Shown here: positions 1 to 64,000 of the stretch, piece after piece
Position numbering within the stretch: the stretch's first letter is position 1
Layout: every line of letters begins with the position of its first letter
Source: an uncultured Bacteroidales bacterium
GTDB taxonomy: Bacteria > Bacteroidota > Bacteroidia > Bacteroidales > Muribaculaceae
Direction of reading: 5' to 3'
Assembly (NCBI GenBank): GCA_902800715.1
Contig: CADCFN010000005.1
Span: 79,766-143,765, forward strand
DNA: 64,000 bases
Notes under the pieces: model-generated
Told to the model about the DNA's origin: nothing
Databases searched by the model: none
The model's input: the letters and a program-made list of their open reading frames with translations, nothing else
Made by a program: the position numbers and the translations under genes

Positions 1-151
1 TGATAGCGTTGTTACCACCGCCACCGACGCCCATCACCTTGATGATGGTGCGGGTATTCTCCTTATCCTGGAATCCCGAGTCCTTATCCAGCGTGGACAT
101 GATGTCGTGACCACGGTCGCGCGACTCATTAAATGAAATCTTTTCTTCCAT
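1..151 (-). CDS. ftsZ: Cell division protein FtsZ, N-terminal fragment
   Basis: The start of the tubulin-like division GTPase, cut by the left window edge. The visible 50 codons begin MEEKISFNES and run into IIKVMGVGGGGNNAI, the first glycine-rich nucleotide-binding stretch of FtsZ. The protein polymerises into the Z ring at midcell. It is the last gene of the minus-strand division cluster, 93 bp after ftsA. Only the N-terminus can be judged; the GTPase signature GGGTGTG and the C-terminal tail lie outside the window. Confidence 0.9.
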   Translation of the reverse strand, partial: MEEKISFNESRDRGHDIMSTLDKDSGFQDKENTRTIIKVMGVGGGGNNAI

Positions 152-244
152 ATATCTTATCGTTTTGTTTTTGTTCTTAATAATTGGGATGATAGCTTTA
201 TTGTTCTAATCATTAACGATGAATGAATTCTAACGAGCCGGTTA

Positions 245-1576
245 CTAGTCATCGTTATCAGGTTCATCCTCAGTCATCAAACTCGAGAGTTTATTCCTCA
301 ACTTATCCCAACGACTGGGACCTTTCTTCTTAGGTTTCTCGGGTTTCTCGGATTCCTCACGCTCTCTTGTCTGTTCGGCCCTTGCCACAGCAGCAGCTGC
401 ATTGCCACCCTCAAAGACAAGATCATCCTCATACTTGTTGAGTTCAACACAGGTCTCCCTGTCCTCAATCATCTCGGCAGCCTGAGCGAGCAGGGCGAAC
501 ACCTCGATATACTCCATCCTGTTGATGTTGGAATTGAGGATGTTGATTGAGAGGGGATTCTGTCCCATGCGCACTTTAATCTTGATGGTTTCTTCCATCT
601 TCTGCTGCAAACCGCCCAGGTGTGCACCGCCACCGATAAGGACGATGCTCTGGATATCGTTGGACGTCACGCCTGCATCAGCCAGCTGCTGGTTGATGTT
701 GGCGATGATTTCACCCGTACGCGCGCTGATGTAGTTGGCGGCCTCACGGGCATCAACACCCTCGATTCTCACGTTGCTCACGTTGCTGGGATCGAGCGGG
801 TTGTTGATGTTCTTCTTTACGTTCTCGGCAGTCTCCTCGAGCACATTCATACCGTTCATCACGTCACGGGTGAGGTTGCGGCCGCCCAGGGGCAAGGTGT
901 TCAGGAAAATGAGCGCCTTGTTCTTGTAGATGGAGACGGTCGTCGTCTCGGCACCCATGTCCACGAGCATACAGCCCAGTTCACGGTCGCTCTCGCTCAA
1001 AATCTGCTCGGCGACAGCCAGCGGAGTGACGATATAATCCTTGGCGGGAATGCCAAAAGTCATCAGGCGGTTCAAGTTGAGTTTGAGGGCAGGTTTTGCC
1101 ACAATCAGATTGACCTTGATTTTTATGGAAGAACCAAACTGTCCCACGGGGTTGGGAGTCTCCACCTTATCGACATAATAGGCTCGGGGTACAATGTCCA
1201 CAGTATCGTGGTTCTTAATTGGGGTACTGGTTGCCTCGTGGATAATGCGGTCTATCAATTCCCTTGTGATGGACTCGGTGGTGCCGACGCTGCGGTTCAC
1301 CTCGCTGACGATGCTGTGGAGCGATCGTCCGCTGACGCCCAGATAGACCTGCGTGATACGGCCATCGACCATGCCCTCAAGCGTATGGAGGATATGGTTG
1401 ATGCTGCTCTTGATATTCTCTACGTTCTGCACGATGCCATATCTCACGCTGTTGAGATGCTTTTCTTCTTGCAGGTGTTTTACGCTCAAGTATCCAGCCG
1501 AAGTCTTTTCGGCGATTGCTCCAACGATTTTGGAGCTTCCGATTTCAAGTGCTACAATATATTGGTTCTTTTCCAT
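245..1576 (-). CDS. ftsA: Cell division protein FtsA
   Basis: Actin-like ATPase of 443 residues that tethers FtsZ to the inner membrane and recruits later division proteins. The N-terminus YIVALEIGSSKIVGAI is the phosphate-1 loop of the actin fold, and SIVLIGGGAHLGGL near residue 310 is the adenosine-binding segment. The C-terminal part is charged and rich in Lys, Glu and Pro (about residues 395-443), longer than in gammaproteobacterial FtsA but common in Bacteroidota. It lies 21 bp after ftsQ and just before ftsZ, as expected. Confidence 0.95.
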   Translation of the reverse strand: MEKNQYIVALEIGSSKIVGAIAEKTSAGYLSVKHLQEEKHLNSVRYGIVQNVENIKSSINHILHTLEGMVDGRITQVYLGVSGRSLHSIVSEVNRSVGTTESITRELIDRIIHEATSTPIKNHDTVDIVPRAYYVDKVETPNPVGQFGSSIKIKVNLIVAKPALKLNLNRLMTFGIPAKDYIVTPLAVAEQILSESDRELGCMLVDMGAETTTVSIYKNKALIFLNTLPLGGRNLTRDVMNGMNVLEETAENVKKNINNPLDPSNVSNVRIEGVDAREAANYISARTGEIIANINQQLADAGVTSNDIQSIVLIGGGAHLGGLQQKMEETIKIKVRMGQNPLSINILNSNINRMEYIEVFALLAQAAEMIEDRETCVELNKYEDDLVFEGGNAAAAVARAEQTREREESEKPEKPKKKGPSRWDKLRNKLSSLMTEDEPDNDD

Positions 1577-1597
1577 AAAACTGATGAAATATATTAT

Positions 1598-2515
1598 TTA
1601 GTTGTTATTATTCTTTTTGTTCTCTTTCTTGTCTTGTTCACTCTTGTTTTGGTTATCCTGCTTGGATTTGGAATCATTCTGCTGGTCGCGGTTGGCATCG
1701 GCAGCAGTACCAACGGTCATGGTCTCAAGGTCGGGTGCCTGCTCGTCATCGTCGGGATTGCTCGGGACGGACTGCTGCACAGCCTTGACGCGACGGGTAG
1801 CCACAATCTGGTGGTTCCACTTCACCGAAATGGTGTCATAGGTCTCCCACCCTTTCTTGGGCATCACCTGTCGATAAAACTGCATGAGTTTGGCAAACTT
1901 GTTCTCAAAACCGTCGGCATTGCCAATATTGATGACATGACCGCTGATGTTGGGCACAATGATGATGTTGTTGGTGTCCTTGACACTATACATCGCCACC
2001 AGCGAGTGCAACAGCGAGTCGCTCTCGACATATCGGATGAGCGGCAGCAGCCGTGTGGCGGGATACTTGCGGGTGAAGTGTCCCTGCACGACGGGCACAT
2101 CGCTGTGATAGTACATATTGGCCGACATGTGCTTGCCAGCACGGTTCACATAGTAGGAGCTCTCACCGTCAAAGACGCGGAAGATGGGTACCAGCTGGCT
2201 CACGCGGATGAGCAGCCTACCATCCTGGCACTTGACGATATCGGCACTCTCGAGATAAGGCGAGAGTTTCAAGGCCTCCTCAATCTCACTGGCATCGATG
2301 CTGCCCATACGCTTGCCCACAAGTTTAATGCCTTGCCCCTTTAATTCATCGAGCACGCCCTGTGGAGTCACAAACGAGGTGCTGTCGGCGTTGATGATTT
2401 CAACGTCAATTCTACTGCACACCTCGCCCTGCGACTTGTTGCGCGCCCAGATTGTGCCAACGATGAGCGCCACCGCCAGCACAACCAAAATGATATTCTG
2501 AATCAGTCGTTTCAA
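1598..2515 (-). CDS. ftsQ: Cell division protein FtsQ
   Basis: Bitopic divisome protein of 305 residues. One N-terminal membrane helix (about residues 5-23) is followed by a POTRA-like periplasmic region. The C-terminus is a low-complexity Asn/Lys/Gln tail (about 275-305). Identification rests on the position between murC and ftsA and on topology, since FtsQ sequence is poorly conserved. The reading frame opens with TTG at 2515-2513, overlapping the TGA stop of murC by two bases, so a TTG start coupled to murC is the simplest reading. Confidence 0.88.
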   Translation of the reverse strand: MKRLIQNIILVVLAVALIVGTIWARNKSQGEVCSRIDVEIINADSTSFVTPQGVLDELKGQGIKLVGKRMGSIDASEIEEALKLSPYLESADIVKCQDGRLLIRVSQLVPIFRVFDGESSYYVNRAGKHMSANMYYHSDVPVVQGHFTRKYPATRLLPLIRYVESDSLLHSLVAMYSVKDTNNIIIVPNISGHVINIGNADGFENKFAKLMQFYRQVMPKKGWETYDTISVKWNHQIVATRRVKAVQQSVPSNPDDDEQAPDLETMTVGTAADANRDQQNDSKSKQDNQNKSEQDKKENKKNNNN

Positions 2516-3894
2516 GGCTCTTGTTTCTTGAATTCATCGCGTATTTCAGGCAGCAGATTAGCGATGTCGCCAGCACCTGCCGTCAATAAGACGTCAAAAT
2601 TACTCAAATGTATTGACTTAATCAAATTTTCTTTAGAGTAAATGATTTTTTTTGCACTTGTTACCTTTTCGAGAATGATTTCGCTGGTCACTCCAGGGAT
2701 AGGATCCTCGCGTGCGGGGTAAATGGGGAGCAGAATCACCTCATCGGCAAGCGACAAGGCTGCAGCAAAGCCGGGAGCAAAGTCACGGGTGCGTGTGTAA
2801 AGGTGGGGTTGGAAAATCACTGTCAAACGACGATTGGGGTATAAATCGCGCACCGACGAAATGCTAGCCTGCAGTTCTCCGGGATGGTGGGCATAGTCAT
2901 CAATCATTACCTTGCCGTGGTCGCCCGGCTCCTTGAGCCAGAACTCAAAACGGCGCTTCGGACCCATAAACGTGCCGATGGCATCGCGCATGGCATCGCC
3001 CGGAATCTCCACCAGGCGACAAGCCGCCATGGCGGCAATCGCGTTCTCGATGTTGATGGCGACAGGCACACCCAGGCTGATGTCGCTGATTGTCTCCCAC
3101 GGCGTCACCAGGTCAAAGACAATCGTGCCGTTACCCTTGCGGATGTTGGCAGCATGGAAATCGCCCTCATCGCGGCTATAGGTGTAGGTCTTCACCTGCT
3201 CTCCCACCCTAGGTTTCAGGGCCAGTCCCGTGTGGATAATCAGTGCTCCACCAGGCTGGATAAGTTCGGTGAAATGGGCAAAACTCTCCAGATAATTCTC
3301 GGCGGTGCCATAGATGTCCAGGTGGTCAGGGTCGGTCGAAGTCACCACAGCGATATAGGGGCTCAGGTGATGGAACGAGCGATCAAACTCATCGGCTTCG
3401 ATGACCGAATATGGGCTCGTCAGCGACAACAGGAAGTTGCTGTCATAATTGCGCAGCACGCCTCCCAAAAAGGCATTACACCCTACTCCCGAAGTCTGCA
3501 GGATGTGGGCCGCCATGCTCGATGTCGTGGTTTTTCCATGGGTACCTGCGAAGCACAAAGCCTTGCTGTGGGCAGTCACTACTCCCAACAATGCGGCACG
3601 TTTCACCACTTCAAAGCCATTGGCGCGGAAGTAGGTCAGACCCTGATGGCTGTCGGGCACGGCAGGGGTGTAGACCACCAGCGTGCGCTGCGGATCGCGG
3701 CAATAATCGGGAATCAGGTCGGGGTTCTCGTCAAAATCGATGTGGGCGCCCTCTTGCTGGAGCGCCTTGGTGAGGTCACTGGGCGTGCGGTCATAGCCTG
3801 CAACGCGTTTTCCCTTTGCCAAAAAATAGCGTTCAAGGGCGGCCATACCGATGCCGCCAGCGCCTACAAAATACAATGAATCAAAATCTTTCAT
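2512..3894 (-). CDS. murC: UDP-N-acetylmuramate--L-alanine ligase
   Basis: MurC adds L-Ala to UDP-MurNAc with ATP, the first amino-acid step of cytoplasmic peptidoglycan precursor synthesis. The 460-residue protein has the N-terminal UDP-binding fold starting YFVGAGGIGMAAL, the Mur-ligase ATP loop GTHGKTTTSSM (about residues 118-128), and the central VIEADEFDRSF segment. The gene sits between murG and ftsQ and overlaps the ftsQ start. Length and motifs are normal for the family. Confidence 0.96.
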   Translation of the reverse strand: MKDFDSLYFVGAGGIGMAALERYFLAKGKRVAGYDRTPSDLTKALQQEGAHIDFDENPDLIPDYCRDPQRTLVVYTPAVPDSHQGLTYFRANGFEVVKRAALLGVVTAHSKALCFAGTHGKTTTSSMAAHILQTSGVGCNAFLGGVLRNYDSNFLLSLTSPYSVIEADEFDRSFHHLSPYIAVVTSTDPDHLDIYGTAENYLESFAHFTELIQPGGALIIHTGLALKPRVGEQVKTYTYSRDEGDFHAANIRKGNGTIVFDLVTPWETISDISLGVPVAINIENAIAAMAACRLVEIPGDAMRDAIGTFMGPKRRFEFWLKEPGDHGKVMIDDYAHHPGELQASISSVRDLYPNRRLTVIFQPHLYTRTRDFAPGFAAALSLADEVILLPIYPAREDPIPGVTSEIILEKVTSAKKIIYSKENLIKSIHLSNFDVLLTAGAGDIANLLPEIRDEFKKQEP

Positions 3895-3942
3895 TCCTCT
3901 ATTTGTTATCCTATTCGTTTGTGTGATTAAAATACTTACACG

Positions 3943-5064
3943 TTAGCGCCTGTTGATGATTTTTTCCACCTCATCGACAATGCGCTCGGCAGCGTCGCGC
4001 AGGGCCATCTCTTTCACATTGCGGCCCAAGATGCCAGTCTGCTGGTCGTCCTGGACGGTTTCGAGCATCGTGTTGACAAGGTTGGCCGATGCATCGGCAT
4101 CAGTCACCATAATGGCGGCACCACGCTTGACAAGGGCCAAGGCGTTCTTGGTCTGATGGTCCTCGGCAACATTGGGCGAAGGCACCAGAATTACGGGCTT
4201 GCCCAGCAGCTGCAGCTCGCTGATGGAGCTGGCTCCAGCTCGCGAAACGACGAGGTCGGCAGCGCGATAGGCCATGTCCATGTTGCTGATGAACGGCATC
4301 TGGTAGACGTTTTTCACACCCGAGGCTTCCAGAGCCTCACGGCATGGCTGGTCATAGTTCTTGCCGGTCTGCCAGATGACCTGCACGCCATAGGTGTCAC
4401 CAATCTGCTTCAACCCCTGGATAATGGCGTTATTGATGGTGCGTGCGCCCAAACTGCCGCCAATGATGAGTATCGTCTTCTTGACAGGGTCGGCTCCCAT
4501 CGCCTGACGTGCCTGTTCGGGCGTGGCACCACACTCGAGCAGGTTGCGCCTCACGGGATTGCCCGTGAGCACAATCTTGTCCTGGGGAAAGAAGCGCTCC
4601 ATGCCCTCATAGGCGACACAGATGCAGTCGGCCTTGGCAGCGAGCAGCTTATTGGTCACGCCGGCATAGGAGTTCTGCTCCTGCAGCAAGGTGGGAACGC
4701 CTTGTTTCTGGGCCTCCTTGAGCATGGGACCACTGGCATAACCGCCCACGCCGATGGCGATATCGGGCTTGAAATCCTTGAGGATTTTCTTGGCAAGTTG
4801 CATACTCTTGAACAGTCGTGCCACAACCTTGAAATTGCGCAACAGGTTCTTGCGGTCAAAGCCGCTCACCGGCAAACCGATGATGTTATAGCCCGCAGCG
4901 GGCACTTTCTCCATTTCCATACGGCCCTCGGCTCCGACAAACAGGATTCTGGCATCGGGATAACGACGGCGCACTTCGTTGGCGATGGACAAGGCGGGGA
5001 AAATGTGTCCGCCGGTGCCACCACCACTGACCAAGATGTTGAGTTGTTGTTTATTTCCAGACAT
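3943..5064 (-). CDS. murG: UDP-GlcNAc:lipid I GlcNAc transferase MurG
   Basis: Membrane-associated GT28 enzyme that converts lipid I to lipid II. Residues near the N-terminus read ILVSGGGTGGHIFPAL, the family's glycine-rich GGTGGH loop, and VVSRAGASSISEL and VAEDHQTKNA lie in the C-terminal donor-binding domain. The frame is open upstream to 5115, but the ATG at 5064 gives a normal 373-residue protein and starts only 14 bases inside the end of ftsW. The longer start would overlap ftsW by about 65 bases and add an atypical leader. Confidence 0.95.
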   Translation of the reverse strand: MSGNKQQLNILVSGGGTGGHIFPALSIANEVRRRYPDARILFVGAEGRMEMEKVPAAGYNIIGLPVSGFDRKNLLRNFKVVARLFKSMQLAKKILKDFKPDIAIGVGGYASGPMLKEAQKQGVPTLLQEQNSYAGVTNKLLAAKADCICVAYEGMERFFPQDKIVLTGNPVRRNLLECGATPEQARQAMGADPVKKTILIIGGSLGARTINNAIIQGLKQIGDTYGVQVIWQTGKNYDQPCREALEASGVKNVYQMPFISNMDMAYRAADLVVSRAGASSISELQLLGKPVILVPSPNVAEDHQTKNALALVKRGAAIMVTDADASANLVNTMLETVQDDQQTGILGRNVKEMALRDAAERIVDEVEKIINRR

Positions 5065-6415
5065 TTTTAGGTGGTATTTCGGTTGGATTTTCGGCGTCAA
5101 GACCCTCAATGACAAGGGCCTCCTCTGCCTTGTTGTTTTTCTTGTTTCCGTAGTTGGCGATGGTGCGACTCACGCTCAACATCACGCCAAAAGCGATACT
5201 AATCACGATAATCGATGTACCGCCCTTGGAAATGAGCGGCAGGGGCTGTCCCGAAACAGGGAACACGCCCACATTGATGGCCATGTGGAACAGCGCCTGG
5301 AACGTGATGAACGACGCCATACCGATGACCAGCAACGATGGCAGCACACGCTTGCTGCGGCGCACAATCATCGCGGCACGCCCCAGCAGTGAGAGGTACA
5401 GCAGCAGCACCAATAAGCCACCCAAGAAGAATCCCAGTTCCTCGACGATAATCGAGTAGATGTAGTCACTGAAAGCCAGCGGCAGGCGGCTGCACTCACG
5501 CGACTTGCCCACACCTACGCCAATCAAACCGCCGTGGGCCTGAGCCATGCGTGAGAACATCTCCTGCTGGTTTTTGGTCGTGATGGGACGATACACTAGC
5601 GAATCGCGGTGCAGCCATTCATTCACGCGGTTTTTCCATGTACCCGAACGAAGGCGGTTATGGTTATCGTCGGCTCCTGCAGCAGGTTCTTCTACAACAA
5701 CCACTCCGTCCAGTGAGGAGTTTGACTGCATCTCGCTGAGTACCTCATCCTTCTTGTCGTTGCTGCTCTTGATGATGAAAAAGACACCGAACATGATGCC
5801 GAAGAAAACCATCAGGATGCCAATCTTCTTCAGTTTGGCACCGCCAATAAGCAGCATCGAGCCGCTGATGGAAATCAACAGCAGCGTATTGGTCAAACCG
5901 CTCTGAATCATCAGGGCACCATACAATGCGACAGCACATGCCGCAACAATCATGCCCGCGTTGCTGATATCATGATTCTTCTGCGACTTGGCGAAAATAT
6001 AAGACAACAGGGTGACTATCGACAACTTCGCCAACTCGGCTGGCTGCAATGTCAGCAATCCGGGAATGAGGGTCATAGCACGGCGAGCACCGTTGATGGT
6101 CTGTCCGAAGAACATGACATAGACCAAGGTCACTACCGTGAACATGGCAAGCCCCGGCACCATGGCGTACAGGAACGAGGGTTTGTTGTAATCGACGCGC
6201 TGGAGCAGGAGGACGCACGCCAGACCAATGCCCAAGAAGACGCACTGCTTGATGATGGGCATATAGATGCCTTGGGTGGCGATTTCACGGCTCGAAGCGC
6301 TGTAACTCTCAACAATCGAGATGAGGAGCAGCATGATATAGATGCCCCAAATCCAAGGGTCACCGTATTTCTGTGACAATTCGTTGTATCTATTTACTTT
6401 CTCGGCGGGTGACAT
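5051..6415 (-). CDS. ftsW: Lipid II polymerase FtsW (SEDS family)
   Basis: Polytopic SEDS glycosyltransferase (454 residues) that polymerises lipid II at the septum with its partner PBP (FtsI, in the same cluster). Hydrophobic segments run through the whole protein. The C-terminal part contains ISKGGTSIIVISIAFGVML, the conserved FtsW/RodA segment, and GVGVGKSRECSRLPLAFSDY before it matches the family's extracellular loop. A hydrophilic insert of about 60 residues (roughly 215-275) precedes it. The C-terminal cytoplasmic tail overlaps the murG start. Confidence 0.95.
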   Translation of the reverse strand: MSPAEKVNRYNELSQKYGDPWIWGIYIMLLLISIVESYSASSREIATQGIYMPIIKQCVFLGIGLACVLLLQRVDYNKPSFLYAMVPGLAMFTVVTLVYVMFFGQTINGARRAMTLIPGLLTLQPAELAKLSIVTLLSYIFAKSQKNHDISNAGMIVAACAVALYGALMIQSGLTNTLLLISISGSMLLIGGAKLKKIGILMVFFGIMFGVFFIIKSSNDKKDEVLSEMQSNSSLDGVVVVEEPAAGADDNHNRLRSGTWKNRVNEWLHRDSLVYRPITTKNQQEMFSRMAQAHGGLIGVGVGKSRECSRLPLAFSDYIYSIIVEELGFFLGGLLVLLLYLSLLGRAAMIVRRSKRVLPSLLVIGMASFITFQALFHMAINVGVFPVSGQPLPLISKGGTSIIVISIAFGVMLSVSRTIANYGNKKNNKAEEALVIEGLDAENPTEIPPKNVWK

Positions 6416-6476
6416 AATAGTATAGTTCTCTTTTCAAATCTTTAAATGGGGTTATAGTTCTCTTAAATAATTTTCA

Positions 6477-7820
6477 TCAGCCTTTCATCTTCTTGACGCA
6501 CTCCTTGAACTGGTTGCCGCGGTCGGCCATACCATTGAACAGGTCAAAGCTGGCACAGCAGGGCGAGAGTAGCACAGTGTGACCTGGCTGGGCAAGCTGG
6601 CGGCACTTTTCCATGCACTCGGGCATACTGGAGGCATCGGTCACCACGGGCACCTTGCCGTCAAAGAAGGCATGCAGCTTGGCGTTGTCCACACCCAGGC
6701 AGACGATAGCGGTCACCTTCTCCTTGACCAGCGGCTCAATCTGGCTGTAGTCATTGCCTTTGTCAATACCGCCCAGGATGAGCACACACGGCTCATTGAC
6801 GCTCTCAAGGGCATACCAGCAGGCATCGACATTGGTCGCCTTGCTGTCGTTGATGTAGCGCACGCCGTCCACCGTATCGACATACTCCAGACGATGGGGC
6901 ACGGCCTCGAAATCGGCCAACGCCTCACGGATAACGTCCTTGCGAATGTCGAACACCTGGGCCGACAGTCCGGCAGCCATCGTGTTATAGACGTTGTGCA
7001 GACCCTTGAGCGACAAGTCGTTGCGAGCAATGTCCCAACGGTCGCCATTGACATTGAAGTTGAGCACACCCTCATGCACCCAAGCCGCATTGCTGTCGTC
7101 ATCGTCGGCGGTGAAGCTCAGCTGCCTTGACTCGAGGTGATGCTGGCGCAACTGCGACGCTATAATGGGGTCGTTCTTCCAGAAGATGAAAGAGTCTTCT
7201 ACGGTCTGGTTGCGGGTGATGCGGAACTTGGCAGCGGCATAGTTCTCCATCTTGTAGTCATAGCGGTCAAGATGGTCGGGCGTGATGTTGAGCAGCACCG
7301 CTACATTGGCCTTGAATTCATACATGTTGTCGAGCTGGAAACTGCTCAACTCGATGATATACACATCGTGGTGTTCGGTTGCCACCTGCAAGGCCAGGCT
7401 GCGGCCCACGTTGCCAGCCAGACCCACATTCAAGCCAGCCTTCTTGAAGATATGGTAGGTCAGCTTGGTGGTCGTGGTCTTGCCGTTGCTGCCAGTGATG
7501 CACACCATCTTGGCATCGGTGTAACGGCCGGCGAACTCAATCTCACTCACGATGGGTATACCTTTCTCGATGGCTTGGGCGACCATGGGTGCCGTGTCGG
7601 GGATGCCGGGGCTCTTGACAATCTCGTCGGCATTGAGGATTTTCTCAGGGGTGTGGCCACCTTCCTCCCATGCGATGCCATACTTGTCAAGCAGGTCCTT
7701 GTAGTCCTGCCCAATTTTTCCGGCATCACTCAGCCACACGTCCATACCTTTGACCTTAGCGAGCACCGCAGCACCTGCACCGCTCTCGCCTCCGCCTAAC
7801 ACTACTAATCGTTTAGTCAT
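6477..7820 (-). CDS. murD: UDP-MurNAc-L-alanine--D-glutamate ligase
   Basis: Cytoplasmic Mur ligase adding D-Glu to UDP-MurNAc-L-Ala. The 447-residue sequence begins KRLVVLGGGESGAGAAVLA (dinucleotide-like UDP-binding fold). It has the ATP loop CITGSNGKTTTTKL, the segment NITPDHLDRY, and YINDSKATN typical of MurD. It lies 27 bp after mraY and 61 bp before ftsW, within the minus-strand cluster. Confidence 0.96.
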   Translation of the reverse strand: MTKRLVVLGGGESGAGAAVLAKVKGMDVWLSDAGKIGQDYKDLLDKYGIAWEEGGHTPEKILNADEIVKSPGIPDTAPMVAQAIEKGIPIVSEIEFAGRYTDAKMVCITGSNGKTTTTKLTYHIFKKAGLNVGLAGNVGRSLALQVATEHHDVYIIELSSFQLDNMYEFKANVAVLLNITPDHLDRYDYKMENYAAAKFRITRNQTVEDSFIFWKNDPIIASQLRQHHLESRQLSFTADDDDSNAAWVHEGVLNFNVNGDRWDIARNDLSLKGLHNVYNTMAAGLSAQVFDIRKDVIREALADFEAVPHRLEYVDTVDGVRYINDSKATNVDACWYALESVNEPCVLILGGIDKGNDYSQIEPLVKEKVTAIVCLGVDNAKLHAFFDGKVPVVTDASSMPECMEKCRQLAQPGHTVLLSPCCASFDLFNGMADRGNQFKECVKKMKG

Positions 7821-7847
7821 ATCGTTATTAACCTTTTATTCTTGTGT

Positions 7848-9107
7848 TTAACGTATTTTAAGCGTCACAAATGTCAATGCCGCCAACAGAATGCTCACCA
7901 GGAAGAAACGCATCACAATCTTCGCCTCCGGGATGCGATGGTCGGGCGTTTTAATCTTGTAGTCCCAGGTGATTTTCGCTGGGTCGGCAGTAAAATGATG
8001 ATGCAATGGCGTCATCTTGAACAGGCGCATATTCTTACCCTTATGGCGCTTGACATACCATACCTGCATGATAACCGACAACTCCTCGATGAGGAAGATA
8101 CCGCACAGCAGGGGGATGAGCCACTCCTTGCGTATGAGCACGGCAAACACCGCGATGATGCCACCCAGACACAGACTGCCCGTATCACCCATGAACACCT
8201 GGGCAGGGAATGAGTTGTACCACAGGAAGCCGATGGTTGCGCCAATGAATGCCGCGGCATACACTACCAGTTCACTGCTATCCGGGATATACATGATATT
8301 CAGGTAGGACGAATAGATGACGTTACCTCCCAGATAGCACATGATGGCTAGGGCGACACCGATGATTGCCGATGTGCCGGTAGCCAAACCATCCACACCA
8401 TCGGTCAAGTTTGCACCATTGCTCACGGCAGTGATGACAAAGATGGTCATCAGGATGAACAGTATCCAACCGCCAGCCTGCTTGTATTTGCCCATCCAGC
8501 CCGTGAAGTAAGCATAGTCAAAGTTGTGGTTCTTGACAAAGGGCAAGGTGGTCTTGGTGGCCTTCACGGCCTGTGACTTGTGGATTTCCACCAGTTCAGG
8601 CGTCTCGTTACGGTTGGTGACATGCACTTGCTCGTTCATTACGATGGCAGGACTCAGATACATGGTGAGGCCCACAATCAGTCCCAGACCCACCTGACCG
8701 ACAATTTTGAATTTGCCTTTCAGACCTTCCTTGTTGTGGTGGAAGACCTTGATGTAGTCATCGGCAAAACCCAGAGCGCCGCACCACACGGTAGAGACAA
8801 TCATGAGCAGCATATAGATGTTGTTGAGTTTGCCCAACAACAGGATAGGCACCAGAATCGAGATGATAATGATGAGACCTCCCATGGTGGGCGTGCCCTG
8901 CTTGGCTGAGTTGCCTCCCAGTTTCTCCTCGCGTTCCTTGTCACACATCTGGCGCTCCTTGAGCTTGAAGATAATGCGACGGCCGATAACAATGCCTATA
9001 AACAGCGACAGGATGAACGCAAATCCCGACCTGAACGTGATGTACTCGAACAGGCGTGAGCCTGGCACATGATACTGTTGGAGGAAGTGAAAAAGATGAT
9101 ATAACAT
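7848..9107 (-). CDS. mraY: Phospho-MurNAc-pentapeptide transferase
   Basis: Integral membrane enzyme (419 residues, about ten helices) that loads phospho-MurNAc-pentapeptide onto undecaprenyl phosphate to give lipid I. Key segments are seen: GTPTMGG, LGFADDYIKV (Asp pair), NLTDGVDGLATG, FMGDTGSLCLGG and the cytoplasmic MTPLHHHF. About 60 residues longer than the E. coli enzyme because of a hydrophilic insertion around residues 175-215, usual for Bacteroidota. Confidence 0.97.
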   Translation of the reverse strand: MLYHLFHFLQQYHVPGSRLFEYITFRSGFAFILSLFIGIVIGRRIIFKLKERQMCDKEREEKLGGNSAKQGTPTMGGLIIIISILVPILLLGKLNNIYMLLMIVSTVWCGALGFADDYIKVFHHNKEGLKGKFKIVGQVGLGLIVGLTMYLSPAIVMNEQVHVTNRNETPELVEIHKSQAVKATKTTLPFVKNHNFDYAYFTGWMGKYKQAGGWILFILMTIFVITAVSNGANLTDGVDGLATGTSAIIGVALAIMCYLGGNVIYSSYLNIMYIPDSSELVVYAAAFIGATIGFLWYNSFPAQVFMGDTGSLCLGGIIAVFAVLIRKEWLIPLLCGIFLIEELSVIMQVWYVKRHKGKNMRLFKMTPLHHHFTADPAKITWDYKIKTPDHRIPEAKIVMRFFLVSILLAALTFVTLKIR

Positions 9108-9139
9108 AACCTGTATCTTGTTAAGTTATTAATATTCAG

Positions 9140-10600
9140 TTATTTTTCTGTCGAGAAGAACTCGGCAATCTGCTCACGGTCATCAAAATGATGCTTCACG
9201 TGGTTAATTTCCTGATAATCCTCGTGACCCTTGCCTGCTACAAGTACCACGTCGCCGGGCTGAGCGAGCTGGCAAGCAGTGCGGATAGCCTGGCGCCTGT
9301 CGGTGATGATAAGCGTGCGGGGACGTGCATCCTCAGGCAGACCGGTCTCCATCTCGCGCAGGATGGCGTCAGGGTCCTCGGTGCGGGGGTTATCACTCGT
9401 GAGCACAACACGGTCGCTGCGCACTGCGGCTTCACGCGCCATGATAGGACGCTTGCCGCGGTCACGGTCGCCACCACACCCGCACACGGTGATGATGTTG
9501 CCGTTGGTGCCCACCACCTCGCGGATGGTATCAAGCACGTTGACCAGGGCGTCAGGGGTGTGAGCGTAGTCCACGATGGCGGTATAGCCGCGAGGGGAAC
9601 GCATCGTCTGGAAACGTCCGGCAACCGGCTCGAGCAGACTCATTTTCACGAGCACCTCCTGGGGGTCAAAGCCAAGCAGCAGCGAGGCGCCATAGACCGA
9701 CAGCAGGTTATAGGCGTTGAAACGTCCTGTGAACAACACCTCCACCTGATTACCGTTCAGTTCCAGGGTGGTACCATCAAGACGTGATTCCACGATGCGA
9801 CCCTTAAAGTCGGTGAGTGTACGCAGGGAATAGCGGTACTTGTCGGCACGGGTGTTCTGCAACATCACCTCGCCCACCTTATCGTCGGCATTGACCAGCG
9901 CAAAGGCACCGGCAGGCAATGCGTCAAAGAACATCTTCTTGGCAGCAATATAGTTGTCCACGGTCTTATGGAAGTCCATGTGGTCACGGGTAAGGTTGGT
10001 GAAGATGGCACCAGCAAAGGTGATACCCTCGATGCGGTGCTGGACGCACGCATGGGAACTCACCTCCATGAAGGCATACTCACAACCTGCCTCGACCATG
10101 TCATGCAACAGGCGGTTGAGGGTCAGATGGTCAGGCGTCGTTTGCTTCGCCTCCACGGCCTCTTTGTCAACGATATTCCTGACGGTGGACATCAGTCCTG
10201 CCTTGTGGCCCAGGAGTTGTGCCATCTCATAAAGCAGGGTAGCAGTCGTTGTCTTGCCGTTGGTGCCCGTCACACCCACCAGACGCAGTGAGCGCGAGGG
10301 GTGGTCAAACCACTCGTCGGCAAGATGAGCCAGGGCGATGATGGCATCATCGACTTGGATATAGGTAACCTTATCGCTTAACGTCTCGGGCAGGTCTTCG
10401 CACACGATGGCGCTGGCACCGGCAGCCACTACATCGGGAATGAAACGATGGGAGTCCACCGCAACGCCTTTCACGGCGACAAACATCACGCCTGGCGCTG
10501 CTTTGCGGGAGTCGTTAATCAAATCAGTGATTTCGACATCAGTGTTACCCACCACCTTCAGTGGCTTAATAGACATGAGCAATTGTGACAGATTCTTCAT
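9140..10600 (-). CDS. murE: UDP-MurNAc-tripeptide ligase MurE, meso-DAP type
   Basis: Adds the third stem-peptide residue to UDP-MurNAc-L-Ala-D-Glu. The 486-residue protein shows the ATP loop VTGTNGKTTTATLL (about residues 109-122) and the sequence TSDNPRTEDP in the C-terminal domain. The DNPR motif is the established hallmark of enzymes that select meso-diaminopimelate rather than lysine, so the wall is inferred to be DAP-type. It lies between ftsI and mraY; murF is not in this window. Confidence 0.96.
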   Translation of the reverse strand: MKNLSQLLMSIKPLKVVGNTDVEITDLINDSRKAAPGVMFVAVKGVAVDSHRFIPDVVAAGASAIVCEDLPETLSDKVTYIQVDDAIIALAHLADEWFDHPSRSLRLVGVTGTNGKTTTATLLYEMAQLLGHKAGLMSTVRNIVDKEAVEAKQTTPDHLTLNRLLHDMVEAGCEYAFMEVSSHACVQHRIEGITFAGAIFTNLTRDHMDFHKTVDNYIAAKKMFFDALPAGAFALVNADDKVGEVMLQNTRADKYRYSLRTLTDFKGRIVESRLDGTTLELNGNQVEVLFTGRFNAYNLLSVYGASLLLGFDPQEVLVKMSLLEPVAGRFQTMRSPRGYTAIVDYAHTPDALVNVLDTIREVVGTNGNIITVCGCGGDRDRGKRPIMAREAAVRSDRVVLTSDNPRTEDPDAILREMETGLPEDARPRTLIITDRRQAIRTACQLAQPGDVVLVAGKGHEDYQEINHVKHHFDDREQIAEFFSTEK

Positions 10601-10615
10601 GATAGTTATTTAGCT

Positions 10616-12745
10616 TTAGGAATTCTTTAATCTCAAATTAACACGTTGCCCCCGGTTATAGGCCGAGCCGGCAGCGGGATTCTGGCTGGTCACCATGCCA
10701 CTGCCCGTGAAGTTCACGATAAGGCCGGCACTCTCCAGCACATTGATGGCATCGCGCACGTTCAGGCCGATGACATTGGGGACACCCTTCTCAACCTTGG
10801 ACGGGCTGGCATAACGATGTGCGGACTTGATGTTGAAAGCATGCTGGATATACTTCACCGCTTTTTCGTTCTTCGAGGCGAACAGCGTGGGATAGGGCTT
10901 GGCTCCGGCTTTAGGCTTTTCCAGGGCAAAGTCGGGCTCATTACCCAACAGGCCGCGGGCATACATCTTGCGGGCGATGTTCCTCATGACCATGCCGCTG
11001 CAGGCACCGGCTCCACGGTCGGCACCCAACATGAGCACGATGCAGGAGTACTTGGGTTTCTCAAAGGGGAAGAAACCACAGAAAGCCAAACGCTTCTGCG
11101 TACCGTACTGTCCCTTGGCATTAATGTAGGCAGTACCTGTTTTTCCGGCAATCTTCACCACCGAGTCCCGTACCCAATGGCGAGCGGTGCCGTGTGAGCC
11201 CCACACCACATCATAGAGCATGGTGCGCAACTTGCGGGCATTCTCGGGAGAGCACACCTGATCGCGGATGTAGGTCACGGGAATGATGGAATCGGGCTCT
11301 CCTTCCCGTGAGAGTTTCTTGAACAGGTGGGGGCGAACAAACTTGCCGTCATTGGCGATGGCGTTGTACATAGCCAGCGTGTACAATGGCGGAATCGTTG
11401 TTGCATATCCGTAGGCCTGACGCGTGAGCGACAGTTTGTCCCAGTTCTTGTTTCCCAACTTGGGGTAGTTGGGCGGTGTCTCACCCGCGATACCAGAGTG
11501 GAAAGGCTCAAAGAAGCCCATCTGCTCCAAGCGCTGGCGGAAACCGCCAGGGTTATGGCCATAATCCTTGACGATGAGTTTGGCCATACCGATGTTGGAT
11601 GACGTCTCAATGATTTCGCGAGGGGTTCGCGTGGCAGCACCGTGGGGACGGTCGCTGATGTTGCGTCCGGCATACATCCAGTCCGAACCGGTCTGAATCG
11701 GTGCATTGATGTCGGTAACGATGCCGTCTTCTAGAGCCACCATCATCGAGATGGTCTTGACCACCGAACCTGGCTCGTAGGCCAGCACAGCATGGTTGCG
11801 GCCCTCGACATACAGACCGGACTCCTCATCGAGCTCCAGGTTGCTGATGGCTTTGATTTCACCCGTCGCCACCTCCATGAGCACACAGGTGCCCCACCTG
11901 GCGCCTGTCTCGATGCACATGTTATTGAGCTCGTTCTCCACGATGTCCTGCAACTGCACATTGATGGTCGTGGTGATGTCATAGCCCTTGACAGCAGGCA
12001 CACTTTCAGCCTTGATGATGCTGTTGGTGAGCTGCAGGCTCTGGGCGATACCGGGCTTGCCATAGAGCAGCGAGTCGAGCGCCATCTCAAGGCCCGAGCG
12101 GCCGTGTTCGCTGGAACTGATGGAGTCCTGACCCACGCTGCCGATGCTTCGTCCCGCCATGTTGCCATAGGGCTTGATGCGGCGGTTGTGCTTCTCGGTC
12201 ACCAGGCCGTTCTTGTTCTTGGGTAGGCACAAGAACGGGAACTGGCGTATGCGCTTGTACTCATTGTGGGTGAGCATACGGGGGAACAGCTTGTAGGCAC
12301 GGTTCATGCGCCCTTTCTTTCCGGTAGAATCGGTCTTCTCGGCAGCGTCAAGAATATTCTTGCGGTCTTCAAGGATTTTCTTCCTCCACTGCTGGGCTGT
12401 CATGGAATCATCAAATTTGGCGAGGCTGTCGCACAAAGGGCCGATTTCCTTCATAAAAACAGAGTCCTTGATTCCTTCGGTGAACCAGTCGATGCGCACC
12501 ACATAGAACTGCAGGTTGGCGGCAAGCACCGACCCGTCATCGGCGAGCAACTGTCCACGTTCGGGTTCAATGGGCACGTTCTTCATCAGCACCTCATTGG
12601 CCTTAGCGTTCCACAAATTGGCTTGAACGGCGGTCGTCTTGAACAGATTCCAGACAATCATCGTCGAAAAAGCAAGCATAAAGCCCACTACGATAGCGTA
12701 GCGGACAAGGATATGCCTCTTGTTGGTATGTTGTTTCATTGCCAT
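10616..12745 (-). CDS. ftsI: Septal penicillin-binding protein FtsI with PASTA domain
   Basis: Class B PBP (709 residues), the transpeptidase partner of FtsW. One N-terminal membrane helix (about 13-33) is followed by a dimerisation domain and the transpeptidase domain with the catalytic triad of motifs S327-V-V-K330, S382-S-N384 and K535-T-G537. A C-terminal PASTA domain (about 648-709, VPNVIGLNVRDAINVL) places it in the SpoVD/FtsI group usual in Bacteroidota. Two ATGs six bases apart (12745 and 12739) could serve as start. Confidence 0.95.
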   Translation of the reverse strand: MAMKQHTNKRHILVRYAIVVGFMLAFSTMIVWNLFKTTAVQANLWNAKANEVLMKNVPIEPERGQLLADDGSVLAANLQFYVVRIDWFTEGIKDSVFMKEIGPLCDSLAKFDDSMTAQQWRKKILEDRKNILDAAEKTDSTGKKGRMNRAYKLFPRMLTHNEYKRIRQFPFLCLPKNKNGLVTEKHNRRIKPYGNMAGRSIGSVGQDSISSSEHGRSGLEMALDSLLYGKPGIAQSLQLTNSIIKAESVPAVKGYDITTTINVQLQDIVENELNNMCIETGARWGTCVLMEVATGEIKAISNLELDEESGLYVEGRNHAVLAYEPGSVVKTISMMVALEDGIVTDINAPIQTGSDWMYAGRNISDRPHGAATRTPREIIETSSNIGMAKLIVKDYGHNPGGFRQRLEQMGFFEPFHSGIAGETPPNYPKLGNKNWDKLSLTRQAYGYATTIPPLYTLAMYNAIANDGKFVRPHLFKKLSREGEPDSIIPVTYIRDQVCSPENARKLRTMLYDVVWGSHGTARHWVRDSVVKIAGKTGTAYINAKGQYGTQKRLAFCGFFPFEKPKYSCIVLMLGADRGAGACSGMVMRNIARKMYARGLLGNEPDFALEKPKAGAKPYPTLFASKNEKAVKYIQHAFNIKSAHRYASPSKVEKGVPNVIGLNVRDAINVLESAGLIVNFTGSGMVTSQNPAAGSAYNRGQRVNLRLKNS

Positions 12746-12782
12746 GCTGGGGATAGGTAATTTTCGGTTGTCGTAAAATGAA

Positions 12783-13133
12783 TTAATTCTCTTCAGTCAA
12801 CTTGTAAGGGGGGTCCATCGGAGCGCTCAGGTCGATGTGCCTCTCGCGCATCAGTTTGGTCATCTCACTCTCGAGAATCATCGAGTTGTACTTCGCACTT
12901 GAGTTGACCAGGTCGGTTTGGGCGTCTGCGAGCTCGGTCTTTAAGGTAATCAGTTCCTGAATGCCGCTCTGATACATGAACTTGTTGGCAATGTAGGCGA
13001 GCGCCATGAGAACCACAAAAATGATGTACTTGGCATTGCGCTTGAAGAAGTCAAGCGAGAACAAACGGCCCTGGAAGAAGTTCTTTCCAGCCTTCTTCCT
13101 CTGAGATGACATACTGTTTTTCTTTTCGTCCAT
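12783..13133 (-). CDS. ftsL: FtsL-like divisome protein
   Basis: Small bitopic protein of 116 residues between rsmH and ftsI. A basic N-terminus (about 1-34), one membrane helix (YIIFVVLMALAYIANKF, about 36-52) and a periplasmic heptad-type stretch (about 58-95, LITLKTELADAQTDLV) give the topology of FtsL, which pairs with FtsQ and DivIC/FtsB. Sequence conservation is low in this family, so position and topology carry the call. Confidence 0.85.
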   Translation of the reverse strand: MDEKKNSMSSQRKKAGKNFFQGRLFSLDFFKRNAKYIIFVVLMALAYIANKFMYQSGIQELITLKTELADAQTDLVNSSAKYNSMILESEMTKLMRERHIDLSAPMDPPYKLTEEN

Positions 13134-13177
13134 CTTGTTGTAATGCTTTGATAGTTAATCTGTTGGGGTTAATATTG

Positions 13178-14104
13178 TTATTTCATACTATGGGCTGTGG
13201 GTGAGGCAATCAGCTCGGCGACACGCAACTTGGCACTGCGGGAGCGGGGATTACGCGCCACTTCATCGGCACTGGGGACAACCACTTTGCCGGTGATAAC
13301 ACGCCACGGCGTGTTCACACGGCCAAAGAAATCCTTCTCCTGCTTGCCCTCAACATTGCCGGTGCGCATGAAGTTCTTCACCAGACGGTCCTCAAGGGAA
13401 TGGTAGGTGATAATGGCAAGCCTGCCACCGGGGTTCAGCACCTGGAGCGACTGGTCAAGCAGTCGGCGCAGGACATCCAGCTCTCCATTGACCTCAATGC
13501 GCAATGCCTGAAAAACCATCGACAGCTCTTTCTTCTCTTGAGCCGGTTTCAGCAACGGCCTCACGGCATTGACTAGGTCACCAGTCGTCGATAAGGGACG
13601 GGCCTTGACAATAGCGGCTGCCAAACGACGGGACTGGCGCAGTTCACCATACAGGTAAAGCACATCGGCAAGACGCTCCTCGCTGTAGGTGTTGACCAGT
13701 TCACTCGCGGTGAAAACGGCACCGCGGTTCATACGCATGTCCAGTGGCGCATCGGCACGGAACGTGAAACCACGCTCCACATCGTCAAAATGATGGAACG
13801 ACACACCCAAGTCGGCAAGAATCCCGTCAACCCCCGACACGCCATAATAGCGCATAAAGTTGCTGAGATAGGTAAAATTCCCGTGAACAAACGTGAAACG
13901 ATCATCCTGCAGGCGGTTCGAGTAAGCGTCAATGTCCTGGTCCATACCCAGGAGATGCCCTTCGGGACCCAGACAATTGAGGATAGCACGACTGTGGCCA
14001 CCACCACCAAAGGTGGTGTCCACATAGGTGCCCGCAGCTTTAACCGCAAGCCCGTCAATTGTCTCCTGCAAGAGCGCAGGTACATGATACACAGGTTGTT
14101 CCAT
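13178..14104 (-). CDS. rsmH: 16S rRNA (cytosine-1402-N4)-methyltransferase
   Basis: SAM-dependent methylase (MraW) of the 30S P site, the first gene of this dcw cluster. From ATG 14104 the protein has 308 residues and begins MEQPVYHVPALLQETIDGL. TTFGGGGHSRAIL is the SAM-binding loop, and ILADLGVSFHHFD and ITYHSLEDRLVKNF are family signatures. The frame is open to 14215, but the -7 element at 14158-14165 would place the mRNA start near 14151, inside that extension, so 14104 is preferred. Confidence 0.95.
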   Translation of the reverse strand: MEQPVYHVPALLQETIDGLAVKAAGTYVDTTFGGGGHSRAILNCLGPEGHLLGMDQDIDAYSNRLQDDRFTFVHGNFTYLSNFMRYYGVSGVDGILADLGVSFHHFDDVERGFTFRADAPLDMRMNRGAVFTASELVNTYSEERLADVLYLYGELRQSRRLAAAIVKARPLSTTGDLVNAVRPLLKPAQEKKELSMVFQALRIEVNGELDVLRRLLDQSLQVLNPGGRLAIITYHSLEDRLVKNFMRTGNVEGKQEKDFFGRVNTPWRVITGKVVVPSADEVARNPRSRSAKLRVAELIASPTAHSMK

Positions 14105-14157
14105 AACTTCGACTATGCCGTTGCGTGTGTTGTTTTTACCTCGTTTTTTCGGGACTT

Positions 14158-14165
14158 CAAAGGTA
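14158..14165 (-). promoter_or_regulatory. -7 promoter element of the dcw operon
   Basis: Minus-strand TACCTTTG matches the Bacteroidota -7 consensus TAnnTTTG. It lies 53 bp upstream of the rsmH ATG, giving a leader of roughly 45-50 nt. It is the only such box seen before the tightly spaced cluster. Confidence 0.65.
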
Positions 14166-14502
14166 CAACAAATATTTGAAAAATTTGCAATCTTAAACCA
14201 AAAATTTACAATCAAAAAGATAAATTTTATTAACAGGCCTTGTTAATAACTTTATGGTAGCTGATTTTCAGTCGCTTAAATAATTTGCTAAAGATTTACA
14301 AGTCGAAATTTTTGATTTGATTTTCAATACAAGAAAAAGCCGCTTACAATGTCCAACATGCCTATTATCGGTTCCTGAAAATCGCGATTTTTACGGCAAC
14401 AGAATGGCATCAGACAGCTCGATGATAATCCGTTAAATGGTTCCCACCAAAAAAAAGCAAAAAATTATTACTGAAACCTATAGCAACATGAAAAAAAAGA
14501 TA

Positions 14503-14510
14503 TACATTTG
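14503..14510 (+). promoter_or_regulatory. -7 promoter element of the lrp gene
   Basis: TACATTTG followed by C, 27 bp before the ATG at 14538. It excludes the earlier in-frame start at 14508. Confidence 0.65.
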
Positions 14511-14537
14511 CAATATGATAAGAAAAAACTGATTTTT

Positions 14538-15002
14538 ATGGAAAAAATCGACACTCTTGACAAGAAAATTCTGGAAATCATCATGAACAATGCGCGCATC
14601 CCCAGCAAGGATGTCGCACAAGTGTGTGGCGTATCTCGCGCTGCCGTTCATCAGCGCATCCAGCGTCTCATCGACGATGGTGTCATCACCGGATCGGGCT
14701 ACAACGTCAATCCCAAGCTGCTGGGATACTCCACCTGCACCTTTATCGGCTTGACGCTCGAGCGTGGCTCCATGTACCGAACTGTTGTCCCCGAGCTCCT
14801 GAAAATCAAGGAAGTAGTGGAGTGCCACTTCACCACTGGACACTACACGATGATGATCAAGGTCTATGCCCGTGACAACGAGCACCTGATGTCACTGGTC
14901 AATGACCGCATCCAGCACATCGAAGGCGTGGCAGCAACCGAGACGCTCATTTCGCTAGAACAGAGCATCAGCCGCACCCTGCCCATCTATTTCGATGAGT
15001 AA
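14538..15002 (+). CDS. Lrp/AsnC family transcriptional regulator
   Basis: A 154-residue leucine-responsive-type regulator. Residues about 1-50 form the winged helix-turn-helix (LDKKILEIIMNNARIPSKDV, with SRAAVHQRIQRL as recognition helix). Residues about 65-150 form the RAM ligand-binding and oligomerisation domain. Such proteins sense amino acids and act as global or local regulators; the target cannot be inferred here because both neighbours are unrelated to amino-acid metabolism. The start at 14538 is set by the promoter just upstream. Confidence 0.9.
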   Translation: MEKIDTLDKKILEIIMNNARIPSKDVAQVCGVSRAAVHQRIQRLIDDGVITGSGYNVNPKLLGYSTCTFIGLTLERGSMYRTVVPELLKIKEVVECHFTTGHYTMMIKVYARDNEHLMSLVNDRIQHIEGVAATETLISLEQSISRTLPIYFDE

Positions 15003-15026
15003 ATCACACCTGAAATCACTCTATCT

Positions 15027-15062
15027 CACCCACGATAATCATTAGTATCGTGACGTGGGGTG
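15027..15062 (+). terminator. Possible terminator after lrp
   Basis: Inverted repeat CACCCACGATA (15027-15037) and TATCGTgaCGTGGGGTG (15046-15062), with one small bulge, followed by a T-rich stretch. It separates lrp from the next promoter. Confidence 0.45.
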
Positions 15063-15106
15063 TCTTATTACATTTCTTTTTACACGCTGATTCTGTTTTT
15101 TATTTG

Positions 15107-15114
15107 TACATTTG
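15107..15114 (+). promoter_or_regulatory. -7 promoter element of the manC-like gene
   Basis: TACATTTG with a following C, 56 bp upstream of ATG 15171. It rules out the longer reading-frame start at 15060. Confidence 0.65.
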
Positions 15115-15170
15115 CACCAAATAAAGAATCCATTGTGGAAAACTGCATTTCAAACGACAGACTATCAATC

Positions 15171-16250
15171 ATGAACAATAACCGATACTGTGTCATCATG
15201 TGCGGGGGCGTGGGTAGCCGTTTTTGGCCCTTCAGCAAAGCCGCCAAGCCCAAACAATTCATTGACTTCTTCGGCACAGGCCGAAGCCTGTTGCAGATGG
15301 CATTCGACCGCCTCCAGGGCATCGTTCCCGTTGACAACATCATCCTGATCACCAACGAGAGCTACGAGCCCCTCATCAAGGAGCAACTGCCTGAAATCAA
15401 GAGCGAACAGATACTGTTGGAGCCCGCAAGACGCAACACGGCGCCCTGTATTGCATGGGCAGCCCACCACATCAAGGCAATCAACCCCGATGCCAAGATG
15501 ATGGTTGCCCCCAGCGACCATCTGATTATCAACGTGCAGCAATTCCAGCAGAGCGTTATCAAGGCGTTTGAATTCATCGAGTCGCGCGATGCCCTCGTGA
15601 CCATGGGCATCAAGCCATCACGTCCCGAAACGGGTTACGGATACATACAGGTGGGTGAGCATATCGAGGGAGATTTCTCGGCAGTGAAAACATTTACCGA
15701 GAAACCCGACGAGGACCTTGCCCGCGTATTCCTGAAATCAGGTGAGTTCTTCTGGAACTCGGGAATGTTCTTCTGGAGCGCCGACAGCATCCTCAATGCA
15801 CTCAATGCATGCGCACCCGAGGTGAACGCCGTCTTTGAGCGTGGCATCCAGTACTTTGGCACTCCACAAGAGAGAGAATATATCGACAGCAACTTTGAGG
15901 CCTGCCCAAGTATCAGCATCGATTTTGCAGTGATGGAAAAAGCGCCCAACGTCTATGTCGAGACGGTCGATTTCGGCTGGAACGACCTGGGCACCTGGCG
16001 GTCACTGTATGAGTATTCACCCAAGAACAAGGATGGCAATGTCACCCAGAACTGTAAAGCGCTGATGTTCAACAGCCACAACAACATCGTCGCCATCAAG
16101 GGTGACAAACTCATTGTGGCATCAGGTCTTGACGGATACATCGTCGCCGATGTTGATGACGCCCTGCTCATCGTCCCCCTGGAAGAAGAGCAGAGAATCA
16201 AGCAATATGTCAACGATGTGAAATCCAAGTTCGGCGACAAATACTTGTAA
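15171..16250 (+). CDS. manC: Mannose-1-phosphate guanylyltransferase
   Basis: Nucleotidyltransferase (359 residues) forming GDP-mannose from GTP and mannose-1-phosphate for capsule, LPS or glycoprotein synthesis. The N-terminus YCVIMCGGVGSRFWPFSKAAKPKQF is the signature sugar-nucleotide loop. Other matches to the family are LLEPARRNTAPCIAW, VAPSDHLI, FTEKPDEDLA and FWNSGMFFW. It lacks the C-terminal phosphomannose-isomerase half of bifunctional ManC/AlgA, as is usual in Bacteroidota. Transcribed alone and convergent with ssb. Confidence 0.93.
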   Translation: MNNNRYCVIMCGGVGSRFWPFSKAAKPKQFIDFFGTGRSLLQMAFDRLQGIVPVDNIILITNESYEPLIKEQLPEIKSEQILLEPARRNTAPCIAWAAHHIKAINPDAKMMVAPSDHLIINVQQFQQSVIKAFEFIESRDALVTMGIKPSRPETGYGYIQVGEHIEGDFSAVKTFTEKPDEDLARVFLKSGEFFWNSGMFFWSADSILNALNACAPEVNAVFERGIQYFGTPQEREYIDSNFEACPSISIDFAVMEKAPNVYVETVDFGWNDLGTWRSLYEYSPKNKDGNVTQNCKALMFNSHNNIVAIKGDKLIVASGLDGYIVADVDDALLIVPLEEEQRIKQYVNDVKSKFGDKYL

Positions 16251-16284
16251 GAATCCATAGCCACAACAGGATATGCACCAACAC

Positions 16285-16322
16285 ACTGACGGGGCTCCAG
16301 GCATGCCAGGAGTCCCGTCAGT
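16285..16322. terminator. Hairpin between convergent manC and ssb
   Basis: A 14-bp inverted repeat, ACTGACGGGGCTCC (16285-16298) against GGAGTCCCGTCAGT (16309-16322), with one wobble pair. It lies between two converging genes. Neither side has a clear T-run, so it may act as a 3'-end structure rather than a classical intrinsic terminator. Confidence 0.45.
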
Positions 16323-16347
16323 ATTAATCGTAATAATGTGTGCGCGC

Positions 16348-16725
16348 TTACTGGGCTGGCTGTTGAGGCTGCTGCGGTGCCACCGACTCACGAGGACGTG
16401 CCAGCAGTTCAAACGAATCAACGTAAATCTCCGTAATATAGCGCTTTACCTTATTGGCATCTTCCCATGAACGGGTGCGCAAACGGCCTTCCAAATAAAT
16501 CTGAGTACCCTTGCGGATAAAACGCTCGGCTACCTCGGCATTCTTGCCCCACATGACAATGTTGTGCCACTCGGTGCGTTCGGGCACCTGCATACCATTG
16601 GCATTGGTGTAAGCACGGTCTGTAGTAGCTAGTGTGAACGATGCAACGGGCTGATTCTGCGCAACATAGCGCACATCCGGGTCTCGGCCCACACGGCCCA
16701 GCAGAATGACTTTATTCACTGACAT
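16348..16725 (-). CDS. ssb: Single-stranded DNA-binding protein
   Basis: OB-fold SSB of 125 residues (MSVNKVILLGRVGRDPDVRY, then FTLATTDRAYT, WHNIVMWGKNAEVAERFI, IYLEGRLRTRSWED, all canonical). SSB coats single-stranded DNA in replication and repair. The protein ends in a short Pro/Gln tail (PQQPQQPAQ) and lacks the acidic DDxPF-type tip that normally recruits partner proteins; no such tip appears in other frames downstream. It may be a secondary SSB. It follows argC by 63 bp. Confidence 0.93.
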   Translation of the reverse strand: MSVNKVILLGRVGRDPDVRYVAQNQPVASFTLATTDRAYTNANGMQVPERTEWHNIVMWGKNAEVAERFIRKGTQIYLEGRLRTRSWEDANKVKRYITEIYVDSFELLARPRESVAPQQPQQPAQ

Positions 16726-16788
16726 GATTTAATCGTATTTATTTGTTGATGTTTATATATTATATTGTTAACGTCTGAATTGTTCGTA

Positions 16789-17748
16789 TTAACACCCGGT
16801 ACCCTTCAAGGCAAGTCCTGCCCGCTCATGGAGACCGAATATCAGGTTCATTGCGTGTACAGCATTGCCGGCACTGCCCTTGAGCAGGACGTCCATCACG
16901 GCACGCACCGTTAGGTAACCGCTTTGGTCATCCTTGTCAATGTTGATGAGGCACTTGTTGGTATTCTCGACATCGGCAGCAACAACAGGACGGTCAACCA
17001 TGAACACAAAGTTGTGGTCATCGTAGTATTGCTCGTAGAGCTGATGCACCACCTCGTCTTCGACACCGCACTTGAAACGTGCTTCGACTGCGAGTGTACG
17101 GCGCTCGGCCAGCGGTGCAACCGTCAAGGTCACGGGTTGGTCAAAGCTCGATTGGCAGTGAAGCAGAGCGCTGACGATTTCCTGTTGTTGGTCATCAGCC
17201 CAAGCGGCGGCAGTCAAGCCATCCACTGTCTTTCCCTCGTTGGACAAGGCGCTAGCGCCCAATGCCACTTTCAGCTCAATCGGGCTGTTCAACAGCAAGT
17301 TGCGCGCCATCGGCATCAGTGCGAGCAACGATACCGTTGCGACATCGCCAGGCACAGTCACCAACCGTGTGTCGTGTACGAGCAGGCGGCGCTGCATCTC
17401 GGACAATCCATATTTCCAGGACGCTTCGGTGTCACCATAATCCAGGTTGTGAATGCCGCTCATGTCGATGACAGCCAATTTGTCGGGCAAATCCACCGAT
17501 TTCAACCATGAGAGGGCATCAATGCGCTTGCCGCACAAGTAAACCAAATTAACCTCATCGAGAGGTCCCTGACCCACAACCCTAAGGTCACATTCGCCCA
17601 CGATGCCTGGCACGATGCTATCAAGCCGCGTACCAACTGTGACGGTGCCTGTCACCCATTTCAACTCCACATCGGGATGGTTGATGAGGACACGCACCAA
17701 CTCAGCAGCACGCGGGTTGTCACACCCGATAACGCCTACTTTAATCAT
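16789..17748 (-). CDS. ArgC-like protein lacking catalytic residues
   Basis: A 319-residue homologue of N-acetyl-gamma-glutamyl-phosphate reductase (arginine biosynthesis). Family features remain: VLINHPDVELK, GECDLRVV, NTNKCLI and the C-terminal NAVHAMNLIFGLHERAGL. The key sites are lost. The NPGC motif with the catalytic Cys reads VPGD (D135), the HxHxPEI histidine region reads ADDQQQEI (184-191), and the N-terminal GxGYxG cofactor loop reads GCDNPRA. It is therefore probably not a working reductase. ATG 17748 overlaps the argR stop by 8 bases (coupling); the frame is open to 17811 but that start lies deep in argR. Confidence 0.82.
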   Translation of the reverse strand: MIKVGVIGCDNPRAAELVRVLINHPDVELKWVTGTVTVGTRLDSIVPGIVGECDLRVVGQGPLDEVNLVYLCGKRIDALSWLKSVDLPDKLAVIDMSGIHNLDYGDTEASWKYGLSEMQRRLLVHDTRLVTVPGDVATVSLLALMPMARNLLLNSPIELKVALGASALSNEGKTVDGLTAAAWADDQQQEIVSALLHCQSSFDQPVTLTVAPLAERRTLAVEARFKCGVEDEVVHQLYEQYYDDHNFVFMVDRPVVAADVENTNKCLINIDKDDQSGYLTVRAVMDVLLKGSAGNAVHAMNLIFGLHERAGLALKGTGC

Positions 17749-18313
17749 CAACAGGAGGCGTTTGCACCGGGCCGAAGACGCTGGGCGAGTTCTTGGGCAT
17801 GAATTGCTCAAACACGGCCCTGGCTTCGTCGTGAGTCACTCCCTCGGCAAGGATAGCGACCACTGTATCGGCACCGGCAATAGTTCCCAGCACCTCGGGT
17901 GGACGGCTCATATCAATATCATACGCCAAACCGGGAGCATAGCCATTGCGCGTTTTAATAACCGCCAGGTTGCCCGAGAAGGTCACCGACACGAGTCCTA
18001 CCTGCTTGGCGGCGTTCGCATCAGTCTGACGCATGCTCAACAATCTGTCTTGCAATTGGTTGCTATCCGGAATGATGTACATGTAAGTATTGCGGTCGGT
18101 AGCAACTTTTGAAATCTTCAATGCCTTCAAGTCGCGCGATAATGTGGCCTGAGTCACATTGATATTGTGCTCACGCAACATGTCAGCCAGCTCACTTTGG
18201 CTACCGATGCAATTCGTCTTGATCAGATCGGTGATCAACTGTAAACGGTCACGTTTTCTTTTCACGAGTGCTTTCTTTTTTCTAGGTTTTTTTGTTAATG
18301 TTGTTGTTTCCAT
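17741..18313 (-). CDS. argR: Arginine repressor ArgR
   Basis: A 190-residue ArgR. A basic N-terminal extension (about 1-25, rich in Lys) is followed by the winged helix (LITDLIKTNCIGSQSELADML, VTQATLSRDLKAL) and a C-terminal hexamerisation and arginine-binding domain (TIAGADTVVAILAEG, containing the GxDT-type ligand loop). It normally represses arginine-synthesis genes with arginine as corepressor. It is translationally coupled to the degenerate ArgC. The start at 18313 is chosen because the -7 box at 18347-18354 excludes the earlier one. Confidence 0.93.
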   Translation of the reverse strand: METTTLTKKPRKKKALVKRKRDRLQLITDLIKTNCIGSQSELADMLREHNINVTQATLSRDLKALKISKVATDRNTYMYIIPDSNQLQDRLLSMRQTDANAAKQVGLVSVTFSGNLAVIKTRNGYAPGLAYDIDMSRPPEVLGTIAGADTVVAILAEGVTHDEARAVFEQFMPKNSPSVFGPVQTPPVDD

Positions 18314-18346
18314 TTGAACTATATACTTAAAAGTTGGTTTGAGTTG

Positions 18347-18354
18347 CAAAGATA
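18347..18354 (-). promoter_or_regulatory. -7 promoter element of argR
   Basis: Minus-strand TATCTTTG, followed by C, 33 bp upstream of the chosen argR ATG. Confidence 0.65.
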
Positions 18355-18590
18355 ATGAGACTTTGCAAATATGACAACATATTTATTGACTTTTTTCGAT
18401 GAAAATTCAATATTCTACAATTATTCATCATATTCAGTAAGTTTACCACACACTACACATTATATATTTATATATATGAATACGCCATTAAACCGCAAAC
18501 GCCCCTTCCCGTATGCAACATGACTAGGGGAATTGGTAGCTGAAAAACATGTTTTTGTCTATTATATTTGCTAGGGCTGGAATAGTTGAT

Positions 18591-18598
18591 TATCTTTG
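18591..18598 (+). promoter_or_regulatory. -7 promoter element of the lytS-like gene
   Basis: TATCTTTG followed by C, 29 bp before ATG 18628. Confidence 0.65.
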
Positions 18599-18627
18599 CA
18601 TTATCAATGATATAACCGATTTCAGCT

Positions 18628-19707
18628 ATGAGTGTTCCCATCGAAAAAAACAAGCCCCAATACCGCTACCTGCTGCTGCACATCCTGTGTTGGTCGGTGG
18701 TCATCATCGCGCCACTGTTCTTCCATAGTTCTGAGAATTCTTGGTCTCAGGCATGGGCACGATATGCACGCGCGCTCGGTGCGCCTCTCTCATGCATGAT
18801 TGTTTTCTACGTGAACTTTTTATGGCTTGTTCCGCGTTACCTAGTCAAGAATAAAGACTGGAAGATATTCATCGCCCTCAATATACTGGTACTGATTTTG
18901 GGAGTATTCTTTAGTGACTTGTGGCGTTGGACCAATCACCAGTTACTGTCCGATTTAATTGATTTCGGCAACAGGGGGCCGAAGAATCATCCTCCACGCA
19001 TTCAAGGTTACTTCTATCTGTTATTGTGGCACATCCTGTTTATCGCGCTTTCGGTGGCGGTACGCATGTATCAGCGATGGCAACACCTGGAAGAGGTGCG
19101 CAAGGAAGTCGAAACAGCGCGGACCGAGGCCGAACTGAGCAACCTGCGCAACCAGTTGAATCCACATTTCTTGCTGAACACGCTCAACAACATCTATGCC
19201 CTCATTGCCTTTGATCAGGACAAGGCACAAACAGCAGTAGGTGAACTGAGCAAACTGCTGCATCATGTACTCTATTTGAACCAGCAGGACTTTGTGCCAC
19301 TTTCCAAAGAGGCCGACTTCATGAAGAATTACATTGAACTGATGAAGATACGAGTAACCGACAATGTAAAAATCATCAACAACATCAATGTACAGCCCAA
19401 TGACTCCACACCGGTTGCTCCTCTCATCTTCATCTCACTTCTTGAGAACGCATTCAAGCATGGCATCTCACCTCAAGGTAAAGGCGAAATCAAGATAGAC
19501 TTGAATCAGGCCGATGGTGAAATCTTTTGTGAGATTCGCAACTCCTATTATCCCAAACGAGAAAACGACAAGAGCGGCTCGGGCATCGGGCTGGAACAGG
19601 TAAGCCGTCGCTTGGAACTCATGTACCCTGACCGTTACACCTGGGAGAAAGGGCTGACTGACGATGGCAAGGAATATTACTCTAAAATTATTGTTAAGAC
19701 CAGATGA
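18628..19707 (+). CDS. LytS/YpdA-type sensor histidine kinase
   Basis: Membrane histidine kinase of 359 residues. Four hydrophobic segments (about 14-32, 50-70, 79-96, 128-147) precede a short coiled coil (150-172), the His_kinase domain with phosphoacceptor H180 in NQLNPHFLLNTLNNIYAL, and an HATPase_c domain (PLIFISLLENAFKHGI, then SGSGIGLEQVSRRLELMY). It phosphorylates the LytTR regulator encoded next, whose ATG overlaps its stop by 4 bases. The stimulus is unknown. Confidence 0.92.
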   Translation: MSVPIEKNKPQYRYLLLHILCWSVVIIAPLFFHSSENSWSQAWARYARALGAPLSCMIVFYVNFLWLVPRYLVKNKDWKIFIALNILVLILGVFFSDLWRWTNHQLLSDLIDFGNRGPKNHPPRIQGYFYLLLWHILFIALSVAVRMYQRWQHLEEVRKEVETARTEAELSNLRNQLNPHFLLNTLNNIYALIAFDQDKAQTAVGELSKLLHHVLYLNQQDFVPLSKEADFMKNYIELMKIRVTDNVKIINNINVQPNDSTPVAPLIFISLLENAFKHGISPQGKGEIKIDLNQADGEIFCEIRNSYYPKRENDKSGSGIGLEQVSRRLELMYPDRYTWEKGLTDDGKEYYSKIIVKTR

Positions 19708-20423
19708 TTATCAAGTGTGCTATAGTTGACGATGAGCCGCTGGCCGTGGAGCTGCTGGCAAGTTATGTGAAGAAAATACCGTTCCTCGAACTCTGCGGGA
19801 AATACAACAACGCTACCGATGCCCTGCACGGTATCGGCAATGAACCTGTGGACCTGCTGTTTCTGGACATCCAGATGCCGGAGTTAAACGGATTGGAACT
19901 GAGTAAAATGATTCCCGAGAGCACCCGCATCGTTTTCACCACCGCTTTCAACCAGTATGCAGTGGACGGGTTCAGGGTCAATGCGCTCGATTACCTGTTG
20001 AAGCCAATCAGCTATGCCGACTTCCTGGAGGCCTGCAACAAAGCGCTGCAATGGTTCCAACTCGTACAGCAGAATGAGCAATCCTCGACGCCTGCCCAGG
20101 AGGAGCCGACCAGCATCTTTGTCAAGAGCGAGTACAAACTGCTGCAAATCCAACTTGACGATATCAAATATATTGAGGGGCTGAAAGACTATGTGAAAAT
20201 CTACACCGAGCAATCGCAGCACCCCATCCTCACGCTGATGAACATGAAGGCAATCGAGCAGATGCTGCCCCCATCGCGATTCATCAGGGTTCACCGCTCA
20301 TTCATTGTGCAGAAAAGCAAAATACGCGAGATTGAGCGCAACCGCATCGTCTTTGGCGACGTGTACATCCCCATCGGCGACAGCTACAAACAGGCGTTCC
20401 AGGATTTCATCAACTCCAAGTAG
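19704..20423 (+). CDS. LytTR-family response regulator
   Basis: A 239-residue response regulator: receiver domain (acidic pair D9-D10, phosphoacceptor D55 in LLFLDIQMPELNG, conserved Lys in DYLLKPI) and a C-terminal LytTR DNA-binding domain (about 135-235, FVKSEYKLLQIQLDDIKYIEGLKDYVKIY, RFIRVHRSFIVQ). Paired with the preceding kinase by an ATGA overlap. Family members act on genes for cell-surface or carbohydrate functions; no target site is evident here. Confidence 0.93.
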   Translation: MIIKCAIVDDEPLAVELLASYVKKIPFLELCGKYNNATDALHGIGNEPVDLLFLDIQMPELNGLELSKMIPESTRIVFTTAFNQYAVDGFRVNALDYLLKPISYADFLEACNKALQWFQLVQQNEQSSTPAQEEPTSIFVKSEYKLLQIQLDDIKYIEGLKDYVKIYTEQSQHPILTLMNMKAIEQMLPPSRFIRVHRSFIVQKSKIREIERNRIVFGDVYIPIGDSYKQAFQDFINSK

Positions 20424-20480
20424 GCCCATGCCCCGCAGGGGCTAACGTGAGCCTTTATCTCGACGAAATTACGTTTAACA

Positions 20481-20564
20481 TGTAGAGACGCAAAATCTTG
20501 CGTCTCAAGGGGGGTATGTGGATAGCGCCTCATGATTGGAAACGCAAAATTTTGCGTCTCTACA
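20481..20564. repeat. 84-bp palindromic repeat element
   Basis: Perfect 16-bp terminal inverted repeats TGTAGAGACGCAAAAT (20481-20496) and ATTTTGCGTCTCTACA (20549-20564). Each end also carries its own smaller palindrome (GAGACGCAAAAT/CTTGCGTCTC, 20485-20506; AACGCAAAAT/TTTGCGT, 20541-20557). It lies between convergent genes and may double as a bidirectional terminator. The GAGACGCAAAATTTTGCGTCTC core resembles short palindromes scattered in many bacterial genomes. Confidence 0.8.
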
Positions 20565-20591
20565 CCAAACTCTCTAGCTCAACTTTTTCTT

Positions 20592-21014
20592 TTACGGCTG
20601 TTTCACGAGATGATAGGCATAGGCTGTGCCTGTCTTGTCGCTTTTGGTAAAAGTCACTTCCCTTGATGACTTGGAAGTAATGGTGAAATCGTTGTAGTCC
20701 TCCAAACCAGGCATCACGATATAATACACCGTGGGGTCAGGGAAAGATACGGTCATTTTGCTACCGCCATCGCTCTCCTCCCATGTGCCGTAACTTGCCA
20801 CCATTTGCTCGTGGCCATACACCTGCGACACCCTGAACACCTTGCTCTGGAACTGGAAGAAGTAGTCGCCTTCGACGTTGACGGGCGTGCCGTTGGCAGT
20901 AATCTGCTCGACGTGCCATGTGCCGAACCAGATGCCGATGTCGCCGTGGTTGCGGGTGCAAGAGCACAGCACCAGCACCGACAGGATGGATATTATAAAT
21001 AATGTCTTTTTCAT
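20592..21014 (-). CDS. Lipocalin-like lipoprotein of unknown function
   Basis: A 140-residue predicted lipoprotein: hydrophobic signal MKKTLFIISILSVLVLCSC with lipidated Cys at 19. The rest is a small beta-rich domain beginning GIWFGTWHVEQI, the pattern of lipocalin-like Bacteroidota lipoproteins (an initial GTW, then alternating strands). It is the last gene of the glsA-glsB-wzi operon, with a 4-bp overlap with the preceding gene. No function can be given. Confidence 0.75.
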   Translation of the reverse strand: MKKTLFIISILSVLVLCSCTRNHGDIGIWFGTWHVEQITANGTPVNVEGDYFFQFQSKVFRVSQVYGHEQMVASYGTWEESDGGSKMTVSFPDPTVYYIVMPGLEDYNDFTITSKSSREVTFTKSDKTGTAYAYHLVKQP

Positions 21015-22795
21015 CGTTTCTTGAAGTTAAAAGTACCGCAGTAGGTAATTCCCAGCATAGCGCCCCAGTTGTTGCCGTAGAGCTTGCCGCGGTCCATGGC
21101 CAGGGTGGCATTGAACATCCACCCCAAGTACTTATACCCTGGGTGATATTGGATACTGAGCGCCATCGAGAAGTCATCGACGCTGCCAGCGCGCGGAATG
21201 ATGGGAGTACCCCATGCCTTGCGATAGGAACCTAACAGGCGGTATCGCCAGTCCTCATGCAGCCAACCGGTAATTGCAGCATGGAAACCGCGTATCACGT
21301 TGTCGCGATAGCGCATATAGCCGTCATAGTTGTAAAGCGGAGACTTAACAAAGGGCGAGCCGATGGACATGCCGCGGCTCTGGTAACCGTTGTAGATGTA
21401 GTTGTTGTAGTAATCGTCGGCACCCGATGAGTGGCTGGTAATGGGCGTGCCAGGATTGTCATTGGGTGTCCAGTGGATGGGACCACTCTGGTTGGTGAAG
21501 TCGATATACTCAATGACAGCGCCTTCAATCAAGGGGAACCATACACCATTGCGGTATTCCAGTCCCCACAGGCCGTCAAAGCCGTTCATCTTGCCGATGC
21601 CAGAGCCGTCTTCCCACAACCACTGGGTGTAAGCACGCAACGTCCTGCCGTCTTTCAGCTTGTACTCGAGTGCTATGTCCCAGGTGCCCAGGTGGTTGCC
21701 CTCGACGAACGAGTCTCCGGCACTCTTTCCACCACTACCGGCAATAAACGTGCGGAAGAAGGCCTTCGCATCAGTTTTCATTTTGACGGTGTTAGTTACC
21801 TGCCCATCCTCATAGTAAGTGGCGTTACCGCCGAACTGGCACGCCGACTGGGCGCCGATGGTGAACACAACAGGCTGATTGGGGTCGGTGCGAAAGTGCA
21901 GGCTCTTGTAATGAAGCCAAAAGTCCGTGGTGATGAAGTGGTTGTAGTAGTTGTAGTGATTCTCAAGCCACTTGTCGTCAAACTGGCGGAAGTAGCCGAA
22001 CTCGCCCTTGATTTGCACCCAGCCCTTAGTGAACGGGATGTTCTGGAAATTGATGAAACCGGCGCGCAGGCCCACGGGCGGGCGGAAATTGATGCTCCAC
22101 ACGAGGTCACCGCTACTTAATTCGGTGACGATGGGTGAGTATTTATACGCTTGTCCTGCCATAGCAAAGATGCTGCGATACTTGGCTGTCAGGTAGGCTT
22201 GTTGGACCCATACCCGTGCAGGATGTTGTTTCTGCACATTGAATTGACCGTTGCCCACATAACGCTGATAGCCTGCACTGGACGCATAACCGCCCCAAAC
22301 TTCGACGCCCGCTCCCCAAGCAAAACGCTTGGAGGGATTTGTATTGTGAACCAGGCTGACGTTCATCAGGGCAGAATATTGCTGGGTGATGTTGCCGCCG
22401 TTGTTGGAGGAAATGTAGTAAGGGGCCAACTTGCTGTTGCCAGCGTTAGCAATCATGCCTACAGAGTAATAAGTTCTGTAAATGCAGGTCTCAGCAAGCG
22501 GCTCATGGAGCGTACTTGGATAGGGAACAGAGTAAAAAGTGCTGGAAATGCGGGGCAATAAAACCGGGTCAGCAATACTACCTTCAAATGGATGTGAATC
22601 TGGGCAGACACCAGAGATGCGGAACACAGCACTTGGAGAGGGAACAGAGGGAAAAGTTCTGGAAATGCGGAGCTCAACAGGATCGAATGTGGAATATTTA
22701 GCGCTATCTGTTTGAACACTGTCCACGGGAGCCTGACCCACCACACCCAGGGCAGCGGTGAGCATGATGAGTAATGATATGGTGTATCTTATCAT
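21011..22795 (-). CDS. Wzi-family capsule assembly outer-membrane protein
   Basis: A 594-residue outer-membrane beta-barrel with a signal peptide (about 1-20). Long alternating aromatic strands (YNYYNHFITTDFWLHYKS, DWRYRLLGSYRKAWGTPI) resemble Wzi (PF14052), the lectin that anchors capsule to the cell surface in enteric bacteria; in Bacteroidota its role is inferred. Residues about 40-105 form an unusual linker with two near-copies of a 13-residue motif (RISRTFPSVPSPS and RISSTFYSVPYPS). It starts 14 bp after glsB, so it is probably co-transcribed with the glycine-lipid genes. Confidence 0.8.
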   Translation of the reverse strand: MIRYTISLLIMLTAALGVVGQAPVDSVQTDSAKYSTFDPVELRISRTFPSVPSPSAVFRISGVCPDSHPFEGSIADPVLLPRISSTFYSVPYPSTLHEPLAETCIYRTYYSVGMIANAGNSKLAPYYISSNNGGNITQQYSALMNVSLVHNTNPSKRFAWGAGVEVWGGYASSAGYQRYVGNGQFNVQKQHPARVWVQQAYLTAKYRSIFAMAGQAYKYSPIVTELSSGDLVWSINFRPPVGLRAGFINFQNIPFTKGWVQIKGEFGYFRQFDDKWLENHYNYYNHFITTDFWLHYKSLHFRTDPNQPVVFTIGAQSACQFGGNATYYEDGQVTNTVKMKTDAKAFFRTFIAGSGGKSAGDSFVEGNHLGTWDIALEYKLKDGRTLRAYTQWLWEDGSGIGKMNGFDGLWGLEYRNGVWFPLIEGAVIEYIDFTNQSGPIHWTPNDNPGTPITSHSSGADDYYNNYIYNGYQSRGMSIGSPFVKSPLYNYDGYMRYRDNVIRGFHAAITGWLHEDWRYRLLGSYRKAWGTPIIPRAGSVDDFSMALSIQYHPGYKYLGWMFNATLAMDRGKLYGNNWGAMLGITYCGTFNFKKR

Positions 22796-22809
22796 GATGT
22801 ATTGGAGTG

Positions 22810-23748
22810 TTATCGTTCGATATTTGCCAGATAGGAGTCGATGTGACGGCGCTTCTTCTCGTCGGCAATCTCGTCGAGGTTGATGAGAATGCCCGTTTCC
22901 TCCACGTCGCCAAATTCGCGGTTGATGGCGGTGCCCAACAGCAGCATCTTGGGCGACAGTCCCATATAGGCATTGACCAGCGGCGGGATGTTGATGCCGT
23001 GCTGGCGGATGAACGCGTTCGCCCGCTTGTAGTCCTCGCGGAAGTCGTTGCCCACAAAGTGCGCCATCAGCACGGGGTCGTCGTTACGGGTGTCGGGCAG
23101 CGGGTCGATGGGCACTACCAGGCCTTCCTTGTCCTTGAAGTAGAGGTTGAGGAAGCACAACAGCATGTCGCGGCAGTCGCGCACGTAACTCGGGTACATC
23201 GTCATCTTGCCGAACATGTACTTGACCTTTGGGTAGATGATGGTCAATGCACCCAGGCCGTCCCACAGGTTGTCGAGTGCGAACAGAGCTCGCACGCCCT
23301 CGCGCGTCGATTGGTACTCGGGACGCACAAACGAGCGTCCCAACTCGATGGTGACGGGCAGGATTTCATTCAGGAACCTGTCGCTGAACTTGAACATGTG
23401 CCCAGTGGCGATGCGCGGCACACCGTTTTCCACCTTCACGTCCCAACCGCAGATAAAACGGTAGGCTCCGATGATTTCCTTTTTATCGGGATTCCACACG
23501 AGCAACTGCTGGCACGGCGGTTCCATCAGGTCAAACTCGTCGATATCACACGCCTTGCCAGTGCCGCCTCCTGCAGCGCGGAAAGTAATCTCGCGCAGGC
23601 GTCCAATCTCGCGCATCGTGTTGGGCGCATTGTGAGCGGTGACCACATAGATGTCGTTCTCGGCCTTGTTGGTGTGACGCAACAAACGCTCGGGCGTGAG
23701 TTCCTGCTCGATGAGTTCAACGGGGATGGGATCAATAATCTGTTCCAT
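22810..23748 (-). CDS. glsB: Glycine-lipid N-acyltransferase GlsB-like (GNAT)
   Basis: A 312-residue hemolysin-type GNAT acyltransferase (LREITFRAAGGGTGKACDIDEFD, IIGAYRFICG, ELGRSFVRPEYQ are family signatures). In Bacteroides thetaiotaomicron the GlsB/GlsA pair builds N-acyloxyacyl glycine lipids: GlsB N-acylates glycine with a beta-hydroxy fatty acid and GlsA adds the second acyl chain. The ATG at 23748 is preferred to an in-frame TTG at 23754. It lies directly after the PlsC-like gene. Assignment to glycine lipids is by family and gene pairing; the related ornithine-lipid enzyme OlsB is the main alternative. Confidence 0.8.
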   Translation of the reverse strand: MEQIIDPIPVELIEQELTPERLLRHTNKAENDIYVVTAHNAPNTMREIGRLREITFRAAGGGTGKACDIDEFDLMEPPCQQLLVWNPDKKEIIGAYRFICGWDVKVENGVPRIATGHMFKFSDRFLNEILPVTIELGRSFVRPEYQSTREGVRALFALDNLWDGLGALTIIYPKVKYMFGKMTMYPSYVRDCRDMLLCFLNLYFKDKEGLVVPIDPLPDTRNDDPVLMAHFVGNDFREDYKRANAFIRQHGINIPPLVNAYMGLSPKMLLLGTAINREFGDVEETGILINLDEIADEKKRRHIDSYLANIER

Positions 23749-23757
23749 AGGCAATTC

Positions 23758-24591
23758 TTACGGTTTATTTGCACTAGGTGCCATTGCATAGACAATATCA
23801 CGCAATCGCGCCGCCTCCTGTTTGGGCTTGGAGATATCAAGCTCAGACCAGGGGATAGGATTTCCAATTAACACATGCAGGGTAGCGCCACGCTGCTTGA
23901 ACATCTCCTTGGGAAGGAATATCAGTTCAATGTTGAACTTGATGCCCAAACGCTTGCGCCACTTGGCAAAACGGTAGAAGAACTTCGAATTGCGGGCATC
24001 AAAAAATACAGGCACAATGTCCCTTTGGTAGTTCACTGCCTGCACTACGGCAGCCTTTTGCCAAGTCAAATCGGCGATGCTCCCGTCGGGCTGCATACGT
24101 GAGCACAATCCCGCCGGGAATGTGATAAACTGGTTGTCACTGTTCAGCGCCTCTTCAATCTGGGAGGCATTGACACGCGACTGCTTGCCATATTTGTTCA
24201 CGGGAAGGAAGACGTCACGCAGTGGTTCCACCGCCATCAACAGGTCATTGACCAGGAACTTGATGCGACGGTCATACCGGTGTCCCAGTAGCGAAATCAG
24301 CGCCAAGCCGTCAAGCCCGCCCAGCGGGTGGTTGGACACAAACATGAAGCGTCCCTCGGGCAAGCGGTCCAGTCCTGTGGCATCGACCTTGACATCCATC
24401 TCGTTAAGGGCAGCAGTAGCAGCATCAACACCGTTTTTACCCGCCATTTTCGAGAGAACGACATTGAGTTGGTCCTGGCAGATTGTGCGCTCCAGCCACC
24501 GCACCACCCAGCGCGGTATATATCGGTAGCGCGAGGACAGTCTAGCCCTGAGCACGCTATCTACATCTATTTTCATTGACTGGTTTGCCAT
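23758..24591 (-). CDS. glsA: Glycine-lipid O-acyltransferase GlsA-like (PlsC family)
   Basis: A 277-residue lysophospholipid-type acyltransferase. The catalytic H88 and D94 lie in NHPLGGLDG, a five-spaced His/Asp variant of the PlsC motif typical of the GlsA/OlsA-like group, and FPAGLCSR (about 155-162) is the substrate-binding motif. It would O-acylate the hydroxy fatty acid of N-acyl glycine. It precedes glsB by 9 bp in the same operon. Confidence 0.8.
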   Translation of the reverse strand: MANQSMKIDVDSVLRARLSSRYRYIPRWVVRWLERTICQDQLNVVLSKMAGKNGVDAATAALNEMDVKVDATGLDRLPEGRFMFVSNHPLGGLDGLALISLLGHRYDRRIKFLVNDLLMAVEPLRDVFLPVNKYGKQSRVNASQIEEALNSDNQFITFPAGLCSRMQPDGSIADLTWQKAAVVQAVNYQRDIVPVFFDARNSKFFYRFAKWRKRLGIKFNIELIFLPKEMFKQRGATLHVLIGNPIPWSELDISKPKQEAARLRDIVYAMAPSANKP

Positions 24592-24692
24592 GAGACTGTG
24601 TTTTCAAACCGAATAAAACATACAAAATTAGACATTTTGCCCGAAAAATGAAAGCATGGGGAAAAAAATTTGTTTTTGAATATTAAAAGTTC

Positions 24693-24700
24693 TACTTTTG
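24693..24700 (+). promoter_or_regulatory. -7 promoter element of the membrane glycosyltransferase-like gene
   Basis: TACTTTTG followed by C, 73 bp upstream of ATG 24774. Confidence 0.6.
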
Positions 24701-24773
24701 CAATAAATATTCAAACCATTTATAAGTGCATTACCCTCAGTAACGCATGTGATTAATTGGACCAAGTAGAGCA

Positions 24774-26237
24774 ATGACCAAGGAAAACAGATTGACCATG
24801 CCACGATTAGTGTTGATGCTTGCCGAGCTGACAGCATTTGCTGTGCTCGCCGTGATAGCATCGCACCATTTCGGCTATGCTGACGGGGCACGCATCACCG
24901 TTGCCAATGCCATTGCCTATATCATACCTCGCACCATTCTCTCACGCGCCCGCGGTAGCAACCTGACAGCACACGTCTTGCTGTTTGTTCTCACGTTTTT
25001 CCTGATTGCTGTTGACTTCAGTCGCATGCTGCTGTGGACATCTTATGAGGAATTTTCCCTGGAAATCCCTAACGTGCAAAACGATGCACGCCTCTATTAC
25101 GGATGGGCACTCCAGAGCTATTACGGCAATACAAGACTGGGCGAAATCCCCTTTCCGGGCTTCCCTTTGATGATGGTTGGCATGTGGAAAGTGTTAGGCG
25201 TCAGTGTCGTTTGGCCTGCTGCCATGAACATGATGTTCACGCTCACGTCGGTAGTTCTCACCGGCATGACTACACGCCGCCTGCTGCTCGGACGCGTCGC
25301 GGCACCTGCCACCGCGCTGCTGAACGGCGGCATGCTGCTGACATCCATCCTCTTCTACTACCTGATGATTGGCACCGGAATCCTGAAGGAGGGCTCCGTC
25401 TACCTGTCGATGTCTATGGCGGGATATGCTTTGGCATCGATGACGGCATGTGACGAGGAGCGGCACCGGCCATGGCTCGACTTGCTGCTCTTTGTGCTCG
25501 CTTGTGTACTCATGGCGGGCGTGCGCACCACCTATCTGTATTTTATTGCCTTGGGCGTCGCCATCATGTCATTGCCCAACTGGCGCCGCGACTGGATCAT
25601 GTCACTGGCGATGATGGCCATCTTCCTTATCACGCTGTTCGTGGGGGACTATTTCTCGTCCTATTCATTTGAACGCCATGCCGAGATTGTCGGCGGCGGA
25701 TGGAACATGCAACGGTTTTACATCAAGGGAGAGTCACAGCTTCTCTACCGCGAAATACTTGACTACTATTTCCTGTACACGCCATGGCACCGCTTGCTCA
25801 TGCTGCCCCTCACGATGTCCGTCCAATTCATCATTCCAATTCCGTGGGTTTACTATGAGCATCTTTCTGTCCTGAACATACTCAGCAGGCTCACATGGGG
25901 ATGGTATCTGGTGGGTGGAACGGCAGCTTTCTACTACCTCTTCATCTGCTGGCGACGTCACCAGGGTATGGGTTTCTGGGCATGGTGGCCCGCCGCCTCA
26001 TTCATCGTCATGGCTTATATCATGGCGGGCTCAACGGCACGCTATGTCCTGCCCATCGAGCCGTTGTTTGTCCCGGTTGCCATGTTTGTATTCTGTCGGT
26101 TGGCCGAGGGGCAATGGCGACGCCAGTACAAGCTGTGGTGCGTGGCTTTCGTCGTGATGCTCGCCGCTGCACTTGTCGTCTGCTACCTGTTCCAGCGCGG
26201 CATCCTCTCGGGACTCTTGGCGGCCCCTGCTGCCTGA
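24774..26237 (+). CDS. Polytopic membrane protein, possible GT-C glycosyltransferase
   Basis: A 487-residue protein with roughly ten to twelve hydrophobic helices. After the second helix comes IPNVQNDARLYYGWALQSYYG, an acidic and aromatic loop like the first periplasmic loop of GT-C enzymes (ArnT/PMT type), where an Asp acts as base. Another large loop lies near residues 295-330. GT-C enzymes use polyprenyl-phosphate sugars at the outer face of the membrane. Sequence motifs are too weak to name a substrate. An alternative ATG lies at 24798. Divergent from the glycine-lipid operon. Confidence 0.6.
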   Translation: MTKENRLTMPRLVLMLAELTAFAVLAVIASHHFGYADGARITVANAIAYIIPRTILSRARGSNLTAHVLLFVLTFFLIAVDFSRMLLWTSYEEFSLEIPNVQNDARLYYGWALQSYYGNTRLGEIPFPGFPLMMVGMWKVLGVSVVWPAAMNMMFTLTSVVLTGMTTRRLLLGRVAAPATALLNGGMLLTSILFYYLMIGTGILKEGSVYLSMSMAGYALASMTACDEERHRPWLDLLLFVLACVLMAGVRTTYLYFIALGVAIMSLPNWRRDWIMSLAMMAIFLITLFVGDYFSSYSFERHAEIVGGGWNMQRFYIKGESQLLYREILDYYFLYTPWHRLLMLPLTMSVQFIIPIPWVYYEHLSVLNILSRLTWGWYLVGGTAAFYYLFICWRRHQGMGFWAWWPAASFIVMAYIMAGSTARYVLPIEPLFVPVAMFVFCRLAEGQWRRQYKLWCVAFVVMLAAALVVCYLFQRGILSGLLAAPAA

Positions 26238-26424
26238 CATTAAGGGCATTTTTCCAGGTATTCTCTCTTTTTTCGAGTATTTTTTTACCGCTTTGTCGGC
26301 GGATTTGCGTCATTGGTCGGCAATGTGGCGCCACTCATCGTTTTTGGTAATGTAATGCCTTAAACTTCGAGTGTGGGTTGGCGTCTAAAGGACAAGAAAA
26401 CAAACAATTTAAAACTTGACGACA

Positions 26425-27102
26425 ATGAAAAAGACTCTACTTCTCACCCTGATGTGCATGGCGCTTGCACTGCCCGCCATCGCACAATATGGATACCCCT
26501 ACGGGGGACGCCCCCGCGTACAGACGGTGGGACGCCACGGCAACGAATATATCGCCTGGCACCGATACTACTTCGGACTGCGAGTGGGCATGAATGTCTC
26601 CCACGTCAATAGCGAGAGTCCTCTGTTAGACGGCAGCAGCCCCAAGACCGGACTGAACATCGGATTGGCAGCCGGCACACAGCTCACCTATCGCGCTCCG
26701 CTGTTTCTCGAAACGGGACTGTACTATACCCAGAAGGGCGGCAAGAGCGGCTCGGGACACGACAAGTTCACCTACGACCTCAACTATCTCGAGGTGCCCC
26801 TGCTCATCAAGTACAAGCACTTCATCGGCAACCAGACGAGCATCCAGCCCTATGCAGGCGGTTATCTCGCCATCGGCACCGACGGCAACATCAAGAACTA
26901 CGGCACGAGGACAGCATTCAGCTCATTTGAGAACGACTATTTCAACCGCTTTGACGGTGGACTCAAAATCGGATGTGGAGTGGGATACAATATGCTCTAT
27001 CTGGATGCTAGCTACGACATCGGCCTGGCAAACATCGGACAAGACAACTTTGACGACACCCATGGCGGGTGCTTCACGATAAATCTGGGTGTGAATTTCT
27101 AA
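26425..27102 (+). CDS. Outer-membrane beta-barrel protein (PorT/OmpW-like)
   Basis: A 225-residue protein with a signal peptide (MKKTLLLTLMCMALALPAIAQ) and repeated amphipathic strands (YYFGLRVGMNVSHV, GLNIGLAAGTQLTY, PLFLETGLYYTQKG, LNYLEVPLLIKYKH), ending CFTINLGVNF with a terminal Phe typical of outer-membrane barrels. The pattern fits the PF13568 outer-membrane beta-barrel family. The ATG at 26425 directly precedes the signal peptide; a TTG lies 9 bases earlier. Followed by a strong terminator. Confidence 0.85.
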   Translation: MKKTLLLTLMCMALALPAIAQYGYPYGGRPRVQTVGRHGNEYIAWHRYYFGLRVGMNVSHVNSESPLLDGSSPKTGLNIGLAAGTQLTYRAPLFLETGLYYTQKGGKSGSGHDKFTYDLNYLEVPLLIKYKHFIGNQTSIQPYAGGYLAIGTDGNIKNYGTRTAFSSFENDYFNRFDGGLKIGCGVGYNMLYLDASYDIGLANIGQDNFDDTHGGCFTINLGVNF

Positions 27103-27121
27103 ATCACGTAATTTCTGGGTG

Positions 27122-27162
27122 GCGCGTGCCGCTCTATCACACCGGTGGCACGCGCATTTTTT
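27122..27162 (+). terminator. Rho-independent terminator after the beta-barrel gene
   Basis: Perfect 9-bp stem GCGCGTGCC (27122-27130) and GGCACGCGC (27147-27155), then a T-run (27157-27162). Confidence 0.85.
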
Positions 27163-27195
27163 CAAGCTATTGAGACTTTTCCCAAATAAAATCAG

Positions 27196-27203
27196 TATAT
27201 TTG
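27196..27203 (+). promoter_or_regulatory. -7 promoter element of the Tyr-rich lipoprotein
   Basis: TATATTTG followed by C, 33 bp before ATG 27237. Confidence 0.65.
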
Positions 27204-27236
27204 CAACAATTATCAATCTATTAAACTTCAAGCGCT

Positions 27237-27767
27237 ATGAAAAAGATATACTACATGCTGCTTCTTGCAGCGCTGTCGATGACAATGTTCTCATGCGACG
27301 ACAATTGGGATTCCCCCTACTATGTTGATGACATCGTGGGCAGCTGGGTTTCCTATTACGGACACGACATGAGAGGTGAATACGATATTATCGGACGTGA
27401 CCAGGTGCGTTACGACTTCTACAGCAACTACACCGGCCGCTACACCTACTACACCTACTACGGTGGTATGGATTTTGTGGATTTCGACTGGCAAATCCGT
27501 GGCGACCGCCTTATCATCTACTACTACGACGGTGACAGCGAGTACCTGTACTACGGATATGACCGCAACGGAGACCTGATTATGGCAACCGACCCCCACT
27601 TCTACCAGTACACCGCCTATTGTCCCGCTGGATACTATTACTACAGTCCGGCCAAGGATGTCGTGACAGACTCCACCACTGCCACCACCAAGGCCAAGGA
27701 GAGCACCTCAACCGCTCCCAAGGGCCCTCGAGCCACTAAGGCACGCGAAGCCCTCGTGGAAAAGTAA
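27237..27767 (+). CDS. Tyrosine-rich lipoprotein, unknown function
   Basis: A 176-residue lipoprotein (lipobox MTMFSC, Cys 20). The mature domain (about 30-140) is strikingly Tyr-rich, with runs such as GRYTYYTYYGG and DSEYLYYGYDRNG, and looks like a small beta-sandwich or lipocalin-like fold (VGSWVSYYG start). The last about 35 residues are a Thr/Lys/Ala-rich disordered tail. It has its own promoter and terminator, so it is a single-gene unit. Function unknown. Confidence 0.75.
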   Translation: MKKIYYMLLLAALSMTMFSCDDNWDSPYYVDDIVGSWVSYYGHDMRGEYDIIGRDQVRYDFYSNYTGRYTYYTYYGGMDFVDFDWQIRGDRLIIYYYDGDSEYLYYGYDRNGDLIMATDPHFYQYTAYCPAGYYYYSPAKDVVTDSTTATTKAKESTSTAPKGPRATKAREALVEK

Positions 27768-27793
27768 GCAACAATCAAAACACAACGCTTTAT

Positions 27794-27835
27794 AAAGGCA
27801 CGCCAAACATCCAAAACGGCGTGCCTTTCCTTTTC
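27794..27835 (+). terminator. Rho-independent terminator after the Tyr-rich lipoprotein
   Basis: Perfect 11-bp stem AAAGGCACGCC (27794-27804) and GGCGTGCCTTT (27818-27828), then a T/C-rich tail. Confidence 0.85.
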
Positions 27836-27841
27836 TCACAT

Positions 27842-28044
27842 TTAAACCCGAAACCGCGAGCAACGCGAGCATCATTGCCTGGCGTGACCGTCAACGCCCC
27901 CCCCACGCCAAGACGCTAAGGCGCAAAGTATAGAAAACTTAGCGGCTTTGCGCCTTGGCGTGAGGCAAATCGGGTGCGAAGCCTCTCTAAACTCTAAACT
28001 GCGAGCAACGCGAGCATCACGCGTCTTAGCGTGAGGCAAATCGG
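27842..28044. repeat. Dispersed-repeat cluster in intergenic region
   Basis: This 200-bp gap holds several repeat pieces. GCGAGCAACGCGAGCATCA occurs twice (27857-27875 and 28000-28018); the second copy follows CTCTAAACTCTAAACT and matches the 61-bp units at 45.3-45.5 kb. A large hairpin-forming piece has ACGCCAAG (27905-27912) and GCGCAAAG (27921-27928) facing CTTTGCGCCTTGGCGT (27946-27961). GTGAGGCAAATCGG occurs at about 27960 and again at about 28030. No coding sequence seen. Confidence 0.7.
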
Positions 28045-28054
28045 TGCTTATTGT

Positions 28055-28696
28055 TTAGTTATGGGAAGATGGGTTGAGGAGGTGGCGCGCGTTGGCGGTG
28101 ACGGTGCGAATGAGTTCTTCAACGGTGAGGTGGAGGGATTGGGCAATCTGGGTGGCGACGTCGCAGATGGGAACGGAAGTGTCATCGGTCTCGATGAGCA
28201 AGCGGTCGAGCGGGGTGACCTGCAGAGCGGCGGGATTGAAACGAGCGCCGAAGGAGAGGTAGCAACCCGCATCGATCCATGTGCGTGCCACATGGGCATT
28301 GCCACGCATACCGTGGATGGCAAGCGGCACATCGGTCAAGCCAGCACGCCGACGCGCATCAAGCATCTGTCGAGACGTTCTCACGCTATGCACCACGACG
28401 GGCTTTCCCAAGTCATGCGCCAACTGAAGATGACGCACGAACAGCGCTTCCTGAAGTGCCATGTCACCGCCACGCAGAGCGTCCAGTCCCGTCTCTCCGA
28501 TGGCGAGCGCCTGGGGATGACGGGCACACTGCTCCAGCAGGTCAAAATCGGCATCGGTGATACCATCGGCAGTGTCCCACGGATGAAAACCCACCGAATA
28601 CCACAAACCGGGCTGCGGGTCAAACCGTTGCGGGTCCACCGAGATGAGAGCAGCGGTGGCGTCAAGCCTATGGGTATGGAAGTCGAGGATATCCAT
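28055..28696 (-). CDS. TatD-family metal-dependent hydrolase
   Basis: A short TatD-like amidohydrolase (213 residues from ATG 28696; a second ATG lies at 28708). The metal-binding motif FHTH is at residues 5-8, GFHPWDT, ALAIGETGLDA and PVVVHSVR follow, and DRLLIETDD near residue 165 completes the metal site. The family contains 3'-5' DNA/RNA exonucleases. About 45 residues shorter than E. coli TatD. It follows yidD by 66 bp across a low-complexity stretch and is probably the last gene of the rnpA unit. Confidence 0.85.
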   Translation of the reverse strand: MDILDFHTHRLDATAALISVDPQRFDPQPGLWYSVGFHPWDTADGITDADFDLLEQCARHPQALAIGETGLDALRGGDMALQEALFVRHLQLAHDLGKPVVVHSVRTSRQMLDARRRAGLTDVPLAIHGMRGNAHVARTWIDAGCYLSFGARFNPAALQVTPLDRLLIETDDTSVPICDVATQIAQSLHLTVEELIRTVTANARHLLNPSSHN

Positions 28697-28727
28697 TTTA
28701 GACGTCAAGAATCATGGACTACTAAAA

Positions 28728-28767
28728 CTAATAACTAAAAACTAGGGACTAGGGACTAGAAACTAAG
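28728..28767. repeat. Low-complexity ACTA repeat
   Basis: A 40-bp stretch of imperfect heptamer-like repeats (ACTAAAACTAATAACTAAAA, then ACTAGGGACTAGGGACTAGA). The yidD stop codon lies at its edge. Similar low-complexity tracts lie at 45217-45240 and 58002-58048. Confidence 0.6.
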
Positions 28768-29023
28768 GCACCGGGTCATAGCCACTGCCCCCCCAGGGAT
28801 TACAGCGCAGGATGCGCCACACGGCAAGCGCCAAGCCCTTGAAGGGACCATGCTTGCGTATCGCCTCGATGGCATACTGGCTGCAGGTGGGCGTGAAACG
28901 GCATGTGGGAGGCTTGAGCGGAGAGATAAACTTCTGATAAAAGCGGATTGGCAGTATCAACAGCCAGCCGATGAAGTGCAACACCTCACGACAAAAATGC
29001 CCGATTTCATCGAAGATTTTCAT
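28763..29023 (-). CDS. yidD: Membrane protein insertion efficiency factor YidD
   Basis: An 86-residue protein with the family signature [21 protein letters not shown] and [12 protein letters not shown] at the C-terminus, preceded by a membrane-proximal amphipathic helix. It assists YidC-dependent insertion at the inner membrane. It overlaps the end of rnpA by 4 bp (ATGA), the standard rnpA-yidD arrangement. Confidence 0.95.
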
Positions 29024-29436
29024 GATTGCGGCGTTTCTTCGGTGGGTGGTTGCTGCTCGGTTGCTGCCTGGGCGATGCGGTTGAGCAGGTTGACCATTTT
29101 CTCGTTGATGACACTATAGGTGGCTGGCGTGTTGTCCAGATAGACAAAGGCGATATCCACCCCCCACCCTTGCTGTTCAAGCACCGGCACCAGCAACTGG
29201 CGGCGATTCAGGCGGTAGGCTTCACGCACGCGACGACGCAGGGCGACACGCCCCACAGCCTTGCGGATGCGCTTCTTGGGGATGGAGATGAGGAACTGCA
29301 CGGGATGCTCGCCACGTGGCCGCAACCTGTAGGCGGCACGCAGCGGGAACGCCATCAGTGACCGTCCCTCGTCAAAGAGGCGGTTGACAGCAGTGCGGCT
29401 GCACAGTTTCTCGTCTTTGCTTAACTTGTAATCCAT
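29020..29436 (-). CDS. rnpA: Ribonuclease P protein component
   Basis: A 138-residue RnpA that assists the RNase P RNA in tRNA 5' maturation. [17 protein letters not shown] starts the domain, and the basic RNR-like helix is [18 protein letters not shown] (about residues 58-75). A 20-residue Gln/Thr/Pro-rich C-terminal tail is unremarkable. Promoter at 29455-29462. Confidence 0.93.
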
Positions 29437-29454
29437 TCCGGATGCAAAATTACC

Positions 29455-29462
29455 AAAACTTT
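29455..29462 (-). promoter_or_regulatory. -7 promoter element of rnpA-yidD-tatD
   Basis: Minus-strand TAATTTTG followed by C, 18 bp upstream of the rnpA ATG, so the leader is short (about 12 nt). Confidence 0.6.
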
Positions 29463-29521
29463 AGCAAACCCAATGCCATGAAAGCGCACTTTCGATAGCA
29501 GAGGCGCTGCAAAGTTCAGCT

Positions 29522-29555
29522 AAAAAGATGGGGCACGCTCTCGTCATGCCCCATC
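29522..29555 (-). terminator. Rho-independent terminator of hemD
   Basis: Minus-strand 9-bp stem GATGGGGCA (29555-29547) and TGCCCCATC (29535-29527), then TTTTT (29526-29522). A smaller hairpin, CCCGTT/AACGGG (29565-29578), lies just after the hemD stop. Confidence 0.85.
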
Positions 29556-29579
29556 AATTATCGTCCCGTTACAACGGGA

Positions 29580-30566
29580 TTACTTCTTCTCTGATTTGGT
29601 TTGAGCCTTGGCCTTGCGGGTAGCAGCGGCCTTCTTGGCAGCAGCCGAACGCTTGGCAGCGGCGGCAGCGGCAGCCTCAGCTTTAGCCTTGCGGGTAGCA
29701 GCAGCCTTCTTGGCAGCAGCCGAGCGCTTGGCAAACTCCTCGTCAACAACAGGCTTGGCAGGAGCAACGGGCTCCTCGACAACAACCTTGGGCGCTGGTG
29801 CAACCTTGACGGGCTCTTTCTCCCCCGGAGACTTGACGTTCTTGAGGTAGTACTCAATGGCACTTGCCATCGATGGGGTCTTGGGAGTGATGGTCACATC
29901 CACAGTAAGACCTGCATTGGCAGCAGCCTCGAGCGTGGTGGAACCCATAGCGGCGATAACCACCTTGCGGTCCATGTAGTCGGGGAAGTTGGTCGTGTAG
30001 GACTTGATACCAGCAGGCGTGAAGAACACCAGCATGTCGTAGTCAAACACCTCGCCAGGTTTGAAGTCATTGCTCACCGTACGGTACATCACCGCCTTGA
30101 CATACTTCACCTTGTTGTTATCCAGGACGACGGCCTTATCGTTGTGGACGTCGCTCACGGGCATGAGGTAAGTTTCTTTGTTATGCTTGGCGATAATGGG
30201 AATGAGGTCCTCCATCCTGCCCGATTCGCTATAGAATATCTTGCGCTTACGGTAGATGACATACTTCTGCAGATAGTGGGCTACTGTCTCGCTCACACAG
30301 AAGTATTTCAATGTATCGGGAACATTGTAACGCAATTCCTTACACAGGCGGAAGAAGTGATCAATCGCAGTTCGTGCCGTCAATATAATGGCACTAAAAT
30401 CAGGCACATTAACCTTGGACTGCCTGAATTCCTTAGATGTAAGTCCTTCTACCTTGATGAAAGGCCTGAAAACAATCTCTACACCGAACTTCTTCTCTAA
30501 GTCAAAATAAGGAGATTTCTCAGAGGTTGGTCTAGGTTGAGAAACCAAAATCTTCTTAATGCTCAT
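29580..30566 (-). CDS. hemD: Uroporphyrinogen-III synthase with histone-like C-terminal tail
   Basis: HemD cyclises hydroxymethylbilane in haem and sirohaem synthesis. The catalytic domain (about 1-247) shows the weak but typical alternation of two Rossmann-like domains (VSQPRPTSEKSPYF, DMLVFFTPAGIKSY, VVIAAMGSTTLEAA). It is followed by a Pro/Val linker and a basic tail with two near-identical 17-residue Lys/Ala repeats (K280-A296 and K305-A321), like eukaryotic-type H1 or AlgP tails. HemD in this phylum usually stops near residue 250. It is the last gene of the LOG-DUF4271-hemD unit, 7 bp after DUF4271. Confidence 0.85.
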   Translation of the reverse strand: MSIKKILVSQPRPTSEKSPYFDLEKKFGVEIVFRPFIKVEGLTSKEFRQSKVNVPDFSAIILTARTAIDHFFRLCKELRYNVPDTLKYFCVSETVAHYLQKYVIYRKRKIFYSESGRMEDLIPIIAKHNKETYLMPVSDVHNDKAVVLDNNKVKYVKAVMYRTVSNDFKPGEVFDYDMLVFFTPAGIKSYTTNFPDYMDRKVVIAAMGSTTLEAAANAGLTVDVTITPKTPSMASAIEYYLKNVKSPGEKEPVKVAPAPKVVVEEPVAPAKPVVDEEFAKRSAAAKKAAATRKAKAEAAAAAAAKRSAAAKKAAATRKAKAQTKSEKK

Positions 30567-30573
30567 GTAGTTA

Positions 30574-31455
30574 TTATGTATGTAAAATACCTGTAATCCA
30601 ATACGTTACACCCGCCAAAATGGCAAGGGGTACGATTTCGACGGCGCAAAGGTACAAAATAAAATAGATAATCGATGACAAATTGCTATAAAAAATTCTA
30701 AAACCCTTATAAACAAAGAACAAGCGGGCTACCAAATACAGTGATGCAGCAACGCCCAATAGAAATTTGCCATGAGTGGGATACAGCATGAGCAGGAACA
30801 GGACAGGTAGCAGTGTAAGCCCAAGGAAAGCCTGAGTGGACTTGAAACCGTCAATCCACAACTTGGCACCCACCTTATCGGTAAAAGCATAGCCTAACAG
30901 CTTGTAAACAACCCATTGAACGGCATAGAAGCCAAGTGTCAAGCCGCAATAGGCAGCAATGTGCGGGAACACGCTCGACTGCAGTGACGGCGCCAGTGAG
31001 GGTTCCAGCAGTTGCACGGCAAGATAAATCAGGAAACCGCCGACGATGCAAGTGTTGGCAATGAGGGCAGCCAGAATGCTTGTCTCGTTGACAGTGTGGT
31101 CTTCAAACAAATTCTCGCGGCGCCGCGTCGAGAACATGTAATGGAAAAAATTCTCGATGTATTTGTAGCCCGTGTGGTAACTCAACGCCACAGCCAGCAG
31201 TCCTGCCAGCAGCAGCACCATCGACGGGGTGTCGTGCAAGGGTGAACGGGCAAAAGGCTGTGCCTGACCCGTGTCGGGCAATTCCATCATGGGCAACGTG
31301 TTGATGCTCCCCAACGTCGAGTCACCCGCTGCTGCCGTAGGGAAACCGTCAAGGTACTGCGGAGCGTAGTACGGCTCTACAGTATCGGCAGGGTGCTGCA
31401 TGACTTGTGTCACGGCAGCCTGAACGGTATCGGCAGGATGGGTTGCGACGGGCAT
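30574..31455 (-). CDS. DUF4271 membrane protein
   Basis: A 293-residue protein: about 75 hydrophilic, Pro-rich N-terminal residues, then six or seven membrane helices (about 78-97, 128-150, 164-185, 205-225, 232-250, 262-285). The layout and the position immediately upstream of hemD match the DUF4271 family of Bacteroidota. Function unknown; linkage to hemD suggests a role near haem metabolism, but that is inference. It starts 8 bp after the LOG gene. Confidence 0.8.
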   Translation of the reverse strand: MPVATHPADTVQAAVTQVMQHPADTVEPYYAPQYLDGFPTAAAGDSTLGSINTLPMMELPDTGQAQPFARSPLHDTPSMVLLLAGLLAVALSYHTGYKYIENFFHYMFSTRRRENLFEDHTVNETSILAALIANTCIVGGFLIYLAVQLLEPSLAPSLQSSVFPHIAAYCGLTLGFYAVQWVVYKLLGYAFTDKVGAKLWIDGFKSTQAFLGLTLLPVLFLLMLYPTHGKFLLGVAASLYLVARLFFVYKGFRIFYSNLSSIIYFILYLCAVEIVPLAILAGVTYWITGILHT

Positions 31456-31463
31456 GGCATCTA

Positions 31464-32045
31464 TCAGTACTTGGATTCAAACTCCACCGACTCGCCGTCA
31501 GCAAGCATAGCGACGGCCTCGGCGGGAGTGGCGGCCACGCGCCACAGGCGGGCATGGGATTCCTTCATGAAACCCTCATCGATGGCATGGCCCAGCATAG
31601 CCAGCAGCGGGTCATAGTAACCCATGGTGTTCAGGATGATAACCGGCACCTTGACCAGTCCCAACTGGCGCCAGGTGAGTGTTTCGAGCAGTTCCTCAAG
31701 CGTGCCTACGCCACCAGGCAAGGCGATGACGGCATCAGCCATCTCGCTCATCATTTGCTTGCGCTGGTGCATATCGGCAGTAATGATGACGTCGTCAAGA
31801 CGGTCATAGCACCAGCCGTTGTCAACCATAAACTTGGGGATGACCCCTGTCACCTCGCCGCCAGCATCAAGAGCGCCGTCGGTCAAGGCGCCCATCAGTC
31901 CGACGGCACCGCCGCCGTTCACACAACGCCATCCCTCGCGGGCGAGCAAACCGCCCAACTCACGCGCTGCATCCAGGTAGCGCGAATCAATGTTGGCACT
32001 AGATGCACAAAACACGCAGATGTTACCTCTAATTTCTTCTTTCAT
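31464..32045 (-). CDS. LOG family protein (cytokinin riboside 5'-monophosphate phosphoribohydrolase-like)
   Basis: A 193-residue Rossmann-fold protein. NICVFCASSANIDSRYL at the N-terminus and PGGVGTLEE (residues 110-118) are the LOG signature motifs; the family hydrolyses nucleoside 5'-monophosphates to base plus ribose-5-phosphate and was long misannotated as lysine decarboxylase. The frame is open to 32153, but ATG 32045 gives the normal N-terminus. The -7 box ends only 5 bp before this ATG. Confidence 0.88.
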   Translation of the reverse strand: MKEEIRGNICVFCASSANIDSRYLDAARELGGLLAREGWRCVNGGGAVGLMGALTDGALDAGGEVTGVIPKFMVDNGWCYDRLDDVIITADMHQRKQMMSEMADAVIALPGGVGTLEELLETLTWRQLGLVKVPVIILNTMGYYDPLLAMLGHAIDEGFMKESHARLWRVAATPAEAVAMLADGESVEFESKY

Positions 32046-32050
32046 GGCTG

Positions 32051-32058
32051 CAAAATTA
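32051..32058 (-). promoter_or_regulatory. -7 promoter element of the LOG gene
   Basis: Minus-strand TAATTTTG followed by C, ending 5 bp before the ATG, which implies a leaderless or near-leaderless mRNA. Confidence 0.55.
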
Positions 32059-32184
32059 CATAGAAAAACTCGATTATGACGTTCTTCACATGAAGAAATC
32101 GGATTACGCTTTACTATGCCGCAAAAATATTGCCCGCTATCACAGGGTGACAACGGGCAATCGATATTTCAGCTAAACTATAGA

Positions 32185-33378
32185 TTAAGCAAGCTTGGCA
32201 AGAGCGGCAGCAATGCGCTTGGCAGCCTCGCACAGGTTCTCGTCACTGGTGGCGTAACTCAGACGGATGTAGCCCGGGCAGCAGAAGGCACTACCTGCCA
32301 CAGTGGCAACATGGGCCTCGTTGAGCAGATAGAGTGCCAGGTCGTTATCGTCGTTGATAACGGTATCACCGTAGCGCTTGCCGTAGTAATATTCCACCTT
32401 GGGGAAGGCATAGAAAGCGCCATCGGGCATGTTCAGCTCGAAACCGGGGATTTCCTGCAGCAGACCCACAATCAGGTTGCGGCGGCGCTCAAAGGCGACG
32501 CGCATTTCCTCGACGCAGTCCTGGGAGCTGTTATAGGCGGCCTCGGCAGCCTTCTGGGCAATCGAGGAAACGCCGCTGGTGTATTGGCCCTGCAGCTTGG
32601 TCACAGCCTTGGCAACCCATAATGGAGCGGCAATGTAACCGATGCGGTAACCGGTCATGGCATAGGACTTGGAAACACCGTTGACGATGACCACCTGATC
32701 CTTGATGGCATCGAACTGGGCCAATGACTCGTGCTTGCCCACATAGTTGATGTGCTCATAAATTTCATCGGCGATAACCATCACCTGAGGATGGCGCTCG
32801 AGCATCTCGGCGATAGCCTTCAGCTCATCGTAAGTATAGATGGCACCACTGGGATTGCTGGGGGAGCAGATGATGATGAGGCGGGTCTTGTCGGTCATGA
32901 CGGCCTCAAGTTCATCGGCAGTTACCTTGAAGTTCTTCTCCATGCTGGAGGGCAGCAGCACATTCTTGCCTCCGGTAAGGTTGACCATCTGCATATAGCT
33001 TACCCATGCGGGAGTGGGGATGATGACCTCATCGCCGGGGTTGACAAGTGCCATAACGGCATTGCACAGCTCGTGCTTGGCACCGTTACCGATGACAATC
33101 TGGTCAGGGGTGTATTCCAAGCCATTCTCGCGGCGCAGTTTCTCACTCACGGCCTGACGCAGCGACAGATAGCCGGGAACGGGTGAATAGAATGAGAAGT
33201 TGTCATCGACAGCCTGTTTGGCAGCGGCCTTGATGTGGTCGGGGGTGAAAAAGTCGGGCTCACCTACCGAGAGGTTGATAACGTCCACACCCTGAGCGCG
33301 CAGCTCGCTACTTTTCTGTGACATGGCAAGAGTGGCACTCGGTGCCAGTGCGTTGATACGGTCCGAAAGTCGGTTCAT
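32185..33378 (-). CDS. Class I PLP-dependent aminotransferase (aspartate aminotransferase type)
   Basis: A 397-residue fold-type I aminotransferase. VINLSVGEPDFFTPDHI is the N-terminal substrate loop of the Igamma AspAT group, CSPSNPSGAIY binds cofactor, VIADEIYE carries the Asp that pairs with the pyridine nitrogen, and VSKSYAMTGYRIGY contains the Schiff-base Lys. Likely activity is aspartate (possibly prephenate) to 2-oxoglutarate transamination. Single gene with its own promoter. Confidence 0.92.
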   Translation of the reverse strand: MNRLSDRINALAPSATLAMSQKSSELRAQGVDVINLSVGEPDFFTPDHIKAAAKQAVDDNFSFYSPVPGYLSLRQAVSEKLRRENGLEYTPDQIVIGNGAKHELCNAVMALVNPGDEVIIPTPAWVSYMQMVNLTGGKNVLLPSSMEKNFKVTADELEAVMTDKTRLIIICSPSNPSGAIYTYDELKAIAEMLERHPQVMVIADEIYEHINYVGKHESLAQFDAIKDQVVIVNGVSKSYAMTGYRIGYIAAPLWVAKAVTKLQGQYTSGVSSIAQKAAEAAYNSSQDCVEEMRVAFERRRNLIVGLLQEIPGFELNMPDGAFYAFPKVEYYYGKRYGDTVINDDNDLALYLLNEAHVATVAGSAFCCPGYIRLSYATSDENLCEAAKRIAAALAKLA

Positions 33379-33423
33379 GAGTTTAATGTTTTTAGTTTTA
33401 AGTCAATTAGTTTCTTGGTGGTG

Positions 33424-33431
33424 CAAAGGTA
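33424..33431 (-). promoter_or_regulatory. -7 promoter element of the aminotransferase gene
   Basis: Minus-strand TACCTTTG followed by C, 45 bp upstream of the ATG at 33378. Confidence 0.6.
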
Positions 33432-33461
33432 AGACTTTTTGCTCGAATGGACAAGAATTTT

Positions 33462-34424
33462 TCAATTATCGTGGCTTTTCTCCACCACCCTGCCATTGAC
33501 GACCTTGAAACGGCGGTCAAATTCCTCACGCGTCCTTTTCCAGCGGTTGTGGCTCCACAGCCAATACTGTGGCGCACGGTTGATGGTCTGCTCCATAAGT
33601 TTGAAATAGATGTCAGTCAGTTCAAACTTGCCCATCGTCGACGGGTCGCGGGTGATTACCTGGTACTCGCACTCATAGCGTCCGCGTCCCACGCGCTTGA
33701 CATCCAGATAGACAACAGCCTGGTTCTGAGAATGGACTATGCGTTCGATGCCAGTGAAGACAGGGGTGTTCTCATGGTTGAGGAACGTGAGCCAGTGGTG
33801 GATGTTTTCCCACTTGGGCACCTGGTCATTGATGTAGCCCAGCATCGAGGGGTTTCCGGCTTGCTTATGTCCAATGAGCCAGCGCAGGGTGTCGTTCTTG
33901 GGCACACAGACAGGTCCCATGCGGTTGCGCATCTTCAACACCACACGGTCCATCACTTTGTTCTCCAACGGATGATAAAGTTGACCCAAAGCCACACCAT
34001 CCCGCATGGGCGGCAGCCATAATGCCAATGATGTCACCCACTCCCAGTTGCCATAATGTCCCAGCAAGAGGGCTATGGACTGGCCGCTGTTCAAAATCTC
34101 GCCCACCTGCTCACTGCCCTTGAATGTCATGCGGCGCATGATGTGCTTGTGGCTGATGGTTGAGTATTTGATGGTCTCGGCAATCAGGTCGCACATGTGG
34201 TGGTAAACCTGCCGTTGCAACCGTTTGAGTTCCGATTCGCTCTTGTCGGGATAGGAATCCTTAAGGTTCTTCCAGATGACACGATGGCGATACCGCAGCA
34301 CATAGGCGACCAGCAGAAAGAGGACATCGCTGAACAGGTAATGCACCCACAAGGGCAGCAGCGATAACGCGTACCACGTCCCGCAAACCGCCCAATACGC
34401 TATGTTGTCAAGCACTTTCTTCAT
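33462..34424 (-). CDS. LpxL/HtrB-family lipid A late acyltransferase
   Basis: A 320-residue membrane-anchored acyltransferase. An N-terminal hydrophobic segment (about 8-45) is followed by the HX4D/E-type motif LLLGHYGNWEWV (His and Glu), and VAL-GQLYHPLENKVMDRV and GYINDQVPKW are typical of the family. It adds a secondary acyl chain to lipid A at the inner-membrane face. Neighbours are unrelated; lpxB lies 3.4 kb away on the same strand. Confidence 0.88.
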   Translation of the reverse strand: MKKVLDNIAYWAVCGTWYALSLLPLWVHYLFSDVLFLLVAYVLRYRHRVIWKNLKDSYPDKSESELKRLQRQVYHHMCDLIAETIKYSTISHKHIMRRMTFKGSEQVGEILNSGQSIALLLGHYGNWEWVTSLALWLPPMRDGVALGQLYHPLENKVMDRVVLKMRNRMGPVCVPKNDTLRWLIGHKQAGNPSMLGYINDQVPKWENIHHWLTFLNHENTPVFTGIERIVHSQNQAVVYLDVKRVGRGRYECEYQVITRDPSTMGKFELTDIYFKLMEQTINRAPQYWLWSHNRWKRTREEFDRRFKVVNGRVVEKSHDN

Positions 34425-34600
34425 TTGCGACTGCGAAAGTACAACTTTTAATCGGTATAGGCAAATCCAACCCGCTTTGACAGGCCTAACATTTTCGGGA
34501 TTCCCACAAAATCAGCCAAAAAACACTCGGAATCACGACAAAAACAAACTTTGTTTCATCCAATTACCATCGGTCAAGCCCGCATCTACAGATTTTATTG

Positions 34601-34608
34601 TAATTTTG
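34601..34608 (+). promoter_or_regulatory. -7 promoter element of the BASS-like transporter
   Basis: TAATTTTG followed by C, ending 8 bp before ATG 34617; it implies a leader of only a few nucleotides and excludes the upstream start at 34551. Confidence 0.55.
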
Positions 34609-34616
34609 CCAGCGCT

Positions 34617-35597
34617 ATGAAGACCATCATCACTTTTTTGAAGAATTGGACGTTGCCCAGCGCCATTGTGTCGGGCACGGTCATCTATCTCATATTCTAT
34701 TGGATTCCCGCCCTTGACCCGGTGAGCGAAGTGATGGAGCCGATATTCGACACCATTCTGCCGCTGTTCATGAGCCTGATTCTGTTCACTACGTTCCTGA
34801 GAGTGGATTTCCACAAGATGCGCCCTGCGATGTGGCACCTTTGGGTGTCGGTATTCCAAGTGGCTCTAGTCATACTGTTGGTGGCTCTGATTTTGGGCTT
34901 CGAGATGGAAGGTAAGGACCTGATTCTGATGGAGGGCATCCTGACGTGCGTCATTTGTCCTGGAGCCAGTGCTGCACCCGTGGTAACGGGCAAACTGGGC
35001 GGCAACCTGGAAACAATGACCAGCTATGTGTTCTTGTCCAACATCGTCACGGTGTTTGCCGTTCCTGTGGTGTTCCCGCTCATCGACAACGATGTAGATA
35101 TCAGCTTCTGGACAGCTTTCTGGATGATTATGTACAAGGTGTTCCTTGTACTGGTGCTGCCGTTGATTGCCGCCTATCTGGTCAAGCACTACCTGCCGCG
35201 CGTGCAGCAGCGGCTGGTCGCCATCCAGGACCTGTCGTTCTACATGTGGGGCATCTCGCTGACCATTGTCACGGGCTGCACGGTGAAGAACATCATCAAT
35301 AGCGGGGCACCCCTGTTGTTCCTCATCACGATTGCACTGGTGTCGCTGCTCATCTGCCTGGCTCAGTTCGCTGTGGGACGCTACATCGGGCACTTCTTCG
35401 GCACCGTCATCGAGAGCGGTCAGGGACTCGGACAGAAGAACACGGCATTTGCCGTATGGATTGCTTACACCTACCTCAGTCCCCTGTCGGTGGCTGGTCC
35501 AGGCTGCTACATCCTGTGGCAGAACGCCATCAACAGTCTTGAGATTTGGCACCACCGAAAACAACAAGAACGACTACAGATAACAGAAAAACAATAA
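34617..35597 (+). CDS. BASS-type (bile acid:Na+ symporter-like) transporter
   Basis: A 326-residue inner-membrane protein with nine or ten helices. LFMSLILFTTFLRVDFHKM and CPGASAAPVVTGKLGGN resemble the crossover regions of the BASS/SBF superfamily (bile acid sodium symporters, arsenite permeases), and GLGQKNTAFAVWIAYTYLSP matches the second conserved block. Substrate is unknown; in this group it could be an organic acid or a sulfated sterol. Monocistronic between oppositely directed and unrelated genes. Confidence 0.75.
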   Translation: MKTIITFLKNWTLPSAIVSGTVIYLIFYWIPALDPVSEVMEPIFDTILPLFMSLILFTTFLRVDFHKMRPAMWHLWVSVFQVALVILLVALILGFEMEGKDLILMEGILTCVICPGASAAPVVTGKLGGNLETMTSYVFLSNIVTVFAVPVVFPLIDNDVDISFWTAFWMIMYKVFLVLVLPLIAAYLVKHYLPRVQQRLVAIQDLSFYMWGISLTIVTGCTVKNIINSGAPLLFLITIALVSLLICLAQFAVGRYIGHFFGTVIESGQGLGQKNTAFAVWIAYTYLSPLSVAGPGCYILWQNAINSLEIWHHRKQQERLQITEKQ

Positions 35598-35667
35598 ATA
35601 CAATGGCATCTGCATCCATTGTAAATAGCACAACTTAATCAATTAAGACAACATTTCTTTCCTCAAG

Positions 35668-36162
35668 ATGAATAAACTGATTAATCCATACCTCAATAAA
35701 GAGGGTTACAACTGCTTCGGCTGCAGCCCGAATAATCCAATCGGCCTACATCTGGAATTTTGGGAAGACGGTGAGGACGTCGTCACCACCTGGTCGCCCA
35801 GCATCAACTACGACGGCTGGGTAGAAACCCTGCACGGCGGCATCATCAGTACGCTCATTGACGAACTAGCCAACTGGGTCCTCTCGCGACGCCTTCAGGC
35901 AGCCGGAGTCACCACCAAACTGGAAGTGAAATTCCGTCGCCCAGTTTCCACCCGAGACCCGCAGATTACCCTGCGCGGCCGCATCACTGGCAACGTGAAG
36001 AATTTCTACACTGTGCACGTCACCCTGCATGACAGCGAGGGGCGCCTTTGCGACGAGGGCTTTGTCACCTACTGCATGTTCGATAATGACCGTTCGCGCG
36101 ATATGGGCTTCACTGCCTGTATCACCGAGGACGAGGCTGAGGGGAATCACCTAAAAAAGTAG
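35668..36162 (+). CDS. PaaI-family hotdog thioesterase
   Basis: A 164-residue hotdog-fold protein. HGGIISTLIDELANWVL (about 55-71) is the PaaI-type active-site helix with its HGG motif, and the N-terminus NCFGCSPNNPIGLHLEF is the CxxC-type leader common to this subfamily. It is expected to hydrolyse acyl-CoA thioesters; the substrate is not evident. It lies 70 bp after the transporter on the same strand. Confidence 0.85.
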   Translation: MNKLINPYLNKEGYNCFGCSPNNPIGLHLEFWEDGEDVVTTWSPSINYDGWVETLHGGIISTLIDELANWVLSRRLQAAGVTTKLEVKFRRPVSTRDPQITLRGRITGNVKNFYTVHVTLHDSEGRLCDEGFVTYCMFDNDRSRDMGFTACITEDEAEGNHLKK

Positions 36163-36224
36163 TTTAATGCGGCTATCATAAAACTATAAGAATCCCCTAT
36201 TGCCGCAAACAGAGAAAAAAACGC

Positions 36225-36232
36225 TACTTTTG
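36225..36232 (+). promoter_or_regulatory. -7 promoter element of the single-helix protein gene
   Basis: TACTTTTG followed by C, 28 bp before ATG 36261. Confidence 0.6.
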
Positions 36233-36260
36233 CATGAAATTAACAAAAACATTCAAGTCT

Positions 36261-37034
36261 ATGAACGTCAAACTACATACACCCAAAACCCTAAAATCCG
36301 GTAGCGGCTTGTCATCGGTCAAACAATTTGTTCTCTCAATCATCGCCACCAGCATATCAATTGCACTCACCTTTGGAACGGCGGCCTTCTTGGATCACCA
36401 GAAAAAAGAATCAGCCAAGAAGGAAATGGTGATGATGATTATCAACGACTTTGATCAGTCTATAAAACTGCTGGAGAAAGCAGACACACTGTTGCACAAC
36501 GCCAGCAGCTTACAGCAGGAACTTGCAGTTCATCCTGAAAAATTCGACAGTCTGGGTATTAATGGATTTATGGATGTGACATCGTTCATGCTTAGTGAGT
36601 TGGAATTTCCTGAAACAACCGAGAAGATTTTTACTTCAAGTATTGAGACTTTCAATACGATTGGCAACGCCAACTTCGTCAATGAGGTTTCTTCGTTCTA
36701 TATTAGCCGCCACAGATACAAGGATTTGATACAAAGCAAGTTAAAGGAAGAAATTGAAGAAACAGGAGTCCTCCAATCAATAAATACACTGTTCAATGCC
36801 AACTTTCCCTTATATTCGTACACAAATTGGGCTTTTTTGCAAGATATGAAAGAAATCCGCGATAGGTGTGTGATGATGATGAACGTTAATGAAAAGGAGT
36901 TGGCTGAATTCAACCAGCAGCATACGACTGAACACATCAATCCTGAGAGAAAAGCCCAAGAACAGAAGATGCAGGAAGAAATGTTAGAAGCAATGATGCT
37001 GATTAATGAGGCTCAGGAGAAATTAAAGTATTAA
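36261..37034 (+). CDS. Single-pass membrane protein with coiled-coil region, unknown
   Basis: A 257-residue protein of no recognised family. One membrane helix (about residues 22-41, FVLSIIATSISIALTFGTAA) is followed by a long helical exterior domain (about 48-240) rich in Glu, Lys and Met, including KKEMVMMIINDFDQSIKLLEKAD and a C-terminal coiled coil. The frame opens at 36234, but the promoter at 36225-36232 favours ATG 36261. More AT-rich than its neighbours, suggesting acquisition. Confidence 0.65.
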   Translation: MNVKLHTPKTLKSGSGLSSVKQFVLSIIATSISIALTFGTAAFLDHQKKESAKKEMVMMIINDFDQSIKLLEKADTLLHNASSLQQELAVHPEKFDSLGINGFMDVTSFMLSELEFPETTEKIFTSSIETFNTIGNANFVNEVSSFYISRHRYKDLIQSKLKEEIEETGVLQSINTLFNANFPLYSYTNWAFLQDMKEIRDRCVMMMNVNEKELAEFNQQHTTEHINPERKAQEQKMQEEMLEAMMLINEAQEKLKY

Positions 37035-37232
37035 GCATTTTTTCAATAACACCCATCGTTTTTAAGACAAAGCGGTTGAAGTACTTAATACCAGAATGAT
37101 AAAACTCTGGATAAGCACTAGCACTAGCGCCTCATGAACAATGAATCACCAAAAAATGAACACAAGTAAAATAATAATCGCATTTATCCTACGTTAATCA
37201 GTAGTATTGAATATGTAAACAAGAGTAATGAA

Positions 37233-37670
37233 ATGAAAAAATTAAAGTTTTTAGGTTTTATCCTAATACTGTTCACATTGTTCTCCTTGGCATCATGCGG
37301 TGACGATGATGTCAAGAGTATTGACTCAAGTAAACTTGAGGGCATTTGGACACAAGTATTCGATAGTAGAATACAAGATGCGAGTGTCGTTAAATATGTG
37401 TTCTATCCCGAAACTTCTTATTCTGGGCGAATTGAGCTTTATAAATCAAATTGGCCTGATGAAGGATGGACGGTTACTGACCTTCATTACCGAGTTGGTG
37501 AAACAGCACACATGAACATCTTCACTGGCAAGGAACATGATGGGAAAACCAGGATTTATATCGAGTGTGACATCCACAAACTCACAAAAACCGAGATGGT
37601 TTGGTATAAAACTGATTCCAAAGAGGAAATGGCCCGTTTCAAGAAAGACAGCAAAATAGACAATAACTGA
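37233..37670 (+). CDS. Lipoprotein, lipocalin-like, unknown function
   Basis: A 145-residue lipoprotein (lipobox SLASC, Cys 22, followed by the surface-export-like acidic stretch GDDDVK). The mature part begins KLEGIWTQVF and alternates beta strands, resembling small lipocalin-like domains. The acidic residues just after the Cys resemble the lipoprotein surface-export signal of Bacteroidota, which suggests cell-surface display. Followed by a strong terminator. Confidence 0.7.
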   Translation: MKKLKFLGFILILFTLFSLASCGDDDVKSIDSSKLEGIWTQVFDSRIQDASVVKYVFYPETSYSGRIELYKSNWPDEGWTVTDLHYRVGETAHMNIFTGKEHDGKTRIYIECDIHKLTKTEMVWYKTDSKEEMARFKKDSKIDNN

Positions 37671-37696
37671 TATAACAACGTCTTTTAAGGCTTCCT

Positions 37697-37734
37697 GCGG
37701 TTGATTCACCACAATAGTGAATCAACCGCTTTTT
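37697..37734 (+). terminator. Rho-independent terminator after the lipoprotein
   Basis: Perfect 13-bp stem GCGGTTGATTCAC (37697-37709) and GTGAATCAACCGC (37717-37729), then TTTTT. Confidence 0.9.
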
Positions 37735-37776
37735 ATTCTCATGGTCAACGAGCTGCAGACCTTAATTAGACTTGCG

Positions 37777-38907
37777 TTAAACAGCGAGGGAGGCAGTAAT
37801 GAGCCGGGCTGCGGTGGTGGTGCACACGTCGGTGCCGAGACGCTGTGAGAGACGGTTATAGCCGTCGAGCATAGCGGCGCGCTCAGATGTATCACCGAGC
37901 AACTGCGTCAATTGACTATCGATGGAATCCACGGTGCAGAGGTGCATCAGCAACTCGGGAATGACAGGTTCATCGGTGATGAGGTTGGGCAGGGTAACGT
38001 ATTTCCCCTTTAACAATCGGCGATAGAAATTATAAGACCACTTGCTGCCGTTGAAGCGGTAACAGGCGACTTGCGGTGCGCCCAGCAGCGCGGTTTCAAG
38101 GGTAGCAGTACCCGAGGTGACCAACGCAGCACGGGCATGATACACAAGCGGATAGGTGGCATCACGCAGCACAGGCACGGCTTTGCTGCCCATGACTTCA
38201 CGATAGAGGTCGTCTGCAATGCTCGGTGCTCCGGCGATGACAGCCTGGTACTCAGGATGACGAGAAGCCGCCTCAAGCATGAGTGGCAGATTGTCGCGGA
38301 TTTCCCTCACGCGGGAACCTGGCACAAGAGCTATAATGGGCTTGTCCGAAAGGCTGTTTTGTTCGATGAAATGGGCAAAATCGGGGAAATCCTTGCTGGC
38401 TTGAGCGACTTCCTGAACAGTGGGATTTCCTACATAAATCGCCTTATAACCATGCTCCTTATACCAATCAGGTTCAAAGGGCAGAATGCAGTACATGTAG
38501 TTAACGTAACGCCGGATGTCCTTGACGCGCCATTCTTTCCACACCCACACCTTGGGCGAAATGAAATAATGCACGGGGATGCCCAAATTGTGGGCATATT
38601 TCGCCACTTTGAGATTGAACGATGGATAGTCCACCAATATCAGCGCTGACGGCTGCCACTCATCGATGGCACGGCGGGCAGTGCCCAAGAAACCGAGAAT
38701 TTTTCCCAAGTGCTTGACAACATCGGCAAAACCCATATAAGCCATGTCGCGGTAATGAATGATGGGCTCGACGCCAGCCTGAGCGGCCATGAGGTCACCA
38801 CCCAGGAAACGGAATTCGGCAGACGAATCCAATTGTTTGAGCGATGCTATCAGGTGGGCGGCATGCAGGTCGCCCGATGCTTCACCAGCGATAAGGAAAT
38901 ACTTCAT
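37777..38907 (-). CDS. lpxB: Lipid-A-disaccharide synthase
   Basis: A 376-residue GT19 enzyme joining UDP-diacylglucosamine and lipid X to form the lipid A disaccharide. KYFLIAGEASGDLHAAHLI at the N-terminus, YFISPKVWVWKEWRV, and VTSGTATLETALLGAPQV in the UDP-binding domain are canonical. Its ATG overlaps the folA stop by 4 bp, so it is the last gene of the five-gene unit that starts at 41177. Confidence 0.95.
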   Translation of the reverse strand: MKYFLIAGEASGDLHAAHLIASLKQLDSSAEFRFLGGDLMAAQAGVEPIIHYRDMAYMGFADVVKHLGKILGFLGTARRAIDEWQPSALILVDYPSFNLKVAKYAHNLGIPVHYFISPKVWVWKEWRVKDIRRYVNYMYCILPFEPDWYKEHGYKAIYVGNPTVQEVAQASKDFPDFAHFIEQNSLSDKPIIALVPGSRVREIRDNLPLMLEAASRHPEYQAVIAGAPSIADDLYREVMGSKAVPVLRDATYPLVYHARAALVTSGTATLETALLGAPQVACYRFNGSKWSYNFYRRLLKGKYVTLPNLITDEPVIPELLMHLCTVDSIDSQLTQLLGDTSERAAMLDGYNRLSQRLGTDVCTTTAARLITASLAV

Positions 38908-39401
38908 GGTTCACGGCGTTTTAAGGTGATGAAATCAAACTCGTAGGCATTGCGGTGGTCGCTCGCATGGTGCTCGCGGCTCACCTCCTGCCACTCGTCC
39001 ATAATGAGTGCGGGGAAATAGACATCGGCATCAGCCCAACGGGCATGAATCTGCGTCAGGTGCAACACATCCACCAGCGGCAATGCCTGCTCATAGACCT
39101 GCGCTCCTCCGATGATAAAGACGGTATCAGTCTCGGCAGCAGCAATGGCATCCTCCAAACTATGTACCACCGTCACCCCAGGGTATTGCCAATCAGCATT
39201 GCGGGTGATGACGATGTTCTGGCGTCCAGGCAACGGACGACGGGGAAATGACTCAAATGTCTTGCGTCCCATCACAATGCTGTTGCCCATCGTCACCTCC
39301 TTGAAGTGTTTCATGTCGGCGGGCAGGTGGCACAACAAGTCGCCCTGGCGTCCGATGGCCCAGTCGCTGGCAACAGCCACTATAGCGTGAATGGATTTCA
39401 T
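38904..39401 (-). CDS. folA: Dihydrofolate reductase
   Basis: A 165-residue chromosomal DHFR: IVAVASDWAIGRQGDLLCHLPADMKHFK, then MGRKTFESFP and IIGGAQVYEQALP. It regenerates tetrahydrofolate from the dihydrofolate produced by ThyA, encoded 33 bp upstream. ATG 39401 is preferred to a TTG 6 bases earlier. Confidence 0.95.
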   Translation of the reverse strand: MKSIHAIVAVASDWAIGRQGDLLCHLPADMKHFKEVTMGNSIVMGRKTFESFPRRPLPGRQNIVITRNADWQYPGVTVVHSLEDAIAAAETDTVFIIGGAQVYEQALPLVDVLHLTQIHARWADADVYFPALIMDEWQEVSREHHASDHRNAYEFDFITLKRREP

Positions 39402-39433
39402 TTTCAATTGTTGTTACTGATTTGCATCTAGAG

Positions 39434-40228
39434 TTAGACCGAGACGACGCCCTTAATTGCGGGCCACGGATCGTAGCCCTCAAGGGTAAAGTCCTCATAC
39501 TTATAGTCATCGATGCTCTTGACCTCGGGATTCAGCACCATGCGGGGCAACGGGCGTGGCTCGCGAGACAATTGCTCCTTAATCTGGTCAAAGTGGTTGC
39601 GGTAGATGTGCGCGTCGCCGAAGGTGTGGATAAACTCGCCCGGTTCCAGTCCAGTCACATGGGCGACCATCATGAGCAACAGGGCATAGGACGCGATGTT
39701 GAACGGCACGCCCAGGAACAGGTCGGCACTGCGCTGATACAGTTGCAAGCTCAATTTGCCCTGAGCCACATAGAACTGGAACAACGAGTGGCAAGGCGGC
39801 AGCTTCATCGTGGGCACCTCAGCGACATTCCACGCGCTGACCATGATGCGGCGGCTGTCGGGCGTGTTTTTTATCTGGTCGATGACCTGGGCTATCTGGT
39901 CGATGGTGCCGCCATTGCCGTCGGGCCACGCGCGCCACTGACTGCCATAGACGGGACCCAAGTCTCCGTTCTCGTCGGCCCATTCATTCCAGATGCGCAC
40001 ACCGTGCTCCTGCAGCCAGCGCACATTGGTGTCGCCACGCAGGAACCACAGCAATTCGTAGATGATGGACTTGAGATGCACCTTCTTGGTCGTGAGCAGA
40101 GGGAAACCGTCGGCAAGGTTGCAGCGCAACTGATAGCCGAACACGCTGCGCGTGCCAGTCCCGGTGCGGTCCTCCTTGTCCACACCATTTTCCATCACAT
40201 GCTTGATTAGGTCAAGATATTGTTTCAT
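39434..40228 (-). CDS. thyA: Thymidylate synthase
   Basis: A 264-residue ThyA, the same length as the E. coli enzyme, with nucleophile C146 in [14 protein letters not shown] and the dUMP-binding RIMVSAWN and [13 protein letters not shown]. It converts dUMP to dTMP with methylene-tetrahydrofolate. Located directly upstream of folA, as in many bacteria. Confidence 0.97.
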
Positions 40229-40249
40229 CGGGTTATGTTTATGTCGTTG

Positions 40250-40636
40250 TTACCAGTTGAAGATGTTGCGCAGCACCCACCAGAGCAATACCATGATGAG
40301 AAAGAGCCAGATGAGCAACTGCGAATTGAGCCGAAGATACAATTTCGGATTGCGAACACGCTGCGACTCGGCATAGATGCACACGGCAATCCAGGGAATC
40401 GAGATAAAAAGCAGCGCATTGTACTTGAACGCTGCCACCACATCGCCATTGAGCAGAGCATGGATAGCGCGCTGACTGCCGCAGCCAGGACATTTATATC
40501 CTGTGAATTCCAGGAACGCACACTTAGGGAACAATCGCGACGAAGACGGGTCAAGTGCATAATACACCACGCCCATCACCATTACAACGACTATCGCGAC
40601 AAGCAGCAAAAGTCCGCGCCGCATCGTCCTCGTCAT
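40250..40636 (-). CDS. DUF2752 membrane protein
   Basis: A 128-residue protein with an N-terminal helix (about 8-26), the family signature YKCPGCGSQRAIHALLNGD (about 47-65, CPGCG plus Arg), and two further helices (72-90, 105-125). Function unknown. It starts 1 bp after the preceding GYF/CD225 gene; in Bacteroidota the two often occur together. Confidence 0.85.
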   Translation of the reverse strand: MTRTMRRGLLLLVAIVVVMVMGVVYYALDPSSSRLFPKCAFLEFTGYKCPGCGSQRAIHALLNGDVVAAFKYNALLFISIPWIAVCIYAESQRVRNPKLYLRLNSQLLIWLFLIMVLLWWVLRNIFNW

Positions 40637-40637
40637 G

Positions 40638-41177
40638 TTATGCGCAGATTAGAGTGTACAGGAGCGGCCTCCAAACGACACCCACCACGATGGCTGCAAT
40701 CGTCCACCACATCGAGGTCTCGCTCGCACTCTTGGCACCATAGAGGTCACCTGCCTTATAGAGTTTTGTCACCTTGTTGGCGTAGACAATAGCCACAATG
40801 CCAAAGGGCACGCAGCACAGCACGGTCGCCACGATGGCCCACACCAGGTTAGTGGAGGGACATGGCTCGTCGATGAGTGGCTCCTCACTGCATTGCGGCT
40901 GCAAAGGGCTGCCGATTTGGGCTTGGGTGGTTTCCTCGATGGGAGTTCCTTGGATGGTTTCCTCGATGGGAGTTCCTGTAGTCACAGCCTGTGGCTCAGG
41001 TACCGGCTCACCGACCATTTCATACAAACCCTGCAACTCGGGCAACTGGGTAATCTTCACCCAGTCACTAAGGCCCTCATGCCACACATAGGCTGCTGAC
41101 GTGAGCCCCATCTCCTTGAGCGCATCAAGGTCCACAGGCCCCGACTGCACTCCATTATGGTTAATCCAGTACTGCAT
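40638..41177 (-). CDS. GYF_2 / CD225 (dispanin-like) membrane protein
   Basis: A 179-residue protein with two modules: an N-terminal GYF_2-type domain (about 1-53, YWINHNGVQSGPVDLDALKEM) that probably binds Pro-rich peptides, and a C-terminal CD225/dispanin domain (about 108-172) with two hydrophobic helices around CCVPFGIVAIVYANKV. The linker carries a tandem nine- to ten-residue repeat (GTPIEETIQ, GTPIEETTQ). First gene of the unit leading to DUF2752, thyA, folA and lpxB. Function unknown. Confidence 0.8.
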   Translation of the reverse strand: MQYWINHNGVQSGPVDLDALKEMGLTSAAYVWHEGLSDWVKITQLPELQGLYEMVGEPVPEPQAVTTGTPIEETIQGTPIEETTQAQIGSPLQPQCSEEPLIDEPCPSTNLVWAIVATVLCCVPFGIVAIVYANKVTKLYKAGDLYGAKSASETSMWWTIAAIVVGVVWRPLLYTLICA

Positions 41178-41206
41178 ATCACATCTGTGTTAATTTCTTG
41201 ATTTTG

Positions 41207-41214
41207 CAAAGATA
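41207..41214 (-). promoter_or_regulatory. -7 promoter element of the CD225-thyA-lpxB unit
   Basis: Minus-strand TATCTTTG followed by C, 29 bp upstream of the ATG at 41177. Confidence 0.65.
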
Positions 41215-41291
41215 ATGTTTTTTTTGCAATTAGCTTTATGCTTTAAGCAATTTGCTTTTAGCCAAATGTAAAAGCTATTTTCGATAGCAGA

Positions 41292-42137
41292 TTAAAAATC
41301 GCTGAAGAACTCTGGTCTGATGAGTATACCGATGCGAATTCTGGAGTGATACTGGTCATAATCCAGCATGTGTTCGCCGTAGCCGTTGTAATACTGAATC
41401 ATGATAAACTGGTTGGAATTGTGATTGATGCGGTAACCCAGTTGCACAATCGTATTGAAATTCAAGTTCCAGCCCTTACGCTTGACCAGCGTCATGTCGA
41501 GTACCCATTTGTCATCAAGGCTCCTGGCTTGGAAACCGGCCTGATAGAGTCCCATATACTTGAGGATATCACGGTTATATTTTCCGTCAACGATAGGAAT
41601 CCAATACTTGGCATGCGCCATCAGGAAAGGCGATATATAGGCCTCTCCTGCCAACGAAATCTTGTTCCAGCTGCGCGAAGCGATGCCGTCACGGCCGTTG
41701 GACTCGTGCTCGGCCATCAGCGTGAGTTTACCCAACAGACGGTTTTTCATAATGATATGCCTAGATATACCGATACCCGGATTAAAGTTCAAATCATGGA
41801 AGGGCAACGAATTGCGGAACACGTGCCATATCGCCTTTTGGGTATAAAACAGATACAGGTAGGTGTGTCCCGGCAGCACACTCTTGGTGAGGCGCTGCTG
41901 GAAACTGATTTGGAATTTCACATCGCTATTGTATCCGTCGGGTTTACCACCCAACACGGTGCCTCCCACAAAATAAGTATCCTTATACAGGCTGAAGTAC
42001 GGTCTGTTGTCAAGTTCGGAACGGATACTGTCTGCAATTTCAGCACTACTCTTCTCGGTAGTAACAATTTGCCCCATTGCGGGCATAAGTGCCGCCACAA
42101 ACAAAGAGGCGAACACCAATAAGGAACGTCTGATCAT
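41292..42137 (-). CDS. pldA: Outer-membrane phospholipase A
   Basis: A 281-residue OMPLA-like beta-barrel with a signal peptide (about 1-22). The catalytic triad is intact: H144 and S146 in AEHESNGRDG and N158 in SRSWNKI, matching His142, Ser144 and Asn156 of the E. coli enzyme in order and spacing. It degrades phospholipids displaced to the outer leaflet. It ends in Phe as usual for outer-membrane barrels. Monocistronic, with a promoter at 42167-42174. Confidence 0.92.
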   Translation of the reverse strand: MIRRSLLVFASLFVAALMPAMGQIVTTEKSSAEIADSIRSELDNRPYFSLYKDTYFVGGTVLGGKPDGYNSDVKFQISFQQRLTKSVLPGHTYLYLFYTQKAIWHVFRNSLPFHDLNFNPGIGISRHIIMKNRLLGKLTLMAEHESNGRDGIASRSWNKISLAGEAYISPFLMAHAKYWIPIVDGKYNRDILKYMGLYQAGFQARSLDDKWVLDMTLVKRKGWNLNFNTIVQLGYRINHNSNQFIMIQYYNGYGEHMLDYDQYHSRIRIGILIRPEFFSDF

Positions 42138-42166
42138 CGTAGTAGTTATGTAATGGTTTGTGAAGA

Positions 42167-42174
42167 CAAAAGTA
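42167..42174 (-). promoter_or_regulatory. -7 promoter element of pldA
   Basis: Minus-strand TACTTTTG, 29 bp upstream of the ATG at 42137. Confidence 0.55.
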
Positions 42175-42243
42175 GTTAAAAAGATTGAAAACAGACTTCA
42201 ATCCTCACGCATTTTTTGTATTTCGATTCAGAATCTTGACCTT

Positions 42244-42936
42244 TTAACCCAGCAGCCACATCAGGAAATACCAAATGGGAGGTACAGCCAGGGCGGGCAA
42301 CATGTTGAGCACATGGCAATTTTTGATGCGTAACAGCGACAAACCCGAACCAGTGATGAGCAGCCCACCCACGATGAGCAATTCGGCCATCAGCGCCTCG
42401 CTCACTGCGGTGCTAGACAGCATTGCAACGACGTAGAACATACCCTGCCACAAAAATAGCACAGGCGCAGCCAGCAGCATCCCGACACCATAGGTAGAGC
42501 CAAAAATGGTCGCCGTCACAAAGTCAAGCGTGGCATTGGTGAACAGAAAAGTATGGTCGCCCTGCAACGCACTGATGACGGGACCCAGCATTGACAAGGG
42601 GCCGATGCAATAGACCAACGTCGCTGTTGCCAGCCCGTCGGCAAGCCTCGTCTCACTGCCGCTTTTGCTCCGGCGCTCCACCAGCCGATGGAAACGTCCG
42701 TCGATGTCGAGCGCCACGCCCACCACACTGCCGATGGCCATGGCGGCAATAAACAGCACGGGGTACTGGCTCTTGGGCAGATTGGTGACCACGGCGTTCA
42801 GCCCGATGGCAAAGCATGCCAGTCCCAATGCGTCATAGAGCACATTCTTATATTTCTCCTTGATTCCCTTGTGCAATGCCACTCCGATGAGTGTTCCTGC
42901 CACAATCGTACAAGTATTGACAATCGTTCCAATCAT
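42244..42936 (-). CDS. DUF554 membrane protein (YdfK/YqgA family)
   Basis: A 230-residue protein with about seven helices. The N-terminus MIGTIVNTCTIVAGTLIGV and the segment ATLVYCIGPLSMLGPV are typical of DUF554, a family of unknown function. The frame extends to 42981, but the -7 box at 42956-42963 supports ATG 42936. Divergent from the GH89 gene; the two -7 boxes are only about 55 bp apart. Confidence 0.88.
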   Translation of the reverse strand: MIGTIVNTCTIVAGTLIGVALHKGIKEKYKNVLYDALGLACFAIGLNAVVTNLPKSQYPVLFIAAMAIGSVVGVALDIDGRFHRLVERRSKSGSETRLADGLATATLVYCIGPLSMLGPVISALQGDHTFLFTNATLDFVTATIFGSTYGVGMLLAAPVLFLWQGMFYVVAMLSSTAVSEALMAELLIVGGLLITGSGLSLLRIKNCHVLNMLPALAVPPIWYFLMWLLG

Positions 42937-42955
42937 CGCAAATTCATTTTTGCTG

Positions 42956-42963
42956 CAAAAATA
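42956..42963 (-). promoter_or_regulatory. -7 promoter element of the DUF554 gene
   Basis: Minus-strand TATTTTTG followed by C, 19 bp before ATG 42936. Confidence 0.55.
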
Positions 42964-43017
42964 CACAAAAAAAACGAGCAATTATCTCATCTACAACCCT
43001 CATTCGATATTTTGCAT

Positions 43018-43025
43018 TACCTTTG
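43018..43025 (+). promoter_or_regulatory. -7 promoter element of the GH89 gene
   Basis: TACCTTTG followed by C, ending 7 bp before ATG 43033; the leader would be only 1-3 nt. It excludes the 115-codon upstream extension of the frame. Confidence 0.55.
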
Positions 43026-43032
43026 CGCTAAG

Positions 43033-45216
43033 ATGAAAAAGATAATGTTTTTAATGGTGGCGATACTGATGGCGGTAGCTGTCAACGCCAATGGAAACGA
43101 TGACGTGGAGCAAGCCACGGCGCTTGCAGGGCGACTGTCAGCGCGGTTGGCAGACAAGGTGGAGTTCCGCAAGATGGAGGCTGAACAGGGGCATGACGCC
43201 TTTACGCTCGAGAGCCGCGGTGGCAAAGTCATCATCGGCGGCAATAATGCCAACTCGATGGCGGTGGGACTGAACCGCTACCTGAACCGCTATTGTCAGG
43301 TGACGGTATCGTGGTATGCCGGCGTGCCGATGGAATTACCCGACGTGCTGCCCGACGTGCCTGCCCCCGAACGGATAACTGCACGGGTGCCGCAACGCTT
43401 TTTCCTCAACTACTGCACTTGGGGCTACACGATGCCTTTCTGGCAATGGCGAGACTGGGAGCGCTTTATCGACTGGATGGCGCTCAATGGCGTGAACCTG
43501 CCGTTGGCAATCACGGGGCAGGAAGCGGTATGGTACAACGTGTGGACCAAACTGGGTATGACCGACAAGCAGGTGCGCTCCTATTTCACCGGACCCGCTT
43601 ACCTGCCGTGGCACCGCATGGCCAACATCGATGGCTGGTGCGGCCCGTTGCCCAAGGAGTGGCTTGAGAATCAGACCGCCTTGCAGCAGCGCATCGTGGA
43701 ACGTGAACGCGCGCTGAATATGCGTCCCGTGCTGCCCGCCTTTGCGGGTCACGTCCCTGGAGCATTGCGCGAGCTATTCCCTGATGCCGACATCCAGGCT
43801 TTGGGTGGTTGGGCTGGCTTCGATGAACAATACCGCACCTATTTCCTCAACAGCGAGGATCCGCTGTACACCCGCATCCAGCGTCTGTTCCTCGAGGAGC
43901 AGACACGCTTGTTCGGGACAGACCACATCTATGGCATCGACCCCTTTAACGAGGTCGACCCGCCCAGTTTTGAGCCCGACTACCTCAACAAAGTGTCACG
44001 ACACATCTACGAGAGTCTGACGGCGGTTGACCCCGACGCCGAGTGGCTGCAGATGGCGTGGTTCCTCTATTACCAGCGCAAGGACTACACCCCCGAACGC
44101 ACTCGCGCCATGCTCACGGGCGTGCCTCAGGGCAAGATGACGATGCTTGACTACTACTGCGAGTACAAGGAGATGTGGCGTGAACACGAGGGCTTTTACG
44201 GTCAGCCGTTCATCTGGTGCTACCTGGGCAACTTCGGCGGCAACACCAACGTGCAGGGCCGCGTCAAGGAGGCGGGTGAGCGCATCGAACGGGCATTGGC
44301 CGAGTGTGGCGACAACCTCGTGGGCATCGGCTCGACGCTCGAGGGACTTGATGTGCAGCAGTTCCCCTACGAGTACATCCTCGAGAAGGCATGGGACTTT
44401 GCCAAGACCGACGAGCAGGTGGTGAACGAACTCGCCGACCGCCATGCAGGTCATCAGGATTCCCACGCACGCGAGGCGTGGCGATTGCTCTATGACAACG
44501 TGCTGGATATCACCCCAAGCAACTTTGCAGCCCCCCTACCCTGCTCCTATCCCGCCATGGACAAGGAAAGCCGCACAGTGAAGTATAATCCGCGTGACCT
44601 GCTCGCCGTGTGGGACGCCCTGTTGGCACAGGACCGCGCCACCACCGATGCTATGACCATCGACCTCGTTTGGGTGGGAAGGCAACTGCTGGGCGACCTG
44701 TTCCTCGTCGAGAAGCAGGCACTTGACAAGGCCTATCGTCAGCGTGACAAGGAGGGTGTCTTCACCCACAGTGGCCTCATGATAGAACTGCTGTCCGACC
44801 TGGATGACCTGAACAGCCATCACCCGCATGCCACGCTGGCACACTGGCTGCGACAGGCGCGCAAGATGGGCAAGACCACCGAAGTTAAAGACTATTACGA
44901 GATGAACGCCAAACGCCTCATCACCACATGGGGAGGCAGTCTCAACGACTACGCCTGCCGCAATTGGAACGGCTTGATGTGGAACTACTATGCCAAGCGA
45001 TGGGAAATCTATATCAGGAACATCACCGCCGCAATATTGGGCAATGCGGATTTTGACAACGACTCATTCCGTGCAGCGGCCGACAAGTTGCAGGAAAAAT
45101 GGGTCACCACGAAAGACGATGACATCGTACAGACAGAAATCGACAGCGATGTGCTGACCCATAGCCGCGAATTGCGCGAGAAATACCGCCAGCAACTTGA
45201 GTCTTTTAGTGAATAG
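43033..45216 (+). CDS. Alpha-N-acetylglucosaminidase, GH89
   Basis: A secreted 727-residue glycosidase homologous to human NAGLU. Signal peptide about 1-19. The N-terminal domain (about 20-100) precedes the catalytic barrel: the opening FFLNYCTWGYTMPFWQWRDWERFIDWMALNGVN region (by position 43400-43500), E307 in FNEVDPPS and E437 in STLEGLDV, corresponding to the two catalytic Glu residues of the family. An alpha-helical domain follows. It releases terminal alpha-GlcNAc, for example from mucin or glycosaminoglycan chains. Not part of a polysaccharide-utilisation locus here (no SusCD). Confidence 0.92.
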   Translation: MKKIMFLMVAILMAVAVNANGNDDVEQATALAGRLSARLADKVEFRKMEAEQGHDAFTLESRGGKVIIGGNNANSMAVGLNRYLNRYCQVTVSWYAGVPMELPDVLPDVPAPERITARVPQRFFLNYCTWGYTMPFWQWRDWERFIDWMALNGVNLPLAITGQEAVWYNVWTKLGMTDKQVRSYFTGPAYLPWHRMANIDGWCGPLPKEWLENQTALQQRIVERERALNMRPVLPAFAGHVPGALRELFPDADIQALGGWAGFDEQYRTYFLNSEDPLYTRIQRLFLEEQTRLFGTDHIYGIDPFNEVDPPSFEPDYLNKVSRHIYESLTAVDPDAEWLQMAWFLYYQRKDYTPERTRAMLTGVPQGKMTMLDYYCEYKEMWREHEGFYGQPFIWCYLGNFGGNTNVQGRVKEAGERIERALAECGDNLVGIGSTLEGLDVQQFPYEYILEKAWDFAKTDEQVVNELADRHAGHQDSHAREAWRLLYDNVLDITPSNFAAPLPCSYPAMDKESRTVKYNPRDLLAVWDALLAQDRATTDAMTIDLVWVGRQLLGDLFLVEKQALDKAYRQRDKEGVFTHSGLMIELLSDLDDLNSHHPHATLAHWLRQARKMGKTTEVKDYYEMNAKRLITTWGGSLNDYACRNWNGLMWNYYAKRWEIYIRNITAAILGNADFDNDSFRAAADKLQEKWVTTKDDDIVQTEIDSDVLTHSRELREKYRQQLESFSE

Positions 45217-45270
45217 TTAATAGAGAATAGTTAATAGTTGTTTTAGGGCATCAAGCCATAGGCTACGGGC
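45217..45270. repeat. AT-rich low-complexity tract after the GH89 gene
   Basis: Imperfect short repeats built on AATAGTTAATAG immediately after the GH89 stop, leading into the 61-bp array. No coding sequence. Confidence 0.45.
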
Positions 45271-45554
45271 CCTAAACCCTAAACTCTAAACTGCGAGCAA
45301 AGCGAGCATCACCGAGGATGCCTCTCTAAACTCTAAACACTAAACTCTAAACTGCGAGCAAAGCGAGCATCACCGAGGATGCCTCTCTAAACTCTAAACA
45401 CTAAACTCTAAACTGCGAGCGTAGCGAGCATCACTGCGGATGCCTCTCTAAACTCTAAACCCTAAACTCTAAACTGCGAGCAGAGCGAGCATCACTGCGG
45501 ATGCCTCTCTAAACTCTAAACACTAAACTCTAAACTGCGAGCGCAGCGAGCATC
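45271..45554. repeat. 61-bp tandem repeat array
   Basis: ACTGCGAGC begins at 45290, 45351, 45412, 45473 and 45534, an exact 61-bp period, giving four full units and a fifth partial one. Each unit has GCGAGCnnAGCGAGCATC, then a variable GGATGCCTCTCT part, then AAACTCTAAAC-type heptamers. The two bases nn differ between units (aa, aa, gt, ag, gc). The last unit supplies the C-terminal codons and stop of the neighbouring minus-strand gene. Related single pieces lie at 27.84-28.02 kb. Not a CRISPR: the repeat is longer than any spacer and units are contiguous. Confidence 0.9.
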
Positions 45555-46742
45555 TCTGACTGCTGCCGCTAGCTGTTCCATGCCCTGCATGAGTACGCTG
45601 CGGGGAACGGCAACATTGAGACGCATGAAGCCGCTGCCAGCCTTGCCGAACATCGCACCGTCATTCAAGCCGATGTGCGCCTTGTTGACAAACAGGTCGA
45701 TAAGGGCGTCATGCTCCAGTCCCAATCCCGTGCAGTCGAGCCACACGAGGAACGAGGCCTGAGGCTTGATGGCAGTGATGCCTGGGATAAGTTCACGACA
45801 GTAATCCACCACCGCATCGATATTGCCCTCGATATACTCCAGGCACTGACGCAGCCACTCGCCACCATGGCGATAGGCTGCCCGCGTGGCGGTCATCGAC
45901 AGGAAGTTGGGGGAACACTGCTCGTTGGCTTCCAAGTGATGGAAGAAGGGCTTGCGCAAGTCAGGATTCTTAATCACGCACCACGAACTCACAATGCCGG
46001 CTATGTTGAACGTCTTGCTGGGAGCACCCATCACCACGCCCACGGCACGGGCATCGTCGCTCACGGTGAGGAACGATGTGTGTCGGTGCCCGCTCAGTAC
46101 CAGGTCGCCATGAATCTCGTCGCTGAAGACCACCACGTCATACTTCCTTGCCAGCGCTGCCACCTGGCGCTGCACGTCGGCGGGCCAGGCGATGCCGATG
46201 GGGTTATGCGGGTTGCACAGCACCATCATGCGGGGATGCTCGGTCTTGAAAATGCGCTCCAAGTCCTCCAAGTCCATCTCGTAGAAGCCCGTCGAGGTGC
46301 GGCGCAGGGCGTTATTGACCACCATGCGGTTATTGCCCGTGATGAGCATTCTGAAGGGGTGGTACACCGGTTCCTGTATCACCACCTTGTCACCGGGGCG
46401 GGTGAAATGGTTCAATGCCAACCCAAAGCCGTTCACAATGCCACCGATAAAGCATGCCTCATCCTCGGTAAATTCCAGTCCGTTGCGCTCACGCTGCCAG
46501 TCGATGATTGACTGCCAATAGCCCTCCAGCGGCACACTGTAGCCATAGATGGGGTGTCCGGTAATACGTTCAGCTAGCGCCTTGGTGATGTCGGGACAGG
46601 CTGCAAAGCCCATATCGGCGACCCACAAGGGTAAAACATCATCACGTCCAAACATCTCCTTGCAACGGTCATACATCACGCTGCTGGTGCCACGGCGGTC
46701 TATCACGCGGTCAAAATCATATTTCTTCTCCATATCATTCAC
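45516..46742 (-). CDS. MalY/PatB-family PLP-dependent C-S lyase or aminotransferase
   Basis: A 408-residue fold-type I enzyme. LPLWVADMGFAACPDITKAL is the MalY/PatB signature, NPHNPIGIAW binds cofactor, FSDEIHGDLVL has the conserved Asp, and GAPSKTFNIAG carries the PLP Lys. The family cleaves cystathionine and cysteine conjugates (beta-lyase). The last ten or so residues (ARCARSLEFSV) are encoded inside the 61-bp repeat array, whose TAG stops the frame. Starts possible at 46742 and 46733. Confidence 0.9.
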   Translation of the reverse strand: MNDMEKKYDFDRVIDRRGTSSVMYDRCKEMFGRDDVLPLWVADMGFAACPDITKALAERITGHPIYGYSVPLEGYWQSIIDWQRERNGLEFTEDEACFIGGIVNGFGLALNHFTRPGDKVVIQEPVYHPFRMLITGNNRMVVNNALRRTSTGFYEMDLEDLERIFKTEHPRMMVLCNPHNPIGIAWPADVQRQVAALARKYDVVVFSDEIHGDLVLSGHRHTSFLTVSDDARAVGVVMGAPSKTFNIAGIVSSWCVIKNPDLRKPFFHHLEANEQCSPNFLSMTATRAAYRHGGEWLRQCLEYIEGNIDAVVDYCRELIPGITAIKPQASFLVWLDCTGLGLEHDALIDLFVNKAHIGLNDGAMFGKAGSGFMRLNVAVPRSVLMQGMEQLAAAVRDARCARSLEFSV

Positions 46743-46764
46743 TCTTTTTGACGATTTAATTCTA

Positions 46765-46772
46765 CAAAGTTA
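46765..46772 (-). promoter_or_regulatory. -7 promoter element of the MalY-like gene
   Basis: Minus-strand TAACTTTG, 22 bp upstream of the ATG at 46742. Confidence 0.55.
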
Positions 46773-46944
46773 CTCTATTTTGCGTGAATACCCAAAACAA
46801 TTCCCTTTTCTATCAAATAATCCACATTTCTACAACTGCTTGTTTTATAGATAGTTACAAAAATCACCGATTGAGGCAAGAGAGAAAAATGCACTTTTTT
46901 TCAAAAAAAATCGCAAAAATTGTTGGCAGTTCCGAAAAAAGCAG

Positions 46945-46952
46945 TACCTTTG
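46945..46952 (+). promoter_or_regulatory. -7 promoter element of tRNA-Lys
   Basis: TACCTTTG followed by C, 22 bp before the tRNA. Confidence 0.6.
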
Positions 46953-46974
46953 CAGTCGCAATTGAATGAGCGAT

Positions 46975-47047
46975 GACTCCGTAGCTCAGTTGGTAGAGCA
47001 ATTGACTCTTAATCAATGGGTCGTGGGTTCGAGTCCCACCGGGGTCA
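46975..47047 (+). tRNA. tRNA-Lys (anticodon CUU)
   Basis: A 73-nt cloverleaf: acceptor GACTCCG/CGGGGTC with discriminator A, D arm GCTC-GAGC, anticodon stem ATTGA/TCAAT with loop CTCTTAA (anticodon CTT), variable loop GGGTC, T arm GTGGG-TTCGAGT-CCCAC. CCA is not encoded. Its 3' end and terminator are duplicated in the region downstream, which marks it as an integration site. Confidence 0.96.
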
Positions 47048-47058
47048 CGGAATTGAAC

Positions 47059-47094
47059 GCCAAATGGTTAATAATGAAGCCATTTGGCTTTTTT
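47059..47094 (+). terminator. Terminator of tRNA-Lys
   Basis: Perfect 9-bp stem GCCAAATGG (47059-47067) and CCATTTGGC (47080-47088), then TTTTTT. Degenerate copies occur at about 49053-49088 and 60862-60899. Confidence 0.85.
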
Positions 47095-47179
47095 GTTATG
47101 TCAACCATTGGCTTCTTCCCTGCGGGGCAAATGCTAATTACGCGAATTCAACGAATTGATTTGTAATCATTGCCAGTTC

Positions 47180-47293
47180 CGCCGCTAATTCTCCCGCAAG
47201 TATTACGCCTCAGTCATGCGACTGAAGGAGTTCTACGAAGAGAACGTAGGAGCCGAATTCTGTGGCACAGCTAAGCGTTGTCGAAGGTTTTAA
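47180..47293 (+). pseudogene. Fragment of the phage-like neck/tail protein gene
   Basis: In one frame this reads RR-stop-FSRKYYASVMRLKEF and EENVGAEFCG, clearly the C-terminal part of the intact 144-residue protein at 61302-61736 (RRWFSRKYYASVMNLKEF). The Trp codon of the intact copy is a TAA here and nothing of the N-terminal two thirds is present. It lies just after the tRNA-Lys terminator, as the intact gene lies just after the third tail copy. It is a relic, not expressed as protein. Confidence 0.8.
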
Positions 47294-47382
47294 GACAAAA
47301 TCACTAACTATGATTTCTGATAATGGAAATGTGGGCAGGCCACGCATGAGCGTCGCCTGCTTTGTAGAAAATAAGAAATGCA

Positions 47383-47736
47383 TTAATTATAATTAGTGAT
47401 GTGGAAGATCGTGAAGATGCTAAAGGCGTTAAGGAGTAAAAGAATGAAAAGAAGGAGATTACTAATCTGGAATCCAAAAAACAACACTAATAAGATGTTA
47501 GTAGCCAATAATGCTATTGTAGCAAGTGTATACACTACAATACCGATACTGCGCATCATTATATTGTGCTTTAAAAGAAGGCATAATAGTGATGTTACAA
47601 TAATAACACCAGAGAGGAGTCCAGACCATATACCAAAGCCAAATGCAGGTAAATAAGAAATCCCCTGTATCAACCAATAAAGAAGTACGGTTGGCAACAA
47701 ATATTCAGATTTCCAGAAATCGTTTTTAGTGCTCAT
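47383..47736 (-). CDS. Small polytopic membrane protein, unknown
   Basis: A 117-residue hydrophobic protein with probably four helices (about 13-30, 35-55, 60-82, 86-108) and an aromatic, polar C-terminus. No family recognised. AT-rich. It follows the NTF2-fold lipoprotein gene by 22 bp on the same strand and may be co-transcribed with it. Confidence 0.6.
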   Translation of the reverse strand: MSTKNDFWKSEYLLPTVLLYWLIQGISYLPAFGFGIWSGLLSGVIIVTSLLCLLLKHNIMMRSIGIVVYTLATIALLATNILLVLFFGFQISNLLLFILLLLNAFSIFTIFHITNYN

Positions 47737-47758
47737 GGCGAGTAATGTGCTTTAGACC

Positions 47759-48199
47759 TTATAATTCATGCCAGACGTCGAGAACTGCGCTATCGCTTTT
47801 GCGAAGTCTTATTACAGCAGTTCCACCAACCCAGCCTTCACCTTCAGGCAACGATCCTCGTACTTCCCACACCGTGTCGCCTTCAAGTTCCGCCACGAAA
47901 GGCAACTCGGTATAGATCTCCGACCCAAAGATGGGATACCAGACACTTTCGGCTATCTTAATGGCCGTTTCCTTGTCTGGCACCATACCGCGTCTCTGAG
48001 CCTCGGCTTTTCCATAGCCCTCAATTTTTGGCTGGATGCGAGGCTCAAGGTGAATAAATGTATCTTCCTCCACAAGGGTATACAATCCTGATTCGTGATA
48101 CTTTATGTTGCTGGGCCGCTGGCGCTGGCAACCCAGCAGCCCCAATGACAAGGCAACCCAAATGATACACACAAATAAACTAACCTTCTTCATATTCAT
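47759..48199 (-). CDS. NTF2-fold immunity-like lipoprotein
   Basis: A 146-residue lipoprotein (lipobox LGLLGC). The C-terminal half MVPDKETAIKIAESVWYPIFGSEIYTELPF, then VWEVRGSLPEGEGWVGGTAVIRL, fits the NTF2 fold immunity protein family (Imm-NTF2-2, PF15631) found beside polymorphic toxins. No toxin gene is visible nearby. An in-frame TTG at 48214 is less likely than ATG 48199 because the -7 box is at 48212-48219. A second, frameshifted copy lies directly upstream. Confidence 0.75.
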   Translation of the reverse strand: MNMKKVSLFVCIIWVALSLGLLGCQRQRPSNIKYHESGLYTLVEEDTFIHLEPRIQPKIEGYGKAEAQRRGMVPDKETAIKIAESVWYPIFGSEIYTELPFVAELEGDTVWEVRGSLPEGEGWVGGTAVIRLRKSDSAVLDVWHEL

Positions 48200-48211
48200 T
48201 TGTTTTTGGGG

Positions 48212-48219
48212 CAAAGATA
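48212..48219 (-). promoter_or_regulatory. -7 promoter element of the NTF2-fold lipoprotein
   Basis: Minus-strand TATCTTTG followed by C, 12 bp before ATG 48199; a short leader of a few nucleotides. Confidence 0.55.
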
Positions 48220-48661
48220 CTATTTTTCATGATTGACGTCGAGAACTGCAGCATCGCTTTTGCGAAGTCTTATTTCGGCACATCCACCAACCCTGTCTTT
48301 AGGCAACGATCCTCGTACAATCCACACCGTGTCACTTTCAAGTTCAGCAATGAAAGGCTGCTCGGTATAGATCTGCGACCCGTAGATGGGATACCAGATA
48401 CTTTCGGCAATCTTAATGGCCGTTTCCTTGTCTGGCACCATGCCACGACTCTTGTCAAATCCATAGCCCTCAAAATAGGGCCGGATGCGAGGAAGATGAA
48501 TCTTCCGTCATGTCAATAACTGAATCTTCCTCTTCCTCCTTAAGGATATAAAATCCTGTTTCGTCAAACTTTATGTTGCTTGGCCGCTGGCAACCCAGCA
48601 GCCCCAATGATAGGCCCCCCCAGATGATACACACAGATAAACAAACTTTCGTCATATTCAT
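48220..48661 (-). pseudogene. Frameshifted second copy of the NTF2-fold lipoprotein
   Basis: A tandem paralogue of the gene at 47759-48199. The first frame (from ATG 48661) gives the signal peptide and lipobox (LGLLGC) and ends at 48470. The conserved C-terminal half (MVPDKETAIKIAESIWYPIYGSQIY) is in another frame, open from about 48505 down to 48220. The shift lies at about 48495-48515, next to a duplicated GAAGATTCA. If the shift is real the protein is destroyed. Its own -7 box is at 48674-48681. Confidence 0.78.
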
Positions 48662-48673
48662 TTATTTTTGGGA

Positions 48674-48681
48674 CAAAAATA
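48674..48681 (-). promoter_or_regulatory. -7 promoter element of the frameshifted copy
   Basis: Minus-strand TATTTTTG, 13 bp before the ATG at 48661. Confidence 0.5.
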
Positions 48682-48785
48682 CTTGTTTTTGGCGACAAAA
48701 ACAAGAAGAAAAAGCATAATGAAGTTTTTTTCAAACAGTTGAAATACAGTGTTTCGCAAAAGGCGAAATATAGACCTCACTAATC

Positions 48786-49094
48786 ATCAATAAAAAAAAG
48801 ACGGTTTGCCATCTTTTTCCGTATCAGTTGGTGGTAGTTCTCCAGCAAAATAGAGACAGTTCTTTTGATGTAATTTTTGGGGCCAAGCAGCACCCTAAAT
48901 ATGGTTGTCAAAAATGACAACCGAGATTGACACCTAATGACACCCGATGACAAAGTGCCAGTATAAGAAATTCATGGGAATCAGCCGATTAGAGTGTCAA
49001 TTACTGTCATGCTGTGTTATGAATCAGAGCCCACCGAGGTCACCAAATTGAACGCCAAATGACTTGTAATGAGCCGTTTGGCTTTTTCGTTACA
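48786..49094 (+). repeat. Composite repeat copy A, ending in a tRNA-Lys tail
   Basis: From left to right: an AAAGACGG-type hairpin relic, GTATCAGTTGGTGGTAGTTC, the AGAGACAGTTCTTTTGATGT motif (about 48852-48871), a perfect hairpin GGTTGTCA/TGACAACC (48903-48922), and finally a tRNA-Lys 3'-end relic with GAGCCCACCGAGGTCAC (49027-49043) and the terminator hairpin (49053-49088). Parts recur at 52057-52140, 52564-52768, 54191-54212, 59111-59124 and 60710-60905. It is the longest copy. No coding sequence. Confidence 0.8.
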
Positions 49095-49150
49095 AAAAAA
49101 AGGATGTACCACTGGCACATCCTTAAAATCTGTAATAAGTTGAAATTGAT

Positions 49151-49720
49151 TTAGAACTTATATCCGACAGAAATTGTAAGGTTGCGGGTCTTAGCTGAAG
49201 CATCGTCAGCTACATCAAGAACACCAAAGTCGTAACCAATGGAAACTGGCACCTTCTGGTTGAATTCCAGACCAGCACGCAACCCCAAACCAAAATCAAA
49301 ACGCTTGTAACCCACCTCGTCGCTAAAGACGTCATAGCCATCAGTCTTACCAAACAAGCCAATACCGAAATAAGGACCAAATTCACCGAACAAGGCTAGG
49401 GTCTCGTTAATGGCATATTTGTAACCAAAATGTACAGGGATGTCCAGATAATAGGGATTGAATGTGATTCCGGCCGCCTTGGTTCCTTTGAGTGAGAGAA
49501 GTGCACCAGCGTTGCCATAGAAACCGTTGCTCACACTGGGAATACCAATGGTTGTGCGAATACCTGCATGGAAGCCGATACGTGAACTGCAACCACTGGC
49601 ATCAACGTTTGCTACATTCATACCAGCAACGATTTCCCACTTGGGAGCTTCTGCATTTGCCGTGAAACTCATTGACAAGGCAGCAACAGCTACCATCAGG
49701 ATTGAATAAATCTTTTTCAT
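49151..49720 (-). CDS. Outer-membrane beta-barrel protein
   Basis: A 189-residue protein with a signal peptide (about 1-23, cleaved after NAEA or ANA) and eight or so amphipathic strands (IVAGMNVANV, IGFHAGIRTTIG, YYLDIPVHFGYKY, LALFGEFGPYFGIG, FDFGLGLRAGLEF), ending LTISVGYKF. A small PF13568/OmpA-barrel-type protein. Has its own promoter at 49758-49765. It lies just inside the segment bounded by tRNA-Lys tails. Confidence 0.82.
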   Translation of the reverse strand: MKKIYSILMVAVAALSMSFTANAEAPKWEIVAGMNVANVDASGCSSRIGFHAGIRTTIGIPSVSNGFYGNAGALLSLKGTKAAGITFNPYYLDIPVHFGYKYAINETLALFGEFGPYFGIGLFGKTDGYDVFSDEVGYKRFDFGLGLRAGLEFNQKVPVSIGYDFGVLDVADDASAKTRNLTISVGYKF

Positions 49721-49757
49721 GTCTTTCTATTTTAAGTTTTCTAGTTGTTCAGTGCCG

Positions 49758-49765
49758 CAAAAATA
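49758..49765 (-). promoter_or_regulatory. -7 promoter element of the beta-barrel gene
   Basis: Minus-strand TATTTTTG followed by C, 37 bp before the ATG at 49720. Confidence 0.5.
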
Positions 49766-49847
49766 ACATTTATTTCTAATTTCAAGTAGTATTTCTCCGA
49801 TAATTCCATGAAGAAGTCTTGTCTTTTACTGGATGAAGGAGTCATTC

Positions 49848-49877
49848 TACTTTTGCTGAAAACATAAATCAGCAAAA
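49848..49877 (+). promoter_or_regulatory. -7 box overlapping an inverted repeat, truncated cassette
   Basis: TACTTTTG (49848-49855) overlaps an inverted repeat TTTTGCTGA (49851-49859) / TCAGCAAAA (49869-49877), 4 bp before the ATG of the broken phage-like gene. The same arrangement with a different arm sequence precedes the intact copy at 63737-63764. Confidence 0.65.
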
Positions 49878-49881
49878 GATT

Positions 49882-50144
49882 ATGATTGACATCCAACAAT
49901 TGACAGAACTGATCTCCGCATTCCGCGTCGAGACCGAGAAATCTGCGATTAAGTGAGTGCAATGTCAAACTTGTTTGAACATTGCCGAACGTGAGCAGAT
50001 TATGCAAAGAAAGCACTCACCCGAACCTTTAGCCGACTGAAAGGGAGGCAAACCGTCGGCTCCATCCTCCAGGCCATCGCCGACCTGCTGGCCACCGCCA
50101 CCAGCGAGACCGAGTACAACATCATCCGCTTCTGGAAGGAAACG
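49882..50144 (+). pseudogene. Disrupted copy of the MIDIQQL phage-like gene
   Basis: It starts MIDIQQLTELISAFRVETEK like the intact gene at 63774, then is interrupted by a 65-bp insert (49941-50005) with TGA in frame, a short homologous piece (50006-50024), another insert, and a second homologous block (50050-50144, TVGSILQAIADLL). Homology stops at the codon for the Thr of FWKET. The first insert carries inverted repeats (GTGAGTGC/GCACTCAC across 49953-50018). A relic. Confidence 0.8.
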
Positions 50145-50266
50145 AAAGGCAGCTGTTTTTTTATTTTACCTGGCCATCGCTGGCAAAGCATCGCTAGAAT
50201 CATTCATTTTGCAGCCCATTCGGGAAAATATTTGTATCTCACTCGCCGCCAATGACATAATTATTA

Positions 50267-50274
50267 TATATTTG
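50267..50274 (+). promoter_or_regulatory. -7 promoter element of the GH9 gene
   Basis: TATATTTG, 24 bp before ATG 50299. Confidence 0.6.
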
Positions 50275-50298
50275 TGCCAAAATACATACTATTGAATC

Positions 50299-52023
50299 AT
50301 GAAACAAGTGTTATCATTCGCCATTGCAGCCTTGACGGCCATCACGTTGACCGCCCAGAGCGAAAGCATCCGAATCAATCAAGTTGCTTTTTATCCGCAA
50401 CAGTCCAAAATCGCAGTCATCGAGGGCTCTAAAGCCCAAAAGATGACCATCAAAAACACGGCTGACGGCAAACGCGTGGGCAAAGCCAAGGCCTTGAGGA
50501 CCAACACCTCGCCGTGGTCAAACAAGAAACGCACCATCGTCGAAATCACGGGTATTACCGCCCCCGGCACCTATGAACTGAGCGTCAATGGCCAAAAGAC
50601 CCGCTTTGACGTGCAACCTCACGCATTGAACAACATAGCTCGTGCTGCGTTAAAGGCCTTCTACCTCAACCGCTCGGGCATTGCCATCGACGGCAAATAT
50701 GCCGGTGTTTATGCCCGTCCCTTAGGACATCCTGACACACAAGTCATGATCCATCCATCGGCTGTTTCGCCTGGCCGGCCTGCAGGCTCCATCATATCCT
50801 CGCCGCTGGGCTGGTATGATGCCGGCGACTACAACAAGTATATCGTCAACTCATCCTATTCGGTGGGACTGATGCTCATGGCCTATGAGCAGAACAAAGA
50901 GTATTTCAATCGTCTCAGCGCCGACATTCCCGAGAGCGGCAACGGCACTGCAGACCTGCTCGACGAGCTCATGTTTAATCTCAAGTGGATGATCACCATG
51001 CAGGATCCCTATGACGGAGGTGTTTACCACAAATTGACGACTCCCAATTTCGAGGGCTTTGTCATGCCCACCGACTGTCACCAACAGCGCTATGTGGTGC
51101 AAAAGAGTGTGACCGCCAGCTATGACTTTGCTGCTGTAATGGCACTTGCCGCACGCATCTACAAGGGCAACAAAGATTATCCTGCATTTGCCGAGCAGGC
51201 CCAAAAAGCCGCATTGGCTGCCTATCATTGGGCTGAGCTCAACCCTGAGGCCATCTATGATCAAGACAAGATGAACAAGGAGTTTGACCCCGATGTGACT
51301 ACAGGCACCTACGGCGACAACGATGCCAGCGACGAACATTTGTGGGCTGCTACCGAGCTGTTCCTGCTCACGGGCGACGAGTTCTTCCTTAAAGCCGCCC
51401 AGCCTTTGCGTGAGCGCGGATTCTCACAACCCGGTTGGGGAAATGTCACCGGACTTGCTATGTATTCATGGATTACCTGCGGCAACGACAAAACCGGCAT
51501 GCATGACCTCATGCTCAACAAGTTGTTGGGCTTCTGCGACCATCAGCTGTCGACCCTGAAGGCCTCGTCGTTCAATACGCCTGCTGGTAATCATGCCAAT
51601 GACTACGGTTGGGGTTGCCTGTCCGAGTGCTTCTGCACCAGTGGTCTTGCCCACCTGTACTGCTACCGCGCCACGGGCGACAAGAAATATCTTGAAGCAG
51701 CCCTCCAGAATGCCGATTATGTTTTAGGCCGTAATGCCACCGGATACTGCTATGTGACTGGCTTTGGCCACAAGCCACCCAAGAACATCCACCACCGCAT
51801 TTCGTCGGCCGACGGCATAGATGCCCCCATGCCTGGCCTGCTCGCCGGCGGACCCAATCCTGGCCAACAGGACAATGGCGACGGCAGTCTGCCTTACCCG
51901 TCCAAGCAACCCGATGAGTCCTACATCGACGCTACGGGCTCCTATGCCAGCAACGAAATTGCCATCAACTGGAATGCCTCGTTGGTATCGCTTCTGGGCT
52001 GGATTGATGCCGAGATGAAATAA
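50299..52023 (+). CDS. GH9 endoglucanase (cellulase)
   Basis: A secreted 574-residue family 9 glycoside hydrolase. Signal peptide about 1-19, an N-terminal Ig-like domain (about 23-106, IRINQVAFYPQQSKIAVIEG, the CelD_N type), then the (alpha/alpha)6 catalytic domain. D174 and D177 in WYDAGDYNKY are nucleophile-activating acid pair residues, H498 in KNIHHR and E553 (acid) in ASNEIAINW. All catalytic residues are present. It cleaves beta-1,4-glucans such as cellulose, xyloglucan or mixed-linkage glucan. Monocistronic, followed by a terminator. Confidence 0.93.
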   Translation: MKQVLSFAIAALTAITLTAQSESIRINQVAFYPQQSKIAVIEGSKAQKMTIKNTADGKRVGKAKALRTNTSPWSNKKRTIVEITGITAPGTYELSVNGQKTRFDVQPHALNNIARAALKAFYLNRSGIAIDGKYAGVYARPLGHPDTQVMIHPSAVSPGRPAGSIISSPLGWYDAGDYNKYIVNSSYSVGLMLMAYEQNKEYFNRLSADIPESGNGTADLLDELMFNLKWMITMQDPYDGGVYHKLTTPNFEGFVMPTDCHQQRYVVQKSVTASYDFAAVMALAARIYKGNKDYPAFAEQAQKAALAAYHWAELNPEAIYDQDKMNKEFDPDVTTGTYGDNDASDEHLWAATELFLLTGDEFFLKAAQPLRERGFSQPGWGNVTGLAMYSWITCGNDKTGMHDLMLNKLLGFCDHQLSTLKASSFNTPAGNHANDYGWGCLSECFCTSGLAHLYCYRATGDKKYLEAALQNADYVLGRNATGYCYVTGFGHKPPKNIHHRISSADGIDAPMPGLLAGGPNPGQQDNGDGSLPYPSKQPDESYIDATGSYASNEIAINWNASLVSLLGWIDAEMK

Positions 52024-52056
52024 CCCACCTAACGGGGTTGCATGAGGACGAATGAA

Positions 52057-52140
52057 AAATAAAGACGGCAAAAAATTGCCGTCTTTATCGTTTCAGTTGG
52101 TGTTAGTTCTCCTGCTAAACAGGGACGGTTCTTTTCCTGT
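52057..52140 (+). repeat. Composite repeat, left part (copy B1), with GH9 terminator
   Basis: A perfect 11-bp hairpin AAAGACGGCAA (52061-52071) and TTGCCGTCTTT (52076-52086) serves as GH9 terminator. It is followed by TTTCAGTTGGTGTTAGTTCT and AGGGACGGTTCTTTT (52121-52135), matching the left half of copy A (48786-48872). The right half appears about 430 bp further on, as if separated by an insertion. Confidence 0.7.
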
Positions 52141-52563
52141 TTTCAGCACTAGCATTATGTTAAAATAAATTTTGTTTGATATTCAGTGATTTAACGTCTT
52201 GATTTTTACAAAATGGCGTGCCCATGCTGTTTTCATCCGAGTAAAAGGTCAAAGACCTTGACAAGGGCACTGGCCTTGTGCAGGCTTTCGACCTGCTTGG
52301 ACACAACAATCGCCCTGAATTTCTTCACAGCGTGTCCCAATGCGGAAAACATGACTACGCACACGTGCGGGAAAATGGGTGCCCTGGCGGGCAAAAATCA
52401 AAACAAATCTGGAACAAATCAAAGACAAATCATATTAGTTGAGATTTGTATTAAATTTGTTTTGATTTCTCCGAGCGAAGCGAGGAGTCCCCTGTGCAAG
52501 GCGTGCACACGCGCAAAAAACGCATAAACGGTATCTTAGCGGCATAGCACCATTGCGTTGGAA
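52141..52563. other. Intergenic segment between split repeat halves
   Basis: About 420 bp that separates the left and right halves of the composite repeat. A 39-codon minus-strand frame (52352-52233, MFSALGHAVKKF onward) and a plus-strand frame at 52213-52527 exist; neither has a promoter, a clear start context or a recognised family, so neither is called a gene. Two short inverted-repeat pieces (GCACTGGCCTTGTGC, GAGCGAAGCGAGGAG) are present. Confidence 0.45.
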
Positions 52564-52768
52564 GAAAATATGGATGGTTCTATTGATGTAATTTTTGGGG
52601 TTAAGTAGCACCATAATATAGTTGTCAAAAATGACAACTGAGGTTGACACACGATGACATAGTGCAAGCATTAGAAATTCACGGGAATCAGGCGGTTATA
52701 GTGTTGATTGCTGTCATGCCATGTTATGAATCATAATCCACCAGCGGCACCTTGAGTGTCGCCTGCTT
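52564..52768 (+). repeat. Composite repeat, right part (copy B2)
   Basis: Contains the GGATGGTTCTATTGATGTA motif (about 52572-52590), the hairpin AGTTGTCA/TGACAACT (52620-52639), and a badly decayed tRNA-Lys tail (GAATCATAATCCACCAGCGGCAC, by position about 52728-52750). The hairpin differs from copy A by a compensating base pair (A-T for G-C at its base). Confidence 0.72.
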
Positions 52769-52902
52769 TTTAATAAGAATAGAGGTAAAGAATTAAGGAG
52801 GATGAAGTTGAATGATGTTTTTTATTTTCAAAAGGTTGAAATACAGTGGTTTGCGAAAAGTGAAATGAACTCCAATTATTTGCTGGTTTCGGTAATTGTC
52901 AG

Positions 52903-52910
52903 TAACTTTG
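52903..52910 (+). promoter_or_regulatory. -7 promoter element of the Sel1-repeat gene
   Basis: TAACTTTG followed by C, 46 bp before ATG 52957. Confidence 0.6.
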
Positions 52911-52956
52911 CAACCGAGGTATATCCGCATTGTTGAACGATTTAACAGGTGACGAT

Positions 52957-54162
52957 ATGAAACAGTTTCTTTTATTTGCAGCCCTTCTCATTGGTTCGCT
53001 TGCGGTTCAGGCGCAATCGATTGAGGCCTTGCGTGACTCCATGGCTGCCGGTAACCTCAATTGCCAGGTTGATCTGGCGATATGTTATCTCTTCGGTGAA
53101 GGTGTTGAACTAGACGTCGAGAAGGGCGTATCGCTCATCCGCGATGCCGCCGAAAAGGGCAACCGCTACGGCGAGTTATGGATGGGAGTGTGCTATAAAG
53201 ATGCCTATGGTGTCGAAACTGATTATGACGAAGCCTTCCGCTGGTTCAAGAGTTCTGCCCAGAAAGGCAATGTGGGTGCCATAGGCATGTTGGGAGAAGC
53301 CTACAAATTCGGGCAAGGAACCGAAAGAGATTTGGCCAAGGCTCTCTATTACTACGAGCAGGGCGCTGCCGGAGGAGATGCCCTATCCCAATATGCATTG
53401 AGCCGGCATTACCTGGTTGGAGATGGCGTTCAACGGAATTGGGAAAAGTGTTTTGACCTGCTCAAGCAGTCGGCTGATCAGAGTTATCCTGATGCATTTG
53501 AATTGCTGTCTTTGTGCTACCTCAACGGCTGGGGCACACCTAAAAGCCGGGATAAAGCCATCCAGTGTCTGGAGGAACTGAAGCAAGGGCAAGAAGAAAG
53601 TACCATCCAGGATATTGATGAAGTCATAGCCAACATCAATAAGGGAGATACGCTGAGCGCCTATGAGCTTCAATTCAGGATCTTGCCTCTACGGCTGGCA
53701 GGGTATGCTAACGGCACAATCGACGAGCAAGAGTTGATTGACTTGGAACTGCTTAACCTGCAGTTGGGTTTTTCGCTTTTTATCACCTACTACGAGTGCG
53801 ACCTGGACTCACTATCCATCAGCACGCATCAAGTTGACGATTCGATCACGGTTCATGTCATTCACATGCCTGAGCCAAGTCGCTCGCCATTGTGCAAGTA
53901 TGCCGCCTACGTTATGGACAAGAAGAACGGCCTGAGCCGTTATTACACCCTGGAAAAGACCTTCAATCTCTTTGGCGAATCCGGCGTTGCTGACCCCTAT
54001 GTCGTGGGAGGTATGGCACTAGTAGATGATGAAGTCAATGAGGCACCGTCGGGCAGTGATTACCCCGATGGCTTTTCCCACCTCAATTTCGGGTGGCTTG
54101 AGGGAGAGCCCACCGAGGAGAACTTCGTCAACACCATCCTACGCCTGTTCAAAGACAAGTGA
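52957..54162 (+). CDS. Sel1-repeat protein, secreted
   Basis: A 401-residue protein with a signal peptide (about 1-20, LLFAALLIGSLAVQAQ). Five or so Sel1-like repeats of about 36 residues follow (about 30-205: QVDLAICYLFGEGVELDVEKG, GELWMGVCYKDAYGVETDY, AIGMLGEAYKFGQGTERDL, SQYALSRHYLVGDGVQRN). A C-terminal non-repeat domain (about 230-401) has no recognised family. Sel1 repeats mediate protein binding; the partner is unknown. The frame opens at 52930, but ATG 52957 starts the signal peptide. Confidence 0.85.
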   Translation: MKQFLLFAALLIGSLAVQAQSIEALRDSMAAGNLNCQVDLAICYLFGEGVELDVEKGVSLIRDAAEKGNRYGELWMGVCYKDAYGVETDYDEAFRWFKSSAQKGNVGAIGMLGEAYKFGQGTERDLAKALYYYEQGAAGGDALSQYALSRHYLVGDGVQRNWEKCFDLLKQSADQSYPDAFELLSLCYLNGWGTPKSRDKAIQCLEELKQGQEESTIQDIDEVIANINKGDTLSAYELQFRILPLRLAGYANGTIDEQELIDLELLNLQLGFSLFITYYECDLDSLSISTHQVDDSITVHVIHMPEPSRSPLCKYAAYVMDKKNGLSRYYTLEKTFNLFGESGVADPYVVGGMALVDDEVNEAPSGSDYPDGFSHLNFGWLEGEPTEENFVNTILRLFKDK

Positions 54163-54190
54163 CGAAAACTGAATCACGATAAGGAAGAAA

Positions 54191-54212
54191 ATAGGGACGG
54201 TTCTTTGATGTA
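54191..54212 (+). repeat. Short GGGACGGTTCT repeat
   Basis: ATAGGGACGG followed by TTCTTTGATGTA, a solo copy of the motif found in the composite repeats (48852, 52121, 52572) and at 59111-59124. Confidence 0.6.
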
Positions 54213-54229
54213 TTGAAAACTATTAAGTA

Positions 54230-54613
54230 ATGATGGAAAAGAACGAAAAAATCATACGTCGCATTGGAACTTATTTTCTGGTATTAGGATTCATTTGTTC
54301 CTTTTTGGTTCAGAAAAATTTTTCACCATTATATGGTAATATAGTGTGCTCAATTTGCGTCGTTCTGATGTGCTCACCGCGATTGATTTACCAAAACAAG
54401 AAGTGGGCGAGTGTGCTGCTCATGATTAGTGCCATCCTGACGACATTGGCACTGCTGTGTTTTTACGCAATATCAATCATCATCTCCGTTGCGTTCGGTC
54501 TGGATGTTTCAGGCGCCATCATCTTAGGCGTTATCACAGTCATAGCGCACTTGAATTGTTACCTGTGCTACCGCCTTTTCAAGTTACTTTTCAAGTCAAA
54601 AGAAGCGGCATAA
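54230..54613 (+). CDS. Small polytopic membrane protein, unknown
   Basis: A 127-residue protein with four hydrophobic segments (about 14-30, 35-50, 58-88, 92-118) and a basic C-terminus. No family recognised. ATG codons at 54230 and 54233 are equally possible. It follows a short repeat motif and ends 20 bp before a strong terminator, which supports it as a real gene. Confidence 0.6.
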   Translation: MMEKNEKIIRRIGTYFLVLGFICSFLVQKNFSPLYGNIVCSICVVLMCSPRLIYQNKKWASVLLMISAILTTLALLCFYAISIIISVAFGLDVSGAIILGVITVIAHLNCYLCYRLFKLLFKSKEAA

Positions 54614-54633
54614 AGCCATATCCAAGACGAAAG

Positions 54634-54665
54634 GCTCACCGATGACGTCGGTGAGCTGTTTTTTT
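54634..54665 (+). terminator. Rho-independent terminator
   Basis: Perfect 9-bp stem GCTCACCGA (54634-54642) and TCGGTGAGC (54648-54656), then TTTTTTT (54659-54665). Confidence 0.9.
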
Positions 54666-54824
54666 GCCCAAATACCATGCCTCTGGCTGGGTGAATGGGT
54701 CATTCTTCTTTTGGTTCCAGCTTATTTTATTCAGCGAGATATGAAGATTGATTGCGGCACATGAAAGTGCGGTCAATGCGAGCCAAAGAACGAACAGGTC
54801 TACGATAACACCCTTATTCTTCAA
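54636..54824 (-). CDS. Possible small single-helix protein
   Basis: A 62-residue frame with one hydrophobic helix near the N-terminus (VIVDLFVLWLALTALSCAA). It has a TTG start, and its 3' end runs through the terminator hairpin of the opposite gene. A -7 box at 54903-54910 points at it. No family recognised; it may be spurious. Confidence 0.25.
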   Translation of the reverse strand: MKNKGVIVDLFVLWLALTALSCAAINLHISLNKISWNQKKNDPFTQPEAWYLGKKTAHRRHR

Positions 54825-54902
54825 GCGTGGTTACACTCGGTTATCTTGTTTTTTGCTGGCCATAGTTACTATTCAAAATGGTTATATGATAAATATTTGA
54901 TG

Positions 54903-54910
54903 CAAAAGTA
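54903..54910 (-). promoter_or_regulatory. Possible -7 promoter element, minus strand
   Basis: Minus-strand TACTTTTG followed by C. The only frame downstream is the small uncertain ORF at 54636-54824, or an RNA. Confidence 0.4.
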
Positions 54911-54973
54911 AGATATTTTCCCGAAAAACCGTGTCATCATTGTTATAATGATGTTTTATAGGTTCTTGGTTGC

Positions 54974-57900
54974 TCATTTCTCGATCCGCTTCTTGATTGT
55001 CACGGGGCCCATCAGACCTGCCGGGAGCAGGGGAGAGTCGGCCTTGTAGAAGTCGGCAGGCGTATAGGTGTATTTCTTGTCGCAATCGGGCTGCAAATCA
55101 CCGATGATGCGGTTTACCCATTGATTGGCCACCTTGATTTCGAGGCGGTTTTCGCCGGCACGGACAGATTTGCTGATGTCAATCTGATAGGGTGCCTTCC
55201 ACAGGGTACCCACCTCTGTGCCATTGAGCGTCACCTGGGCCATGCATCCCACCTCGCCCAGGTCGAGCAGGATGTCCCCATTGCCGAGTTCTTGCTTCTG
55301 GACATTGAAGCTGTTATCATAAACGGCGGTACCTGAATAGTACTTGATGCCGTTGTCACTGGACTCGGTATAGGAAATGAGCCTCGGGAACACGATGCTG
55401 GCTGGGCCGCCCCACTGTTCGTCAAAGTGGACGGTCCACGGGGTGTCAATCTGTCGCAATTGGATTACTTGCTTCTTGGGAACGGACTTCAACTTGTTCG
55501 GGGTTTTTCCCTGGAACACGACAAAGAAGGCATCCTCTGGCAACATATCGAGGTGGACGGTGGTTTCGGCATCACTCATCTTGTAGGACACCTCCTCAAT
55601 TTCGCCCGTTTCGGGGTGCCACAGGGTGGGCTCAAGGCCGCTGACGCGGAAGGAGACATCACAGGTCCTCGCTTCTTCGGCCCGGTTGTTCAGCCAGTAG
55701 ATCTCGCTGTCGGCGGTTGTGCGGTGGACGTAGCGCAGGTTGCTCATGTCGGCAGTCATTACATCGGGCTGGATTTCAAGAAGCGGCATATCCTTCGGTC
55801 GTGTCTTCTCGTCAATGATTGTTGCTCCCTGCTGCTGCAGGGTGGCAAGTTTGGCACGGACAGCATCGGACATGTGCCGACATTGCTCTGAAACGACCAA
55901 CACGCTGTATTGGTTGCCCGATGGCGTGACGAAGTGTTCCCCGTCATAAGTGATCAGGTCGAGTAGAGCCTCCTTGTTCAGGTAATCGAAGTTGTAGCCG
56001 GGCGGTATGGCGGGGTGCTCATGGGCGAACAAGCTGGTAATCACGTCGTCCTCACCGTAATAATAAAGTATATCGGCAACATTGCGGCCCTGTTGCAGCA
56101 GGTAACTGCTGCGGGCCAGATAGTCGGTCCAGGCCTTGGCCATCTCGGCCCAGATCTCATGGCGGTTGAACCACTGGCCATAAACCATCAGCCCCAGTCC
56201 GGGCTTCTTGTCATCGACGGGCTGGTGTGCGCTCTCGTGGATGACAAATCGGTTGGTGCCGCAGGACATCTCGAGGTCGGCTGTCGCCTTCAGGTTGCCG
56301 GGATAGTAGCTATAGGCACCGCCACTCATTCCGTTTGCAGTCAACGACTCGGTTGCGACAAGAGGCTTGCCGTAGAGGTGGGCCACCGACGCCGACTCGC
56401 GGATATCGCTTTCGGCCATACTGGCATTGGAGTTATCGGCTTTGACCCCCTTGGGAATCGTCCACATGGCGGCCATGGGAATGTCGGCCTGGCGCTTGAC
56501 GCTCATGCCGTCGGCCAGGTAGAGTCTGCCGTTCTCGTGGGACTCAAAGTAGGTCTCCATGCCGTGTTCATGAGCAATGCGCGCCGCGTTCTCGTACATG
56601 CACTCCTGAATCAGCTCACCGATGGTCGTTCGCCAGTCATAGAGGAACTCCTCGCTCTGTTCTGCCGAACCGATGATTTCGCCTGTCAGCACAGGCAGCC
56701 ATGGCATCAGGTTGTAACCGCGGCGCTGTTCAAACTCCTGTGGCATCCGGGCACACCAGGTTTCCCATCCGGCTTCATAGCTGTCAATTAGCAGGTAATG
56801 TAACCCCCGCTCGCCCATCATGCCGCCTGTCGCTTCCTGATAGGTGCTGAGGTAATACTCCAGGAAGTCGGTGAAGGCCTGTTTGTCGATTTTGGATACC
56901 TCTAGTCCGGTCGCCTCGGGCGATGCGGGATGGTTCTCCTTGCCCGTGAGGGTGTAGCCGAACCGATAGATTTTCCAATCACCCTTGGGGACTTTCCAGG
57001 TCAAGACACCATTATCATCGACACGGTCGGTGATGTCGATGACATCGGTCAAGTGGATGACCTCACCTGCCTCGGTGGTCGTGACGAAGTCCATCATGTC
57101 CGAGGACGATGCAAAACCCGCTTTCTCCTCAGCGTGGTTGATTCGGGGCGTGGTGTATAGTTTAAGTTGGGGCGTGATGCCTGGTTTCTGTTCAAATGTG
57201 ATGCGAAAGCACCGTCCCCGAGTAGGCTCGATGTCGATAGTCTGCCACCCGACGCTGCCGTGCGGAATGCCGCACACACGCCTGAACGTGACACCGTCGT
57301 CGCTCACCTCGAGCCATTTGGTCACGGGGGCGGGTTGGGCGGCCCAGATGCTGCGATAGTTGCCGTCCTTGATGCTCAAAGCCTTGATGACGGTTGGTTT
57401 CTTGAACTGGTATTGGACCCAATAGGGCTGCTGCAGGCTATCGCTGGTCATGAAAGTGGCACCCAGTTCCTCCATCGTCTTGTCGGCAGGGTTTGCCTTC
57501 ACGGCGAGGACGCAGATGTCGGCATACCAGCGCTCGTCCCTGTTGGGCTTGGGCAGGGTAACACTTAGCTTGCCGCCCTGGACACGCGTCTCGCTCCACA
57601 CGAGCCGCTTCATCGCCTGCTCGGGTTTTACCCAGGGCCCTCCGGTGTTGCTCCAGCCCGGGCAGCTGGCGACCGCAACTTCCATACCTAGCGAGTCGGC
57701 CATCGACACAGCATGCCTGAACTCTTCCTGCCACTCGGGGCTCATATAGACCAGCCGATGCTCCACGATGGATTTGCCCCAGAATGCAGCATCAAAGCAA
57801 TGGAAACCACCGATGCCCACGCGGTGCATCCACGCGATGTCCTTGTCGATGCCGTCGCGGGTGATGTTGCCGTTCATCCAGTGCCACCACACGCGAGGGC

Positions 57901-57997
57901 GTGCCTCCTGAGGCGGTTCCTGGAAGCCAGTCATCAGCTCCTGTGCCGTGGCGAGTATTGCCAGCAGTTGTATTAAGATGAACAGTTTTAATCTCAT
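54974..57997 (-). CDS. GH106 alpha-L-rhamnosidase-like glycosidase
   Basis: A 1007-residue secreted enzyme (signal about 1-18). The N-terminal FQEPPQEARPRVWWHWMNGNITRDGIDKDI and the region GMEVAVASCPGWSNTGGPWV are characteristic of family GH106 (PF17132). A galactose-binding-like insertion (about 180-290), LHYLLIDSYEAGWETW and ATESLTANGMSGGAYS lie in the barrel, and a C-terminal beta-sandwich (about 860-1000, ending GLMGPVTIKKRI) closes the protein. GH106 enzymes remove alpha-L-rhamnose from pectic and other glycans. The substrate cannot be told. Follows the GDPD gene by 47 bp. Confidence 0.88.
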   Translation of the reverse strand: MRLKLFILIQLLAILATAQELMTGFQEPPQEARPRVWWHWMNGNITRDGIDKDIAWMHRVGIGGFHCFDAAFWGKSIVEHRLVYMSPEWQEEFRHAVSMADSLGMEVAVASCPGWSNTGGPWVKPEQAMKRLVWSETRVQGGKLSVTLPKPNRDERWYADICVLAVKANPADKTMEELGATFMTSDSLQQPYWVQYQFKKPTVIKALSIKDGNYRSIWAAQPAPVTKWLEVSDDGVTFRRVCGIPHGSVGWQTIDIEPTRGRCFRITFEQKPGITPQLKLYTTPRINHAEEKAGFASSSDMMDFVTTTEAGEVIHLTDVIDITDRVDDNGVLTWKVPKGDWKIYRFGYTLTGKENHPASPEATGLEVSKIDKQAFTDFLEYYLSTYQEATGGMMGERGLHYLLIDSYEAGWETWCARMPQEFEQRRGYNLMPWLPVLTGEIIGSAEQSEEFLYDWRTTIGELIQECMYENAARIAHEHGMETYFESHENGRLYLADGMSVKRQADIPMAAMWTIPKGVKADNSNASMAESDIRESASVAHLYGKPLVATESLTANGMSGGAYSYYPGNLKATADLEMSCGTNRFVIHESAHQPVDDKKPGLGLMVYGQWFNRHEIWAEMAKAWTDYLARSSYLLQQGRNVADILYYYGEDDVITSLFAHEHPAIPPGYNFDYLNKEALLDLITYDGEHFVTPSGNQYSVLVVSEQCRHMSDAVRAKLATLQQQGATIIDEKTRPKDMPLLEIQPDVMTADMSNLRYVHRTTADSEIYWLNNRAEEARTCDVSFRVSGLEPTLWHPETGEIEEVSYKMSDAETTVHLDMLPEDAFFVVFQGKTPNKLKSVPKKQVIQLRQIDTPWTVHFDEQWGGPASIVFPRLISYTESSDNGIKYYSGTAVYDNSFNVQKQELGNGDILLDLGEVGCMAQVTLNGTEVGTLWKAPYQIDISKSVRAGENRLEIKVANQWVNRIIGDLQPDCDKKYTYTPADFYKADSPLLPAGLMGPVTIKKRIEK

Positions 57998-58001
57998 TTT
58001 T

Positions 58002-58048
58002 TTAGCTGTTAGCCACTCCTAACTTCTAACTCCTCACTTCTCACTCAA
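58002..58048. repeat. Low-complexity CTAACT tract between GDPD and GH106 genes
   Basis: Imperfect short repeats (TTAGCTGTTAGCCACTCC, TAACTTCTAACTCCTCACT). The GDPD stop lies at its edge. Resembles the tracts at 28728-28767 and 45217-45240. Confidence 0.45.
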
Positions 58049-58998
58049 AACCTCCTTCTCCCCTTCTTCTCAAGGTACTTGATAAGGAATTCGGGGCGGT
58101 CGGTCTGGATGATTGATGTCCCTAGGTCGAGGATTGGGCCATAGACCTTGTCGGGGTCGGGGCTGTCATAGGCCCTGTCGTCATCATGGTCACCGCACAG
58201 GGAACCCCAGATAGTGTTTACCCATACCTTGGACCCGGCATCCAGCACTCGCTTGGCGGTGTTCTTAATGTTGTCGTCGAGCGTGTCAAAGCACAGCTCA
58301 AAGGCGATAGGCACCGTCTCGGGGTTGGCGAGATAGCTGTTAAAGGTGGTCATGTCCGAGCCTCTGGCAACGCTCACCACGGGCATATACATCATCTTGT
58401 GGGCGTACCGTGACATCCTCTGTTGCACTTTGTCAAGCGGTTGCCCGTTCTTGATGAGCACCTGGTCGGTCATGCCCAGCTCTTCGGTAATCGCGAGCAC
58501 CTGGTCATAATAGTCAAATCCCTGGTCCACGTTGACCACAATGCGGTCCTTGCACACTTCCAGTGCCTGACGCAGGGTGGGGATTTTCAGACCCGGTATG
58601 GCGATGCCGTGGCCCCGTTTGAGGTCGAAGGCCAGCAACTGCTCGTAGGTGTAATCGCTGATGTTGCCGCTGCCTGTCGTTGTGCGGTTCAGCGTCCAGT
58701 CATGGCTCAGTACCAGCACGCTGTCGCGCGTCATCTTCACGTCAAGCTCCATCACGTCAACGCCCATGCGGATGACCGACTCGATGGCGGGGATGGAATT
58801 TTCGGGATAGTTGCGCCAGTCGCCACGGTGGGCAACCACGACCACATAGCGTGTCGAGGCATCATGCAGCGCCGCGACAATCTTGTCGGCGCGCCCTGTT
58901 TGACCTATAGTCCCCTCATGGAGACGCTGGCTGCACGACATGAGCCCGATACAGGCAACAACCAGCAGCATCAATATTTGTCTTTTTTTCATCCTCAT
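58045..58998 (-). CDS. Glycerophosphodiester phosphodiesterase family lipoprotein
   Basis: A 317-residue lipoprotein (lipobox GLMSC, Cys 22). The GDPD core is intact: VVVAHRGDWRNYPENSIPAI with H57, then VMELDVKMTRDSVLVLSHD supplying the metal Glu/Asp and second His. A C-terminal GPILDLGTSIIQTDRP is typical. The family hydrolyses glycerophosphodiesters, but many Bacteroidota members act beside glycosidases and may cleave other phosphodiesters. Upstream partner of the GH106 gene; promoter at 59053-59060. Confidence 0.9.
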   Translation of the reverse strand: MRMKKRQILMLLVVACIGLMSCSQRLHEGTIGQTGRADKIVAALHDASTRYVVVVAHRGDWRNYPENSIPAIESVIRMGVDVMELDVKMTRDSVLVLSHDWTLNRTTTGSGNISDYTYEQLLAFDLKRGHGIAIPGLKIPTLRQALEVCKDRIVVNVDQGFDYYDQVLAITEELGMTDQVLIKNGQPLDKVQQRMSRYAHKMMYMPVVSVARGSDMTTFNSYLANPETVPIAFELCFDTLDDNIKNTAKRVLDAGSKVWVNTIWGSLCGDHDDDRAYDSPDPDKVYGPILDLGTSIIQTDRPEFLIKYLEKKGRRRF

Positions 58999-59052
58999 CG
59001 TTTATGCTTATCATTAAACTGCAGCTTTCCTTAAGCTCTTATTATCAACCCA

Positions 59053-59060
59053 CAAAGTTA
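59053..59060 (-). promoter_or_regulatory. -7 promoter element of the GDPD-GH106 unit
   Basis: Minus-strand TAACTTTG, 54 bp upstream of ATG 58998. Confidence 0.55.
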
Positions 59061-59110
59061 ACATGTTTTTTACAAAACCTCACAAAAAATGGCTGAATGA
59101 AAACAGGAAA

Positions 59111-59124
59111 ATAGGGACAGTTCT
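59111..59124 (+). repeat. Short GGGACAGTTCT repeat
   Basis: ATAGGGACAGTTCT, a solo copy of the dispersed motif seen at 48852, 52121, 52572 and 54191. Confidence 0.5.
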
Positions 59125-59229
59125 AAAACCATAAAGAGATAAAATTCACTGAAATGTCTACTTTTATAAATTTATTCTTCTAAATAACATTTTCAGTGCC
59201 TACTTTGATGGTCTAGCACATCTAAAACA

Positions 59230-59318
59230 AAGTTCGTCTAGAAAAATGGCAATATCACACATAAGTTCCCCTAGAAAAGTGTAATAATTGTTTGGAAGTT
59301 CCCCTAGAAAAGTGTAAT
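59230..59318 (+). repeat. Three direct repeats with exact 33-bp period
   Basis: Copies begin at 59230 (degenerate: AAGTTCGTCTAGAAAAATGG), 59263 and 59296 (both AAGTTCCCCTAGAAAAGTGT followed by AAT). Each 23-bp unit is followed by a 10-bp spacer of unrelated sequence, so the copies are three helical turns apart. They end 28 bp before the ATPase ATG. Iteron-like; probably an operator or protein-binding array for the ATPase gene. No -7 box is seen between array and ATG. Confidence 0.8.
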
Positions 59319-59346
59319 TTCGCGGCGTAAATAATTAGTTAACAAG

Positions 59347-60648
59347 ATGAAAAGAGAACTTGAGAGCAAACTGTTAGCGTGGAAGAATAATCCCAGCCGT
59401 AAGCCTTTGATTGTCATGGGCGCAAGACAAGTGGGAAAAACGTATCTGTTACAGCAGTTTGGATGCGTTCATTATGACCATATGGCCTATATCAACTGTG
59501 ACAACAACCCTCGTGTTGCTAATCTGTTTGCAGAGGATTATGACATGGAGCGCATTATACTTGCCATAGGTGCAATAACCGGTGTTCCCATCATTGCAGG
59601 AAAGACTTTGATTGTCCTCGATGAAATACAGGAACTGAAAAATGGTCTGACTGCATTGAAATACTTCTGCGAACAGGCATCGCAGCACCATGTAGCAGTG
59701 GCGGGTTCGTTGTTGGGCATCACTATGCACCACGGAGAATCGGCACCTGTCGGAAAGGTTGATATACTCAATCTGTATCCGTTGACTTATACAGAGTTTC
59801 TCCAAGCTTTAGGTCATGAGCAATTGGTACAGGTTTTGAAGTCTAACGATTGGAAAACTATCCAGATGCTGAAATACGATTTCATCAAGTACCTGCGCAT
59901 TTACTATTTTGTAGGTGGGATGCCGGAGTCAGTGTTGAAATATATTGAAACCCACGACACGATGTCGGTAAGAGAGGTGCAGAACAATATTCTAGCCATT
60001 TACCGAAGCGACATGTCTAAACATGCCACTCCACAAGAAGTGGTGCGTATCACACAGGTGTGGCAATCTATACCATCTCAACTTGCACGTGAGAACAAAA
60101 AATTCATCTATGGAGCCATCAAATCGGGAGCACGCGCACGTGAGTTTGAACTGGCTATCCAATGGTTGCAAGATGCTGGGTTAGTCATTCGAGTTAATCG
60201 TGCCTCTAAGCCAAATCTGCCACTGAAATTCCATGAAGCCCCGTCTGCATTCAAGCTATATATGCTTGATGTTGGCATGTTGGGGGCATTGGGAAATATA
60301 CCTCCTGAACAGTTGTTGACTAGGGATAATGAACTCTATGACAGCAAAGGTGCTATTACCGAAAATTATGTTGTAAGCCAGATAGCAACTATGCGCGATG
60401 TGACGATGTGCTACTATAGCAACCAAAACCATACCCTTGAAATTGATATGCTTCTGCAAGAGAGGTCCAACATTTGGCCCATTGAAATAAAAGCAGAGGA
60501 AAACCTAAGATCAAAATCGTTGAGCACTTATGTCAAGAATAATCCGTCACTTACAGGATTACGATTCTCAATGAGCGACTACCGCGATCAGCAATGGATG
60601 TTCAACGTACCATTGTATGCTTGTGCAACATTCTTCATGAATAATTAG
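59347..60648 (+). CDS. AAA+ ATPase with DUF4143 domain
   Basis: A 433-residue protein of the AAA_14/DUF4143 type. Walker A is GARQVGKT (residues 25-32), Walker B is LIVLDEIQ (D92-E93), and the C-terminal DUF4143 region (about 210-400) includes a restriction-endonuclease-like patch (NHTLEIDMLLQE, WPIEIKAEE, with Asp and Glu-x-Lys). Bacteroidota often carry many such genes, and their role is not established. Single gene preceded by the 33-bp direct repeats. Followed by composite repeat copy C. Confidence 0.88.
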   Translation: MKRELESKLLAWKNNPSRKPLIVMGARQVGKTYLLQQFGCVHYDHMAYINCDNNPRVANLFAEDYDMERIILAIGAITGVPIIAGKTLIVLDEIQELKNGLTALKYFCEQASQHHVAVAGSLLGITMHHGESAPVGKVDILNLYPLTYTEFLQALGHEQLVQVLKSNDWKTIQMLKYDFIKYLRIYYFVGGMPESVLKYIETHDTMSVREVQNNILAIYRSDMSKHATPQEVVRITQVWQSIPSQLARENKKFIYGAIKSGARAREFELAIQWLQDAGLVIRVNRASKPNLPLKFHEAPSAFKLYMLDVGMLGALGNIPPEQLLTRDNELYDSKGAITENYVVSQIATMRDVTMCYYSNQNHTLEIDMLLQERSNIWPIEIKAEENLRSKSLSTYVKNNPSLTGLRFSMSDYRDQQWMFNVPLYACATFFMNN

Positions 60649-60709
60649 ATAAGATGTGCATTTCCTTGACTCCGGAAAGAAAAAGATACTGAAACTGATA
60701 CACGAAAGG

Positions 60710-60905
60710 CGGTTGGCAAATATGGCAACCGAAATTGACACCTAATGAAACCCGTTGACATAGTTCTAACATTAGAAATTCATGATAACCAGGTGGCTAT
60801 AGTGTCAATTACTACCATGCTATGTTAAGAATCAGAGCCCACAAGGGGCACGGAATCAAACGCCAAGTGGTTAATAATGAAGCCATTTGGCTTTTTTGTT
60901 TTCCC
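60710..60905 (+). repeat. Composite repeat copy C, ending in a tRNA-Lys tail
   Basis: Right part of the composite repeat: a weaker hairpin GGTTGGCA/TGGCAACC (60711-60730, one G-G mismatch), then the shared GAAATTGACACCTAATGA region, then a tRNA-Lys tail relic (60832-60853, GAGCCCACAAGGGGCAC) and the terminator-like hairpin GCCAAGTGG/CCATTTGGC with T-run (about 60862-60899), nearly identical to that of the real tRNA. Confidence 0.8.
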
Positions 60906-60929
60906 TATTGTTGGCGTGTTCCTGACAAA

Positions 60930-61319
60930 GCGCCACAAGATTGACGACATGGCGGCACGGACACGCTGCATGGAAACCCTGCGCGAGCTCTTCCGCCAGT
61001 ACATGTCGCTGCTGATTCTGGAGAAAACCAAGCTGGAGCAGCACTGCATCTACCTCGACCCGAGGATATCGTTCAACGAGATTGACCGATACTTCTTCAG
61101 CGGATGCGCATGTGCTTACTTCCAGATAGCTGTAGATGTCTATACTGACCTGAGGTATAATGAAGATGAATGGACAGATGCGCATAGTTGAGAAACGCTC
61201 GCTGTTTGCAGCACCGCACTTCGTGCGACTTACTGCGCTCGGTTTCTCGAATGCTTCGCATTTTCAGATAGCCGTTGATGTCTATACCGACCTGAGATAC
61301 AATGCCGATGAATGGGAAT
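60930..61319 (+). pseudogene. Phage-like gene with partial duplication and palindromic insertion
   Basis: One frame (to 61191) encodes HKIDDMAARTRCMETLRELF and, at its end, FQIAVDVYTDLRYNEDEW. Then 142 bp later (61262-61319) the same end recurs in another frame as FQIAVDVYTDLRYNADEWE with its natural stop. The roughly 88-bp insert between them carries long inverted repeats (GAGAAACG near 61193 and CGGTTTCTC near 61239, plus CGCACTTCGTGCG at about 61219). The natural stop overlaps the next start, as in a compact phage operon. The N-terminus is missing: sequence before about 60930 belongs to the tRNA tail. Confidence 0.7.
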
Positions 61320-61736
61320 AAGCCTACCGAACAACAGGCCCTGCAGGAGCGCCAGAAGTTCGTCACCGCCTTCAACGACACGATGCTTCGCATCTGGCAG
61401 GAGCAAATCACGCTGCTTGGCGTCATCGACACCGGGGCGCTGCTCGCATCGCCCAAGGCATTGCCGCTGCGGGCAGACGGTCGCTTCTTCGAGGTAGGAT
61501 TATCCCAGTCCTTCCTCGAATACGGCTTGTGGCAGGACTATGGCACGGGCCGCGAGACGCCCCGTGGTAACAGTGGCGATCTTGGCAGAGCCAAGAAACG
61601 CCAGCGCCGCCGCTGGTTCTCCCGCAAGTATTACGCCTCGGTCATGAACTTGAAGGAGTTCCTTGAAGAGAATATCGGGCGAGAGTTCTGTGGCATTATG
61701 AGTGATTTTGCTCGGCGTGCCAACAAAAAAGGCTGA
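61302..61736 (+). CDS. Phage-like protein, possible HK97 gp10-type tail/neck protein
   Basis: A 144-residue protein. FLEYGLWQDYGTGRETPRG (about 79-97) resembles the conserved Y-x-x-YGTG segment of HK97 gp10-like and tail-completion proteins, followed by a basic patch (KKRQRRRWFSRKY). The assignment is by pattern only. The start (ATG 61302 or 61308) overlaps the stop of the upstream phage-like fragment. Its C-terminal third recurs as a relic at 47180-47293. Followed by a bidirectional terminator. Confidence 0.6.
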   Translation: MPMNGNKPTEQQALQERQKFVTAFNDTMLRIWQEQITLLGVIDTGALLASPKALPLRADGRFFEVGLSQSFLEYGLWQDYGTGRETPRGNSGDLGRAKKRQRRRWFSRKYYASVMNLKEFLEENIGREFCGIMSDFARRANKKG

Positions 61737-61755
61737 CCGAGGCCAGCCTTTTTTT
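61725..61755. terminator. Bidirectional terminator
   Basis: Stem AAAAAAGGCTG and CCAGCCTTTTTTT around a short loop (accgagg) between two convergent genes; A/T runs on both sides let it work for both strands. Confidence 0.85.
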
Positions 61756-62327
61756 CAGATATCATCATAAGCATTGGATTGTAATTCTTCATTTGCTACA
61801 TGAATGTTTATTGTGTCTTCATATGTTACGCGAATACAACATTTTTCGCAAATTTCAACCCAAATATGTCCACCTTCAGTTGAAAAGAAAGTTATAAACT
61901 TACATTTATCTCTTACTACTGCTCGCATTTCATAACCGTCTCCTTCTTCATATGGAGAAGAAAAAAATTCATATTCATCAGTAAGCAGATACTTTCTATT
62001 ATATAAAGTTTTTTTCTCTAGGTAATCATTGCGTAATTGTGACCAGCTTTCTTTTTCAGGAAAATCAATTACTATTTTACAAACGGTATTAGTCCTTTGT
62101 GAGGCAACAAGGGTCAATTTGACTAGTTCATTAGCAAATTTTCCATAATAATTGATTGATCCTTCTTTTTCTCCAACTTTAGTGAACCCTTTTTCTTCTA
62201 AACGAAGAGAGAATACTTCTACAGTACCATTTAATGGTATTCCCATAAAGAGAATATGTGTGTTAGCTATCTGAGCATTGCTGAAGATGCAAATCAAGCA
62301 TAATGTGACTGATAAAAGAAATCTCAT
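61755..62327 (-). CDS. Secreted protein of unknown function
   Basis: A 190-residue protein with a signal peptide (about 1-19, FLLSVTLCLICIFSNAQ). The mature part is a mixed alpha/beta domain with a Cys-Glu-x-Cys-Cys cluster (EICEKCCIRVTYE, near 160-172). No family recognised. Strongly AT-rich compared with most of the window. Downstream of the 400-residue gene by 32 bp, probably co-transcribed. Confidence 0.65.
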   Translation of the reverse strand: MRFLLSVTLCLICIFSNAQIANTHILFMGIPLNGTVEVFSLRLEEKGFTKVGEKEGSINYYGKFANELVKLTLVASQRTNTVCKIVIDFPEKESWSQLRNDYLEKKTLYNRKYLLTDEYEFFSSPYEEGDGYEMRAVVRDKCKFITFFSTEGGHIWVEICEKCCIRVTYEDTINIHVANEELQSNAYDDI

Positions 62328-62359
62328 AATGTGAATTGGAAAAAGGCTCTAGACAATTA

Positions 62360-63562
62360 TTAATCTGTTAATCTAAGAAGCTCAGGATGGTCATAGGAAT
62401 AGTACACCTTAAAGACGAATGTGTACTCATTAACTACTTCTTTAACTTGGATTGGAAGCATTAATCGAATCTCTCCTGCTTCTTTCCCTTCATATTTATC
62501 GGGAAGCATTGATCGGGTCTTCCACCCACTGCCTATTGTTGAATAGCCAATTGTGATACCCTCATCGTAATAAACATTTGCGGTTGGAGTAGCAACATCA
62601 TCTATCTTGGCGCCTTTAATAATTGTTGTAGCAGGTTGATCAGACTCTCTTTCTGAGAATCTCGTACCAACATGCATAATTTTTGATGTTTTACCATCTA
62701 ATCCTACAAAAGCAGCCTCATTCCAAATTACTTTAATAGAAGAGGAAGATACATTCTGTAATTCATAACTAAATTGCTTTTCATCTCCTACTATCACAAT
62801 ATCGATGATGTCATCACTAAATGAATACTTTTCAACGCTAGCGTCTTGGATTGTTTTAATATCACTATAGCGTTCACCACTATCTTCGGGTTTTTCAACC
62901 TTAATTAATGCGGTTTTGTATTTGCCCTCAAGAGCGTCAGCGAATGGCGCTTCATCTTTCAATGAATTCTCAACATCTTTAATTACTCCAGTTCGTAAGT
63001 TTTTAACTTTTAAACGAACAACTCCAGCAGCAGCTTTCCTATCATCTGACTTACCAACATAGGCATCAGTAATTTGATATTGGTCTTTCACCATATTATG
63101 AGATATCGTTTGACCTACATTAGCTGATTTGAATTCATTAAAAGGATCAACAAGAACAATAGGCATCCATCCAATCAATGGCCACCGTTTGACGTCTCCC
63201 CAAGCATTAAACTTTAGGGATACTTCCTCATATCCTTTAAACTTAATTTTCTTATTCGTGTCATTTTGAATCGCTTCAATTGTGACTTCTCTATTTGGCT
63301 CTTTATTTAATTGAACATCTTTTACGATAACATTAGTTATTGTATAAATAGTTCCAATGTTATCTCCTTTTGGTTTAAAACCTGATTTATCCCATGTCTC
63401 GAGATCACCATACGCTTCTCGAACCATAAATGATTTACCTACATACTGTTGGTACCCATCTGGAGAAGATTGCTCTTTGAATCCATAATTCTTATTTGTG
63501 TCTAGAGCAAATAAAGAAAAGGTTAATAGCAATGAAGCTAATAATAAAAACGATTTTTTCAT
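62360..63562 (-). CDS. Secreted protein of unknown function
   Basis: A 400-residue protein with a signal peptide (about 1-20, FLLLASLLLTFSLFALD). Predominantly beta-rich: an N-terminal region (about 25-115), a middle region (about 125-225) and a C-terminal region (about 255-400, ending FVFKVYYSYDHPELLRL). No family recognised. Strongly AT-rich, like the next gene, so the pair was probably acquired together. Promoter at 63621-63628. Confidence 0.65.
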   Translation of the reverse strand: MKKSFLLLASLLLTFSLFALDTNKNYGFKEQSSPDGYQQYVGKSFMVREAYGDLETWDKSGFKPKGDNIGTIYTITNVIVKDVQLNKEPNREVTIEAIQNDTNKKIKFKGYEEVSLKFNAWGDVKRWPLIGWMPIVLVDPFNEFKSANVGQTISHNMVKDQYQITDAYVGKSDDRKAAAGVVRLKVKNLRTGVIKDVENSLKDEAPFADALEGKYKTALIKVEKPEDSGERYSDIKTIQDASVEKYSFSDDIIDIVIVGDEKQFSYELQNVSSSSIKVIWNEAAFVGLDGKTSKIMHVGTRFSERESDQPATTIIKGAKIDDVATPTANVYYDEGITIGYSTIGSGWKTRSMLPDKYEGKEAGEIRLMLPIQVKEVVNEYTFVFKVYYSYDHPELLRLTD

Positions 63563-63620
63563 TGTAATCTATGTTTATTGAAGTTAATATAATCTAGTAA
63601 ATCTATGGTTCATTAAAGTG

Positions 63621-63628
63621 CAAAATTA
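63621..63628 (-). promoter_or_regulatory. -7 promoter element of the two-gene secreted-protein unit
   Basis: Minus-strand TAATTTTG followed by C, 58 bp upstream of ATG 63562. Confidence 0.55.
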
Positions 63629-63736
63629 CAAAAAAAATTAAAAGTCAAAAAAAACAAAACTATTTTATACGGTTTATTCGTATATGTGGTTTTCTCAATT
63701 GCAATCCTTGTCTTTTACCACACCGCCCAATCAAAG

Positions 63737-63764
63737 TAGCTTTGCGAAGTAAAATCGCAAAGCT
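63737..63764 (+). promoter_or_regulatory. -7 box overlapping an inverted repeat, intact cassette
   Basis: TAGCTTTG (63737-63744) overlaps a perfect 10-bp inverted repeat AGCTTTGCGA (63738-63747) / TCGCAAAGCT (63755-63764) with a 7-bp loop, 9 bp before the ATG. Same layout as at 49848-49877 with different arm bases, so the structure rather than the sequence is kept. Confidence 0.65.
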
Positions 63765-63773
63765 ATTTTGATT

Positions 63774-64000
63774 ATGATTGACATCCAACAATTGACCTCA
63801 TTGATCTCCGCATTCCGCGTCGAGACCGAGAAAGAAAGCATCTCGCCCGAAACCGTCGGCTCCATCCTCCAGGCCATCGCCGACCTGCTGGCCACCGCCA
63901 CCAGCGAGACCGAGTACAACATCATCCGCTTCTGGAAGGAAACGCTCCAGCAGTTCCGTTTCCTCTACGACATCCAGCAGCGCAACGTCGATGACCACAG
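63774..64000 (+). CDS. Phage-like structural protein, N-terminal part
   Basis: Open to the right window edge (75 complete codons). It begins MIDIQQLTSLISAFRVETEK and continues SPETVGSILQAIADLLATAT, a short helical domain of the kind found at the N-terminus of tail-fibre or appendage proteins in Bacteroidales prophages; that identity is inferred from pattern and context. A disrupted copy lies at 49882-50144. Base composition is GC-rich compared with the AT-rich pair just upstream. Confidence 0.6.
   Translation, partial: MIDIQQLTSLISAFRVETEKESISPETVGSILQAIADLLATATSETEYNIIRFWKETLQQFRFLYDIQQRNVDDH

Follow-up and report, generated by a model that had tools for sequence, protein, structure and literature searches.

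In integrons, cassettes are small and carry a recombination site at one end. Tycheposons and phage satellites target tRNA genes and carry cargo along with a tyrosine integrase. Three sources served for comparison. The first names tycheposons and phage satellites and treats CALINs, integron cassette arrays that lack an integrase (PMC11389934), the second describes cis-mobilizable elements (CIMEs) of 1.2-13 kb and cites 215 CIMEs for the tRNA-Lys CTT of Streptococcus agalactiae (PMC7563491), and the third describes the ssrA islands of Dehalococcoides, with an integration module in 16 of 31 (PMC3146451). As far as titles and the first lines of abstracts tell, no tRNA-anchored cassette arrays could be recognised in the open-access literature on Bacteroidales. 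The locus described here lies in a stretch of 64,000 nucleotides (the window) from an uncultured bacterium of that order, and in our best reading it stands near CIMEs and integrase-less integron arrays.

The row is anchored by an intact tRNA-Lys(CTT) on the plus strand (46975..47048; Rfam tRNA, 74.9 bits), which ARAGORN reported as the sole tRNA in the window and which was the only match in an Rfam scan of 46900-61200. Its 3' tail and terminator hairpin (47035..47096, plus strand) would form the attL side. With the tRNA's own tail as the query, tail and terminator were found again at about 49030-49091 (84% over 62 nt, E 3e-12) and about 60838-60900 (90% over 62 nt, E 8e-19), and a decayed copy lies near 52728-52763. 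An arm+tail profile, trained on ten sequences that included the copies at 49 and 60.7 kb and not the one at 52.6 kb, returned E-values of 2e-64 (49 kb), 1e-31 (52.6 kb), and 2e-58 (60.7 kb), so that chance is excluded for these copies. Alignment and profile therefore confirm the tails that an earlier note on this DNA had placed at 49021-49094 and 60829-60903, with a decayed relative at 52728-52750, and they support its view of tandem att-like copies at the 3' end of tRNA-Lys. As in elements that target a tRNA with a tyrosine integrase, the 3' end of the tRNA is repeated in direct orientation at the far border and the tRNA is intact.

The repeat is longer than the tails, which form its right half alone; its upstream part had been missed. 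In the three later copies the shared sequence extends about 130 bp upstream (from 48895, 52617, and 60704), and this arm, of about 135 bp and composed of the palindrome GGTTGTCAAAAATGACAACC and TGACA/TGTCA repeats, is absent at the tRNA itself. Arm, tRNA tail, and terminator make up the right cassette ends at 48895..49091 (palindrome 48903-48922, with TGACA repeats) and 60704..60900 (palindrome 60711-60730; 99.3% to G036:C17, in a relative), and at 52617..52763 the arm (palindrome 52620-52639) is followed by the decayed tail, all on the plus strand. Judged by its sequence, this structure resembles the right-hand border that an element leaves when it inserts into the 3' end of a tRNA gene. Elsewhere in the genome of the window it was found only at G000:C16:59790-59994, the remaining matches being short. 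Because the end of contig C16 is identical to the last 99 nt of the window, C16 probably continues the same array; if this 99-nt overlap is a true join, its arm and tail lie about 0.16-0.36 kb beyond the window end. The terminator alleles were not tied to the cassette on their right, and by eye a crossover point could not be mapped from them. As the source describes them, the Dehalococcoides ssrA islands likewise follow an RNA gene in tandem, and each is closed by a directly repeated copy of that gene's 3' end, preceded by a conserved motif, but they rely on a six-gene serine recombinase module and the motif has 15 bp, whereas the arm described here has about 135 bp and includes a palindrome (PMC3146451).

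The cargo is varied. Cassette 1 (47097..48894, 1798 bp), the start of which resembles 61600-61695, carries an NTF2-fold immunity protein (47759-48214, minus strand), a second, shorter-framed DNA copy of this gene (about 48220-48690), and a 117-aa ORF with no Pfam match. Cassette 2 (49092..52616, 3525 bp) contains an outer-membrane beta-barrel protein (49151-49720, minus strand), a remnant of the gene at 63.8 kb (49878-50144), and a GH9 glycosidase (50299-52023, plus strand), the GH9 part being 95.6% to G025 and 96.4% to G083. In cassette 3 (52764..60703, 7940 bp) are a Sel1-repeat protein (52930-54162), a 127-aa ORF, a GH106 (54974-57997, minus strand), a GDPD/DUF4996 protein (58045-58998, minus strand), and an AAA_14/DUF4143 ATPase (59347-60648, plus strand). 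Cassette 4 (60901..64000) is open at the contig end; its ORFs at 60877-61191, 61302-61736, 61755-62327, and 62360-63562 had no Pfam or NCBIfam match, and that from 63768 to the end had no Pfam match. Cassettes 2 and 3 show remnants and a decayed tail.

The cassettes of the window are flanked by att-like sites, and Pfam shows no genes for recombination or transfer in them; several ORFs have no family match. Among the proteins scanned, neither a conjugation gene nor a leftover of integrase-bearing elements was named, the end itself being common to such elements. Unlike tycheposons and phage satellites, these cassettes are free of integrase and replication genes. With CIMEs, as presented in the source, they share att-bounded units without recombination genes that start at about 1 kb and lie in tandem at the 3' end of the target; here, however, integrase-less units are usual, rows comprise several of them, single-gene units are numerous, an end led by a palindrome is seen again at three different tRNA targets, and no conjugation gene was named (PMC7563491).

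Within the genus, 20 of 101 genomes have the arm. Similar rows occur at tRNA-Phe (also 20 of 101 genomes), and similar ends at tRNA-Arg, which was counted eight times in a scan of 13 of 30 loci. Some related species have such rows with different gene packages, which suggests a way of swapping a few genes at once. Many units are small and compact, with a median cassette size of 2.1-2.2 kb in a listing that leaves aside three loci with a tail only (L057, L058, and L246) and gaps above 12 kb. The full Lys arms (n = 29) have on average 2.21 TGACA and 1.34 TGTCA; the full Phe arms (n = 11) have neither, and carry 1.45 GGTGA and 1.27 ACTCA; each of the two arms at Arg tails has three TTACA and three TGTAA. 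Arm kind and tRNA do not correspond one to one: in L060 an Arg tail is accompanied by a Phe-kind arm, and in L121 a TGACA-kind arm goes with a tail other than Lys. The arm-start pattern was absent from the viral_contigs collection, the Lys arm from the phage collection, and the Phe arm from the plasmid collection.

Of the cassettes with an ORF of at least 120 aa (48 Phe and 35 Lys), 45 and 20, respectively, have a last gene that points outward from the tRNA, and this gene stops within 80 bp of the site in 41 of the 45 and 18 of the 20; these junctions are not independent, the Phe cargo being mostly one gene family and the Lys families being recurrent. All 58 Phe-array proteins were scanned with Pfam (E<=0.001), giving a BspA-type LRR match in 50 and a dockerin in 45. 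In Lys arrays, numerous genes with no relation to one another share this kind of end; 26 of their 37 proteins were scanned, the other 11 being further members of families F2, F3, F4, F5, and F7. The earlier note had proposed to see whether the locus is empty in relatives, and a near-empty site was found in G064 and G115: no further Lys arm or tail occurs in the 10 kb searched, and the genes that lie beyond the array elsewhere are reached 240-430 bp from where the tRNA tail begins, which is not base-exact.

No tyrosine integrase is present inside the window, and the previous observation that no integrase is visible there holds for tyrosine recombinases. The whole genome has two PF00589 matches, both outside the window, one being XerD and the other nearest XerC but under the cut-off of that model; for both, TIGR02249 (IntI) was far under its cut-off. 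The genome of the window is therefore without a dedicated tyrosine integrase. It also has two PF00239 (serine recombinase) matches, in open frames of 222 and 242 aa.

In relatives, three elements carry an integrase of 450-451 aa beside the palindrome, which begins 145-148 bp upstream of the integrase start codon. The protein contains PF17293 (arm-binding), PF13102, and PF00589, and TIGR02249 was not listed for two integrases of this 450-aa clade at E<=0.01. A fourth integrase-bearing element, in G094, is alike. Altogether, an integrase is present in 4 of the 31 loci with an arm start. All four elements sit at Phe or Arg tails and none at a Lys tail; beside Lys-type arms no integrase was found (0 of 22), nor in further searches. 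A Lys-specific enzyme was not found in these searches; only G110 has a tRNA-Lys tail with a related integrase (37-41%), and the arm there is a different one. One integrase-bearing element has a D5_N/DUF5906 protein nearby, and another an HTH_17 protein after the integrase; their left ends were not found, as eight loci showed no tRNA and the far side no further tail. The att-like ends match those of the integrase-bearing elements, having in common an arm beside the core, the palindrome, and the layout, with repeats that differ by kind. The array also resembles CALINs: its cassettes are small and lie in a row, the site presumed to recombine is at one of their ends, and the integrase would be supplied in trans. 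It differs from them in the tRNA-gene anchor, the tRNA tail within the site, the arm-binding domain of the candidate integrase, and a gene orientation that is not uniform in Lys arrays.

Horizontal movement of the cassettes is well supported. Among the Lys cassettes, 29 between-species pairs were chosen by an alignment of at least 900 bp (cassettes above 6 kb left aside, 31 of 35 kept). For 27 of these pairs a flank value was available, from one flank of about 1.5 kb beside the tRNA per genome, and 26 exceeded the flank similarity by more than 5 points; the 29 pairs fall into five linked groups and hence are not independent. In 20 of the 29, the two cassettes occupy different positions in the row. 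Phe cassettes are up to 99% alike between different species, and 6 of the 35 pairs with a flank value exceed the flank by more than 5 points. First cassettes were compared in 190 genome pairs in which the upstream flank could be aligned and the sequence right of the tail was 1300 bp or longer, covering 22 of 26 genomes (all but G017, G081, G062, and G020). The 1340 bp right of the tail aligned over at least 1000 bp in 5 pairs, over 151-999 bp in 23, and over at most 150 bp in 162; all 9 pairs with at least 700 bp aligned exceed the flank similarity by more than 5 points. In the two closest testable pairs (95.8 and 92.3%) the first cassettes are unrelated, with 0 bp aligned.

The borders of homology were followed in 33 pairs drawn from four gene families that are shared. 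In 9 pairs the longest alignment extends to the left tail of both members, with a start within one base of the tail's first position in 3; it extends at least 40 bp into the right arm or tail of both in 22; both borders are reached in 7. Many cassettes are therefore composites, and in 24 of the 33 pairs borders fall inside the cassettes. Alignment from the first base of the tail was seen between a tRNA-proximal copy at position 1 (G078 or G106) and an internal copy at position 4 (G083).

The reading that we prefer, and consider fairly probable, is that the window holds a tRNA-Lys(CTT)-anchored array of att-bounded mobile cassettes moved in trans by a tyrosine integrase of the 450-aa clade. Each cassette closes with an att-like site, in which the palindrome is followed by short repeats, both direct and inverted, that span about 115 bp and are read as putative arm sites of the integrase, and then by the tRNA 3' end with its terminator. 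The tRNA-tail core of an incoming cassette would recombine with the chromosomal core, leaving the tRNA intact, and each new cassette would push older ones outward. The enzyme would most likely be a member of the clade that neighbours the same palindrome in the tRNA-Phe and tRNA-Arg elements; it would act in trans and be present only from time to time. Circular intermediates, this action in trans, a Lys-specific enzyme, the point of exchange, and the travel of cassettes between cells are parts of the scheme that we infer. Repeated integrations followed by loss of the integrase, as first suggested, proved too narrow an account: an integrase is present in some of the arm-start loci, many units are small and compact, and cassettes shared between species exceed the host DNA in similarity and frequently occupy other positions.

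The cassettes may instead be remnants of decayed ICEs, IMEs, or satellites (CIMEs), accreted at the tRNA and carried in cis by an adjacent complete element rather than moving themselves. This we judge rather unlikely, although it has a precedent in CIMEs of 1.2-13 kb and in those cited for the tRNA-Lys CTT of S. agalactiae (PMC7563491), elements with the same end and an integrase do exist (with D5_N/DUF5906 or HTH_17 proteins), and the remnants and decayed tail in cassettes 2 and 3, as well as the composite nature of many shared cassettes, fit such decay. Random decay should not, however, place gene stops so regularly close to the site in Phe and Lys cassettes, but the junctions are not independent.

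It also seems improbable that foreign DNA is taken up and homologous recombination then shuffles the cassettes through their repeated ends of about 200 bp, with no integrase active today. The genome without a dedicated tyrosine integrase, the mosaic terminator alleles, the borders inside cassettes, and the extra homology offered by REP-like repeats and a large gene family all agree with this account, but the alignments that begin at the first base of the tail do not, and the origin of the att-like ends would still have to be explained. That a single resident gene was duplicated in tandem along with the tRNA tail, an idea considered mainly for the tRNA-Phe arrays given their shared LRR and dockerin domains, is highly unlikely, since in Lys arrays one kind of end goes with a variety of unrelated genes, the palindrome also lies next to integrase genes, and Phe cassettes that are up to 99% alike are found in different species. 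A dispersed repeat family with a captured tRNA tail is hardly credible: the later tails do belong to a longer repeat, which is half of what the earlier note had named as speaking against att sites, but its copies in the genome of the window lie behind tRNA-Lys or on the probably joining contig, those of relatives follow the cognate tRNA wherever a tRNA was found, and the palindrome is that of integrase-bearing element ends. The scattered part of the 311-bp query (positions 48-79, AAAATAGGGACGGTTCTTTTG-like), on which this explanation was set aside, is a separate REP-like repeat, presumably linked to RAYTs.

Beyond the array of mobile cassettes that we prefer for the window, we tentatively propose, as a possibility more than an expectation, a gene-capture system with the logic of integrons and unlike parts. 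tRNA genes would be the fixed docking sites for rows of cassettes, the cassettes, small and often of a single gene, would end in palindrome, arm, and tRNA tail, and a trans-acting integrase clade would have diversified by arm repeats (TGACA/TGTCA mostly for Lys, GGTGA/ACTCA mostly for Phe, and TTACA/TGTAA for Arg), trading LRR-dockerin surface proteins (Phe) and glycosidases, ATPases, and immunity genes (Lys) between gut Bacteroidales species. The two exceptions in arm-tail pairing and the border counts weaken both this and the mobile-cassette reading. As an integrase, its arm and core, and a cassette are all in hand, the movement of integrase-less islands is directly testable. If true, this would mean a polar and modular exchange of a few accessory genes at once between species of one gut Bacteroidales genus, docking at tRNA genes.

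The only tRNA gene of the window, tRNA-Lys(CTT) (46975–47048), is followed by copies of its 3′ end and terminator (the tail) at about 49030–49091 and about 60838–60900, and by a decayed copy of the 3′ end near 52728–52763. Directly upstream of each of these three later copies lies a shared stretch of about 135 bp (the arm), which the tRNA locus lacks. The arms open with a palindrome, GGTTGTCAAAAATGACAACC at 48903–48922 and variants of it at 52620–52639 and 60711–60730, after which the Lys arm carries TGACA and TGTCA repeats. A profile of arm and tail, whose training set included the first and third copies of the window, matched the three with E-values of 2e-64 (49 kb), 1e-31 (52.6 kb) and 2e-58 (60.7 kb). 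The window stops at the end of its contig, and its last 99 nt (63902–64000) are identical to the end of a second contig of the same genome, C16 (L055:10151–10249), on which a further arm and tail lie 256–459 nt in from the shared end. Judging by this identity, the two contigs probably overlap; part of the 99 nt falls in a repeat (D6), so it could also be a shared repeat. If the join is true, there are five tails in the array, including that of the tRNA itself.

The stretches between tail copies are the cassettes, numbered here from the tRNA. Cassette 1 has a gene for an NTF2-fold immunity protein, which is present as a second DNA copy as well; cassette 2 encodes an outer-membrane barrel protein along with a GH9 glycosidase, and cassette 3 a Sel1 protein, a GH106, a GDPD/DUF4996 protein and an AAA_14/DUF4143 ATPase. 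Cassette 2 also contains a remnant (49878–50144) of the last gene of cassette 4 (63768–64000), with 95 nt identical; in several relatives the end of this gene adjoins the arm. A REP-like repeat, AAAATAGGGACGGTTCTTTTG, occurs at 48847–48890, 52565–52600, 54183–54204 and 59103–59124 and is scattered over many genomes of the genus, with some inverted pairs spaced by about 950 bp or 100 bp; we take it to resemble the RAYT-type REP family. Upstream of the array, at 45211–45576, a 61-bp unit is repeated five times in tandem between an 842-aa ORF and an aminotransferase gene. The block CGACAGCGAGTCTGGAAAAGAAG recurs about 100–200 bp past the tail in loci L046 and L055, and also in L069, followed by a terminator-like hairpin and then by secreted-protein genes.

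The anatomy of the array is consistent with a tyrosine recombinase inserting elements into the 3′ end of the tRNA, in which case the arm and tail would be attR and the tRNA itself attL. Similar arrays are found in related genomes. Lys arms of at least 120 bp were present in 20 of the 101 genomes of the genus, with at most eight candidates scored per genome (the raw tally of 33 takes in bare tRNA tails too), and at least two tRNA-Phe tails on the same contig in 20 of the 101, the genome of the window (contig C1) among them. A third tail type derives from tRNA-Arg(ACG), a tRNA present in 8 of the 13 loci scanned. Cassettes have a median length of 2103 bp in Lys arrays (n = 35, range 781–11938) and 2208.5 bp in Phe arrays (n = 50, range 845–9534). 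Among cassettes with an ORF of at least 120 aa (48 Phe, 35 Lys), the last gene is directed away from the tRNA in 45/48 Phe versus 20/35 Lys, so this orientation bias is a trait of the Phe arrays. The stop codon of such a gene is no more than 80 bp away from the site in 41/45 Phe and 18/20 Lys cases, and a single gene, directed away, makes up 31/48 Phe and 10/35 Lys cassettes. The Phe cargo is mostly of one kind, with BspA-type LRRs in 50 of 58 proteins (two of these matches score under the Pfam cut-off) and dockerins in 45 of 58; among the remainder are a muramidase and a TonB-type barrel. The Lys cargo is varied, 26 proteins matching 37 Pfam families, each found in at most six. One Lys cassette gene (L234:6758–7894, genome G067) encodes a 379-aa protein with a reverse transcriptase domain (PF00078, E = 3.8e-21).

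The Lys and Phe arm kinds are cleanly separated by their repeats. Full Lys arms (n = 29) average 2.21 TGACA and 1.34 TGTCA each and no GGTGA, while full Phe arms (n = 11) have neither of the first two and 1.45 GGTGA each. A third kind, with three TTACA and three TGTAA, was seen in two arms before Arg tails (L068, L070). When the 33 arms found in a species-collection scan (described below) were paired with the core that follows, 16 were Lys/Lys, six Phe/Phe and one a Phe-type arm with an Arg core, the remaining 10 having one side unclassed or cut. A strict rule of one arm kind per tRNA is contradicted by two loci, L060, with a Phe-kind arm before an Arg tail, and L121, with a TGACA-kind arm before a non-Lys tail.

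Counting only alignments of at least 900 bp, Lys cassettes common to different species exceeded the identity of the flank (about 1.5 kb upstream of the tRNA) by more than five points in 26 of 27 pairs (for example, 98.2% versus 83.7%), and 20 of 29 pairs occupy differing array positions; the pairs form five linked groups and are therefore not independent. The window's GH9 cassette, at position 2, shows 95.6% identity to its counterpart at position 1 in G025 (flank 79.3%) and 96.4% to that at position 4 in G083 (flank 84.1%). For Phe cassettes, the excess over five points was seen in 6 of the 35 pairs having a flank value, the top pair reaching 99.0% versus 81.2%. Over the first 1340 bp past the tail, at least 1000 bp aligned in five of 190 testable genome pairs, 151–999 bp in 23 and at most 150 bp in 162; nothing aligned between the window's genome and G036 (upstream identity 95.8%) or between G025 and G105 (92.3%). 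G036 shares the 49-kb arm of the window and the sequence following it (92.7%) and has a different first cassette, as expected if new cassettes enter beside the tRNA.

The borders of shared cassettes were examined on the longest alignment of each of 33 pairs, which belong to four gene families. The alignment enters the right arm/tail by at least 40 bp in both members in 22 pairs and extends to the left tail in both in nine (seven satisfy both); the site is thus the usual right border, and the left border often falls inside a composite cassette. In three pairs, such as G078 position 1 with G083 position 4, the alignment begins at most one base from the first position of the tail. In G064, genes found after the array in the window's genome (C16), G083 and G107 start 429 bp past the beginning of the tRNA tail, and in G115 a neighbouring gene starts at 241 bp; neither has another Lys arm or tail within the 10 kb examined. 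Because DNA alignment to occupied sites starts away from the tail, these are near-empty sites only.

The genome of the window encodes two PF00589 proteins, both outside the window: a XerD, which passes the model cut-off, and a second protein that is closest to XerC but falls short of that model's cut-off. Since the assembly is 88.9% complete, an integrase may be absent from the assembly only. In three elements the palindrome starts 145–148 bp upstream of the start of a 450–451-aa tyrosine integrase with an arm-binding domain, and G094 holds a fourth; the tail behind the arm is from tRNA-Phe in three of the four and from tRNA-Arg in one. Two further integrases of this clade (70%) stand beside a variant palindrome and a different tail. 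At ≥70% identity the clade has six members in 5 of the 101 genus genomes, and in a family sample (347 genomes) it occurs in one of 30 genera. More distant integrases are found in G124, where it is split, and in G110, at a Lys tail with an arm of another kind. Searching the 84,980 genomes of a species collection for the palindrome plus the beginning of the arm yielded 31 stretches; by record title all were Bacteroidales-type and many came from ruminant samples. Viral contigs yielded none. An integrase is present in 4 of these 31 loci, which hold 33 arms, three with less than 600 bp on the expected integrase side, and beside none of the 22 arms called Lys-type by crude motif rules. Of 62 array loci, L060, L066 and L067 have a clade-type integrase, and the Lys-tail locus of G110 has the more distant one. 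A D5_N/DUF5906 protein lies near the integrase in L130 (122–1204), and in L067 the integrase is followed by an HTH_17 protein (10139–10471), as in satellites or IMEs.

The compactness of the cassettes, and the palindrome that they have in common with the ends of integrase-bearing elements, point to a single clade of integrases that would act on the cassettes in trans. Cassettes may instead move by homologous recombination between their ends, or may have been carried in cis (CIME accretion); both explanations are viable because no Lys-type integrase was found, terminator alleles are mosaic, left borders are often off the tail and circular forms of cassettes were not seen.

The arrays have features in common with three known systems. 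The ssrA islands of Dehalococcoides follow the same logic, but with a serine recombinase, whose module is in 16 of 31 islands (PMC3146451). CIMEs occur in tandem, also at the tRNA-Lys CTT of Streptococcus agalactiae (PMC7563491), and CALINs are integrase-less integron arrays (PMC11389934). Unlike integrons, the present arrays are anchored at a tRNA, and they differ from all three systems in having a palindrome-led end at several tRNAs and units that are mostly integrase-less and often single-gene.
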